Assembly (NCBI RefSeq): GCF_020921035.1
Contig: NC_063150.1
Location: 35,015,826-35,079,825, forward strand
Direction: 5' to 3'
Length of the DNA: 64,000 nucleotides
DNA from: Rhodamnia argentea
Taxonomy: Eukaryota > Streptophyta > Magnoliopsida > Myrtales > Myrtaceae
The notes beneath the pieces are model-generated. The model ran no database searches. It was not told the origin of the DNA and was given only the letters and a program-made list of their open reading frames with translations. The position numbers were made by a program, and so were the translations under genes. This document shows positions 1 through 64,000 of the stretch, piece after piece (the first letter of the stretch is position 1; every line of letters starts with the position of its first letter).

Positions 1-3000
1 ACCTTCATGCAAGCATGGATGTGCAGAGCTATTATCAAGAGGTAATTAAGATTCTTCAGAGATCACCAAGGGAAAAGAAAATGGCATGACAAGGTTGGCA
101 ATCAAGAGACCAACATAAAAAGTCCAAATAAGCAATAAAGCAAAACGAAAAATGAGAGCAGAATCATCAGGTTTTAGGCCGGCCTTCACGCTTGACGGTA
201 TGTAGAGCATGGCACAATTTGCATCAAATAAAAGAAAGACTCGATCAGTGAATAACTGATTTGAATCTGTATACCGCCCGGAACTGTTCTATAACAGAGA
301 GCCAAATGACAGTCAAATAAAGTCATGGACTTCTTGGTCCATGCCACTTTCAATCATTTCTGAGTGCATGGACACAACAGGTCAACCACCCGTTGAGGAA
401 AAACATGAATGATTCACAAAAGGAAACTTGACATGAATACATGAACAAAGAGAAAATTTGAAAGAGATTTCTCAACCATAGAAATGGAAAACATTTTCAT
501 CCGTAAACAAGCTAACATATCAGGTTCCCAAACTTTTTGTAGCTAGCTTAAATAAAAGGAGACAAAGCTTCGGACAAAATTTTACAGACTATGAAGCTCT
601 ATTACATGCAACAGATATCATAGACAAAGATAACACCATGCATCTAACTTCATGCATTGTTTCCCTTCCCAATTTCCTGCTCATAGAGGAGCAGCGACAT
701 CATTCCTATCAACATGTATCCCAGCAAGACACCACCCAAAAGCATAAACTATATATTTTAACTGAGTCACATTCTTTCTGAAGCAAGTGACCATTTTCAA
801 TCATAAGCTTCTTATGAAAGAATTCCACGTAATATGGCATTTAAGATCAACCAATGGACATCGATACCACATGAGACATGGCTGAGCCCAAACTTATAAG
901 ACCTAGCAACATCTTTGAAAGGGCAAACCTGAGTGGCATTAGCAGTGGCAACATTAATAGAATATCCTTGTGGAGAATGCCATTCATTCCTCAGCTCTCT
1001 CGTCATAGAGCTTACAAGTCTCACAGAGCTTGAAGTCACCTGCAATCGGGATCATCAAACACCGACATTGACAATGTGCGAAAAGAAGAGATGAAAGCAA
1101 ACAGGGCAACAGAAGTTACAGGTGCAGTTAACTCATAGCGTTCTTGAATTTCAAAAGCAAGTAAGCTCACAGGATTAAAATTATTTCCTGCCAATCTTAC
1201 AGCTCCAGTTCATTAACTGGTTTGTAAACTCATCTTCCAAGCCTTCCCAGAGAAATTTCCTAAAAGACTTCCTTTTCATTGGGCGTAAATGTCTAAGTGA
1301 AACTAATTGGCAAAGAGCAACAGCAAGTATGAAGTACAAGGGGAGGAATATTCCATTCCTCTACCTGATTATAGTTGTTATACAGACAACCTCGTATTTT
1401 CTCCATGACAGCTACACAAGTTGCAACTAAACTAGCCATACATTAACAAGAATCACTGATCTACCACTGCCCTAACCAAAATAGAGCCATGTTTCAAAAT
1501 TAGTATGCAGCGTACAAACCACTCAAAAGGTCGCACAATAACAACAGAGGCAGAAGATAGAGATCAACTACTGGAAGGTATATGATGCTGCTATTAGTCA
1601 CACATGCCATTGGTTTTTCAGTATTCTGACATGCAGTGTATCATCCATGGTGTCAAAGTTCAATGAAAATAGCTCTCATCAAGTCATTTCTATCATAACA
1701 AAGAAAAAGTACTCAAGCATACAAAATTTCAATATGAATATGAATTAAAAGAAAACGTGATGAGAGAACTTACTTGGACAAGTTGATTGTGCACAGCATC
1801 GTGGCAGAAGAGAGTTTGAACTTGAGGACAAAAACCCTCTATCTCAGTTTCTTCCAACTCATCTTCAAGATTCATGGCCAAAATTCTTGTCTCACTAATA
1901 AAGCTTACAACCAGGAAAGTGTCAAAAGGATCGTCTATAGAAGATCTCAAAGACCACATTCCTTTAATGCCTTGTAGTTCTACAGATGCCTACAATATTT
2001 TGCACGTATAAGTAAACACACCAAAGTAAAAAAGCATAAACTAACCTGTGATTTTACAAGGTTAATGCATAGAAGGAAAAGTAAACTACCTGTTCATTGA
2101 TTCCTATGCCATTCCGTACTATACGGAGAGAACCATCCTTGTAAGCTCCAGAACAAGTAACAACCTGACCCTGACCCTGCCTCTCAAGGTCAACCACAGA
2201 GAAATCAACGATGGGTCCCAAGTTAACATAGCGCTCCAGAACTTCCACGTATGAACCCTTCGAATCAGGTTGTAGATTCAACTTGACAAGCTGCGACAAC
2301 ACTCTTAGAGTGTAAACCACTGGGGTAAAAAGTAAGAGAGAAACATAAAATGGCAAAGAAAATCCACTCCTTAAAAGTACTTTCAATTGATTAGGCTCGT
2401 ATTCTCTCCATCTCACTTGATGACTTCTACGACAATTAACTCTCAAGATATGACACCAGACCCTTCATGACCTTGCCCATCAAGATTAACCATAAGACAG
2501 GGCCAACCCTATCATCTCAAGCAGATTTTATCCAGCAATGAAAAAGAGTGCTTTCTCATCAAGTGTGGATTGATAAGATATTTCTACAAAACTAGATAGT
2601 AAAGCATATCAATAGAGTGCAGATAATGGAGGAGCAAGCACATGACCACACAAGATAGTTGCCATCACCTGTGAATCACCAAAACTTGAGCCAATAAAAA
2701 CAAAGGCATTGTCAAGGTATGATATCGTGGATGCAATTGAAGTTTCTCCTAAAAGCTCAATCTTGAGGCCTGTAACTCTGTCAGCCAGCAGATATAAAAA
2801 AGACAAAAAATATTCAGCTACTACCAGAAAAGCAAAGTATGAAGCTAATCTGTTGACATTAAGTTCTCCAGCAAACTATATCTATGTACACATGATAGAA
2901 TTTAAGATAAGAACATTAATAGCTTACTTTTCTTTCTCATGGGTTATAACAAGCAAGTGGAGAAGCCCAGCATGATCACCAAGTAGATACCTAGAACCAT

Positions 3001-6000
3001 CAGCATCGACTCTTCCATATGCTTTAGTGATGGACTAAAACAAGCACCAGAAGCACCGAAAAAGAACACGATTTTACTATAAGTTACAAATAGGAATAGG
3101 ACAACAAGACAACATCAAGCAACAGAAGATTTAATTAACTTACCGGCCTAATTGGTATTGCTTTAAATGCATTTGCACTGCAATATACAATTGTTTCTTC
3201 CCCAATTATAAGAACACCACATAGAGGGGGAGGCACTGGTATCAACAGATCTGCACCATTATCTACATTGTTTTGAGACCAGGGACCCTCAACGAAATCC
3301 TTGTCTTTCAGAGCAACCTCATAAGTCTTGACATGTCGAGCATCTTTGTTATCCTGTGAGAATCAAAAAAACATTCTCATGATCACCACAGCGCTGCATA
3401 TTGCAGAAGAATCCTACTTCACACAAAGCCCATGTGCATTGACTTTAGATGATGAGGGGAAAAAGAAAAACATTCCAATCCAATCATGTGGGGCAAAAAA
3501 ATTACAACTGCAACATCAAGTTCTTAATTTACTCGATCTGCACCTCCTCATGGTACCTTCTTTTTTGTCTAAGTCATTTTGTTCATTCAAGAGATGCTGG
3601 AGGGTCTATAAATCCAAAACGATGCACAAGAACTAAGTGGAAATACCCCAATCTCCACAAAGAATAGAATAATATTATGTACCAATTTTCTTTATTGAAC
3701 TTTCACTTCAAGAAAAACTAAACTCTAGGTTGAAAGGAGAAATCCACTTCGCCTCTTCTCCCCTGTTTCTCTCTCTCCCTTTCATCCCACCAAATGCAAT
3801 AAGCATACCAGGTTAAACAACTTCTAAGTACAACTACAACTTCATGCCAGATACAACATCAATTTGGAATTTACTTGATAGCATCTCCGTTGAAAAATTG
3901 TTGGTCAATTAAGGTACTAATGTTGGGCAAGGAAGATGGCTTCATCAATTTTCCCTAACTTGATTATCTAAATGGATGAGAGATCCGCATTCATACTATT
4001 CATCAGAACTTACCACATCTTTATTAACGGAACATTTTTTCTCTTCCCATATCTGAGATTTGGAAAAGCATCTAGATGACAACCTGAGCTTGAGACATAG
4101 GGTGAAAAGCAAGAATGTTGCCTCAGGTTAACAGTAGAATATGTCATTAAACTGCCAAGCTCGCAATAGATTTTTCAAAGCAGCATGAAGATATCTAACA
4201 CTCATAGTTGCAGAAATCCCAAAGTTTTCAACATGCCAACAACCACGTACACATAGTACAATGAAAACTTAGAGCATAAGACACAACGTGTTACGGACCT
4301 GGTATAGAACAACAATCGTAGGTTTTGAGCAACCATAGAGAAACTTTATATCCAGAACTTGAAGTTCTTCAAGCCTGAAATCATCAAAGTACCACAAGTC
4401 TAACAAGCCACAAGCATCTCAAAAACATGTGTTGACCTAAATAATTAAATAAATTACAGTATACATTTAAAGACAAGAAAGACTAACCACTGCATTTACT
4501 TAGTAAAGAAATCCAACAGTGCAACTTAAAATTTGGCTTCAGTTTGTAGGCAGTTTGTAATAACTTACGACATCACTACAGATTTGTATATAAGCCTAGG
4601 AGATATACTGAGAGGTGTGCAAGCTCTAAATTAGCAACACAAACAGAGCGTGTCAAAAAACTATCAATGCGATCATGATAAATAACAATTGAAAAATTGC
4701 AACCTTGTCCTGTGCTCTAGGAAGTAACAAGAACGAGAACAACAAGGTCTATTGTCATTTTATATCATGGGTCAGCTATGCCTTACGCCATTTCATCTTC
4801 CTCAATGACATGTCCCCCTATGAAACCATGAAGCAAGACCATTTAGGTAGCACAACAAGAAGTGGTATTGCACTGTATACCTAGACAAGGATGTTAGCTA
4901 TAGTAAGACTTGGAAATTCTATGTACTTCAAAACACAACCAAGTATACAACAAGAATTTATCCAGGAAAAATGAGACAAGTTAACCCCAGTCCATCACAA
5001 AAAGGCAACTATGATGGAGTAGCACAAAAGAAGGAAAGGTACCTGATGTTGAATGCTTCTTTAAGCTGCCCTTTATTGTCAAAAGGTATAACCTGCCCGA
5101 AGTTGCACAAATCAGTTGTAGGTTTAACCGGTCCATTTTCCCGAAAGCTAGAGATTTCACCAAACAAAAAGGGCATATGTCGAAATTAGCTGTATCCACA
5201 CCTTAAACAACCCATCATATAAGTGGAGACCAATTAATCTACAATCAGGATCAATTATTCCAATCTGCAGAAGAACGGAGGACCCAATGAGTTGAATAAA
5301 TCACAAAGAAATAATATCTCTTGGAACTCTGCAGAAACAAAACAAACACACCTTATCAGTTAATAAAAGGTCAAAATAAATACCTGACCGTTATCTGTTG
5401 GACGACCTATCCGATCAGATACATCGCCCATCGCCCTAACAAAAGCAGTATCATTGTGCAAGTCAATAACATTTTTTTCATATATTTCAGAAAAAAAAAA
5501 TACAATCAAGATATGTCAATGTACCGACAAAAGAAGATCAACTCAATATGATATTGCTCTGAAGCATTTATCAGAGATTATTCACTAATCAAGCCAAGCT
5601 ACATCAATTTGAAAACAAGTAATCTATCCTGACCACATTACTAAGGCTGAGCACCAGGTCCGCTGCAACCATCATTGCAACCCAAAAAATAGGACCGAAT
5701 CAACCTGGACGTACCAGTTCAACGCCCTTTTTAGAGAGAACCGGTTCAGTCCCCAAAATCCTCGAACCTAGAACGGGGCCATGACGGGTTTAGTTTCCAG
5801 TTCCAAAGCCAGAACCGCCGGTTCAATCCGGAACTGGTTCAACAAATCCGCTTCCAGGATTGAACCAGTTCTAAACAGGTTTTGAAGCCTCTATTAGAAA
5901 TATATAGACACACACTTTTGCACCCATCAAATATTGAACAATAGTTTTCAACATTAACAAACAAAAATATAATCACTTGACTAAAAAATGTTTTTGCAAC

Positions 6001-9000
6001 GAAATTATGCAACTTTTGCATTTTACAAATAAAAAATATGGTTCTTACCAAAAACACAAAGTAAGGTTGGTTCCCAAGAAGAGCTGGGAGTTGAATCGAA
6101 ATTGGCTGGTTACCGGTTTGATTCTTGGTTCCAATCTATGTTACACGGACACGGGACACGATACGCGACACGACACGCCGACACGTGAATTCTCAAAAAA
6201 TAAAGAATTCGACACGTTTGGGACATGTTGTACATTAAATATATATTTTTATATAGACATGATAAATTATTATTTTCTTGAAGTCACAAATAAATAAATA
6301 ATGAAAAAAGCCCTTGAATGAATTTACATAATAATTCTCTTAAACTTTTTTTAGTTTCATGACCGGGAACTCTTCCTGTGAGGGAGGAATGACCTACTAA
6401 GAGAATTAAATAATAATGCTCTATGAAGGAATTATATCTGCCTATGCATTTCCTTGTCCCACATCGGCCATGTAATAGAGAAAGTAAGAGAAAGCTTCTT
6501 ATAAAAAGGAGGCTCAGTCACGTGAGGTAACACATTTGAGTTTGATGGGCCACCCTACGTGAAAGCTTGGGTCGATGGGCTAAAGGCCCATGGGGACTGG
6601 GACAGATTATGAGTTTGAAGTACAAGATTTGCGAGAATTAATTTTGGATTGCTGTTGAATCGTGTCCCGGCGTGTCGGACAAGTGTCGGTGTCCGACACA
6701 TGAAAATTATCTCCGAGAGCGTGTCCGTGTAATATAGGTTCCAATCTTTTGGAACCGAAAATCACAAGGTCGGCTCTTGGTTCAAGGCCGGGACCTAGAA
6801 TCACGCCACCCAACCGAGAACCGATCCACTCTAGAATCGAACATCCCTACAAAATACACACATATGTCTCCATTGCTCTGCCAATGCCGTATTCCATATG
6901 GATATACTTACTGAAGATTGGAACCAGGGATCACAAGCCCACTTTGGAACCAAACACCCTTACACAATACACGCATATGTCCCTATTACTCCCCGAATGC
7001 CATAGTCCATACAGATCTATTTACTGACAATATGCTTATGAGAGAGCTACATACGCTACAGTTATCCATATGACAAACCAAACAGCCCTACATTTATTCC
7101 TATCCCAATTCCCCAATAATGGCCCACCTCGACTAGATTACTCGTAGATATCGTTATTTTGTCATGTTGCACTAAGACCGATGACATGAAGGATCGATTT
7201 TCATCTTCGAGGGCTTCCGTGTCATGTTCGACACTCTCCGTCATGCGATCGACACATGGTCAACGCTCCGGACATGCCAACAACACATGAGTCTAACATC
7301 CCGACACTCCATTTCAACACGCACAGATCAATTTCAAGAATTTTCAATAAATTAGGGGTCAAAATGTAAATTTATCAAAATATATATACTTAAGTCATAC
7401 CCTGCCACACTAAAATTTATATACCCGGCCAGCCCAAAAAGAATCTAATAGTGAATCCTTAGCACAAAAAAAAAAAAAAAAAACTCACTGTTGATACTTT
7501 CATAAATACATGATAATTTATCCTCTATATATAAAACTATATATTTGATATACAACATGTCCCAACGTGTCGGAATTATCTATTTTTTTATAAAGGTCGT
7601 GTCGACGTGTCGTGTTGTGTCGTGTTGCGTGTCGGCATCAATACTACTTAGATTTTCATACACCATCTATCACATGAGTTTGCATTGTCACACAAACAAA
7701 TCTTTGGGGGACAAGAATTGTCAGCCATTGAGGTACCATTGATAAAGCTGCTCCAGACAGGATCATTTACCCAATTATTGTTTCTCTTGTTCCTTTCCTT
7801 TTCAGATTTCCTTAATTTTCGGAATAATGCCATTGGCGTTTACTAGATTTCAGCAATTTTTCAATCAGGTCGCTGAACTTTGACTGATGCACTGAACTTT
7901 CACATTTTTGCAATTAGTGCACTTCTACCAGATCTGTCCAATTTTGCAGCAAAATGCTAAAATCAACTTCCATCCACCAGCTTAAGCTTTATAGGTTGAA
8001 AACAGTCCCACCTAAATTAATTAGTCCACATGAGCCGACATGGTGGTCCAAAATAGCCAAAGATGATATTTGTATAAAAGGAGATGAAACACCGCATGGC
8101 TATCCTATTGTGCTAAAATGGCTAGGGTTTATTTCCCACAACCGCAACCTGGTTTGTTAGAGCCTCTATAGTGTATATATTGATGCATAAGCCCACACAA
8201 CAGAACTACAACGCAAACAACAATGATTACACAAATAAGGATACCAACCTTGTAACAAGCTCAGATGTCTCGGCATCCCATTGAAGAACACAGAACTTGT
8301 ATCTTTCAGTGGCAATGAATAAAAAATCCTGTGCCTCACCCTGTTACAAGAAAGGGACAAGGACTTGGACTAAAAAACAAGAACCAAAAAACATGATTGT
8401 GATCACCTAGAAAAGAGACCACAAAAACATGATCACATCGATGGCTCACATGAGGCCTAAAAAGCTCAAGCGTTGCAATTCTCCCATAAATTGGGACATC
8501 CAGCATAGCCTGTGAAAGCCGGGAAAAAAAAAAAAAGAAGAAGAAAGAGTTTAGTTCCAAGACAAGTCAAACCAAACTGTAAGGAGAAATTATTTTAGTG
8601 CACTAACAAATCTAAGGCACAGGAAAGGACATACCTGAAAACCACTCACAGAAAATCAAGGTTCAAAGAATCCATAGTTAATATATGGCATCAAATGAAG
8701 AAATCATAGTCTTTCGAAGGAGGGGAAAAAAAAAAGCAAAATTTTAACATGGAGACATGTTAATGGTGACAGCATACCCGATTCACTTGAGACCACAAAT
8801 GAATGAAAGATTAACCAAACTATTGAACATCTTTTCCAGTGCCAAAGGAGGTTTTTTGATACAACTTCAACTAAGGCTCCAAGATATGTATCACTTAAAT
8901 TAATTAAAGGCTACAGCTAGAAAACTAAGGGAAAGCAGGATTTTACATAAACAACTAAAGAAATTACTACAAACAGAACAAAAAAAATCCTGGTCAGTCC

Positions 9001-10531
9001 AGCAAAAATATAAAAAGGAAATACCATACCTGTAAACCCTGAGGAGTAAGCAAATGTATTTCAATTCGAGTGCATTTGCTGAAATAGAAAAACAAAAGTG
9101 AAATCACTTTAACAGAATGCACTTTGATCTAAAATTTGACAACTGCAATAGTGCAATCAACAATCATCTGCCAAATTATCTTCACCACAAACTAACTAAA
9201 TAGCAAATCGTCACACAAATTACTCACATTCTACAACGTGAAAATGTCAAAGCGTGGATAACAATTACTAACATAAGGGGGAAAAAGTTTAGATATGGCA
9301 GGTGGGAGGAAGAACCCATTCAAACACAATGGCATGACATCCATCAATTGGAAATTGATAAGTCTGGACTCTAAATGAAAAAATGCACATTAGAGGGAAA
9401 TTCAAATGCACTTTCTCACAAGGAGAAAAAAGGTGAAGACAATAAAATAAAATTTTAACACAACCAAGTGGATTATAGAAGACAAGCCCAGACAACCAAT
9501 TATATGCCTTTTTAGCTACCTGTGAGCTACTGAGCAAATCAATATGCTACCATCTACATCCATATTTCAGCAACCCCCCAAGGGCACAACAGCGTAGGGG
9601 GTACAACATGTTGATCATTGATCAAATTCAATCTCACAAAATTTGACGATAGTAGCCCTTTCGTTTGTATTGAACTACTAAATAGTTAAAGCTCAGCTTT
9701 CATCCTGGACGAAAACAATTTACTCCCCCCAATCATATGACACTTCCGCTGAAAAGCACTCTTTAACATTATGACAACCTAGAGTTCTAAACCAATGCAG
9801 CATGCACTCTTATAACCGTACGTATGCCGTCTTCATTAAGAATTACTAGACAAGATTTCTGCAAACGATCATGATTGGCAGAAAGAACCCCATTCACTTC
9901 AGGTATCAAATATGCCCACAAAAGAATCCAAGTAGAACAGGTACAGCTAGATCAACTTCTCGTGAAATCGAAAATCCCGAAAACAGAATTTATACTAAAT
10001 CCCCCGGACAAAGTTACCGTGCAAGTGTGACCCAACCCTTATCTTTTGCATCAAATAAGAATCACACGGTGAAACTACTCCAATCCCGAAAACAGCATTA
10101 TACTAGATCCCAAATCTAAAAAATGGAAATTGGAGTGGTCTACCCCTTGGTAATCCAAAATCTGCAAAAACCATCTCCCCAATAACTGCATTTACCTAAG
10201 AAAATAGATTTCCACACATCCAGATGGGACATACAGTCAACCAATCGAAAGCAAGCCGGGAAAGAAGGCCAACAAGAAACGGACGAAAGCCTCTAACTAT
10301 TCTCAAAACCCAAAACCTAGTTAATGACCCATGAGCCGCCACCAAAGGAGGGCAAAAAGCAAACGGATTGGGGACGAATGCTGGGAAGATTGTAGCGGGA
10401 GAGAAGAGAGGGGAAAAGGGGGCGTACGCAACGATGAGATTGAGCTCCTGAGGGCCGGTGAAGTTGCCCACGCAGGAGTGGGTGACGTTGGTGGGCTTGT
10501 GCGCCGTGACGACGTAGTTCCACACGCTCAT
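1..10531 (-). CDS. DDB1: DNA damage-binding protein 1 (DDB1), 5' part
   Basis: DDB1 is the adaptor of CUL4-RING ubiquitin ligases. It links CUL4 to DCAF substrate receptors and acts in DNA repair, light signalling and chromatin control. Fourteen exons can be joined in phase: 10428-10531, 9030-9078, 8450-8509, 8249-8340, 5384-5435, 5202-5264, 5043-5092, 4299-4374, 3144-3353, 2928-3034, 2669-2777, 2090-2290, 1774-1989 and 929-1039. All have GT-AG borders, and together they give residues 1-500 of a family of about 1090. The start [15 protein letters not shown] matches the conserved N-terminus, and no in-frame ATG is visible just upstream. The visible part covers beta-propeller A and the start of propeller B, including [19 protein letters not shown] and [19 protein letters not shown]. 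Intron 14 occupies 1-928, so the CUL4-binding rest of propeller B and propeller C lie outside. Intron 4 (5436-8248) is enlarged by mobile elements. Identity is very secure; whether this is the A or B paralogue cannot be told. Confidence 0.97.
5640..7030. repeat. Old AACCGG-rich repeat in DDB1 intron 4, split by a younger insertion
   Basis: Both sides of the 6138-6736 element are rich in short words such as GAACCGGTTC, GGTTCCAATC and GGAACCGA. The left part ends near 6137 and similar sequence resumes at 6737, so the younger element landed inside this older repeat. Related text is seen at 18530-18700 and 37430-37640. There is no coding capacity and I cannot name the family. Confidence 0.5.
6138..6736 (+). 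mobile_element. Mutator-like MITE in DDB1 intron 4 (copy 1)
   Basis: This is a 599 bp non-coding element with inverted termini. The left end reads ATGTTACACGGACACG, and the right end, reverse-complemented, reads TATATTACACGGACACG. Both subterminal regions are full of CGACACG/CGTGTCG words. It is flanked by a perfect 11 bp direct repeat, GGTTCCAATCT, at 6127-6137 and 6737-6747. Duplications of 9-11 bp fit Mutator-like transposons better than hAT (8 bp) or Harbinger (3 bp). No transposase is present, so it is non-autonomous. Confidence 0.75.
7140..7650 (-). mobile_element. Second, inverted and decayed copy of the CGTGTCG MITE family
   Basis: The reverse complement of about 7490-7650 aligns by eye with the left part of the 6138-6736 element. 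Both contain a CGACACG cluster, then CGACACGTT-GGGACATGTTGTA, an AT-rich ATATAT stretch and GATAAATTAT. The other end (7190-7330) has GTGTCGG-like words but degraded termini, so the borders are approximate. The two copies lie about 0.4 kb apart in opposite orientation in DDB1 intron 4. Confidence 0.55.
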
Positions 10532-10783
10532 CTTCTTCGGCTGCAAAATGCAAGGAAGAAGAAGAAGACGAAGAGGCAAACGAGGGCTCAGCTCACAGTG
10601 CCCCGGTGAAGCGCAGTCTTGTAATGACTAATGAGGCTGAAGGCCACTTTGTATGTTCTCATTTGTTCGGCGAGAAGAGAAAAACGATTTCTCGAAAAAG
10701 TATCCCTCATTTTTTTGCTTAAATTCTAGAAACTATTTAACGCCTTTCAAAAATTGATAAATTTATATAGACAACTACTAAAA

Positions 10784-11313
10784 GGTTAAATATCACGAAA
10801 AATCTCAAACCAATATACCTATAATGAATTCACTCCCAACTATTTTTTTTTTACTACAAAAAATTCAAACCGGTACACACGTGATAAATTTATCCTAAAC
10901 TATTTTTTCGACCACCAAAAACTTCAAACCGATACATACGTGATAAATTTACCATAAATTGATTTTTTTTACTATCAAAAACCTCAAACTGATACACGTG
11001 TGACAAATTTACCATCCATTAGATTCCGTTAAATTATATTAATACCACGAAAAATACTAAATTGATACACATGTGACAAATGGAAGGTAAAAACTCTAAA
11101 CATGTACATACGGTAATTGTCACGTATCATCCAAATCAACAATTTGATGATAAGATTTGATAAAAACTAACGAAGAGTTGATTTGTCACCGGTATACCAG
11201 TTTGGGGTAAATTTGTCAAAAGTATATTAGTTTAGGTTTTTTATGGTTAAAAAAATAGTTTAAGATAATTTGTCACAAGTATACCAGTTTAAAATTTTTC
11301 GTGATATTAATCC
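10784..11313. mobile_element. MITE-like element, GGTTAATATCACGAAAAA family, copy 1
   Basis: The left end reads GGTTAAATATCACGAAAAAT and the right end, reverse-complemented, GGATTAATATCACGAAAAAT. Inside are several tandem degenerate units of the type 'AAACCGATACACACGTGATAAATTTACC', with the complementary 'CCAGTTTGGGGTAAATTTGTCA' on the right half, so the whole element folds back. A shorter relative lies at 36663-36988. No clear target-site duplication was found. Confidence 0.6.
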
Positions 11314-12061
11314 AAAACTAAAAAGTGCCTTAGTGTTTTTTGAATCGACAAAAAAAGAATCAATTTTTCATCCCCATGTGCCTTGGGCAAGCCAAATCTA
11401 GAATCCCATGTGGTCGGACCTAAGTCTAAACCGTGGCAAAGCCACCGGGGCAATTGACCCAACCCTATATTTGTTGAAATGGGTTACTTATATTAAATAA
11501 ACGGGTTATAAATTGATTTAGAATGATAAAGCCCAAAATAATATGGATGTTAAATGAATTTACAACTTACTTAGACTCAAGTTGTTTCTATGACTCTCTA
11601 TTGCCCTTATTACGTCCCGCGCTCGCTCAATGCTTATTCTTACCTCAATTTGAATATGAGTTTTTCTTAATTTGGTTAATATATAAGTATTTTAGTAATA
11701 TATGTTATGTATCAATTGGATATAGGTTGAATCCGATATCGATCACTAGATATGTATTACATAGAAATTGATCAAAATTAGTTGAATGAATCAATATAAA
11801 TTAGAACATTTTCGATTTGATCCACCCATTTAACAAATCTATCAAATCATAGATCCCAAGCATTGACCTCGATGTCCCCGTGCCCCGCAACATAACCGTA
11901 CACATCAACGATTAAAGCTAAGTGGTTCCAACGGCTTGCTTGCGGTCAACTTTTGTTTCAAAGTGAAGCATGTTAAACAATTGAAAGCGGAATATCCTTT
12001 TAAGTCCTATGGGAAAGTTTTTGATAAACAAAAATCTCTAGACTAGGGAAATTGATCGCGC

Positions 12062-12324
12062 ATGACAATATTTTTGCTCTAAAAATCAAATTCTATCCAG
12101 AAATTAATTTTTCTACTTCTACTTTTGAACATAAGTTTATTTTTCTATTTTTATAGAAAAGTAATTTTTTTCTTACTTTTTTAAATGAATCCAAAACTAT
12201 TTCTGGAGCAAAAATATATATTTTTTACTCCAAAAGTAGAAAAATAAAGTTGCATAATCAAACGGAGGATTTCTGCTCTATAGGCACTTTTGAAATATAA
12301 ATTTTACTTCAAAAATATTGTCAT
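12062..12324. mobile_element. Small foldback MITE with perfect 15 bp ends
   Basis: This 263 bp element has ATGACAATATTTTTG at the left end and its exact reverse complement, CAAAAATATTGTCAT, at the right end. The interior is AT-rich with partly complementary halves (AAAAGTAGAAAAAT-like words on both sides). No convincing flanking duplication was seen. Superfamily is undetermined. Confidence 0.6.
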
Positions 12325-12712
12325 CCACCTCCTAACATACTTGAATTGGTTTTTCTTCTTTTGATTTTTATGCATGGTTACATTCATGTCATATTTGGCA
12401 GGCACCTGTTGACGAAAGTGACCCCGAATTTAATAATCATGGATTTTTATAGCACGATCAAGATTACCAACACCATAGTATTTTGGAAAAAATCCAAAAA
12501 AGCAAGTCCTGTTTTTTCAAATTTTTCAATGAAGGGTGTTTACGTATTTCACATTTTAATTTTTTCCTTTTCCTAATTTAAAAAAAAAGCCCACACGATG
12601 GGAGGGTTGCCCCCTTTGTCAAAAGGGGTGGTGAGGGCGGCGATCCCGCCTAGATCGGGGTTGTTGGCGACTAGGCAAGGTCCCAACCTTCCGATTTTGG
12701 CGAGGACTCCGA

Positions 12713-13101
12713 AATCCCAATACGACACGGGAACACGACTCTAAATTTCAAGTTCTTGAATACCCTCTAGCTGGCGTGGGAAGCTACCCTTCCATCTTAC
12801 TACGTCCACTTTTTCCTTTTTAAAAATTTTTGAAAACGGATAAAAATTATAATAAAAAAAAAAAAAAATCAAATAAGTAAAAGACTAAAATGCTAAAAAT
12901 CAAGCCTTTTTGAGATTTTATGGCATTTAAGTCTTATTTGAAATAATATTCATTCAAGTTTTATTTAGAAAATGTGACATTTCAAACATTGGATTTATAA
13001 AAAATTTTTTTTAAAAAAAATTTAGTATTTTTAAGGAAGCATGCTACAAAATCTCAATACGACATGGGAACACGACTCTAAATTTCAAGTTCTTGAATAC
13101 C
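12713..13101 (+). repeat. Pair of 52 bp direct repeats
   Basis: The unit at 12713-12764 recurs at 13050-13101 with two mismatches. The shared core includes GGGAACACGACTCTAAATTT and CAAGTTCTTGAATACC. The copies are 337 bp apart and bracket an AT-rich, A-tract-containing segment. This could be a local duplication or short terminal repeats of a small retro-element. Confidence 0.6.
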
Positions 13102-13676
13102 TAAAGCCGTTAGGTCATTGAAATAATTATGCTAATTTCCCGATCAACGTACTACGTATTAAAAATACCAAATGGAGTACAATAAACAGGGTAAGTTTTA
13201 GGGTCTCTAGATTTAAAACGAGGCACATAAATTTTCAAAATCGGTTTGCGCTTCCGCGTCAGCGATCTCCTCTGTAGTGCCCATGAGAAATGCGAAAACA
13301 GATGATGCGAATGCTGAGAATGCTAAGAGAATTTAGATGGCCAACATAATCATCGTGCGAACGAAATTGAGCGACAAACATTAAACGCCACTGATTCCGA
13401 GTCACTGATCCAACATTGCCACCCTTAAGCAGTTCAAGTTCAATGTAATCTTTTGCAGCTTCGTCTGAGATCTCACAGCAGCAGGGAACGTGGGCTTCTC
13501 AACAAGAACGTCAGCAAAATCCCTGCTAATCCGTACCCGAAAAGGCCCCAATCGTGCTCGGGCCGTTGCGGCGCGGACGAGGCCAAGCTGCGAAGGACGG
13601 GAACGCGATGTGAACAAGCGCCGAGCTAAATCGAGCGGAGCTCGAGGAAGTGAGCGATTACAACAGTAAGCAAAAC

Positions 13677-16600
13677 TTACCCCGACGCGGCGTAGACACA
13701 TTTTCCGTAACCTGGGAAACAGCAGAGCCCCAAGAGTTTACTTAGATGATCATAAGTGAAAGCTTCGAATGTAATGACTCGACGCCTTAGCTCATGTTTT
13801 GCAGATCAAAGATCAGATTCCGACAGGTTGTGCGTTGTTTTAGTACTTTTGTTGTTCAAATTAATCACGGAGGTGAAAGTGGTGCATCAATTTATACGTA
13901 CTGGGATCGGTTTTAGTGAGCACGGCGGTCCCGCCAAAGTTGCACGCGATGTCTGAGTTGCCGTTCTGCTGGTAGTAGTTGTTGAACGCGAACGAGGCGT
14001 GGGAGACGAGCGTGTCGGGCTGGAAGCACGCCCCACCGTCTCTGATCGGCTTGCAGTCAGCCATCCCGAGCCCGCAGGCCCAGTCCAGCGCGCTCTGGAG
14101 GTCGGCCTGGGGGACGCCCGAAAGGGCCACGCACCACGTCGTGCCGCCGAGGAAAGTCATATTGCCCTCCGGAGGGGACATCGCCGTGGTTGGGATCGCC
14201 ACCTCCGCCTTCTCTTGCACCGAGGTCGCCGCTGTTAATGCTGGAAAAAGAAAAGTACGCGTTAACGAACAAGTTGTTTGCTATTACGGCTAATGATAGT
14301 GCACGAGCAGTCCTTCAGCAAGAGCCCGGGAGCATAGTAAGTTGATTTTTGAATCTCATGCCCAAAATTATTCTCCGACCAGGCCCGCCCGCCCGACAAT
14401 AATTCCGGGTGCATTGTGCTGACGGGCCGGGTTGGCCCAACCGAAATCATGTTAAGATGGGAGGGCCTCGGCAAGCGACGTCCTTTACGGGCTTGGATTG
14501 GCCCGTCAAGGCTCTTTCTTTCGGCCACGACTTCCGCCGGCATGACATCCGGCCCGACCATGAAGCCCATACTTTTCTATAGACTCCGGCCCGAATCTAT
14601 TTAGGCCCGCCTGTCGATCAAGTCTATTGTATTCAACACGCCATCTGTAAGATCGCATGAAACCTTGCTTAATCAACAAATCCCATCCACTATACTTACT
14701 TAGCTTGTTGATAAAGTTCCGATCATAGTCACTTGAAATTTGTAAGCTCCGCACTTTAGCTTTTTGACAAAGCTTATAAACATAATCATGCGATTAATAG
14801 GCCCAAAAATCTTTCCAAGGAGCACCAAATCAGATGCAATTTGGAAGCAAAGTGTCTGTCCTGATATCTTTATGCTTAGCTTCCTCCCCAAGATTTATCT
14901 TTCTATACATCTATTATGATAATTCTTGTTTTCCTAGCCTCACTATTTAGTCAAATCTTTGGATGGTTAATCTTTCAGAATCAATATACCCAACTCCATT
15001 AATTTAAAGTTCCCATTTTTTTCTTTATGCAGGTATTATATACTAAGGATCCTGCTTCTCATCTTTTGATGCGACAACATTGAAATTTCGAAAAATGCGT
15101 TATGTTCTCCCTTACACTAGCCCTTACTCTAAGTGGCTTCTTGATTGAGAAACTAGAGTTTTGGCTCTACCTCGTGCTTACACCGGCAGACTTCCCCTTT
15201 TTAGCTTGGTCCATCTGTACGTGGTTCACAAAAATGTCAAAGTAAAAGATATATATAAGTTATTAAGACCTAAAATCCTAAGCAATTGCATTTTCTTGTC
15301 ACATACCTTTCATCTTAGTTTTGGGAAAACTACCAAAAAAGTCTTAAATCTATTACAATTGTACTAATTCAGTCTTAAACATTTTTTTTGTTAGTTCGGT
15401 CCTAAACCTTTTGTAATTGTGACAATTCAATACATCCGACTAATCTTTGACTGGCCGAAGCTAACGTGAACGCCATCCGACAATATAATTTTTAATAATT
15501 TTTTTGAACTTTTCTATTTTTATTTTTATTTTTTTTTTTTTTTTTTTTTTTCTTCTCTCTTCTTCATCCTCCTATAGCCAGTTACCGGTGGCGATTGGCC
15601 ATTGGAGAGGCTGGCCACTAGCAAGGTTGACCTCAACCTCGCTAGGGGCGGGCGAGGTGCACTCGGCCGGGCGACGGCGAGGCTTGCCTCACCCGCCCGG
15701 ATCTAGCAAGGCTCGGCCTCACTATCACCGGATTGAGCGCGCCTCGTCGATTTGGGCCGGTGAGGCCGACCTCGCTAATGGCGTCTCCTGCGGCCCATTG
15801 CTACCGATGATCGGCCGACCTCGCCAGATTCTGGAGTCTCCTTTGGTCGGTTGCTATTAGCGGCCGGCATCGATAGGATCAAAGAAAGAAATAAAGAAAG
15901 AAAGAAAGAAAGAAAGAGAAAATAAAAAAGGAAAAATAAAATAAATAAAAATATATAATATTAAAGTATTATGTCACGGGACGGTTGGCGCTAGCCTGTG
16001 TCCACGTCGGTGCTGGATGGACTAAATTGGCACGATTAAAAAAAATTTAGGACTGATTTAGTAAAAAAAAATTAAGACCGAATTGACACAATTGCAATAG
16101 ATTTATGACTTTTTTTGTAATTCTCCCCTTAATTTTGTGGTAACTCCACTATGAATATTACGGGCGTACGCAAAATTCTCGCAACATAAGAAAATTAATT
16201 CGTAAGGACTCAAACTAGTGTAGGAAAAGACTAGTAAGAAGCATGTAGCTACAATACCATAGAACAAGTGACACCTATTAAGATACATAAAATGCACTAA
16301 TGGAAAAAGCGGATCGAATCACTTTTGTATTTCGTTCAATTTATCAATAGGTAGACATGGGGAGGGATTACGTGTATACTTCTGAAAGTATCACCAGCTT
16401 ATTTCTTCGGTGTTGTAATCTTCCTCAATAAGGAAAGCGATATGAAAACAATGCATAAAGCCGTTTTATAAGAATAGACACTTCTTTGCAAAATTGTTAG
16501 TCGCTTATAGATACTAACTATACTAGGGTTTGCACCTAGATTATTCGTCGATAATAAGGGAAGACTTAAAAGAAATTATTCTTTCTGTTATCCTCATTAC

Positions 16601-19184
16601 AATATATGGGGAGGAAAGGAATACCTTCTTTTTGCACGCGCACTGAGGCAATACCTTACCAAAAGAAAGGACAACGCCAAAACTATACACTTAGTAAAAT
16701 TTGCACCGTCAAAAGAGGACAACGGGATCAAGCAAGAGGGCTGAATTTGCTTTTGCCTTGGGTTAGCTCGCGCATGTTTACTGGTGCCTAATGGGAATCC
16801 CAAGCTCCAATCAACTCAACTCAAAGACTCACAAAGGGTAGCCACACAAAAGACGACGACGGGGACGGGGACGGGGGGACGGGGACGTGGGACAGGGTTT
16901 GCGTAGAGATAGACGAGATGAGACTTTCCGTTCCTTTCTTGTTTAATCAAATGTTGCCTTGTGCTACCAATAGATCCTTCCTTAGTAAAAAATAACGTAA
17001 AGGGTTGTTGCTGATAGATGCGGAATCATTCGAGGGAAACGAAGAGCGGACTTTACTAAAGAACCAAATATCATTTATTATGGGAAAGGTATGTCTATTG
17101 AAGCTCAACTGAAAGCTTAGGATCCTCCATCCATCCCCGAGTTGGGGATAGTCAACGTGATATGGAATGTAGTAAAGGGACGAGGAGTCCTTCGGTCCAA
17201 CCTAACTAAGGAGGACGAGTCGCCTCGTCTAGGGTGAGTACTATGGCATGTACAGATTTTGCCTCTACAAATAAAGGCCGATCCATGTGCATATACTCTT
17301 ATCTCATATGTGATCAAATTATTTATGGAAATGTTGAACAGACTTTGCTCAATCAAGGCCCACCTACGTATGTATTCCAATTGTACTAGATAACCTAGCT
17401 TTATCTATGAAAAATCCCGAGACACTATCACCATGCTCGAGCCGATGCCCAATTTTTACTAATATCAAATGCCCGTCTTTGGCATGCACCTCTAGCTGGC
17501 GCTGTTGCCGTTGATCCTCCATGTCCCCTAACGCAGTTCCCAGAAGATTACGACGATCATTCTCTAGTGGCTGCAACTCAAGACACTCCTATGATCTAGG
17601 CCCGTAATGATCGTAATGAAAGCAGATCAAATGAATCCCTCGTGCTCTATTTTATGTATGTTCTATCTCAAACGAGACCTCGATATAAGGTTGTGTGAGA
17701 CCCGCACATTTGAGCATATAAACCTAGTAGATGCCGATACAGTTGCAATATCTACCCTCATGACTTCACCTATTTTACTTCTAAGATTCAAGAGAACGCT
17801 TATGTCATCATATTGTAGATAGAGTCTTGGAAACCTTAACCGTCGATAGCACTTCCCAGGTTGAAATTGGGTTTCCATTGACGATCTGTAAGGTTTAGTC
17901 CCTGATCATTTTGGTCCATCCATAACATAGTTAAAATCTTCTACTGCAGTCGTTGCCAAGATTGCGGAGAGCTGCATGACCATTAGGGCTTATATCTGAT
18001 GTGCTCTCTTGACCATGGAAATTTTAACTTTTTCTTCTTACCTAACAATTGAATCTTGGGCGTAGAGCCGTGAGCAACACGGTCTCTTCAAAGTGAACCA
18101 AATGGTCGGAAAATTCCAGTCATGTTATCCGACTTCCCTCCACACCTGACCGGTCAATGGCGCTCTTTGAAGCTTTCGACCATCGATGAGAACCAGCTAA
18201 ACTCTTGCATGACACGGCTCAGGTCCTGTTCCGCTACCTTCACCACCTTTTTTAATGCAAGCTGCTCCCCCCATTGCTTTTGGTCTCCCAGCCTAGTACT
18301 AGTTTGCAAGCCAAACTTCCAAATTATCTAAATGTTTGTAGTTTGCATAAAGGTGAGACCTCGAATCAAACCTAGCCGAACCTGAAATTAGAACATAGTA
18401 AATCGGAGCGAGTGGTCTAAAATGAAGGATTTTGGGTTCGATTACCAAATGAAGTGGGCTTGTTCAGGTACACCTGTAAAATAAGTTAATTGCAGCCGTA
18501 ATGTCATTTCACATCAAGATATCTCTCTCTTTCCTAACACGTGTAGGGACGAGCAAGACAGATCGATCAAATCGAGAATTGCCCGGATTCGACCAAATCG
18601 GTTGGTTCGGTTTGGTTCCCGATTTTATAAAATTTGAACCGGTGATTTTTTATTTGATTTACGATTCCATGGGGGATCGGACCAATTATTTTTAATTTCT
18701 TACTTCTTGAATGTAAACCTATTAATCCACCTGTCATTTTTTTTTATTTCTTTGCAAACCTAATTTTAATTACTATATTAAAACTAAAGTCCGTATTGCT
18801 CACTCCTACCAATGATTTACCGATTCCCGATTCCTAAGTGAGACCGAATCGGGTCGGGAATCGAGCGTCCCTTAAACACGGGATTGTAGAAATACCCCTT
18901 CATATTATTTGGTAGAGCCAAGACTGATAATGAAGCTCAGAGAGATAGAAGAAATAGGTGCTTCGAAATGAGCAGGTGCTTCTGAACGTCAGCACCAACG
19001 GAAAGGCCAAGACAGAAGCAAACGGATCATGGACATCATAGAAGATTTCACTACAAGATCCTTGCATCTTTTCTTGCATTTTCAGAAGAAAGAGAGAAAG
19101 AGACGATGACGTACCTCCATATAAGCAATGATATTGCACTTGCATCAACAGTAGCCAATGCCCTAGCCCCACCTTCTTTGCCAT
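13677..19184 (-). CDS. X8-domain (CBM43) carbohydrate-binding protein
   Basis: X8/CBM43 proteins bind callose or other beta-1,3-glucans at the cell wall or plasmodesmata. Exon 2 (13902-14240) encodes TTWCVALSGVPQADLQSALD, a WACG motif, the two middle Cys (DCKPI, GACF) and FAFNNYYQQNGNSDIACNFG. Exon 3 (13677-13711) supplies YGKCVYAASG and stop, giving the sixth conserved Cys. The proposed exon 1 (19115-19184) is MAKKVGLGHWLLLMQVQYHC plus LYG, with a strong GAG|GTACGT donor, and joins in exact phase (G+CA). It would encode a weak signal peptide, with a cleavage region near ALTAATS. The total is about 148 residues. The intron between exons 1 and 2 is 4.9 kb and repeat-filled, so the exon 1 assignment is the uncertain part. 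Another in-frame ATG lies 6 bases upstream (19190). No GPI-anchor tail is seen in this model. A splice at GG|GTAAGT in exon 3 could instead extend the C-terminus. Confidence 0.72.
14330..14640. repeat. GGCCCG-rich repeat inside the X8 intron
   Basis: This is a roughly 300 bp GC-rich patch with many GGCCCG/CGGGCC words spaced irregularly, for example GGCCCGCCCGCCCGAC and GGGCCGGGTTGGCCCAACC. Short ORFs cross it on both strands but resemble nothing. Similar GGGCC-rich text occurs at 30060-30350 and 35230-35310. It is probably a decayed mobile element. Confidence 0.4.
15323..16127. mobile_element. MITE, GGGAAAA-TIR family with GC-rich core, copy M1
   Basis: The element is 805 bp. The left end reads GGGAAAACTACCAAAAAAGT, and the right end, reverse-complemented, GGGAGAATTACAAAAAAAGT. 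Both continue as C(T/A)TAAATCTATT. The arms hold complementary 'AATTGTGACAATTCA' words. The core at 15580-15870 is GC-rich (GGCGAGGT, CTCGCC, GGCCGG) and ends in an (AAAG)n run at about 15886-15918. ORFs in the core, such as 15504-15860, are by-products of base composition. It lies in the long X8 intron. Relatives are at 20063, 22640 and 57178. Confidence 0.7.
16857..16900 (+). other. G-rich tract with G-quadruplex potential
   Basis: The sequence holds six closely spaced runs of three or more G, in the pattern GGGGACGGGGACGGGGGG followed by ACGGGGACGTGGG and ACAGGG. This satisfies the usual four-run, short-loop rule on the plus strand. It is unlike the AT-rich surroundings and lies in the X8 intron. 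No function is assigned. Confidence 0.6.
18530..18700. repeat. AACCGG-type repeat relic
   Basis: Words such as AAATCGGTTGGTTCGGTTTG, CCCGATTTTATAAAATTTGA and ACCGGTGATT also appear, rearranged or diverged, at 37490-37600 (GGTCCGATTCTCGATTCTTA, AAATTTGGAACCGATGAT). This indicates a dispersed family. There is no ORF of interest. Confidence 0.45.
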
Positions 19185-20062
19185 GATCATCTGCAAAAAC
19201 ACACTCTCTCTCTCGCTCTCTGAAACTTGCTTTGTTTTGTCTCTTAAACGGATGTGTGAAGGTGTGAGAGATGATGGGGTTTCGTTCATGTGGATAAATG
19301 CAGGGCTGGAGACAAAGAATCGTCGGTTTCTTCAGGGGCAAATCATGTGTTTTCTTTCTTTTTTGCCTGCTTTTTCAGTGTTGCATGCATAGGAAAAAGG
19401 CTGTGGCACGATATGAACGACTCTCTGAAGCCTCAAGTACTTCGAAAGGCACGTAGCGGGGGATTGGACTCGACAAATAAACATATCGTAGACAATTTGA
19501 TATTACGGAAGGTTTAGCAGAGAAAAAGAAAAGTTAAGGAAGGAACATAGAAAAAAAAATTTAAAAATAAAAAAACAAGAGACAAAGTTGATGGATTTGG
19601 TCCCCGAGCTGGATCAAATTATCGCGTGCTCGAAGGAATAAAGCGAAAAAGAGAATGAAGAATTTTTCGGGACATCTTTGGAGTAAAATTTAGTCGTCGG
19701 ATTATTTTTTTTATTAGCGTGATTGGGTCCTTTAGCTTAGATTGGCGAAAAGAAGATTATTTACGTAAATTGAGTTTTTTTGGAGGAGGTGATTGAAAAG
19801 ATTAGAAGATGAAAATGACAAATCTATTTGAAAGACACACAAATGCGACGAAGGTTTCGAAAGTTATATTGTAGAGAGAGTAGCAAGAGTGTATAATTGG
19901 TGCACTGCTTTTGATTTGTATTTGCATATGCAACTACATTATAGGTTGAAGCAAAAGAAATAGCACGAAGAAAATCGACATTTATTTGCTTGGCCAATCG
20001 GACAAAATTATCTCAAATATAGTCTAAAGTAGAACAATGAATTCTTGCTAGGTTGTTCACTA

Positions 20063-20270
20063 GGAAAATTCCCAAAGAAAGTCATAAGTCTATTGTACTT
20101 GTGCCAATTCAGTGTTAAACCTTTTAATTGTGTTAATTGAATCATAAACATTTTCATAAAATCCATCCAGCCGATTTTGACTGGAAATCACCGATGTGGA
20201 CGCCGACCGTCCTACGTGACACGACCTGCACTGATGTAAACCTTTTTTAATAATATTTTGATATAGATGA
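20063..20270. mobile_element. MITE, GGGAAAA-TIR family, left half only (M2)
   Basis: The left terminus AGGAAAATTCCCAAAGAAAG, followed by TCATAAGTCTATTG and GTGCCAATTCAG, matches the M1 arm at 15323. The arm continues to about 20260 with the family's CGTCCTACGTGACACGACCTGC block. No matching right end follows, and a hAT-like element begins at 20427. This copy appears truncated or interrupted. Confidence 0.55.
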
Positions 20271-20426
20271 TATATGAGCCCGGAGTCTCCGTCACAGCTT
20301 TTGGTGCATTGAGCTGATTAGTATTAATCCTGTTTTGGAAAATATCTGCATGATTGCCGTTCGACTAGTGGCATGATCTTGATTTGGGTGGATTGACTGC
20401 GCATCATGATGCATGGGGACCATAAT

Positions 20427-21443
20427 GGCTGCGTTTGGGAACATTTTGGGGGAATGCAAAGCCATTTTCTGAAGGGCCTTTGAGTGCAGGCGTATCTGGT
20501 GAAAGCTAGGGTAGTGTTTGAATAACTCATTTTGCAAAGCAACTTTGAAATTAAAAAAAAAAATAAAGAAAGGAAATGAAAAACAGAGGCAGCCATGGCC
20601 GAGGAAGAGAAGACATGGAGGAGCCCTTGTCGGAGCAGGTGCCGCCGACTCGCCGACGATCCTTGTCGGAGCAGGCGTCGCTGGAGCTTCCCTTCTCGTC
20701 TCGTCCCGTCCTGCCCTCAGTCGTCTCGCCCCACTCTGTGGTCGTTTGAAGCTCGTCGCCCTCAGATCTGGTTACTCGTGACCACCCACGACCTCTCCTC
20801 GTTCTGTCCTTCAAGCGTCGCCCCAACCTCAGCCTCGGCGACGGCCAAACGACCTTCGACTCACTATGAGCAAATCTGGTCGTTCAAAGCTCGTCGCCAT
20901 CAGATCTTGTGCCTCGCAACCAGCCACGACCTCTCCTAGATCTGGTCCTCAAGCGTCGGCGCAACCACAATCAAGGCGACGTCGATGTCGCGCAACCTTA
21001 GGCGAGCCGAAACCGAGGTCCCCGACCTCGGGTTGTGCCTCTCTGGACTCCGGTGCAGCTAGGGTCAGGCGGAAGGCAACCCTAGCCGCACCACCCTGGG
21101 CGATCAACGTCGGTGTTGCAGATCGCTCGTCGACATCTGTGAAGCACGCCCTCTGCTCCACCACTTCCCTAATCTGCTGCAAGGAGAAGATGAACAGTAC
21201 ATGGGCTAAATTGGAAAATAAAATAAAAAGAGGGGGCAATTTGGGAAGGAAAAAAATTCATTTTACTGTATACCTAGCCTTCCGAAGATGCTCAATGCCC
21301 GAAGCAAGTCCCCAGCTGCCTTGGGCTTTCAACTTTGGCCCATATTTGCATTTTCTTAAAGTGGATTGCCAAACACCAAAATTTTTTCCCCAAGGACTTT
21401 AGAGGTCCAAAGTGCCTTGGGAAAGCTGTTACCAAACGCACCC
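20427..21443. mobile_element. hAT-like non-autonomous element with GC-rich filler
   Basis: The 1017 bp element has termini GGCTGCGTTTGGGAACA (left) and GGGTGCGTTTGGTAACA (right, reverse-complemented), matching at 15 of 17 positions. This is the GCGTTTGG-type end common in plant hAT MITEs. The GC-rich interior contains an imperfect 61 bp direct repeat at 20739-20799 and 20877-20937 (core AAGCTCGTCGCC, AGATCT, ACGACCTCTCCT). No 8 bp duplication is visible at the borders. ORFs of up to 178 codons are present but match no family I know. Confidence 0.55.
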
Positions 21444-22639
21444 ATAGAAAGTCATGAATTTTATTATTGTGCGACTGGTAAGCAGTCATGGTCCTATGTA
21501 TACTTACTTGGTGAGTCTAATTGCATTTCCTATTACTTTCGTATTTGATTAGACTCTTAATTGTTTTATTCCCCAGATAATGACATGATTCCCATTAGAT
21601 GGAGAAAAGATAATTACCATGTTTGCTAGTATGATCTTTTCTTTACATTGTTATGATGCATTCCAGCTTCCTGAGAGATCACTTGAAGAGAGTGGTAATG
21701 ACGTTGCATTCAGCCACTGGAAGCTTGAATGAGTTCCAAATCTTGGGCTCAACTCGAGTCACAAGGTGAGACTTGGATACCTGGCAGATTAACTGCAAAG
21801 CAAGCTCATTTCAATCAAACCCAGAGAGATTGCCTACTAATAATTATTTTTAAGAACAAGAGCATTGAAAATCTTAAAACTTATCACGAAAATACAATTG
21901 CGTCATAAAACTTGCAAAAAGTGCAATCAAATTCTCAAAACTTGTCAAATTGATGGAGTTAAGTCCTTCCATTAACTTGTTTCAACTTGACTAATGGAAA
22001 ATACTAATGTGGATTCTTTTGATATTTCATCTCTCTTCCGTGGCGATAATATACTTAAATAGAAAACATAAAGCTATCAAATTTGATTTTTATCTAAATT
22101 TTATTTAAATTAAATTAAAAATAAGGTAAATTGTTCAAATAAAAGGAGAGTTTGAAACTATCATCGGGAAGGGCCGATGATGGTGGGGAGGCCGGCGACA
22201 CCCGCCACAGCAAAAGAAGCTTGCCGACTCTCTACCGGATCTAGGCGAGAGTCGGCAGTCTTGGCCCGGTTCTGGCTTAGGGCCTCCACGGGCGGCCAAC
22301 CCTTGCTAGTGGCAACACTCAACCAAATCTGGGCGAGGGCCACCAAGCTCCCACCATCGTCCGACTCTTCCCGACGATGATGGGGTGATGGCTAGGCTAT
22401 GGAGAAGACCATGAATGCTTCAGACAATTATGCTATCTCACTATGCCACAAACACGACTATCACTAGGGATTGCAAGGATTCTTTTTTAGTCTCCGAGCA
22501 TCATGAAACTACTCCATGATACTTTCATGCTCCATAAGTTTTCTAATCCACGAGATCCACAGCGCGGCAAATGAAGAGCATAATTATAGCCAAATCATCG
22601 TATCAAGCTAACAAGGCAATTCTAATTCTAAGATAGGAT

Positions 22640-22979
22640 CGGGCAAGGCCAGCCCTTGCTAGCCTAGGTGAGGGCTTGCTTGCCCTCACTGGCCTTGAGG
22701 CCGATGGAAGGAAGAAGGGAAGAAAAAAATAATAAAAGAATAAAAAAAGCAAAGGAAAACATAACAAAAAAAAAAAAGCAACTAAACAATGTCAATATCG
22801 GCCATGCCACCTAGAATGGTCGGGATTTAGTTAGCAATTTCCGACTAAAAATTGACTGAATGGACTCAATTGACAAAATGTGAAAATATCTAAGACTCAA
22901 TTAGCTAAATTAAAAGGTTTACGACTAAATTGAAAAAACTGCAATGCAATAGATTTAGGACTTTTGGACAATTTTCCCA
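22640..22979. mobile_element. MITE, GGGAAAA-TIR family, right half (M3)
   Basis: A GC-rich core (GCCAGCCCTTGCTAGCC, GAGGGCTTGCTTGCCCTCAC) is followed by the family's right arm. This includes ATGGTCGGGATTTAGTTAGC, TGACTGAATGGACTCAATTG and the end AATAGATTTAGGACTTTTGG ACAATTTTCCC. The terminus matches M1 and M4. The left end is not identifiable; sequence at 21850-22010 looks like a different foldback family. Confidence 0.55.
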
Positions 22980-23321
22980 AATTATTGTCTTGTGAGGAAC
23001 AGGACAATCATCTTTGCCAAAGCTTACGAGGAAAAAGTATGGTTCAACGAAATTCAAGCTGTTGAGTCGATCAATCAGACTGATGTCCATCCGAAATACT
23101 AAGGATGCAAATTAAAGCAATGCCAGAAGCAGCAAATGACTCAAAATTGATAACAGTAAGCCACGGGAGTGATTCTCGTATTTAATTAGAACGGTGAACA
23201 ACATGGACAGGTTTCAAAAATTGCATCATCCATGGAATTTGAGAGAGAGAGAGTGTGTGTGTGTACCGAATTCAATTTGGCTCCCTGGATGAACAATTAT
23301 GCTGCTAATTCAACAAACAAC

Positions 23322-23452
23322 AGCAACATCAAAATTACAGTCCAACTGCCAGTTTCCATCCACTGGGTCAGCTGAATCGTTTACTAGCAACATCAAAATT
23401 ACAGTCCAACTGCCAGTTTCCATCCACTGGGTCAGCTGAATCGTTTACTAGC
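23322..23452. repeat. Perfect 64 bp tandem duplication abutting the TMEM208 stop codon
   Basis: Copies at 23322-23385 and 23386-23449 are identical. Homology continues for three more bases (AGC) to 23452, the base adjoining the stop codon of the minus-strand gene (23453-23455). The duplicated block starts AGCAACATCAAAATTACAGT and ends CAGCTGAATCGTTTACT. It therefore makes up the start of the 3' UTR in two identical copies. Confidence 0.92.
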
Positions 23453-26134
23453 CTATCTAGTTCTTGTCTTAACAAACTTGGTTCTTGAAGCTCTTTTCTC
23501 CATCTTTTCTCTCTTCTTGCGAGTTTTGTCATCTTCCGAGGCATCCTATATCATGCAAACAAACGTTATGTATGAATCCATAAACCATTCAATGAAGATA
23601 TGCCCAAAGCTAAAGCAAAAGAGGACATACCTCAGAACCTGTCGGTAGAAACCCCTTAACAAAGCCAAAAGATTTATATGCTCCAAATGCAGGAATCTGC
23701 AAAAGGGGCAATGTTATGTTGCAGCCTTAGTGGTTAGGGTTTTTTCCTATCCTTACCAGAACACGCAGAAATATCAACTGAAATTATGCTTAAAAAGACT
23801 ACAAGTATCGACTTATAAAATGAGCCACTTAAGTATTAACCAGATGTATCTGGCCTAACTCTGATTCTCATCCATGAATTTCAGTGTTCATTCACCTTAC
23901 AAGCAAGTTGGCAGGACTAGTTCAGTTCACATAGCAAGTGAACATTGCCATTAGATAAAATGCACTTGCTCATTCAATGCTTCAAGCAAAATTGGACAAA
24001 CACTCCTCCTCAGCCTATTTCGTCAAGGCCTACTGCTCCAATTGTCATAGCATCAGCACTTGCGATTTTTTTTTCCTTTTCTTTTCGTCTTTATTCACCC
24101 TAAACATACATTTATCGTGCATAAAGTCGCTGAAAAATGGGTTAAGGTCGGGAGGAATGAGAGGCATGAAGTAGTTAAGAGTTTTACAAACGTGACTCCA
24201 TGATATCTATGCAAGAAAACCTCTCTATTCAACTTCTATGTGCAACGAGATGCTTGGCTTTAACATCCCCTGTCAACCTATTAACTGGCTAATTAATCAT
24301 TAGCATCTCCAAAGAACAAGTTTGTTTACAGCATCTCTGGATTTACAGGACGCAGTTTGACTAAATAAGCTACACTTAGAGCCGTAGATAGATCAAGCAT
24401 TGCCTTTTCTACTTTATAGAAATACTCCGTCCAAAATGAACAAGAAGTTAAAAATGCATGCATAAAGAAACCTGTGAAAATGGTCACATAGACTGGTGGC
24501 AAAGTAAATAAGCTATAGGAGGGACTGGAGGCAACTAAGAGTCTAAGATTATCTAATGAGCTGGCAGAAAGAGTTACAAGATACCTCCACAAATGATTTT
24601 GCCACCAAATCCATAGTGTATGTATAACAGAAGAATGAATCATACCAGCAAATATGTGTACCAGAATTTCCCTGAAATGATGGATGCGACTTGCACAAAA
24701 CTCGTAATGAAGATCACATCATGCAGATATCTGCGCAAGAATTAGCAAAGCAAACTGCGTCACTTTTATCAAATTGATATAATTGAAGAATAATACAGTT
24801 GTCAAAATTTATGCTAAAAAATATAAGATTGTTAAATAGAAGAAAAAACCCAGAAGTAGCATGGCTATCTAACTTCCGAAACTTCATTTACAATTGCATA
24901 AATTCACTGCAAAAACAGTCATATTACACCACTTATAAACCTCAGGGCAACGCATCCTGATGACTCAAAAGTGACATGTCATATAGCAACAAATCTAAGA
25001 AGCAGAATTAGTACATACTAAAACATGAAGCAAAAGTACATTTGTGACATCAACATGCCAAGTTTGTATTATCATTGGTTCATCAATGAAAGGCTTAACC
25101 TAGACTTCTTGCTGGAGGGAACAGACAACAAAGAGAATTCTCAAGAAATGTTTCTAAGTAAAGATTCCTCTACACAAATAAAAGTCTTGGAATGAACATT
25201 GGCTTCTATCCTACAGATATAAAAATAATTAATTAAATGCCACTGAACACTCATATAATCATATGTTTGATCGCCCTCTACCAAGCATTACTTGAGATTT
25301 GCAAAAAAGGAATATACGAGACATACCGCCTCCATCTAGTTACCCCAGGCCCGATAGTAAGATTCACTGGCACAATAAGATTGCTAACTTTGAACAATAG
25401 GGCATAACATGATTAATCATAGTTTTCTATGAAAAGAAAGCTTGCCTCAGCCAAGTAAAGCCCGACTACATGAAATACGCCATTAACCTCGTGGACCATT
25501 CTAAGATACCCACAACTAGGACAAGTGTTTTTCATTTCCATTCTCTGGAAAGGAGAATGAAGCAGTGCCTTTGAATATCCTTTGGGCAATTATGCGAAAG
25601 GTGTGGTACAAAGTCCTAAGTGAAGAATCAGTGAGTCTTGCCTGGAACCTGGAATATCGCCATTGTCAAACACACAAACTAGTTTTAACATTTAGATAAG
25701 ATACATTTTTAATTTCTTAAGAAGTGACATGTATCTTAGTATCCAAGTTATCTTGGGGATGGGAAAGGTATGAAACTAAGGAAATCACATGAGATTTGCG
25801 TTAGACATTCATTTCTTTGTTGAACAGTCATCCAACATATTGCAAGATGCTGTCAAAAAGTTATGATTCAGCAGTCAAGCTTTTGATATATAGCATATTT
25901 GAAAATTCCCTACAGAACTACATGAGATTTTTCTTAAAGTCTCCCCTGAGAAGAAATACAGCTATGGTGCAACGATCGAGCTTTATATTAAGGATCATTA
26001 CCATGCGCACCACTTAAAAAAAAACACACACACACACACACAAAAGTTACAACATGACATCGGAATATACAATAATGTAAGGAGGTAATCATTATGTTCT
26101 GTCTGCATGTGCAGCTGGGTAAGGGCGCGCGCGA

Positions 26135-26208
<74 letters not shown>

Positions 26209-27559
26209 TTACCCACAGACTCCACCTGTACTCATGTCGAATCCACCGTCTAGAAGCTCTCCATCATCAGCATAAGTAGGCTTGGCCATTTTAGCAAGTT
26301 GCAGGTATGGAATTGCATATGCTGCAGATGTGACAAGCAACCCAACCCAATGTTTCCAGGTGAAAGAGGAGTGAAAGATGAGCATTCTTACTAAAATGTA
26401 TATAACCTGCATTGTTGGGGGGAAAACTTGGCAATTAAATAAGGACATTAAATAAAAACTTGGCAGTTACAAACAACTAAAAGTTGGTATAAATTAAATG
26501 GCAGCAACAATCACACGATCAAGAAAAAGCATGATCTTAAGGGACATTAAATGAAAGTGAGAACAACTAGGAACGAGGAACAAGAACAAGTGAGAGAACT
26601 TGAATTCATTCGATAAACCATCAGTAAAGTAAAATAACGAATTTTACTCTCTGCCAGCACAACTGAGGGAAACACACTAACCAGACCCTAACCAGAACAA
26701 TCAGCAGAAGTGATCAAATTTCGGGCACACTTCAGTGCTTCACTGGGCATCAAAGAAGTCATCCATGCAAAAGATCAGAAGTGTCATTTCTAACTCCAGC
26801 AGCAACAGATGTCATCCCTTGACTCACCTGAACTTGTCATACTTAACTGAAGAAAGATCTAGGCATGGAATCCTCAATACGCCTCAACCAAAATGACCAC
26901 CAAGAAACTGCTTTGAAACATGACAAGAATACTCCAAGAGAATAAAATAGCAGTTCTCCCCAAAATATTGCATTTCCTGCTTCCTTCTCATGGCCATGAC
27001 CACCCAAGCCTATTCTCATTAAAAAACTCTTCATTTCGAAGGCTCCCATTAGCTCCCAAAACAATTCTCAGCCAAAAGTTCCCCGACAATGCATCCAGTT
27101 CAAAAAAAAAAAACCTCAGCCGGTCCTCCGCCCCTAACATGCAACATTTCCTGGCCACGATTACCCGAGCCTATTCTCCCTGGAAAACTCTCATCTCAAA
27201 ATCTCCCACTTGCTCCGATCAAACATCTAAGACAAAAGTAACCCGAGCCATAGCTCATCAGCTCCGAACATGCACATTTCCCTCAATCTCTCACCCAATC
27301 CAATTAATCAACACAGCGACATCAAAAAACGAGAATTCGAAAGATTAAAGAACCAGAAAATGAACTCCAAATGCCCTAATCAAGAATCAGTCCATCCGAT
27401 CACCAATTCGTCGATCAATCGATTCGAACAAGAGCAAAATCAAAATGGAGAGAGAGAGAGAGAGGAACGACATACGTTGCAGGCGATGATGAGGCGACGG
27501 AGTTTCGCCATGTGGCGCGCGTTCTCTTCCTTGCGCTTCTTCGCTCCTTGATTCGCCAT
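23453..27559 (-). CDS. TMEM208/SND2 homologue, ER membrane protein
   Basis: TMEM208 (SND2/Env10) is an ER multipass protein of the SND route for targeting proteins to the ER. Five exons join in phase: 27476-27559, 26213-26406, 24646-24730, 23631-23696 and 23453-23545. All borders are GT-AG. The product is 173 residues, the usual family size. It has a charged start (MANQGAKKRKEENARHMAKL), hydrophobic segments at about 23-41, 47-66, 95-112 and 113-130, the loop motif ADDGELLDGGFDMSTGG, and a very basic C-terminal tail (KTRKKREKMEKRASRTKFVK). The ATG at 27559 is the first in the exon and fits the family N-terminus. Intron 2 carries a long CA/CT microsatellite next to its donor, and the 3' UTR begins with a 64 bp tandem duplication. 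Identity is secure by overall similarity. Confidence 0.94.
26139..26208 (+). repeat. Compound (TG)n(AG)n microsatellite beside a splice donor
   Basis: About 20 TG units are followed by about 11 AG units and a short imperfect GA tail. On the gene strand this is (CT)n then (CA)n, starting a few bases inside TMEM208-like intron 2, whose donor is at 26212-26211. A separate short (CA)n follows at about 26024-26042. Confidence 0.95.
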
Positions 27560-30500
27560 GTCGCCCGCTTTGAGCTCGGCAAAAGAGGTTTTACTTGGTC
27601 GCGTTCTAACGGTATACAAGTATTCGGCGAAGGTGAAGAATTTTGTTCTCCATTTCTCTTCTTCTTTTTTTTTTTCCTTCTCGGTCAGTAATTTTTTATC
27701 CAGCGCGTAATTAGAGGGGTCATTTTTTACCCAAAAAAAAAAATTTAAAGGGGTCGTTCATTTTCAATTTTTAGTCCATTTATCATGAAATATTTAATAT
27801 ATTTCAAAGTATTTTATCTCTCCGAAAAGGATGAAATATCTTCCGAGTGAACGACATGGTATGGGCATCGAAAACAATCGTTGCCGATGATATAAATTGC
27901 GGGAACAACAAATTGTAATAAAGCAAAAGATAGAGGTAAATTTGCAGAACAATATGAAGTTGTGCAGCAAATTGGGATCCTTTACGAAGAGTACGATGTA
28001 CATATTTGCAACCACCCACGATCGGTAATTCCAAGCGGTTATTGAACGAATAATATCCCAATTTTATATGCGATTAGTTATACTATCAACAATCTCTCGT
28101 TATCTAGTAATAATTATTTATATAAAGCCACATTTCTGAAAAAAATATCAGGTCCATTGCTTGACAGTTATGCGTTGTTATCAATGATTTTACTAGCGAT
28201 TTGTCAGTTCCCTTCAATTTGTTGATTGTTTTGTTTATTGATGACTTCTATCTTCATTAAATTCCGCCCTCGACGACAAAATTTGTCGCTTGTCGATAAT
28301 AACCAAAACTTTGTAATTTTTTTTGGTGTCGCATACCCAAATAATGAGACATCGAACAATATATAATTCTTTCATAATCTTTTTCTCCATAAAAATACTT
28401 TTCCTTAAATTTTGAAGAAAAGAAATTAGAAGTAGGAATGATGAGTAATTTTATCCAACCTAAGAGGCCCCCAAGTAGAAAGGGGGATTTCCAATCAAAT
28501 ACACCAATGGTGAAAAGGATTCTGAAGATTAAGAGGGGCCAAATGGAACGGCTTGAAGGAAATGGAGAGAGATTTCACTTTTCTAGGACATGTCTACAGT
28601 TGACCATTGACTTTCATGGCCTTCCTGCAAACTGCGTTTCAAATTCTCAACTTTCTGCGACCGTTCTTCTAAAAAAAATGCGTGATTGGAGACCATATAC
28701 ACAAGCACGACAAACATTCCATAAAAAAGGTGTAGCCAACTTGGTGACGACATTGATGGGTCGAGAAGCGATGCCGAAGGGACTGGCAGTGGTCGATTGA
28801 TGTCTGTATAGCACTGAAGCTTTTCGAGAAGCACCTAATTTGAGATCGAGGAACGTAGCAAAGCAATGAGTCGCATAGCCGAGTGAGCACACTTAAATGG
28901 CAGTGGAGTAGCTCCATCCTTGCAGCTTTGCTATGAATAAATAGCCCCGAGCAAGTTACGGTTGTTATTATCTTCTAATTAAGACGTCGTGCTAATACCA
29001 TTTATATCAAAGGATGAGCAGGTTTTGGTAATCGACATGACACCTATATGAGTGAGCATAGAGCTCGATGTCAAGTTTGATATGGACACGTGATTGTAGT
29101 TGTCATTAGAGTATTCACTGCTTATGAGCGATTATGCTTTTATACTAAGTAAAGCCATGTGTAATTGTTGTGGAGACACAACCATAGTCATAAAAAACCT
29201 ATGTATTTTTTCCAGTTTATCAACATTTTCCAATTCCCAGTACTTGCATTCCTCTTCTTTAATTTTATCGTTCTTGATCCTTGCTACGCAATTCATTTCA
29301 TGTCCGAATCGCCTTGCTACCGAACCCGTTGGCCGAAAAACCAAACATCGACCTTTGATGAAAGAGGTGCAAATCTCGATTTCTTGCGGAGCAGATGCCA
29401 TTTGTTCTTGTACAGTCGAAGTTCTTAGTGAAATGACTATAGGACGACACCGTTTGTCTTTCAAGAGAAACAGAGGAAGTGGTGATAAACAATCAGGAAG
29501 TATAAAGCGGGTCTAATTCCGACCTAAATTTGTCCCAACTTTTTTTTTTTTTTTGCCTCAAAAACCCCGAATTTTAGGTCAATCTCAAATCTATCTCGAA
29601 ATTTTTTAGTCTCGGAAAAAACCCTTAACTTTAAGTCAAGCCCCAAATTTTCCCCTAACTTTCAATTTATTCTTCTACCTCTTGATCCGGTCCCAACTTG
29701 ACGTGGCATTTTCACATCGATAACAAATCGAGCCCAACAAAAATTATTGAAATTCTCCAAAATGAAAATATTATAAGATATGAAAATTAGGGACAACCGG
29801 AGGTAATTTTTGAAAAGATGATTAATGGGGGCAGATTTCAGATTAAAATTAAAATTGATGATTTTCCTCTTAGAAAAAAATTGAGGTAGAATTAAGACTA
29901 GACCTAGACTTTGGGGTTTTTTCCTAGATAATAAAAAGTCCAGGAAAGATTTGGAACTGAACCTAAGGTTAGGGGTTTTTCTGAGACAAAATTTTTTTAG
30001 AGAGAATTGAGATCGAACCTAAAGTTGATGGTTTTTTAGGGAATTAGGCAGTATAAAATGGTGATGAAGGATAGTAAAATGGGCTTAATTTGTTCGGCTC
30101 TTGGTATGCTTGGGCTTCATAATAGTATTACGAACGTTGGGCTAGTCCAGCTAAGTGAATTTGGGCTTGAGCGGCGACCTCTTTTGGGCTTGATCTGCCT
30201 TAATAGAAGCATTGGGCTGTTGATGGCATGGGCCTAAACTGCTTTAGGAGCGGGTCTGATACAAAAGCCCAACATCGTTAGTGGCCCAAGCCCGAAAGTC
30301 CGTGGCAGCCTATATTCGAGCCAGGCCCAGGCCCAGCACGTCCTATTCTCAGAATAAGAAATTAATAATAAATAATAATGAAAGTCCGAAAAAATTAAGA
30401 CCTTTTGGGAAATTTGCTAATCGTTTGCGTTGATTGGATGCATTGTTGTGAATGAGTTGAACGTTAGATGAAACCGACACCAAAGTGGAGGTCGAGGATC

Positions 30501-31260
30501 CAAAATGGCGGCCGAGAGTTCGAAGAATCGAGGTCGAGGATCTAAAGTGGCCGCCGAGAATTTGAAGAATCAAGGCGGTCCATGGTGGCCCAATGTGATG
30601 CTAGCTTAATGTAGATCAGTTGTAGCTTAGTTAGGCTCGTCTGTAATAACTTCAAGCCTCAATTAATTTAGGCACTAAACAATAAAATCAAGTTATCTCA
30701 GAATCACTTTTCAATAAATGGTTAAATTGGCCTAGGTTAGCTTTACCATAACGATTGAGGATCTCTCTAGATAGGTTTGTCTCTAATCCCAAACCCAGCT
30801 GGTCCCACCATCATGATGAGTACATTTAGGATCTCTCTAGATAGGTTTGGTCTCTAATACCAAACTTACGGGGGTTCATGTCCCAAGGCTCAATAACAAG
30901 TCAGATGAGTGTTTACCTTTAAACCGTTTCAATAGCTTATTGTTAATTTTTTTTTTCCCTATGATAGTTAGGATTAATCTAGAACCATAACAAATCATAT
31001 AAGTACGTTTGCATGATTAGTTAGTGGCTTTAATACCTTTAGAACCATAATGGGTGGGTGTGAAAATTTAGGATCTGGGGGGCAGACATTTTCGGAAAGG
31101 AAATCGCATTTTCGTAATTAGTGATAAATGATGTGAATGCCCAAAGGTCTCCACAGTAAAACTCGGGCTACTTTCAGAGGAAAAGCTCAACAAGAAGATA
31201 AATTGAGTTTGTAATGAGAGACGATTTGGCCTTTTCAGTGTGGATTTTTCTTCTTTTTTA
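27560..31260. other. Intergenic region between the TMEM208 homologue and the acidic-protein gene
   Basis: The first few hundred bases should include the TMEM208-like promoter. Two unrecognised ORFs lie at 28438-28800 (plus, 120 codons) and 29132-29464 (minus, 110 codons, with a charged KIKEEECKYWELENVDKLEK stretch). Neither shows a family signature nor usable exon neighbours, so I do not call them genes. The rest holds a foldback repeat (29520-30045), GGGCTT-rich text (30060-30350), and a 38-39 bp direct repeat (AGGATCTCTCTAGATAGGTT) at about 30758 and 30828. Confidence 0.5.
29520..30045. repeat. Foldback repeat with CTAACCTTAGGTTC-like arms
   Basis: The left arm has CCCCGAATTTTAGGTCAATC, CCCTTAACTTTAAGTCAAG and CCCAACTTGACGTGGC. 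The right arm has the complementary sense: GACCTAGACTTTGGGGTTTT, GAACCTAAGGTTAGGGGTTT and GAACCTAAAGTTGATGGTTT. Each arm contains several degenerate copies of a roughly 60-70 bp unit. It has no coding content and is probably an old MITE-like element. Confidence 0.45.
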
Positions 31261-31308
31261 AAGATCTTAATGACATTTTTTTTTTTGGTCCAAGATCTTA
31301 ATGACATT
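31261..31308 (-). mobile_element. Ultra-short poly(A) retroposon A
   Basis: A 17 bp target-site duplication, AAGATCTTAATGACATT (31261-31277 and 31292-31308), flanks a 14 nt insert at 31278-31291. On the plus strand the insert is nine T followed by GGTCC; in the sense direction it is GGACC plus A9. Nothing else is inserted. Confidence 0.8.
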
Positions 31309-31838
31309 TGAAAAATAAAAGAATTAAAAAAAGTCGTATACATTCTTTGTATGCTTCCCTTTTAAGTTAAAAGTACATGGCGTCATCGTCAGTATTCTCA
31401 CGTTTAAGAATGTTCTCACAGCCTCAGTTCCTTCAGACCACGCAAACAATAAGATACCTCAAACGGAACCCTATTATAGAACAGAGGATTCAGACAGGTC
31501 ATAAGAGCCTATGAAGAGTCAAGCTGAAAATGGAGGAAGTGGAATTCTCATGGACGAATTTTGACTCAATAGATCATTAAAAATTCCCTGAAAGATAACA
31601 AAGGAGCTCTCAAACTCAGGGGCATGAACAGAAACCGATGCCGCGGCTCGACCGTTCGTTTTAGCAACTCTAAGTAGCAACAGCGGAAATTGATAAAATT
31701 CGATACAGAAGCATTACATCCTAATTATGTCTTCCCTCATGCGCTAAAGAAGACTATGGAAAGTCAGTGAACATTTCACTTAGGAATGAGTGTCTAGGAC
31801 TAGGAGGAGCGCTCAGATTCCCTCTTCTCACGAATTCC

Positions 31839-34078
31839 TCACTTCTTCCTCTTCTTTGGAGGCTGGAGGGCCTCCTCATCTTCATCCTCGTCGTCATCGT
31901 CTTCTTCTTCGTTTTCTTCCTCAACAACTTCTTCCTCTTCTTCTTCCTCTCGGCCATCCTCATCTTCATCATCATCGTCGTCATCGTCGTCCTCATCGTC
32001 ATCTCCTTCTGGGTTTTCACCATCTTCATCATCCTCCTCCTCTTCCCCATTCTCTTCACCCCCACCGGTCCCGGTCCCAGTCCCGCTTCCCGCTTCCTTC
32101 TTCGAGTTACCATTATTGCTGTTAGGGTTTTTCTTGTACTCCTCTCCACCTTCAGATGATACTTCCTCTTCACCTTCCCCAAACCCGCCATCCGCATCAT
32201 CATCGTCGCCGCCACCATTGTCATCATCATCTTCCCCAGCATCGATTGGCTTGGCTTGGGTGTGGCTTTGGTCATAACTAGCTCCGTACTCCTGTTTTTC
32301 AATCTGTAGCAACCAAAGACATGACAAAAAGAGGAGTTATATCCAAAAGCAGTCAGATCACTAATCAGCTAAGAAAATGCCACCACGTTTTACCAACTCT
32401 TTTGTTTTTAACTTCTAGTAGGAAAGCAAAGAATACCATTTAAGCTGCAGCGAACACCAAGCCTAGCTATGCTATGAGTGAAATTGTCACTATGGTGTAT
32501 TAACCAACCAATTCGAACGGCGAAACCTAGACAACATCTACATAACATCAGCATACACGGGGAGCAAAGTCCATCTAGAACATGTCAGATGACTGTAGTT
32601 GTCGGCATGAGGGCGAACATTTGCACAAGTGATTCTACAGTACAACCATGTAACACGGTCTAACCAAAAAGGAACCACCTCAGAACCAAGGCCCCCTGAG
32701 GTGTGGGAATATGCCTCAACCACAAAGGCAGTGCTTCCAGCCACAAAGTGACCAAAGAATCATCTTCCAAAGAGCACCAAACTCAAAAAGTGCAGGAATT
32801 TTCCCCCTTTCTACTTATCTGACAAGAAACGATCTCAAATGTCTCCCAGGAAAAGAATATAAAAAAGTTGCTTTTTTCCCTCATTTCTAAAGCTATACCC
32901 GAGTCGTACAGAGGAACTACCTAATTAATGGATGTTATAGACTAAAACGAATGAACGATCTTTCAACATGTGTGGCCAATATCACCTTAAAGGTTTCCAG
33001 ATAGAGAGAGAGAGAGAGAGAGAGATCCCACAAATGAAAGATGGAAGAAGCATATGTCCTGAGGAATATTCCGAGACAACCTTGTTCAGCACCATATACA
33101 TAATTAATAAAGACGATGCAAACCAAAGCAAGTAGACCCATTATTCTAGACTTGAGCTCTGACTTTCTCAACGACCCAAAAGACAAAAAGCTAATTTTAT
33201 TTTAGAAAACCAAAAATATCCCCCCTTTTCCTCAAAATTTACTTAAAAAGCCCCCACCAATGGGTATCTTCATGGTGAAACGACAATATGGGCCCCACCC
33301 ACATACAACCCTTTCCGGAACCCAAAGCCTAATCCAAAACTCGAATTTATATTCCCGTCAAAAGTCCGCCCCTCAGACAAAACCTCGCTCACGTTAGCCG
33401 CCCTTTACTATTAGGGTAACGGGGATCTCTCTGCTCGGATAAAAATAGCAATAATAAAAAGTGAAACAAAAAAATTGGGTTAAAAAAAAAAAGTGAAAGC
33501 AAAGAATATTGCGAGATCCTCCTCCTCCTCTTATGTTTTGAGTTTTTACCCTCTTTTTTTTTTTTTTCTCTATCCATACAAGACCCTCTCCATCTCTCGA
33601 CGGAAAGGGGTGAACACGTAAAAACACACCAAAAACACTGATTTTTTTTTTTTGGTCAGGAAAACAAATTGCTTGAAATTTAATAGCGCACAAAAAAAAA
33701 AACCCCCAATAAAAAAAACATTAGAAAAAGGAGGAACGAACCGGCGCAGGTTAGCAGCGCCACAACAAAGGAAAAAGGCCACACTTAATTATCCACGAAC
33801 ATAAGCTGCGATAAAAAAGATAAAGGAGAAAAAAAAATTGGAGGAAAAAAAAAACTCTTTGCCAAAAACTAGGAGACAAGAAAAAGGTACAAAAAAAATA
33901 TAAAATAAAATCACCGTAGTGAAGGGGAAAAAATTTGGCGTACCTGATGAGCCATAAGCTCGGCCTTGACCAGGTTGACCACGACGAGGCTAACGAGCGC
34001 CTCGCCGGCGCACGTTAGCACGAGGCGGGCGAGGGTCGCCCCGAGTCCAAGAGCAGAAGCCCCAATCTCGGTTTCCAT
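31839..34078 (-). CDS. Protein with hydrophobic N-terminus and Asp/Glu-rich C-terminus, function unknown
   Basis: Two coding exons, 33944-34078 and 31839-32303, join in phase (HQ|IEKQEYG) to give 199 residues. Exon 1 reads METEIGASALGLGATLARLV then LTCAGEALVSLVVVNLVKAE, a mostly hydrophobic, helix-prone stretch. Exon 2 begins IEKQEYGASYDQSHTQAKPI and then becomes dominated by D, E and G, with long acidic runs between residues about 75 and 190. It ends in PPKKRKK, a classical basic nuclear-localisation type sequence. The ATG at 34078 is the first in-frame ATG after the acceptor region upstream; GTG codons 5' of it are ignored. Similar plant proteins are usually annotated only by their acidic composition. 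Histone or chromatin binding is possible for such a tail but is inference. A 5' UTR intron is likely upstream (34130-34590). Confidence 0.78.
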
Positions 34079-36175
34079 TCGTGCGCCTTCTTTTTCTTCG
34101 ACAACTATTGGAACACCCACCACCTAGGACCGAACAAATCGACAACAACCGTTAGATCTGCTCCTCTGAAACTCTGTCAGCCTTCAGATTCCCAATTAAC
34201 AGACCCCAAAAAAAAAAAAACAAAGAGATTTTTCTAATCTGCGCCATATAAAGTCGAAAATAGAGAGAAAATCAGAAATATGTGGAGAACAACAGAACGT
34301 CGCGATAATAACGCGACAAAGAGCGCCTTTAAGCTGAAGCGAAAGCGACGGTCGAGCTCGCCGGAGACCAGCTCCGCCGTCGAATCCGCCGTAAAGTCGG
34401 CAAGCGGGAGCCAGGACGACGGGAGCGATCCTCGATTCCACAAACTCGAAGCACCGAGAGGGGGGGGGTGAAAGCATCCTCGAGATCCAAACGACGCGTA
34501 AGCGAGATACAGAGAAGGAGAACCAAGCTCGAAGACGACAGCGAGTTAAAAAAACAAGAGAGGGAATCGGAGAGGGGAAAGCGTACCGCGTAGCGAGATC
34601 CGAGGCGTGGAGAGACCAGATCTGGAGGCTTCCGGCCCTAGAGCGCGGCGGAGACGGCGGAACGAGCTGCGTGCATTGTCGACCGTTAGATGGTGATCGT
34701 AGCGGTAGAGGAGACCGCAAGATATAGAAATATCGAAGCGGAGAGAGAGAGAGAGAGGAGAGAGAGAGAGTTACTGGTGACTGGCTGGTGACTGACTGCC
34801 CGTAGTTGCAGTGGGGGGAGGGTTCGGGCAGTCCGGGCAGCTCCCTCGCAGAGTGAAAAAGATCTTCTCTTTGGGCTGCCCGCCGAGGGATGGAGGGTGG
34901 ACAAGTGTGGGTGCTTCCATTAATAAAAAATGTTTTCTCTTTTTCTTTTTTCCCCCCTTCCCTTTCAATTAATTATTTAATTATTAATATTTTAAGGATT
35001 TGTTTTGAATATGATTCTCTCTCTCTCTCTCTTATTCTCTCTATATTCTCCCAGACAGGCAATGGTTTCCTATTGGGTGTGGCCATTTAACCATGGTTAG
35101 TTCAGTTAATTAACCAGAGTCAAACTCACGGTCAACTGTAGTTTTATTCCAGTTTCTCCAAGTCAAGGCAAATGTTTAAAGGTAGTTGAAACCAAACCTA
35201 CCAAAAGGACAACCACCCGTTTTAAATTTAAAAAATTCGGCCCATCAGGCCATTTAGTGGGCCGGGCCTTTTGGGTCGAATATGGGCCTTTTTTGGACCG
35301 GAGTGGGATTACCAAAAAAATTTGTGAGCCCAATGTCTAGGAAGTGTAAAAACGATCCAATGGACCTTCCACGCTCTGCACTAGAAACTGAAAACAAAAA
35401 CTAATCTATATCCAATTGCCGGAACTAAGTAATTCCTCGCGACTCTCGTAAAAGTCATGAACTTGATGGTCCAATTTTGATTGGGTTGGCATAGTGTTAT
35501 CTAGGGGTGTTAAAATTGAACCGTAAACCCGAATCGAAATACAAATCGACCCCGAATTTTTCTTATGGTCAAAAGCTAACTCGAGGGTACATAATAGCTG
35601 CACCAACCAACAAAAAAAAAAAAAAAAAAACTCACACCCCTAAACTGGTCTTTCTTAGATACTGCTTTGTCCCGATGAAGACCTCGGAGTTGAACCGACA
35701 CGCCATTCTACACCTCGAATTCATCCTTAAACATATGCAATAGTTCCCCGAGGTCCGTTATGACAAAAGGGTTGTTGCACTCTATTGAAATATAGTTTTG
35801 TATTCAAAGTGTCTCGAAACATCCAATTGTAGACGACCAAAAATAAGGTATAATGGTATATCGCCATAAAGTCAATGCCGATAAAACTTCCTTTTTCCAT
35901 GTCAAATAGCTTTGTGGCCACAAAAGAAACCTCTTGGTCTTGCAATAGCTAAAGTCGAATCGAAATCCTCGATGAAAATTATTTTTCCTATGGTTTGAAA
36001 ATAAAATGAGATGCATGTACTTGGGAAAATTATTTTGATAATCCGTCAATATATGCCTTCATGGTTATATCTCGCAAAACTACTTGAATTGGACTTGATT
36101 TCTCTTCCGAGTACTTTGATATCTCATTTGAGCTGCTACAATCTTGTTTGACATGGTCCTAACTCTAGTTCGATT

Positions 36176-36226
36176 GTAATGTAGCCTATTTTTTTTTTTT
36201 TTTTGGTCGGGGTAATGTAGCCTATT
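36176..36226 (-). mobile_element. Ultra-short poly(A) retroposon B
   Basis: A perfect 15 bp duplication, GTAATGTAGCCTATT (36176-36190 and 36212-36226), flanks a 21 nt insert at 36191-36211. The insert is fourteen T plus GGTCGGG on the plus strand; in the sense direction it is CCCGACC plus A14. Confidence 0.85.
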
Positions 36227-36566
36227 CATGGACCCCAAACATTAGAAATAAAGGGACCACTAGGGTTTTGATTAGAGAAAATACACGAGTCATAACGATG
36301 AAAAAGGCGACGTCTGCAAACACGGCATCCGACCAAACAACCGACGAATACATGCGAACCGAGGAACGTAAAGAAAGAAAGATCAGAAAAATCAAATCTA
36401 TTGCTAACGAAATAGAGATGTACGAAGGTTTTTAACAACATCCGTGCTTTTTCGTGCAAGATAAAAAAGTCAAATGGGAGATAATCAAAAGAATTAGAAA
36501 CATGAAGGATGTGAATGCGAATGCGAATGTCCATCCATTTGGGTGAAATGTCTATAGAAGGATGTG

Positions 36567-36623
36567 AAGGACCACACTTAATTTTTTTTTTTTTTTTTGG
36601 TCAGAAAAGGACCACACTTAATT
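36567..36623 (-). mobile_element. Ultra-short poly(A) retroposon C
   Basis: A perfect 17 bp duplication, AAGGACCACACTTAATT (36567-36583 and 36607-36623), flanks a 23 nt insert at 36584-36606. The insert is fifteen T plus GGTCAGAA on the plus strand; in the sense direction it is TTCTGACC plus A15. It lies only 340 bp from copy B. Confidence 0.85.
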
Positions 36624-36662
36624 TAATGGCGTAAATTAATTGAAAAACTTATATCGATTAAA

Positions 36663-36988
36663 GGGTTAATATCACAAAAAATCACAAATTAGTATACATG
36701 TGACATATTTACCCTTCGTTGGTTTTCGTTAAATTTTACCGTCAAATTGCTGAGTTAAATCACACGTGGCAACTAAAGGGTGTACCGGTTTAGAATTTTT
36801 ACCCTCCGTTTATCATAGTTGTATCCATTTGGGTCTTTTTTATGGTGTTAATCCAATTTAATAGAAAGTAATGGAGGGAAAATCTATCACACGTGTACCA
36901 GTTTGGAGTTTTTGGGAGAGACAAAAAATTAGTTTGGGTTAAATTTGTTACAAGTGTATCATCTTATGATTTTTCGTGATAGTAACCC
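36663..36988. mobile_element. MITE-like element, GGTTAATATCACGAAAAA family, copy 2
   Basis: The 326 bp element has a left end GGGTTAATATCACAAAAAAT and a right end, reverse-complemented, GGGTTACTATCACGAAAAAT. The interior shares 'CACACGTGTACCAGTTTGGA' and 'TTGTTACAAGTGTATCAT' words with the longer copy at 10784-11313. No certain flanking duplication is seen. Confidence 0.65.
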
Positions 36989-37429
36989 TAGGTTAAATCA
37001 TTACTTTTTTGTAAGGTGTTTATTTTTGTTTTACAAGCAAGGGCATTATAGTCAAGAGACATAATTAATGCTCGAAAATGGATTTTTTACACATACATAA
37101 GTCCAGATGATGCGAAAAGCATATCTCAATGTCAATCACTTCTCAAATGAGAATTAAGAAGTCATTTTGTAGGAGGAGTGAATTGGGCATGTAATTCCCA
37201 ACTTCTCCTCCTAAAAATCAGAATGTTTCCCTCTCAATTATGGCCCAACAAGTTATGACGATGGGCCAGAACGGCCCGCCATATTGCTGTGTATGCTTAT
37301 TGTGGGCTTTCCTCAGCTAATTAGTATTGGCACTCTCGAAAGTGTGTTGGATTGGTTTTGCCAACTTTTTATTCTGTTGGTTAAAAACAAGCTCGCTCTA
37401 CATAAAACTAGGCATCAATCCCGACCCGA

Positions 37430-37640
37430 GTCGAGAATTCTCTTCATGAAAAAGGGTGAGGATGGACGACTGGTTAGGAGTTGCAACGAAAATCCGACCG
37501 AACGGGAACCGAAACAACCGATTCTGGATTGTTTCCACAAGAATCGGTCCGATTCTCGATTCTTAAAATTTGGAACCGATGATTATGAGTTCGGATTCGG
37601 GTTCCAGGTGTGAACCCACCCAGACCATCCGGACTGGATC
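37430..37640. repeat. AACCGG-type repeat relic
   Basis: This stretch contains GGGAACCGAAACAACCGATT, GAATCGGTCCGATTCTCGAT and GGTTCCAGGTGTGAACCCA. It is related in wording to 18530-18700 and to the repeat in DDB1 intron 4. An ORF spanning 37284-37613 runs across it and is not considered a gene. Confidence 0.4.
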
Positions 37641-38309
37641 ATAATTATTATTATTATTTGACAGTCACCGTTACTTCCACAAGAAATAATATAAAAAAGG
37701 CAACTGTGGCCCACAGACCACCATGGTTGTTATGCTAGAAGTTCAACTGGCCGCTCACATTCCACCATTGCGGACGGTGACCGTCAGACAAGAATGGTCC
37801 TTGTTATTATTACAACACATTTCTCAAAACCCTAATGTCCCATTCTCTCTCGGTTCTCGCTCTGTCGTTTGATATTCTGTTCTGTTACACACCTTCTTCT
37901 CCCACACGACGAACATTCCAATGGAGATTGGGAAATACTAGAGAGCGTTGTCGCAGCGTCGGCGAAGAAGCAAGGGGTGAGAGTTAGGGAGGAGGCCTGT
38001 TTCTATTTTGCGTGTGCTGACTAACGGGTAAATGAACGAGATCCTGCATAGGTAAAAAAGAAAGAAAGAAAGAAAGATATCCCCGTGTCGGCTGGACTCA
38101 CCTGGGAACCGGACTGGGCATAAATTGAAAGGTTTAGAATTAAATTAGTACAAATGCAACAGATTGAGTGCATAATTACTCCGCTCGCATGTAACCGGTT
38201 CAAACAAGCAATACAATATGTGAATGAAATGATATCGACGAGGTAATCTACAACAATGGAAAAACAAAACCAGGTAGAATAATATGAATATCGTAGAGGA
38301 GAAATAGAA

Positions 38310-38440
38310 GAAGAAGAGTCGGGAGTCGAACCCTTGACCGTGGTCTAATACCATGTTAGATAAAAATTTTTCCCGATAACTTGATCGAGAACGGATCGAC
38401 AACATATACGCGGATTAGTATATACTCTCGATTTATTTCG
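38310..38440 (-). mobile_element. LTR retrotransposon relic with tRNA-Met-type primer binding site
   Basis: On the minus strand the text reads ...ATCTAACA, TGGTATTAGACC, then ACGGTCAAGGGTTCGACTCC. A CA-ended LTR followed at once by TGGTAT(C/T)AGA is the usual primer binding site of plant Copia elements (initiator tRNA-Met). The LTR would lie above 38355 but its far end is not recognisable, and no gag-pol coding sequence follows. Confidence 0.4.
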
Positions 38441-39339
38441 AGCGAACAAGGTACACACTTGAATACCGATTTCTAAGTTTCACTTATGTGATTTTGATTT
38501 TCTAACTGCTTCTCTCTTTTATTTTGTTAATTCTATCTCTAACTCTCCTCTCTCTGACTTTTGTTCTGCCTCTTTGCAAAGTGCGGAAGTTAAACCCTAC
38601 ACCTATGACACTAACGTCCCCACCCCTCAATCTCTTTATCAGTAGGGCCGCATGCCTCTTGGTTTTTTTTTTTTTTGGTGCAAACTACAACCTCTCCTCT
38701 TATCCTCCTCCTTATGCTAGCCCATAATGCTACGTCCTTCGCGTTATTCCCCTTGGAAAATTGGCCTAAAAAGCTATAGAACGAACTCAAGTCGGCTCTG
38801 CTGTTTATCGAGAGACATGGAATCAACTTTTGTTGTTGTTTTTCTTCTTCTTCTTCTTCTTCTTTAACCTTAAGACTCCGAAAGAATCATATGCTTCCAC
38901 CTTAGAGGATGAGGAAAAAGCTTGCGGTTCCTTCGCCAATTTCTAAAATTCAAAGTTCCTCGAACCATCAAAAGAACATAGATATTTACATAATTAAATC
39001 TTTTGCCAAGCTTAAAAGAATATTGTTACCCACCCACCTTTTGTGCCCACCTATGATCAATCGAATTCTCAAGCTTTCACTCCAAGAAACTCTTCAAATT
39101 AGGTTTTCTTAAAGCTTAGCGAAAGCTAACTATTTAGAAGGAATAAAGTATCTTAAAGCGGATTCCCATAAATACTACCATTAAGTTATTGCGATATAAA
39201 CCATGTTTCACTTCGTACGCTGGCCACTCAATGTTTTGAAATAAACGGTCGCTCGCTTGACTTCAAACGTGGTCCAGCTACCATCGGACCAGCACGTAGT
39301 ATGAACTAGAGGTGGCAAAACGGGGCTAGAATCTATATC

Positions 39340-39960
39340 TTAACTCATTATTTATTAATGTGAGTCATAAATAAGTTACCTTAAGTTTCAAAAACAAACT
39401 TAAATGAGTTATAAATTGGTCAGTTAACAAGTTAATATGTCTTAAATGGATTTCAAATGGGTCATAAATAAGTTAGTTATCTAATAAGTGTAAGTGAGTC
39501 ATATAAAAGTCATTTTTAAATTTATTTTACATTATTTTATTTATTTTTTCTTTTTTTTCCTTTTTTTTTTGGCTAAATCCGGCAAGGGTTGCCGGCAACC
39601 AGTGGTTTTTGGCCGGTCGCCGGTTGTTGGTCACCGGTCGGCCGGCAAACCTCGCCGGTCGTAGAAGAAAAAAGAGAAAAAAAAAAGGAAAGAAAGAAAA
39701 AGGAAAAAATATTTAAAAAATCATAATTTTCTTTACAAAATTATGAAAATTTTCTACAGTGTTTTATCCAATATAATTTTTTTTAAATTATAAGAAACTA
39801 TTTTTCCGAACTAAATTTAATATCGAAGTGTTTAAGTAATATTTGTCGTGTCGGGTATGAGTATGAGTATGGGTATGAGTAGGAATAACTAGATTTGTAT
39901 ATCATGAAAATGGGTCAACCCATTTTCATGATATGGGTTGACCCATTTGACAGCTTTAGT
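39340..39960. repeat. Repeat with GC-rich core and a perfect palindrome
   Basis: AT-rich tandem 'GAGTCATAAATAAGTTA'-like words (39350-39510) are followed by a GC-rich core (39580-39660, GCCGGTCGCCGGTTGTTGG). A palindrome follows at 39901-39932: ATCATGAAAATGGGT, a two-base CA spacer, then the exact reverse complement. A further ATGGGTTGACCCATTT follows directly. The structure suggests a non-autonomous DNA transposon relic. Confidence 0.5.
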
Positions 39961-41554
39961 ATCAATACAAATTTGTTTTTGTTGTCTAGTTTTAATTACT
40001 AGAGTCATCGTGACACTATATACATCGGAATAAATCGAGTGATCTGTTTCAATCCGTTGGATAAAAAATCGGGAACATGGAACTTTCTTTTAAGTCAAAA
40101 GAAATATGGAGCTTTAACTAACTCGTTATTACCCAAAAAAAAAAAGTAAAAGAAAAGATTGGATATAATTTGTACTTTCTGAATGACGTGCTCTAATGAT
40201 ATTCTCTATTTTTGCAGGCCTTTTTGCACAAAAAAAATGGTCCATTATCTTCCTCAAAACGGGCTTTAACATCCATAATCCTAAAGCGTGTAAGAAAAAG
40301 AAAAATCTGACATAAAGTTAATGATAAAGATACCAAAAAAGCTGCTGCTTAATGTCCTTGACTAAGAAAGCTTAATCCGGATTAAGTCGATCTGCTTAAA
40401 GGCAGGTAACACCTAGAAAGATTGTTCATTAGACCCAAAAAAGCTTGAAAGTGCCAGGTCTTTACACCTAATCAGATAAGTGGGGGATACGTGGAAAATG
40501 GAAATTGAACTTATGCACTCATAGCGACTTTAGTCCTTTAATTTTCGTACCTTTGCGAGACGCCCCTAAATCTGTCCGATCCTCCAACCAACGGCAACTA
40601 GGGTCGGACGGAGAGGATAGTCGTAGGGGCGGGTTTTGATCGACGGTTGTGGTGCTATGCGAAAGTGGGTTCGGGGAAAATACCGACTTTCGCTTTTCAA
40701 AAGCGGTACTTAAATCATCTCTCGAAAAACTTAAATTCATTACCGCTCATTTCAATAGCGAATCAATACATCATTACATGCGTCTCTTGAATCTCATGAC
40801 ATATTCGCATTCCTCACTTATGCCGCTTGAATCTTCGTCAACATCGCATGCATCATCACTAAATCAAAAAGATGACAACATTGTCTCATCCTTTTTTGGT
40901 ACTTCTTATGTTGCTTCCAAATTCAATTCGACAAAGCCCAAATAGAGAGAGAGAGAGAGAGCATCCGAATATGGTTCCTCTCCATAACAAAATAAAAGGA
41001 GGAAAAAAAAAATATTCCCATAATTGTGCATGAATCTCAAATTTCATTTCCTTTTCGTTTTTGTTGGAAATTTTGTTTATTGTCGTGACGCCACGCGAGC
41101 CATTCTTAGTGGCAAGCAACTTTAGATTGCACTCGAGAATAACACCACGAATAGCCAAAAGCTAAGTGTTTGCGTGACGTCTCTTTTTATCAATTCCAGC
41201 ATATATTTTCTTAAAATATATTACAAATAATTATAAGAAATACACACACAAATATGAAAAGGAAAATCACTAAGCAATCGGCCAACCGTCCAAAGGCCAC
41301 TACCCCCCCATGAATAATTACTACTTTACACACATCATTGGCACCATCACTCGTAGTTTAGATGCACATTGATTTAGCAATTAATTAGCCATCTCTCGCT
41401 AGCTTATACTATCTTTGCTTTGCTTAGGCGTTTAGTCCATGTAGATAATCCATTAGAATTGCGCTTATTAATCTTGTGAAGGGTCATAATCTCATGTGGC
41501 CTTTCCAACTATGCCTCCATACATTCGTCCATATAATTCGGGTATTCAAATGGA

Positions 41555-42420
41555 CGCGATGTTAACGAAAGCAAAGGGCCAACTATTTGCCGAGTTGCTC
41601 GATATAAGTAAAGCGGATTTAATTAACTTTACGTGCATGCGATCTTAGGTTTATCGATGATTTGTTAGATTATATTATCAAGAATTAGTATTGGAGTACA
41701 ATATGTGTCAGTCGAGTCCAAGAACGAGAGAAAAGAATGATAACGAAAGCAAAGAACTAACTATTTGCCAAGTCGCTTGATTAACTTTACTAGCATGCGA
41801 TCTTAGGTGGATCGCATATATTAACTTATAATATCAAGAATTAATTTTCTAATGCAACGTTCATCACTCAAGTCTAGGAACAATATGTTAGGATTAGGCG
41901 CACAATCACAACAAAGTGAACAGTAAATGCGAGAAAGAGAAATTGAGAGACAATGTTTATTTTGGTTCACCCTGAAACAAGAGTTATGTCCAGCAGAGTA
42001 TTTCACTATAATTTGTAGCCTCGTCTCTCTGTAAAACTCTCGATTACAAGAAAAATGGATTATATATATATAACAATAGTTATTCATCTACACAAGCCCA
42101 AACTACCAATAAAATATAGGCTCAAACTATAAAAATCCCCTAACGTTTAGAGGGGATTGCCCTCTTGAGACCCCCATTGCATTTAGAGGCGGTCTTTCCA
42201 GAACCCCGCACCCTCACGGAGGAGCGGGACCTGTAGAGTATGAACCACGCTTCAACAGGAGAGCTAATGAAAGTACGTGATGATAACGAAAGCAAAGAAT
42301 TAACTATTTGCGTAGTTGCTTGATTAACTTTACAACCCTTAGGGGGATCGCATATATTAGATTATACTACCAACAATTAATTTTCTAATACAACGCTCAT
42401 CACTCAATCCTAAGTGCAAG
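41555..42420 (+). repeat. Three degenerate copies of a ~150 bp unit, the third displaced by an insertion
   Basis: The copies start at about 41560, 41738 and 42280 with GATAACGAAAGCAAAGAA-type text. They continue through CTAACTATTTGCC, TTGATTAACTTTAC, the GGATCGCATATATTA region and CAAGAATTAATTTTCTAA. The first two are adjacent; the third follows an unrelated 390 bp block (41883-42275). That block begins near TGTTAGGATTAGGCGCACAA and contains TGGTTCACCCTGAAACAAGA, which is LTR-like in style. No coding content was seen. Confidence 0.6.
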
Positions 42421-44571
42421 AGGCGTGCTGACGAAGCCGGGGAAAACCCTCAATACTCTCGAAATGCACCAGATCGAAGGGCTTTCGTCACCCGACTCGG
42501 TTCGCAAAACCCTTTTTCGCTTCGTACTAGATTGAAGACTTCATGTGTCATAAAAATCGTGATCTAGCTTAACTGAAAAACCCTTAACCTTAATCATAGT
42601 TATTCATCTCCGACAACTCCTACTGTCCCATCACTAGCCAAAGACCATCACCGCCCGTTGACCCCCGAGGACGACTGGTTCACATTCATCAAAAAGAAGA
42701 GGCATATCCTCATCCATCATCTTCTTCACGTAACTTTGGAAGTCTCCTTGGTGGTGGGGTGGCGATTCTTTTCAACACGAGACATCATGAAGGAAAGTGG
42801 ACAAAATCGCAAAGCGGATGGCCAAGGCAAGGCACCTGGGGCTATGGATAAAGCTGGTGAATGAACGTGAAATAGGATGGATATGGACAAAAGGCAAACG
42901 AAAAGTCATTCCGCAGTGAACTTTCTGGCCAAAAGGTGACAATTTGGGAAGTGGGGCTTGGTTAAAAATTTAAAATTGCAAGTAGCTCTCTGGGGTTAAT
43001 TAGTTTTTTTAATGTAAAGTGATGCTTATAAACAGATAAAGTGAAGGATAATGGATCTGGCTAGCTGGTCTCTCTGCTTGGATCCAAGAGGAGATCATAT
43101 AATTGACGAATGATTCCCCTTCATCCGTTCTTTCTTTCTTTCTTTTTTGAACTTCTCCTTCTAAAGCAACTGATTATAGAACTTTGTAGTTTTTCAATTT
43201 GTTTATTTCCAAATTGCAAAGTACCTAGCAATTGATAAAGAGTAACGATAGCTGACCGGGGACTCCGACCCGGTGAATCTAGCCGTTCGCCGCCTTCACG
43301 CTGCGGAACGGCATGAACACCAGATTAAGTACTTTGGGCTGGTAAATTTTGATATGTCTAGATGGTTTCTAGGGTTTTGACCATCTCCTCCGATAATGAA
43401 AAAAGAAACAGAAAGAGAAAATTCAAGACTAATTCGAAGCTCACATGTCAATTTACATGTAAACATATAGCTAGACAGGAGAATGGTGATGAGCATGCGT
43501 GAGGTGGTGACCGATTAGACATGCAATACCGGGGCATAAAAAGTGAACACTATGTTTGCCTCAAATAGACCAACAACAACAACAGTGAACTACCATTAAT
43601 TTATCTCCAAAAATTGGTTATAAAAAATAATTTTTTTTTTTTTTTTGGGGTGATTAGATTTAAGATATGCATGATATGATTTGATGCTTGAGCAAATTGC
43701 AAGAATAAAACAAAGACATGTATAGATCCTCCTTTTGGAAAAGGCTATGGCTACTTGACAAGTGAGGCCTACATGATGCCCAAGCAAATATTGAAGAGGG
43801 AAGAAAGATTCCATGAGGCATACCCTGACCCTCCTCATTTATGGGCATTATCCCATTGACCACAATGTCAATGGCTTAAAAGAATCTCATATGCAACAAA
43901 CAGTAAACAAAACATCTTGACCTCTATGTCCCTAAAACAGGAAATCTATGAAAAACTAGACATGTACATTGAATTTACGACTTTTTGTTTTGGTGGTCGA
44001 TACGAGTTGATAAAGCGATCGAGACTCTTCATTTCAAGAGGCCGGTGATGGGATTCCCGAATTAGGTCCCACGCCCGGTGGGACCCGTCACGACCTCGAG
44101 AAAAATTATCCTCGAATCTCTTAATCCCCAACGGGGTGGGTTTGGAAGAAGGGAGCGGATTTAGTTCAGTACACAAAAATCCAACATGAAAGACCACTTG
44201 GGTCACTGAATAAACTAGCTGTGGTTGTAAGCACTCTTGCCTTTTAGAAACCAAAGAGATAAGGTGGCTGTGCCGTGTGCCTAGGAAGGAACTGGTCTTG
44301 ACCTCCACCAGACACGCATATACTAGTCGACGTAGACAGAAGGCAAAAAAAAAACACATTAATTCCTTAATTTGGGTAAATTAACTTCCAATTTGGAGAT
44401 TAAGTATGTCCACCACTCTAAAGAGAAATAATAAATAAAAGCAAAGAGGAAAAGGACAAGAGTGGCTACGTGTACTTTGTTGAGGCCATTGTGTCTGTGG
44501 AGGATCTGAAAAGCCAAGTCTTAGGAGTTGGGTGAGAGAGTGAATTGTTTCTTGGTCTGTGTACTTACCGC

Positions 44572-44626
44572 AAGTACCATGAGATGGATTTTTTTTTCCT
44601 TTTGGACAAAGTACCATGAGATAGAT
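44572..44626 (-). mobile_element. Ultra-short poly(A) retroposon D
   Basis: An 18 bp duplication, AAGTACCATGAGATGGAT (44572-44589) and AAGTACCATGAGATAGAT (44609-44626), with one mismatch, flanks a 19 nt insert at 44590-44608. The insert is T8-CC-T4-GGACA on the plus strand; in the sense direction it is TGTCC-A4-GG-A8. The single mismatch and the broken tail suggest this is an older copy. Confidence 0.7.
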
Positions 44627-46059
44627 CATTCTGTTTTTTTTTTCCTCCTTTCCTTTGGCATTATGGGGGCAGCAATGAAACAGTCGATAAGTGGAACTTT
44701 TCCGACAGTGCCCCAAAGGCAACCAGGAAAAGGCGGTCGCCAGATCGATCTGCGACTTGAGCGTCCGGCAATGGGATTGCGATTGAAATTGTACTTATTC
44801 GAAGAGAAATTGAGAAGGCATTAATGTAACGACCTGGCTCAACAAGAATATGAAGTGGCCATTGGTGCTAGAGAACCTGGAGAAAGAGCAACTCCTGAAA
44901 GGTTTTCGAGGATGACGAAAGAGGCCCAAACGTACCGATCCGTGCACCGAGTAGGGGGAGTGTGATTCTGAGATATTTATGTGAAAACCGCAATCAACTC
45001 TCGAACGCGACTTTTGACGTAATATCAAACTTAATTTTGGAGCTCCAAGGATAAGCGTGATCGGGTGGGAGCACTTTCATGATAGGTGATTTCCTGAGAA
45101 GGTACCAATCTCTACGTCGAGAGATAAAATCATTAGAGTCGATATGAGACGAATCAAAGCGAACATCACCACGAGTTGATCCGGGGATGTCGGCATAACT
45201 GCGGACAAAAATTTCGTCTCTGTGAATCTTTCTGGTCCCTGACTTACTCCCATCGTCGTACCCTTTTTAACGGAGAGAATCCAATAGTTATGGGAGTGGG
45301 AGGGTTTTTGGAGCACACACGTGTGGTTGGGGAGGGGGCTGACGACCAACCCCGCCAAGAGGACAGCCACCCATCATCACCACCTTTGTGCCCCATTCCA
45401 CTTTCCATTCTGCGACCTGTCCTGCAGAGATGTTAGGACGAGCTGGCTCCAGAGTGGATCTCATGCAATTCGCAATCCTTCTGAGCTCTAATTCGGAATC
45501 TTCAGGCGACACACTCGTTCCACCGATACTTCGATTTCAGGTGCAGCGTCAACTCAGCTCATGTCGGGATCGATTATGATCACGATAGCTGACGGGGTCA
45601 AGCTCTCGATGAACAGTACTTTGTTTTTGCTCGAGCTGTACATCCGGACCGTGGATACGAAGCTCCCGTAACGACATCCGGGGGCGAATTGCCGACACCA
45701 ACCCGACCGGAAGACCAGCACCAGCAGCACGCGTGCATCGCCTTAGCATTTGGGGCTTTGGATCTCCCTTCGTATTTACTAGAGAACAGTAAGTGCGCCA
45801 TGGTTCTGAAAACGACCGAGAAAAGCGCAGGGTCGTCCTAAAAGAGTAAGAGCAGCACTTTGGTGTTAAGATCCCCCCCGCGCCCTGCAACTTGTCCATC
45901 CCCCCGCCACTTTCCCAACAGTGACCATCAATTGTCACTATTCAGCACTGAATCTTCCACTCCCGATTTGGCGGCTCGAGCACAAGAATCGATCGAGTTG
46001 CGCGCTTGCTTGTTAATTTATAAGAAGGAAAACGACGCGAATTGTTCTTATAACGTGAT

Positions 46060-47190
46060 TTTCGAACTTTTAATTTGTTCAATATAATCTCTGGACTTTA
46101 ACTCAATTTGCAGTAATCCAATTTGAGGGCTCGAGCATAAGAATCAATTCGCGTCGTCACGGCGCGCTTGTTTGTTTAACTTACCGAAAGGAAAATGACT
46201 CGAATGGTCCTTGAATTTTGATTTTAATATGCGATGTGATCTCCTTTTAATTTGTTCAATATGATTCTTGAACTTCGACTCAACGTGCAATGTCATTTTT
46301 GAATTTTTAATTTATTCGATTTGATCACTAAATTTTTAGTAAATATTGAAACTAATCTCCAAATTTAAAAAAATTAATAATTTAGAGACCACGTTTCGCA
46401 GCTGGACCAAAGTTCGGGCTTCTCAAGTGATGGTGACTCTATGTTTTCCTGAAAGATCATTGAGCATAATTGTTCTTTTTTTCTGGAATATTAGATCAAA
46501 TTGACCGAGACCTCGAGCAAAAGAACGGTGGTGGGTCCCCCCCACCTCCCAAGCTCCTAATAACACCGACGCGCGACGCTAAGACGCGTGTCGCCACTCG
46601 CTCGCCTCGAGCTGATAACCATCAGAGCGGCGGGAACTTTTCGCCGCCGTTTGCGGCGGAAAGCAGAATCGCGAGCCACCTCACGCGCCTTCACAGCGCG
46701 CGTGCCTCACCCCCTCCGCCCCCACCTTTGGCGGCTTCTTTCTGCCAGATTTCGGCGACAACCGTTGGATGAGCTGTTGGTTTTCCTCCCTTCCACCGCA
46801 ATGGAAGAGACAATAATTTTTCACGTGGCCGGAGGATTTTGGCGCTATGCACTTTCCTAGGAAAAAAAAAATTCCTAAATTAAACATTATCAAAGTATGT
46901 TATTGACTCGATGCAAGTTTCAAGTCGTGCGATTCAAATTGAATTGGGTAAACGACACAAGATGATTTCCATGTAATTCTTGAATTTTTAATTTATCTAA
47001 TATGATCCCTGAATTTTGATTCAATATATAATTTTATCCATAAAATTTTAATTTATTAGACGCGATCTCTAAATTTTGATTCAATATTTAATGTGATTTC
47101 ATACTTTTAAATATTTTCAAATCATTTGGTGATTATATTGAGTATTTATAAATAATTAAAAGATCAAGTTGAATAAATTAAATAATTAAA
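46060..47190. repeat. AT-rich degenerate tandem repeats around a GC-rich block
   Basis: Units of roughly 40-50 bp of the type TTTTAATTTGTTCAATATGATC-CTTGAATTTTGACTCAA recur at 46060-46380 and again at 46970-47170. They flank a GC-rich block at 46540-46860 that carries overlapping ORFs on both strands without family resemblance. It looks like one decayed element with repeat-rich ends. Confidence 0.4.
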
Positions 47191-48352
47191 GGCGGTATGA
47201 CACGTCCGGCGAAATTTCGAATATCATATTTGTACAAATTAAAAGTTTGAAAACGACGTCGTGCGGTGGACCGAAACCCACGAACCATTAACAAGTTCGA
47301 GCTTTGGAGGCAGGCGTCGTCCCGACTGGGGCGGGTGCGCAGGTTAAGGGGTTGGGGAGGGTTCTACAGGGTGCGCACAATAGCGGGTAGTGGGAGCATG
47401 AGTGTATCTTTGACTCCCGTGGCGCGCACCCTATGCAAACGCAAACGCGATGACAAAAAATCCGTCCAATTAAAATAATGCAGAACAAGCGAGACGAAAA
47501 AGGAAAAAAGGAGAAAAAATATTCAAAAGCAGGGAGAAGATTAAAGAAGGATTTGTGCGCGTTGTGATGGATATCAACAAACAGAGGTGTTGATAATGAT
47601 GATATTATTATCTTAATGGAAGAGAAAATGAAGGGAAATGAGAGAGAGAGAGAGAGAGGAATTCAGACACTGCAACAACGGAAAGGAACAGCTTCAAAGG
47701 TTCTCTCTTTTAAGCAGTGATGGGGTGCAAATTCTCATTCCGACGATGATTCCGCTTCGAGCTCGCGTGGGGTGAGAAGGAAAGGCTTCTCCAGCTCGAG
47801 ACGTCATCTGGGTCTCCTCTTCTTCCAATGATTTTGATCGAAGTACAGAGAGCGAGAGAGACAGGGAGAGGAAGATTCTAGGGGCTTCGAGCTCTTTTAG
47901 CTTCCGAAGGAGGAGGACTGGTTGACTCTGAAAGTAAGTATGGAATGGAATCGTTTGGGCTTCTGAAGTGGTTCGGTTCCTGGGTTCGAGTTCGGAATAC
48001 GTGTTGTTTCCGTAGAAGATGATGGAATCGTGGGTTCCAAGTTGAATATAGATCATAAGAAAGTTCATCGGTTGTGTGAGCTTGCTCTTTGATTCTGTCT
48101 TCGTACTTAACTGAGCTCTGTGTGTGCGTGTGCGTGTGTTCCGTGTATGCGTTTGTGCGTGTCGGGTTGAGCTGTTTTTTTTGGGGGAATTTCAGGTTTC
48201 TTTCTTTGATGAGTTTTTTCATTCGTGAGTTGATCACCATGTTGATTTTGGTTTTTTTCGATGTCCCGGTTTTTGCAATGAGTGCAGGTATTGGGGACTT
48301 ATCATTTGCTGTTCGTTTCCCCCTTCTTTTCCGTGTGCAGCTTGGAGAGGTC

Positions 48353-51229
48353 ATGAATTCGACGTCCACTCAGTTTGTGTCTTCTAGAAGGATGGGGATG
48401 TACGACCCCATTCATCAAATGGGAATGTGGGAGGAGAACTTCAAGCCGAATGCAAATCCTAATGCGCCGGCAGCTCTGATCATACCGGTGCACGCGAGTT
48501 TGGACAACCAGGTGCGCCTTCTTGCCTTTTCCAATTCCGAGGAATCCAGTTGCTGTAATACGTGCTGCTAGTTATGAGTGTCGTGTCTGAATCAGCCTGT
48601 CTTGGTCTAATTCTGTCTAGTCGGAGGATACTTCTCATGGATCACTGGATACTCCTGGCAAGTATGAGCAAGGAACCTCGAAACCTTCTGATAAGGTATG
48701 AGTAATCTGGCGCCAAGCACTTCTCTGTTGGAATCTCGCTCTTGTCGGACACATGTATGTCTATTGTTAGCGTGTCGTCCTCTACCTAGTGGCGAAAGTT
48801 CCGCTTGATCGGTAGGGCACAGCTACTGACTACTTATTTGGAGGCTCCTGCTTCTGTTTTCTATGTTTTGAGGCTCCTCTTGCATGTTGCAGTATATCCA
48901 TGAAGTAAATATTCCTTTTGCCATTCTGAATTCTTTGATTTGGTTTCGGAGCGCCCTCATGATGGAGTTGCATATTTCATCTTATTTTTTACTTTTCTTT
49001 AATACGGTTCATTTATCTTGATTCACCATCTACATACTCAAAATACAATGCCTTAAGCGAAACTGCACTTACATTTCAATTTCGCTTCATATCACTTCAG
49101 GTGCAAAGACGTCTTGCACAAAACCGTGAGGCTGCGCGCAAAAGCCGTCTGCGGAAAAAGGTAATGGTAGTTGCAGTTGGAATTGCCATGCTGCTTTGGC
49201 AAATTGTATTCGACCTGAATTTCCGTCTGTGAATGTTCTATAGGCTTACGTTCAGCAGCTAGAAGCAAGTCGTTTGAAGCTTATGCAGTTAGAACAAGAG
49301 CTTGAACGAGCTAGGCAACAGGTATGAGAGATTTTTTATTTTTTGTTGCGTTCTCTTTAATTCCTTGCACTGACCATGGAAGTCATAAATGCTCCAATAC
49401 AGGGTCTGTATACGGGTGCAGGAGTAGATTCGGCTTATCCAGGATATGGTGGATCTTTAAATGCAGGTACTGAAGTTCTAGATGCCTCAGTTGATACTGT
49501 TGAGACTATTGGCTTCTTGCTGTCATTTTATGTAGCTGATGTAATCTATTTTCGATAATCAGTTATCTTGTTACATTCAATTAATACTGAATTTAAATGC
49601 TTGTGAAAATGTCAAATGCTATGGCGTTCTATTTAGGACTTGTCTTCTTATTTTCCATCAAATAAAAAAGGCTGGCGATGTCTCGGGAGTGGCGCACCAA
49701 TTCTTGATTAAGCTTACTTGCATCAATAAAAGTTTCTTAAAGATCTCTCTGGGATCTGCTTGACATTTTTTGGCATGCTCAGTGAATCGGACATAACTCT
49801 TTATGAGCACCCCGTATACAGCTGGATGCTCTTTTCCTGTTTCTCTGACACCATCCATGCTCGGATTGCTGTAGGAATCGTTGCATTTGACATGGAGTAC
49901 GGGCACTGGATTGATGAACAAAACAGACAAATATGTGAGCTGAGGGCTGCTTTGAATGCTCATAGAAGTGATGTAGAGCTTCGCATCCTCGTGGAAAGTG
50001 GCATGAACCATTATTCTCAACTTTTTCGCATGAAAGCGGCTGCCTCAAAGGCCGATGTTTTCTATGTGATGTCTGGAATGTGGAGAACACCATCGGAGCG
50101 ATTCTTCCTCTGGATTGGGGGATTTCGTCCTTCAGAACTTCTTAAGGTAATATAGGGTTCGATTTGAACAAGAAATCTTATTTTACATTGCACACAAGTC
50201 TGGACATTGTCTAGGACTCCCTAGTAACTGTCTTGACCTCATAGATACAGCTAATCACTAAATGCTATTGAAAAGCACGACATTTCCCAACCTGTAAATT
50301 TGTTTCTTTTCTCAACCAAAATTTGACGGTCTTTACTTGTTGGACTATGAAGAATCATATGTTCTGCTTCTTGTTTCTTCTAGCAACAGATCTTGATTAG
50401 CATTGCATGTTTTGGATGGTACACGTGCATCCTTCAAAATGACAGACCTATTGTGTAGACAGAATATTTAAATCCGATCTTCAACTGAATTTCTGTCTTG
50501 CATGTTATTTTTGTCAGTATTTCTTACTAGAAAATTGTCCTTACTCCAGGTTCTCATGCCTCAGCTCGACCCCTTGACAGAACAACAATGGGCGTTTGTT
50601 TGCAACCTCAAACAAGCTTGTCAACAGGCTGAAGATGCCCTAAAGCAGGGTCTGGATAAGCTCCAGCACACTCTGGCCGAGGCCGTGGCCAGTGGTCATC
50701 TCGGTGAAGGGAATTACATCCCGCAGGTGGCTGCCGCGATGGAGAAATTGGAAGCTCTGGTCAGCTTTGTGAATCAGGTACTTAAGTGCAAGACTATGGT
50801 TAGAATGTACTTCGAATTCTTTGTTGATTTAGGCAAGAAAACACATGAATGAACTTGGCTTGGATGATTCCTTTTCTTTCAGTAGCAGAATTTGATGATA
50901 CGTGTTTCAAAATGGAAAGTATGTAGACAACTTTACCGCATTCTCTGAAAAATAAGAAGTTTACTCCACCAAAAAAGACTAGAATGACCCAATTGAACTA
51001 AGTCAAATGAATGATCCCACAGCAGAATCATTTGATATTTGTGATGAAATTAAGTGAAGTTTCTTTGTACATTTAGGCAGACCATCTACGTCAGGAAACA
51101 CTGCTGCAGATGTCCCACAACCTAACAACACGGCAAGCTGCTCGGGGCCTGCTTGCCTTGGGGGAGTACTTCCAACGCCTCCGAGCTTTAAGTTCCCTTT
51201 GGGCTACTCGACCCCGTGAACCCGCTTAA
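48353..51229 (+). CDS. TGA transcription factor, clade I (TGA1/TGA4-like bZIP)
   Basis: TGA factors bind TGACG (as-1) elements. Clade I members act with NPR1 in defence and in nitrate responses. Eight coding exons: 48353-48511, 48621-48695, 49101-49160, 49244-49321, 49403-49466, 49875-50146, 50550-50777 and 51077-51229. All are in phase and give 362 residues (Arabidopsis TGA1 has 368). The N-terminus MNSTSTQFVSSRRMGMYDPI is clade I-specific. The basic region is at 80-98 (RRLAQNREAARKSRLRKK), the leucine zipper follows from 99, and the DOG1 domain follows (MEYGHWIDEQNRQICELRAA; VMSGMWRTPSERFFLWIGGF). Cys166, Cys254 and Cys260 match TGA1 Cys172, Cys260 and Cys266; the position of Cys287 is Ala281. 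A 5' UTR intron is likely (donor GTAAGTATGG at 47931, acceptor GTGCAG at 48340), and a GA repeat lies at 47641-47660. It is convergent with the aminotransferase gene. Confidence 0.97.
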
Positions 51230-52498
51230 ATTCACTTCATCAAGTCGACATGGATAATTTACAGGATGAAATCTCATGTAGAGCCATAATAGGCAAGCCA
51301 AAGGTGCCGTTTTGCATGTCAGCCATAGACATCGTGTAGAAAGTTTCTAATGCCCATCATTTTTTTTTCTAGGCGGCGTCTGAAAAATGAAGTTGTACAT
51401 ACCAACATTTATCTTGGAGCTGTAATCTCTTTTACCTTCTTTCGGGCGTGCTGTAGTTAATGTATCGGGTACTTCTTGATTAGGTTTACGACAATTGCTT
51501 TATGAGCCAAGTTAATCTGTACTTGATAAGTTTGACAGAACATAGTTGTGTATAGATGAGTTGTGCTGTGTATTTTGCGCTGCTTATCGATCACTTTGTA
51601 AATAACAGATGCTCATGTTCAAGTCATTAGTCAGTCGATACGTGAATTTTGATTTCGATATGTTTGACATAGTTGTGCAGGGATGAATTGTGCCTGTATA
51701 CTCAGGCTTCCAGTTTACCTTGCTTTAAATACTAGATTGGGACATTCGATAGACATGATACGTATTTAAATCCATCGTTCATGCAGATTGTAAATTTTCT
51801 GGCCGTTTTTATCATCAGATTGGCAAAAATTTCAAACCCGCTCCCATTTCAAATAAAATTCTGTGGGTGGTGTCGATACCGAACGCATCAGGATTACTTT
51901 TCTCTTAAACGGAAGTGTTAAGATTAGATATAGGCGTAAGGACGCATATAAAATGAAGTACCGAAAAGAAAGAGTAAGGTGAAAAGACTAGGTGAAAGCG
52001 AGATTGCCACCCAAATGAAATTGCAAAAGGCGAAAGAAGATGCACAGGTTCTCTCAGTCCTGTGAAGTAGCCTGAAAACATCAGCTTATCTGGTCCTTCA
52101 ACTTGTGCTGTCTGACTATGTTACTCTGTAAGTCACACTGACTACTTGATAGGAGGCTTGATGTTTTCATTTATGATTTGCTAGTCAAGTTGATGGATTG
52201 AAGGAAAAAAGAATGATTCCCTCTATGAACAGAATTACCGACTACCGAAAGAAGCCTTCGAATATAATGGTCGAAGAAACGAGACAGGAATAAAATCTGC
52301 TACATAATAATTACAGTTAAGGCCAGCTGCGTGAGCCAAACGAGTTCAACATTCTTGAAATTAACATTGCAAGATTAGGATTGAGCGAAGAAAAGGAAAA
52401 ACTGGCAGCATCAGAAGCAGAGCTACAGCTGAGAATGTTTCTTCACTGATGGATTGGCGGAACTAAGGCTGTCTCAGCTTGTGGACTATTCCAACAGC
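51230..52498. other. Convergent 3' region between TGA and the aminotransferase
   Basis: The 1.27 kb should hold the 3' UTRs of two facing genes. An AATAAA is present near 51852 on the plus strand. There is no ORF of note, no repeat and no recognised RNA gene. Confidence 0.6.
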
Positions 52499-55400
52499 TC
52501 ACAGCTTGGAGAGGGCATAATCAAAAGCATCGATGAGGAAATCTGAAATTCACCAAAACGCAAGGACACGGGGACTGTTATAAAACTGGCACAGAGCATA
52601 ATTTGACTACCAATTGATGAACATTATCATCAATTGGGTTCCCAGGGGTAATAAAACAGTACCTGCATCATCTTTGTTAAAGCACATCGGGGGCATTATT
52701 CTGAAGACATTTCCATGCAAACCGCCCTTACCGACCAGTACACCAAGCTCTTGAATCGGGAATTAAGAAAGCAAAGAAAAAGGATTAGTGTGATGGGGAA
52801 AAGTTCGCAGAATTCTAACTAGATTTGGGAGGGGGATATTACGGCTCGGTTCGATACCTCTGAGTTTCTCAAATAAGACCGCAGTTTCTGCTTTAGCGGG
52901 CGTCTTCTCTTTTCTGTCCGTGACGAGCTCGATGCCGAGCATTAAGCCCCTGCCTCTAATATCTCCAATGACTGTAAAGAAATGTTATGGCATCATATAC
53001 ATGTCAGGCGAGCAACTTCACTTACTAAACCTGTGTCGCAGCTATTTTGAATCTTTGTTCTCTTTTCAGAATGACAAACCAGATTAGTGATCTGGAAGTA
53101 CTACAATGCTCGAAAAAAAATATATATATATAGACCAAACTCATATCTTAGTATGCTGAAAATTCGGTAGACTGCCCACACCCATTCAAATGGTTGTTGA
53201 TGACACTCTCAAAGGTTGAAGGAACTACCCGAGTTCCAAAAATAAGATTAGCAATCCCTCGAAAGAAGTAAAGCGCTGGGAACAGATCCAACATCTATTC
53301 AAAAAGACTCGGGCCCAGCGTAATAATCCTACAGAAGTATCTACTCCTCACTTTCATCGCAATCACAAATATTATACTATAAGCACCCTCTCGCTTTCCT
53401 CTTTCCATTACCTCTCCTTACTTTTTCTAAACACTCCATAAGCTGCACTGGAGCCAGGCTCTAAGACATCCTACCAATATTTTCGGAATCCTATAAAAGA
53501 GAGAAGGAATCTCCCGTTAACAAACCAAGTTTCCTAACAGATATTACAGTCATAAGACTCAAAACTATCATCTTTCTTAAGAATTAGGCCAAGACACAAC
53601 AATCAATGGCTAAAAGGTATTACTACATATATCATCACAACCATCATCCTTTTATCAAATGAAAAAAAAAAAGAATACACTGTGATAATTGTTATCAGAG
53701 GACGCGAGCCTGGTTCTCTAGGTTCTTGATGTACCCATCTGAACTAACATGATATCAGAATATCGATATAGTGAGCACACCAGGTAGGGGGTAGAAAGTT
53801 TAAGCATCTGGTTCAGAATTATGTTGCCAGCAAATTTTAGGAAAGTATAGTTAGCTTAAAATATAACAAGCACATTCTTTTGAGAGTAAATCGGCTGGGG
53901 AAAATCTTCCAAAGCAAAGTTGAAGATTCCTTACTATCATATCTCTCCTGAAGATCCCTTAAACGAGCAGTCAACTGGGAGCCAACATGTGCACAATGTT
54001 CTTGGCGTTTCTCCTTATCTAGAACTCTAAGCACTGCGTGTCCACCAGCAGAGCAGACTGGATTACCACCAAAAGTGTTGAACTGAATTTTCTGTGCCAT
54101 CACACTTGCAATTTCTGGCGTCGTTACCACTGCTCCTAATGGCAAACCATTCCCAATTCCCTGGCAAATGCAATTGAAGAATACAAAAACAACAGTGTGA
54201 CGACTCGCAGCACATGAGCTTTGAAACTTAAAAAGTATTCTGATGCACACTATATAAATGGGATGTAACATTTTTGCTTTCGTCAGCCGAGGCCCTAGGC
54301 ACAGTTGCTATCCTTAGCAAATCTGTATTAACACAAAACTTACATTTTCTTCATATTCAAAGGACATTTACTACTTCTTCGTGAACAAACCACGAGATAT
54401 TACTAATTTTTCTCGCAATAAGATGGAAAATGGAAATGCAAGATTGTGGAAGGATTAATCAGAAACCTTGAAAATAACTAGGAGACTATGCAGACCTTTG
54501 CCATGGTGACAATGTCTGGAATGACACCCTGGGTTTCAAATCCCCAATAATGGCTCCCAGTGCGACCAAATCCAGTTTGCACTTCATCTGCTATGCAAAG
54601 ACCACCAGCCTTGCGTACCATGTCATACACCAGTTTTAAGTAACCAGGGGCCAATTCCACAGCTCCCCCAACTCCCTGAAGAGGCAATTTCATTGTAAAA
54701 TAAGTAATAAGTCCAGGAGCAGTTGCATTGATGACTGGTTAGAAGTATAACGTGAAACTGTTTATGCTGACCTGAATGGTTTCAGCTATAAAACCAGCAA
54801 CTTTTCCTGAGGTACCATAATCGATGTGATCTTGCACGTCTTTTGCATAAATACTGGCATCAGAGCCAAAGATCCCATGATATGGATCTGGATTCATAAC
54901 GTGATGGATTTCTCCCTGCAAAGCGAGAAATTGTATTTTGACTAGACAAGAGAAGAAGATCACTAAAGTAAGAAAGAAATGCATCATGCCTTATTGATAA
55001 TTGCTATTGTCAATGCCAAGTTTTCTACAGTATTATTTTGGCAGCAGTAATCCAGTGTCTCCTAAATAAGACATACTGATGACCACTTGACCATGACCAT
55101 TACGTCTCTTGCTTCTTGAGAAGTAAACAAGCATTAAAATATTTCACAATTATTATGAATAGTTTACTCATTTCCACTCCTTTGTGTCATTGATAACGAT
55201 AATAAACTGAAGCGCGTATCAAGGCGAGGAATTCATGATGTTCAAACCTGCGGTATTGAGTACTTCCATGTGTTTAATGCCGTAAGGCCTATTGTTCCAG
55301 AACTGCCACCATGGTATGCGTTTCTCAAGGAGATCATTTCAAGATTACCACTATATAGTCGAGCCATCAGCATTGCCAGTTCATTTGCTTCTGAACCAGA

Positions 55401-56774
55401 ATTCACAAAATACACAACCTGTATCATAATAGCATTCCAGCTGAAAGAATCAATATAATCTGGGATTATTAAAATCAAGATCTAAGAACAGGATTTGCAT
55501 ATTACTCAAAGAAACGAACCTTCAGGTTTCCCGGCATTTTCGATGCTAATGCCTCAGCAAAATCGGCAATTGCATGGTGCAAATATATGGTTGTGGCATG
55601 CTGCAGAAGCTTGCTTTGCTCCACAATAGCATTCAGAACTTCAGGATGGCAATGTCCACAAGATACGGTAACAATCCCAGCAAAAGCATCAAGATATCGC
55701 TTGCCATTCTCATCAAACAAATATTGCATTTTCCCTTCGACGATATTAAGCTGTACAAACAACAATAGATATTTCTTTACCAAAAAAAAAACAACAATAG
55801 ATATTTGAAAGAAATTGCAAACACCTGGAGCATAAACAGCACATCGGAGAATCGCATCCAGTTACGCACCCGCCACAAAGAGCAACTGACCAGAGGGGTT
55901 CCAAAAGTCTCGTTTTTACATAACAAGGATGCACATACATATGACAAAACACATAACCACCAATTGGGCGATTTTCCAGCCACACTAACTGATCAGAGAC
56001 GCAGAATTAGCAGTTGATTAAGTATCTCGGGCACAACCCACGTCGATCACGTCACAAATATCAAACTCAACTCGAAGAATTTCTTCATGATGCTTTTCAA
56101 CAACTTCCTGGCCTTGGAAAAATCTCTCTGACATCATATTTCAAGACGATGCCAAGAATCTTTTTGGGCACTCATCCTTTTAGGGAAAGAAAATGAACGA
56201 AACAAAATCATCTTTTTTCCCCTACTTTAGTACCCATCAAACAGATATCTTCCTGTACGGAAGAGGAGAAGATGATCAGCTCTGCCAATTAAAGCGCAGA
56301 TGATTCACTCACAAGTTTTTTTTTTTTTTTTTTGGTCACTTGCAAAGTTGAAAAAACTGCAAAAAATGAGCCACTTCCAAGCAGAAAACAGGAAAAGCAA
56401 TCTAAATCCAAACAAAATCAAGAAGAAAACGCCACATGTATCAGAGGCAAAAGCAAAAAGATTACAGACTTCGCTCGCATGCACAAAGGCACATGCTCAT
56501 CAACATAACAGCTTACGGGCTTTTGGTAATAGTAGAAGAGAGAAGGGCCCAAGAACTTCTTGCGCTTCTCAAGAACCTCATCGGCCGAAGGCCCTTTGTA
56601 CGGCTTCGGCACATAATCGAACCTCGGCATCTGAGGCGGAGAATCAGCAGACGGCGACGGCGACGGCGACGACGAAGGGACCGTCGAGAACGAACCGCAG
56701 AGAGCGACGCCATTTCGAGGGACAAGACGACGGTGCTGGTCACGGGCTCTCAGAATGCTGTTCCGCCACGCCAT
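52499..56774 (-). CDS. Alanine:glyoxylate aminotransferase 2 homologue, mitochondrial
   Basis: This is a class III PLP aminotransferase, expected to transaminate glyoxylate with alanine (or act on related amino donors) in mitochondria. Nine exons: 56517-56774, 55520-55750, 55248-55418, 54772-54915, 54496-54675, 53935-54160, 52858-52971, 52663-52749 and 52499-52542. They join in phase to 484 residues. The N-terminus [20 protein letters not shown] is Arg-rich and Ser-rich, typical of a mitochondrial presequence. Catalytic features are the cofactor loop SGSEAN (from 170), HGG (His199), the [13 protein letters not shown] motif with Asp298, and the Schiff-base Lys328 in TMAKGIGNG, at the exon 5/6 border. 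[14 protein letters not shown] follows. The last exon encodes only [14 protein letters not shown]. Substrate choice among plant AGT2-like paralogues (AGT2, AGT3, PYD4) cannot be fixed from sequence alone. Intron 1 carries an ultra-short retroposon close to its acceptor. Confidence 0.95.
55759..55806 (+). mobile_element. Ultra-short poly(A) retroposon F, beside a splice acceptor
   Basis: A perfect 16 bp duplication, ACAACAATAGATATTT (55759-55774 and 55791-55806), flanks a 16 nt insert, CTTTACCAAAAAAAAA, at 55775-55790. It is in the opposite orientation to the other copies. The left duplication begins about 8 nt from the intron 1 acceptor of the aminotransferase gene (CAG at 55753-55751). Confidence 0.8.
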
Positions 56775-59700
56775 CTCGTCGCTCTTCGCTGATCAAGAAC
56801 TTCCAAAGAAGAGACACAGTACGAGAGACGGTGGGTAAAAGTTCCGGCCTTTAGTGCGAATGACAGTACGAGCGCTTAAAGCGGGTGAGTCAGCAGACTG
56901 GCTTTGGGGGTCTTGAAAATTTTGGGATGATTAGTCTTAATCTTGATGGATTACTATAATGTCTGCATCATTCGTGTCTGATTTTTTGTCGCCTGTCGAG
57001 AAGGAATCTCAGCTGCTTCATGACGTGGAATTTCCCATTTTTTCTAAGTCTATCTCTTTTGGATTATGGCAGGGAATTGAGTGCGGACCGATCGACAAGT
57101 TGGCTGCAAGCAAAGATTCGAGGGCCTAGCTGCCTAATTGAGTGATCTCTCTATAACGAAAGAACATAAACTTTCGAGAAAAATTAACGAAAAAGTCATA
57201 AAGCTATTAGAGGACGGCCAATTTAACTCTAAATATTTCAGTTGTGTTAATTTAGTCGTATATATTTTGACAATTAATTAATTTAATTATAAACCTTTCA
57301 ATTGTATCAATTTAGTCTTAAATATTTTAAGGTTTGTCGATATTAACCCATTCGGTTAATTTTGACAGAAAATTGTTAACATGACCGTCTAGTCTATGTC
57401 GATCGTTCTACATAGCATGGCCTGCGCCGACGTGAACAATTCTTACAAGTTTTTGTTCTTTCAATATTTTATTCTCTCCTTCTTCTTTTTTTCCTTTTCT
57501 CTCCACCAGTCATTGTTGGGCCTCATCGATGGCTCGCAGCGAAGGTCGCCAGCCTTAGGCAAGGGTGGCCTTCACCCTTGCCGAATTGATTAAGGCCGGT
57601 AACCTTCGCCGGCCATCGACGAGGCCTAGAGATGGTCGGAAGAGGGAAAAGGGAAAAAGAAGAAAAAAGAAAAGAAACGGAAAGGAAAGGAAAAACAATA
57701 AATTCATTTTAAAAAGTTGTATCAATTAACCACATCGACACCAGTCATGTCACATGGATGGTTGGTACCGACTAGACCGTCACGTTAGCAATTTTCGATC
57801 AAAATTGGCTGGAAAGACTAAATTGACAAATCGTAAAAAAATTCAGAACTAAATTGGTGCAATTAAAAAAAATTGGATTATATTGGCAAGTTGTCAATAA
57901 GTTCATGACTAAATTGACACGATCTTCAACCTTTTTTTTTTTTTTTTGACACGGTCGAAAGGTTTAGATCGGTATTGGCCACATACAATAGGTTTAAAAA
58001 ATTTGGACAATTTTCCCTAAATTTCTGATCAAATATATAAAACTACAAACTTTATAATGTGGAGAGTCAAGGGATCACAACTTGCTGATTACAGTAAGTT
58101 CAATTCTCATTAAGGCGCAGAAGATATTCTTGAAATATTTTCTCTATTTTGCAAATCAAACAAAAAGAAAATTGTGGATCCGGTTTGGTTTCGATAAATT
58201 ACATTGGAAATTTGATTAGAAAAACAAACGGACCGAACCAAAATTTATTTATGCTTCAAATTTTCACTATTTTTTCGATTATTATATCCTAGTGATAATT
58301 AATTAATTACACAAATGATCTCTTATTTCATTAATTATCTAATGCTTAGCTAAATATATTATAGACCAAAAATTTAGTTTGCTTCTTAGGTTTGTTTGGA
58401 CACCAAATCCAAAAACTATTGGCAATTTATCTGGAGCTCATTTCCACCACCTCTTGTCGCAATTCGATATTTGAAACATGACCGAGCGGCAGCTTATACT
58501 TCCTTTGGCTCGTTTCACTCTTGGATTGTCTAAGCTCGGCCTTTCTCAAGAATCGCTCACTCGATTTGTAGCGAGAGAAAGTCTACAAAAGTGTTTAGAG
58601 AGAAACTCCGAGAGAGAACATAATTGCTCAACTATAAAATGATATAATCGAGGGAGAGGGCTCCCTCTATATATACAAGAGTCCATCTAATTACAATCAT
58701 AATAGTGGCGATTCACTCCCGCTTAATGATCTAACGAAAGACAGACTCAATCCTCATCTCGATCAATCCAATGATAGAGATACATCTCGATGGACACCAA
58801 TCCCTATTCCATAATTCAATGTTGGAAGTTGAGTTCCACCTATCAATCCAAACAGCTCGTCTCTCCGAATTGATGACTTGACAAGCCGTCTGTGACACGC
58901 CAATGTTGTTGGTGCCACCGGTTGTCCCGGGTCGCCACTCGCCACCACAGGCATGTGTGGCTGGTCCCTTGCCAATGGTTGTCGATGACCCCTTAACACT
59001 TGAAAAATATTATGCATAAGAATTGCTTACATTATCTGTACACACCTTTCTTTGGGCATACATTCTCTCCATACACCAACAGTCGTAAACATGTCATGAA
59101 AATGTATTTTATAAACAAGTTTTCTTGTGTGAACATTTTTCATCCACGATCTCTCCCCCTCGTTAATCAACGAATAAGGGGAGACTGAGAATTAAAATTG
59201 GATAGGTTGCTGAGATTTACATTAGAAACCCACATGAACTCAGCAGTTTAACTTTGATTTACAATCTGCATCAAGCTGTTTTGAAAACTCCCAGGAACAA
59301 GACCATTATAAAATTTGGCACCATAAAATGAGCAGGAAAGTTGCGTAGCCATATATAGAATCTGCGCTTATGTTCAGCCGCCTTATTCTTATTCTCTTTT
59401 CCTTTTAATTTCCTTCTTCTCACAACTCAAAGGGCACTGAAATGAATCTCGTCATAATCAGAAGAGCTGAAAAACTTGCTCCCAGAGCATTTGAAGCGCC
59501 AGAGCTATGTTAGCGAAAGGCGACAGATACAAGAACTTCTATGAAACCAATTAATGTCGAGTGCAGTTCACTTGCACATGGAGATCCGTTCCCCAACAAT
59601 GTGTTGGAAAAACCAGCAATGCATAATGTCATTTACACCATCTCAGTATATAATTCTGACTCCGCACGAGAAAACAGACACCTGCCAAAATTGTTGTTTG

Positions 59701-59911
59701 TCCGAAAATTTCCTCCATGCGGTTTCAGCATCAGCATAAATCTGACCCCCTCCTCTGTTCCCGCCACCTTATAGGGCAACACATGGTAGGAGAAGGGTTT
59801 TACAGCATGATAGAATTACCCATCAGCCATTGATCTGCTAACATCTTGCAAGATCATTCAGACATTTGACACAAGTCCTTTTACATCAGAACTCTTATCG
59901 ACAATCTCCTT
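56775..59911. other. Spacer between the PPR gene and the aminotransferase
   Basis: The promoter and leader of the aminotransferase should lie just above 56774, and the 3' UTR of the PPR gene below 59911. Between them are a complete MITE (57178-58017) and AT-rich sequence. Small ORFs at 58763-59017 and 59541-59774 are not supported by any family resemblance. Confidence 0.55.
57178..58017. mobile_element. MITE, GGGAAAA-TIR family with GC-rich core, copy M4
   Basis: The left end GAAAAATTAACGAAAAAGTC continues ATAAAGCTATT. The right end, reverse-complemented, reads GGGAAAATTGTCCAAATTTT and continues TAAACCTATTG. The left arm has ACATAGCATGGCCTGCGCCG and the right arm CACATGGATGGTTGGTACCG. The core (57510-57640) is GC-rich with AAGGTCGCCAGCCTTAGGC and GGCCGGTAACCTTCGCCGGC. 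A poly(T) tract at 57931-57948 interrupts the right arm. It is about 840 bp, close to M1 at 805 bp. Confidence 0.68.
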
Positions 59912-62275
59912 CTACCAATAGTCCCGACAAGAACACGTACCATCCCGGAAATGGTGGAAACGGGTAGAGTCTCTCACAACGATTTCTCTGCCAGCTAGCT
60001 TAGCTATATACTTAATGGCTGAGTGGCAATCATTACAGATCCTTAGGTTCTTCATGATCCTTAATGTAGTGTTCTCTGGAGTGTTGAGTAACCCAAAGGC
60101 AATTGCAAGTTTCTCGCTGTGATGTCTGAGAATCTGCTCCTTCACCTCTTCCTCAAGGTCATGCATTACTGACTCAGTGTCTGGAACAAAACCCATCTTC
60201 TTTATCTCCTTCCAGATCTTATCAATGGTTTTGTAGATTGCATCTTTCTGTGGGTGAAGCCCATCTTCGACACCAAATACATGAACCTCGTTCCTTATCT
60301 GAACCCAACTAGTTCCTTGTTCTTTTTTAACTCCTCTGTCCTTCATGGACTTCCTAACTTTAGCAGCATCCTCCCATTTTCCACAGACCATATACAAGTT
60401 TGCCAAGGTTGAGTATGCACCACTGTTATCTGGATCAACAATAAGCAGCTTTTCTGCGGCAAACTTTGCAAGTTCCACATTTTTATACAGTCTACATGAA
60501 GCCAGAAGTGAACCCCAGGCACTAACATCTGGTTCAATAGGCATGTTCTCAATAAACCTCTGGGCCTCATGTAGCAATCCAGCACGCGCATATAGGTCAA
60601 TCATGCAGGCACAATGACTTAGGGTGGGTTCAATTTTGTCCATATGTCGCATCCTGTCATAATATCTGCGTCCCTGTTCAACCAATCCAATATGCGTACA
60701 GGCAGATAAAACACCAACATAAGTTATGTGGTCCGGTTTTATCCCTAATGTGAGCATCTTCTCAAACAGTTTTAGGGCATCTTCTCCAAGACCATGTTGA
60801 GCCAAAGCAATAACCATGGAAGTCCAGGAGACTGTGTCCCTGTTGTCATGTGCCAACCCGAATACTTTTCTTGCGTCATTGATGTTTCCAGATTTTGCGT
60901 ACATGTTTATCAGTGCGTTGCTCACAGATACAGAAGATGATTCATACGTTCTCATGGCATTAGCATGGATCTGTTTTCCATAATTGAAAGAAGCCAAACT
61001 TGCACTTACAGTCAACATGACTGCTAAAGTATAGCTGTTAGGTCTGGGGCCTTCTCTAAGCATTCGTTTGAAAATCTCTATTGCGTCGTCGTTCAAACCA
61101 TTCTGCACATAACCTACAATCATAGCTGTCCATGTAACCACATCCCTCTCCATCTGTAAGTCAAATATTTGTCTGGCAGGATTTATATCTCCAAGCTTCA
61201 CATACCCATCCAACAATGCTGTAAAAGCGATTATATCCATATTTGAAGTCCCGCATTTTTCAACAATTTGTCTTGCTGTTTCAACCTCACCAGACTTTGC
61301 ATACATCGAGATCAAAGCATTTTCAACTGCGTTTGACATATCAAACACGCTTTTCACCATGTAAGCATGAATTTCTTTCCCAAGCCTTATATTTTCAAGA
61401 TTAGCACAAGCAGACAAAACACTTGCCAAAGTAAATTTATCAGGCTTCAGAGAACGATCTTTAAGCATCCTAGAGAAAAAATTCAGTGCTTCAGTATCAT
61501 GCCCATGCTGATTGAAACCTGCAATCATCGAATTCCAAGAGACAATATCTCTTTCGTCCATCATATCAAACTGGGCAACAGCAAGGTCAACATGCCCAGA
61601 AAGCATATGCATCGAAAGCATCACATTCCAACTTGATGTGTTCTTCAACTTTATTCTATCAAATACCATCTTGGCTGTCATATGATCACCTGACTTTGCA
61701 TACATGTTAAGGAGAGAATTCGCTACAGAAACAGAGCTACTCAACCCAAGTTTAACTACTGAAGAATGAATCTTTCTACCTACAATCAAAGCTTTAACAG
61801 CTGCGCAAGATGCAAGGACATTAGTCAAAGTATACTGGGTAGGCAAAACTCTCTCTGACAACATATCTACAAATAATTGAATTGCATCTACAAAGCGACG
61901 AGTCCGATTATATCCCACAATCATTGCCGTCCAAGAAACGGAGTCACGTTCAGGAATTTCCCCGAATAAGCAATGCGCTGTGTCTACAAAACCCTGCTTC
62001 GCATACATGGACAGGATGGTGTTCCAGGAAGATGTGTTCTTTTCAGGCATTTCATCGAACACGCGGCGCGCATCGTCCACAAACTCAGATTTAGCGTAGA
62101 AATTCATGAGATTATTCATCAGGAACAACCCAAAATGTAGACCCGATTTGATTATCTGAGCATGGACTGATCTTCCGCCGAACGGGTCCTTGTTTTTTAG
62201 GCTGGTCTGAAGCAGATAAGCATAAGAATCCGAAGGCGAAGGAAAGGGAGGTGGGTTCGAGATTTCCATCATCAA
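59912..62275 (-). CDS. Pentatricopeptide repeat protein, PLS class with DYW domain (At2g22070-like)
   Basis: PLS-DYW proteins bind organelle transcripts through their repeats and edit C to U with the DYW deaminase domain. The frame is a single uninterrupted exon of 787 residues. It starts MMMEISNPPPFPSPSDSYAY and then runs through repeated PPR units, e.g. DARRVFDEMPEKNTSSWNTI, RDSVSWTAMIVGYNRTRRFV and PDKFTLASVLSACANLENIR, to about residue 590. E/E+ motifs follow (VSAWGSLLASCRLYKNVELA; KKEQGTSWVQIRNEVHVFGV). The DYW domain occupies roughly the last 135 residues, with HSEKLAIAFG (HxE zinc/deaminase motif), CNDCHSAIK (CxxCH) and the terminal FHHFRDGTCSCRDYW. Length and text closely follow Arabidopsis At2g22070. 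Three consecutive Met codons open the frame; I take the first. Plastid or mitochondrial import is expected, but the presequence is short and unclear. The editing target is unknown. Confidence 0.97.
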   Translation of the reverse strand: MMMEISNPPPFPSPSDSYAYLLQTSLKNKDPFGGRSVHAQIIKSGLHFGLFLMNNLMNFYAKSEFVDDARRVFDEMPEKNTSSWNTILSMYAKQGFVDTAHCLFGEIPERDSVSWTAMIVGYNRTRRFVDAIQLFVDMLSERVLPTQYTLTNVLASCAAVKALIVGRKIHSSVVKLGLSSSVSVANSLLNMYAKSGDHMTAKMVFDRIKLKNTSSWNVMLSMHMLSGHVDLAVAQFDMMDERDIVSWNSMIAGFNQHGHDTEALNFFSRMLKDRSLKPDKFTLASVLSACANLENIRLGKEIHAYMVKSVFDMSNAVENALISMYAKSGEVETARQIVEKCGTSNMDIIAFTALLDGYVKLGDINPARQIFDLQMERDVVTWTAMIVGYVQNGLNDDAIEIFKRMLREGPRPNSYTLAVMLTVSASLASFNYGKQIHANAMRTYESSSVSVSNALINMYAKSGNINDARKVFGLAHDNRDTVSWTSMVIALAQHGLGEDALKLFEKMLTLGIKPDHITYVGVLSACTHIGLVEQGRRYYDRMRHMDKIEPTLSHCACMIDLYARAGLLHEAQRFIENMPIEPDVSAWGSLLASCRLYKNVELAKFAAEKLLIVDPDNSGAYSTLANLYMVCGKWEDAAKVRKSMKDRGVKKEQGTSWVQIRNEVHVFGVEDGLHPQKDAIYKTIDKIWKEIKKMGFVPDTESVMHDLEEEVKEQILRHHSEKLAIAFGLLNTPENTTLRIMKNLRICNDCHSAIKYIAKLAGREIVVRDSTRFHHFRDGTCSCRDYW

Positions 62276-64000
62276 AGAATGCTTTTTGACGACAAACCAT
62301 CGACAAATAAAGTGTCACAACATTCACGTTGCGTTCTGAATGGTCGAATGAAACTGTGTCTGAGGAAACAGTTCGAGCTCCGTTTCCAACCGACAGAAGT
62401 TGGCGCAAATAAGTCTACCAAGGAACATAAATTTTGGCGTGAAAAAGATAAGCATAATTTAAGAAGTGAACAAAAAATAATTTAAAACATGTATTTTTTT
62501 CACGAAAAGTAAAAAATTTTAAAAATTTATTAAATAATCGTTAGTTTTGCTTACAAAAATGATTTAAATGAACATAAATGTTGGCGTAAAAAAACATAAT
62601 TTAAGTAGTGAACAAAAATTTAATTTGAAACTTGCATTTGTCTTGCAAAAAATAAATGATTTAAAATTTTTTCAAAATAATTGCTTACAAAAATAAATAA
62701 ATGAAATATGTATTCATCGTATGCAAAATTGTGTAAATGTTGTCCATAATAAAAATAATTTTTATTAACTAATTATTTCATATTATACAATCTATTGTTG
62801 TGAGGAAAATAGTTTTCAAATCTTTTGTTTTATGCAAATCAAATATATCTCTTTGTTTTCTTTAATGATACGATGAATGAAAAGCTTCATTAATGATACC
62901 ATGCTTATATCTCTTCTTTAATTATCGCTAGCGTAATGCAATTTTCTTATTTAACTTTTCTTTTTTCATTTGGTTTGAGCTCAGAATGTCGCATGTATTA
63001 ATACTTCATGGGACCAAACTTTTTCATCCAAGGATTGGAAATGGACTACTGGGGTTTAATAATAAACGTGCTTTATCAATCTGGAGATTTAAAATTAGTG
63101 AAAGTTCAAAATTCAGATGTGGTTTAGATTTTTTTTTTTTTTTTGGGGTCGACTATGTGGTTTAGATTAAGCATGTATCGTATTGAAGTATACGCCTAGA
63201 AGAAAGCCACCCCTCCATCTAAATCACAAGACGAAATGTTTAAGTTTGTAGATGGAGAAGGAATATCTAAATTACACAAACAAGAGAACTAATTGTGAAT
63301 TTGACAAACAATCCGAAATAAACTGTAATCGAATCCAACTCTTATATCTTGTTCGCAAGTTCAATCCAAAGGCAAGCTTACAGATGAAGGGCACGTGTAT
63401 AAAAAGAATATACACCCCCGTAAAACAAGTGACATAGGTTATCTTAACAGTGACGAGAACTATATAGTTTCTCGTGCATGTCGAATTTCGTTGACACCCG
63501 GAAAATAATATGTAAACCTGGTTGGAAAATTATGTGCCAAATTTTATATGGACATCTTAATAGGCTCCATGTGTCTGAATACCATTTCAATTTACCAAAA
63601 CTACATAAAATTCACTTCCCAAAATATTGTTCTCACGCTATTTAGTGGCAAACCGTGTGAGACGTCCCGTTCATTGTTATTAGAAGTCCAGCAAAAATGT
63701 TAATAATTATTATTTTAGTGGTTTACAATAACTTCACTCACCAGTCAACTTCTTCTAATTAATGGCCATAGTAGAGTACACGGCGGCCCTTAAATCTCAA
63801 ATAATGCATGAAAATAAAGCAAACCGTTCATTTCATAGAGATTAGTCCCGCTCAACCATCATTATTAGGACATAATGATCAACTAGGCAACCACAAAGAA
63901 TTTAAGGACGTGAAGGGCAACAACTCATCATATAGAAAATGCAGCTCAACTTCAACTTCCCCATACAAGAATGGCATCTTAACGCCTGCTTCATGGTCAT
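62276..64000. other. AT-rich upstream region of the PPR gene
   Basis: The first few hundred bases should contain the PPR promoter and leader. At 62440-62780 a loosely repeated AT-rich unit occurs (ACATAAATGTTGGCGTAAAA, GAACAAAAATTTAATTTGAA, TTGCTTACAAAAAT), suggesting two or three degenerate tandem copies of about 130 bp. The rest has only one identifiable element (63117-63168) and no credible gene. Confidence 0.5.
63117..63168 (-). mobile_element. Ultra-short poly(A) retroposon E
   Basis: A perfect 14 bp duplication, ATGTGGTTTAGATT (63117-63130 and 63155-63168), flanks a 24 nt insert at 63131-63154. The insert is fourteen T plus GGGGTCGACT on the plus strand; in the sense direction it is AGTCGACCCC plus A14. 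Confidence 0.85.

Follow-up and report, generated by a model that had tools for sequence, protein, structure and literature searches.

Short tail-only insertions in Rhodamnia argentea, a probable product of its resident L1-clade LINEs

The genome of Rhodamnia argentea contains insertions that are little more than a poly(A) tail, and we consider it highly likely that L1-clade LINEs resident in this plant produced them by target-primed reverse transcription, with copying that would stop ~7 nt upstream of the tail. The insertions carry LINE-like bodies, were inserted with a target-site duplication (TSD), have empty counterparts at some loci and vary little in length within each of two groups of LINEs; the enzymatic steps, and the reason for the stop, are what we infer from these observations.

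Six insertions in a 64-kb window

The window is a 64,000-nt stretch of contig NC_063150.1 (assembly GCF_020921035.1, positions 35,015,826-35,079,825, forward strand). A sequence-only reading of it had described six insertions flanked by direct duplications, and all six were located within 2 nt of where it had placed them. Two points of that description need correcting: the tail of site D is interrupted and the TGTCC end of that site matches no fetched LINE end, and tail lengths depend on how many A residues are assigned to the duplication.

Site A (31261-31309, minus strand) has an exact 18-bp TSD (31261-31278 and 31292-31309) around an insert at 31279-31291 that reads, in sense orientation, GGACC followed by the A tail; counting two microhomology letters, its last 7 nt (TTGGACC) are the 3′ end of LINE L031. 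At site B (36176-36226, minus strand), an exact 15-bp TSD (36176-36190 and 36212-36226) encloses CCCGACC and an A tail (insert 36191-36211), which has 6 nt in common with TCCGACC-type LINE ends. Site C (36567-36624, minus strand; exact 18-bp TSD at 36567-36584 and 36607-36624; insert 36585-36606) reads TTCTGACC plus an A tail and matches the fetched LINE ends over only 5 nt; TCTGACC was seen again at two other loci (L051 and L069). The TSD of site D (44572-44626, minus strand) is 18 bp with one mismatch, or 14 bp exact (44572-44589 and 44609-44626), and its insert (44590-44608) consists of TGTCC and the interrupted A tail. TGTCC has no parent among the fetched LINE ends; site D was omitted from the parent-matching and microhomology tables. 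Site F (55757-55806, plus strand; exact 18-bp TSD at 55757-55774 and 55789-55806; insert 55775-55788) carries CTTTACC and an A tail, and CTTTACC is the 3′ end of two LINEs (L036 and L040). Finally, site E (63117-63168, minus strand) has an exact 14-bp TSD (63117-63130 and 63155-63168) around AGTCGACCCC plus an A tail (insert 63131-63154). Its end is a CGACCC(C) variant, also present at L014 and L027, and it found no parent among the fetched LINE ends (2 nt in common).

Twenty exact direct repeats of at least 13 bp, no more than 60 nt apart, were listed in the window, and only the six at sites A to F hold an A7/T7 run; the others are simple, tandem or tail-less. The comparison with shuffled sequence that the sequence-only reading had proposed for the genome came out in its favor when run on the window: there was a mean of 0.005 such pairs per dinucleotide-shuffled window (maximum 1 in 200 shuffles), against six in the real one. 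Among the 38 A-runs of at least 10 nt in the window, 13 are directly preceded by CC, compared with 7.8% of A-runs in general, seven by GACC (with or without an extra C) and eight by GG. Three of the seven GACC-preceded runs are without a convincing duplication: an A12 tail after CCTGACC (33642-33653, minus strand; TSD not detectable), which may be an old or non-canonical member, an A13 tail after AGACCCC (34208-34220, plus strand; TSD not detectable) and an A18 tail after GTGACC (56316-56333, minus strand; TSD not significant). The window showed neither a LINE-like frame with the YxDD motif of reverse transcriptase nor any Rfam match. tRNA ends with CCA, to which the ACC-A ends had pointed, were rejected as parents: LINE ends account for the bodies more closely, and an ARAGORN search of the window returned no tRNA.

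Duplications, body length and parents across the genome

Candidate sites number in the thousands, in keeping with the expectation drawn from the six in 64 kb: GACC-A12 occurs 3,014 times genome-wide (1,524 + 1,490), compared with 207 (104 + 103) for the reversed pattern. An evenly placed 200-kb sample of DNA held five sites of this class, so that the window, with six, is richer than average in such insertions. Of the A-runs of at least 10 nt in that sample, 11/109 are preceded by CC, which is close to the 8% of short runs, and 3/109 by GACC.

We fetched 80 sites, of which 60 were GACC-A12 (the first in position order, all from contig C1 and from its initial 8.9 Mb) and 20 were TTTACC-A12, and sought a duplication within 420 nt upstream of each tail. 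A duplication scoring at least 11 was present at 29/60 GACC-A12 and 11/20 TTTACC-A12 sites (40/80 overall), compared with 1/300 and 1/100, respectively, in swapped-flank controls, where none had a short body. When gaps were allowed, the number of GACC-A12 sites with a duplication rose to 40/60, against 0.3 expected, leaving 20/60 without one.

The body between duplication and tail measured 5-10 nt in 38 of the 40 sites (29 of 29 GACC and 9 of 11 TTTACC), which bears out the claim that only the extreme 3′ end was copied, with a recurrent 5′ junction. The two exceptions have apparent bodies of 21 nt (L093) and 55 nt (L090). Three of the 29 GACC sites (L063, L064 and L105) resemble tandem or shared repeats, and without them the count is 35/37. 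In a larger table of 45 sites, 44 bodies are 5-10 nt; as that table omits these three sites, the bodies longer than 20 nt (L090 and L093) and site D, our main figure is 38/40. The stop that had been placed near GACC is indeed recurrent, and takes the form of a near-constant distance from the tail (mostly 7-8 nt, range 5-10) in two groups of LINEs whose 3′ UTRs are unrelated.

The duplications are of the ~10-20 bp expected of L1-clade LINE insertion. Among 33 scored target sites, which include the three tandem-repeat-like ones, the first TSD base is A in 27, the second is A in 25 and a pyrimidine precedes in 27, a pattern that fits a TTTT/AA-like target of an L1-clade endonuclease; the same 33 sites showed no consensus for a T-run ahead of the nick. 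Paralogous empty sites, with neither tail nor heptamer, were recovered at 4/13 loci queried (eight paralogous stretches were fetched, of which that for L140 stops at the junction and is uninformative), none of them a window site: the joined flanks of sites A, B, C, E and F matched only themselves. Together with the duplications and tails, these empty sites uphold the proposal of target-primed reverse transcription, and the empty-site comparison that had been suggested as a check also came out in favor of insertion.

The plant appears to have resident LINEs with open reading frames, judging by zf-RVT (PF13966) matches: 150 were scored among 907 candidates, many in frames of >1,000 aa. A tail could be assigned in 19/24 fetched LINE 3′ flanks, and in 16 of these 19 the sequence directly before the A tail is GACC, GAC or TTACC; eight L131-type ends are 99-100% alike. 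Agreement with a fetched LINE end over at least 7 nt was found for 21/26 duplicated GACC-A12 sites, compared with 187/1,241 GACCs elsewhere (15%), and for 7/9 TTTACC sites, compared with 29/137 controls (21%). The poly(A) tail would thereby sit on the LINE's own 3′ end, less clearly so for unselected sites, where matches of at least 6 nt were seen in 1/5 (200-kb sample) and 3/6 (window, with D as a miss). Ends in CGACCC(C), CGAGCC, TTTCACC and TGTCC have no parent among the fetched LINE ends, and 12/37 junctions with a known parent hold 1-3 nt present in no fetched LINE end.

A match to a fetched LINE 3′ UTR at the tail was found at 0/60 GACC-A12 and 3/20 TTTACC-A12 sites. Six sites lie in other repeats, with sequence common up to the tail. 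In the two LINE subfamilies counted, tail-only insertions far outnumber longer copies: TATGACC-A10 occurs 176 times, compared with 10 matches to the L131 end, and TTCGACC-A10 occurs 1,101 times, compared with 15 longer copies matching the end of L129, its known parent. From their ends, the parents appear to be several L1-clade LINE lineages with a common terminal (G/T)ACC, and not the one parent SINE or LINE that had been envisaged. A single SINE was rejected as parent because most sites share no upstream sequence, and in 38/40 cases the duplications bracket only 5-10 nt and the tail, instead of a Pol III promoter body of 80-500 nt, as in a SINE, or an mRNA body, as in a processed pseudogene.

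Why copying would stop, and other explanations

In the mechanism that we propose, the endonuclease would nick a pyrimidine/AA site, and the nicked strand would prime on the poly(A) tail of the LINE RNA. Reverse transcription would proceed through the tail and end after ~7 nt (mostly 7-8, range 5-10) of conserved LINE 3′ terminus, and second-strand synthesis would follow, giving a target duplication of ~12-21 bp. Decay of the LINE RNA may have advanced from the 5′ direction until only the stretch covered by the reverse transcriptase and by proteins bound to the tail was left; this remnant (~7 nt plus tail) would still be usable as a template, and the enzyme would run off its end. Both an early stop and a minimal template had been offered by the sequence-only reading, and we lean weakly toward the latter, in the form of a trimmed template: junction microhomology is at chance level (52% vs. 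49% expected; n = 25), which hints at run-off from trimmed RNA. It is possible, although we put it forward tentatively, that the LINE ribonucleoprotein has left its footprint in the genome as the constant 7-nt body, that nuclease-trimmed RNA was integrated, that most LINE-driven integrations here are decay remnants and that their length shows how far the plant L1 enzyme extends upstream of the poly(A) junction.

An intact template could also give rise to these L1 tail-only insertions, if a roadblock or a failed exit from an initiation state stopped the enzyme ~7 nt beyond the tail and the aborted cDNA were then linked to the top strand at its nick. This account of the stop, which shares its origin with our main reading, explains the fixed distance equally well, and we regard it as a real contender that falls somewhat short of probable. 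However, when the terminal 90 nt of 11 LINE ends were folded by prediction, no common hairpin ending at -7 was apparent by eye, and an RNA hairpin as the stop was rejected on that ground. Microhomology at chance level is also what a human survey reports for full-length L1, with more of it in truncated copies (PMC2912911).

Ordinary random 5′ truncation, in which these insertions would be the shortest of widely varying lengths, is improbable. Truncation is general in L1, and longer cases do exist (a 54-nt LINE copy and a 16-nt body at L014, besides the 21-nt and 55-nt apparent bodies mentioned above). However, the truncation points show no broad distribution, given that bodies outside 5-10 nt numbered just those two of 40 in a search reaching 420 nt upstream, and further parental sequence is rarely retained: four more letters of the single known parent leave 16/1,101 TTCGACC-A10 sites, and two more leave 24/176 TATGACC-A10 sites. 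Still less credible, despite similar copies by the thousand, is a separate minimal element mobilized in trans by L1 enzymes, be it a SINE or a gene for an RNA of ~7 nt with poly(A), as the heptamer is variable, its commonest forms coincide with the termini of several different LINEs of this genome, base composition upstream of the tail is back to background by -10 and nothing common adjoins the tail, except at three long LINE copies and at the six sites that lie in other repeats. Least likely of all is slippage, tandem duplication or assembly artifact at poly(A) tracts, since, plentiful as tandem repeats with look-alike direct repeats are in this genome, the empty paralogues are without tail and heptamer, the (G/T)ACC end recurs and the shuffled and reversed-pattern controls are low.

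Relation to known L1 events and meaning

The insertions share the poly(A) tail, the ~12-21 bp duplication, the pyrimidine/AA target and the copied L1 3′ end with 5′-truncated L1-clade LINE insertions of plants and mammals. The latter vary broadly in length, whereas the body here is nearly fixed at ~7 nt and, in the two subfamilies counted, the short form outnumbers longer copies. Poly(A)-only, or solo-tail, L1 events with little or nothing beyond the tail are known from human cells; those in R. argentea differ in that a short LINE-like terminus is kept and copies are numerous in the reference genome. In a review by Ohshima (PMC3747384), a 3′ end conserved across members of a plant L1 with stringent 3′-end recognition is taken to suggest template recognition beyond poly(A); in contrast, the 11 ends folded here share no stem-loop by eye, and their conserved part is the terminal (G/T)ACC. 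In the open-access literature, we found no description of fixed-length or tail-only plant LINE insertions.

The near-constant stop point hints at an undescribed fixed stop in LINE copying. If most plant L1 integrations are tail-only events of 20-30 bp, L1 activity would be greatly undercounted, because surveys with a length floor miss them; the human survey covered insertions of 50-10,000 bp only (PMC2912911), and such events would be invisible there. A constant 7-nt body would make thousands of germline events a measure of one step of target-primed reverse transcription that is hard to see biochemically, be it an early stop, the template end or a second-strand switch. The insertions would also serve as dense phylogenetic markers and would supply the genome with poly(A)/poly(T) tracts.

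Tail-only inserts and their body length

The six inserts in the window (sites A–F), in which a short body followed by an A tail is bracketed by a target duplication, were found by direct reading and again in a blind search for closely spaced direct repeats, and this observation of the sequence-only reading stands. Direct repeat comparison gave exact duplications of 18 (A), 15 (B), 18 (C), 14 (D), 14 (E), and 18 bp (F), that of site D reaching 18 bp when one mismatch is allowed. Such structures were near absent from the shuffled sequence that the earlier reading had proposed as a check: when the window was dinucleotide-shuffled 200 times, repeats of at least 13 bp that lie at most 60 nt apart and contain seven consecutive A or T occurred at 0.005 per shuffle (maximum 1). 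CC directly precedes 13 of the 38 window A-runs of at least 10, versus 7.8% for A-runs in general, and GG directly precedes 8 of them. Two direct repeats, one of 22 bp at 30758–30849 (48-nt spacer) and one of 16 bp at 47012–47087 (44-nt spacer), lack a poly(A) tail and are not members of the class. The window also contains a diverged tandem repeat at 10836–11313, with ~60 bp spacing and A/T-runs, and related copies were seen in three fetched stretches (L011, L017, and L024).

The assembly, in which contig C1 carries the window, comprises 346.66 Mb in 74 contigs, and the eleven contigs examined are each 23.9–37.3 Mb long; a chromosome number of 11 would be in keeping with Myrtaceae. An unselected sample of 200 kb, taken as 20 evenly placed pieces, was scanned for tails with duplications and yielded 34 matches. 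Five belong to the tail-only class (L010, L014 twice, L021, and L027, with bodies TTTCACC, CCGACCCCT, TACTACTTACCTTACC, TTTCGAGCC, and TTCGACCC, respectively), while the remaining 29, which have other ends, lie for the most part in tandem repeats or A/T-rich DNA. The CC and GACC enrichment is weaker here than in the window, since they precede only 11/109 and 3/109 sample A-runs of at least 10. Genome-wide, GACC followed by 12 A (GACC-A12) occurs 3,014 times, versus 207 for the reversed pattern, as expected by the earlier reading, which had predicted very many copies; TTTACC-A12 occurs 311 times, versus 24.

From a list of 100 GACC-A12 places we then took 60 (numbers 1–40 plus 20 of the remaining 60), which fall within the initial 8.9 Mb of contig C1; from a list of 100 TTTACC-A12 places we took every fifth (20 sites, contigs C1–C4). 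At an ungapped score of at least 11, a duplication was present at 29/60 and 11/20 sites, respectively. The body measured 5–10 nt in all 29 GACC sites and in nine of the 11 TTTACC sites, the exceptions being 21 nt (L093) and 55 nt (L090), so that the proposed recurrent 5′ junction near the tail, with the extreme 3′ end alone copied, holds in 38/40 sites. With swapped downstream flanks as a control, duplications appeared in 1/300 and 1/100 cases, none with a short body, and gapped calling placed a duplication next to the tail at 40/60 GACC sites, versus 0.3 expected. Three of the 29 GACC sites (L063, L064, and L105) resemble tandem or shared repeats, and without them short bodies number 35/37. 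These three and L065 have GAGACC before the A-run, L063 and L064 being alike up to the tail, as are L065 and L105; the four belong to another family of repeats, one that no simple target duplication encloses. When five sites from the window and five from the sample are added and bodies of >20 nt omitted, the resulting 45-row table has bodies of 5–10 nt in 44 rows (7–8 nt in 28) and of 16 nt in one. Base composition across the 60 GACC sites shows an excess of T at −6, −7, and −8 and is at background by −10.

Probable parent LINE ends and long copies

Searching for zf-RVT, a domain typical of LINEs, gave 907 candidates, of which 150 were scored, all 150 being listed as matches. Within 0.83 Mb of contig C6 (61751–891602) lie 25 of these, every one in minus orientation, a pattern suggestive of LINEs arrayed in a single direction close to the end of the contig. 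We fetched 24 LINE 3′ flanks (16 + 8), picked mainly for long open frames, and could assign an A tail at 19, but not at L029, L034, L035, L038, or L043. The L032 tail is less sure as a true LINE end because it precedes the first in-frame stop. Terminal letters were GACC in ten, GAC in two, TTACC in four, and differed in three (GATC in L039, TGAT in L127, and CCTT in L044). Thus (G/T)ACC at the tail is common to 14/19 ends, with GAC in two more, in lineages whose 3′ UTRs are unrelated; the shared letters are a possible template-recognition signal.

Several insert heptamers equal LINE ends: TTGGACC (L031), TTCGACC (L129), TATGACC (L131), TCCGACC (L030, L033, L125, and L132), and CTTTACC (L036 and L040). 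Accordingly, of the earlier proposal of one parent SINE or LINE, the LINE end is upheld and the single parent is not. As sites were selected by GACC or TTTACC, a fair test of parentage is agreement beyond those letters. Sites with duplication agreed with some fetched LINE end over at least 7 nt in 21/26 GACC cases (control, 187/1,241 GACCs without a following AAA, in 264 kb) and in 7/9 TTTACC cases (control, 29/137). Unselected sites fared worse: over 6 nt, one of five sample sites and three of six window sites agreed, site D being a miss. Any LINE parents of the CGACCC(C), CGAGCC, TTTCACC, and TGTCC ends would lie outside the fetched set.

Long copies would be sampled equally, because they too end in GACC-A or TTTACC-A. 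Nevertheless, a match that reaches the tail with one of the 19 LINE ends was seen at 0/60 GACC and 3/20 TTTACC sites (L087, L098, and L100); six of the 60 GACC sites have other repeats in common that likewise reach the tail. The last 133 nt of L131 have 10 genome matches, versus 176 TATGACC-A10 places (control 3). Eight of these matches, on four contigs, are 99–100% identical over 132–133 nt, and L131-type LINEs are probably a recently active L1 subfamily. With two more parental letters, 24/176 places remain, including five that coincide with known long copies. Similarly, the last 174 nt of L129 have 15 matches, one being a 54-nt copy, versus 1,101 TTCGACC-A10 places (control 8), a ratio that is inexact because TTCGACC may also derive from LINEs outside the fetched set; with four more parental letters, 16/1,101 remain, six at known long copies. 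On these counts, the short-body excess is not a sampling effect of long LINE copies.

Probable insertion mechanism and the proposed stop in copying

Together, the tail, the duplication, the pyrimidine/AA target, and the LINE-like terminus point to products of target-primed reverse transcription by L1-clade LINEs. In lineages whose 3′ UTRs are unrelated, reverse transcription would halt ~7 nt beyond the tail, and such a stop calls for a physical ruler. Across the 45 rows (most with tails of at least 12, as selected for), body and tail lengths were uncorrelated (rho 0.16, p 0.28); hence the ruler's zero point appears to be the tail–body junction and not the primer. In one version, the LINE RNA would be cut back to the part protected in the ribonucleoprotein, and the template would end there. 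The rival that remains is an enzyme stopped ~7 nt past the tail on intact RNA. Against it, no shared hairpin was apparent by eye in predicted single-sequence folds of 11 LINE ends, and microhomology at 25 junctions was at chance level (52% versus 49% by chance). At 12/37 junctions, 1–3 letters match no fetched LINE end. In a human L1 survey, microhomology is reported to be at chance level in full-length copies and raised in truncated ones (PMC2912911). Unlike the latter, the Rhodamnia inserts are at chance level, and because this resembles full-length human L1, their junctions look more like run-off at the end of a trimmed template, if on weak evidence.

Slippage as the source of the repeats is rejected, since paralogous empty sites at four loci lack the tail, the heptamer, and the second target copy. 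Joined flanks of 13 sites were queried against the genome, and all 13 recovered their own filled site. Junction-spanning paralogues were present at 4/13 loci (L048, L050, L061, and L078); of eight paralogous stretches aligned, seven span the junction, without tail or heptamer, and L140 does not. The clear case is L061, whose empty sites (C2:32648092 and C1:20908913) carry one target copy that leads directly into the downstream flank, and the L048, L050, and L078 paralogues, more diverged around the junction, likewise have no second copy. The empty-site comparison suggested by the sequence-only reading, made here with paralogues, thus points to insertion at four loci, none of which is a window site; joined flanks of five window sites found no paralogues in the genome.

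Plant L1 elements with stringent or relaxed 3′-end recognition are treated in a review (PMC3747384), and dicot L1-like retrocopies are described in PMC4838847. In the open-access literature searched, no description of LINE insertions of this tail-only, fixed-length kind came to light. The human L1 survey took insertions of 50–10,000 bp (PMC2912911), which illustrates how tail-only events can escape notice.
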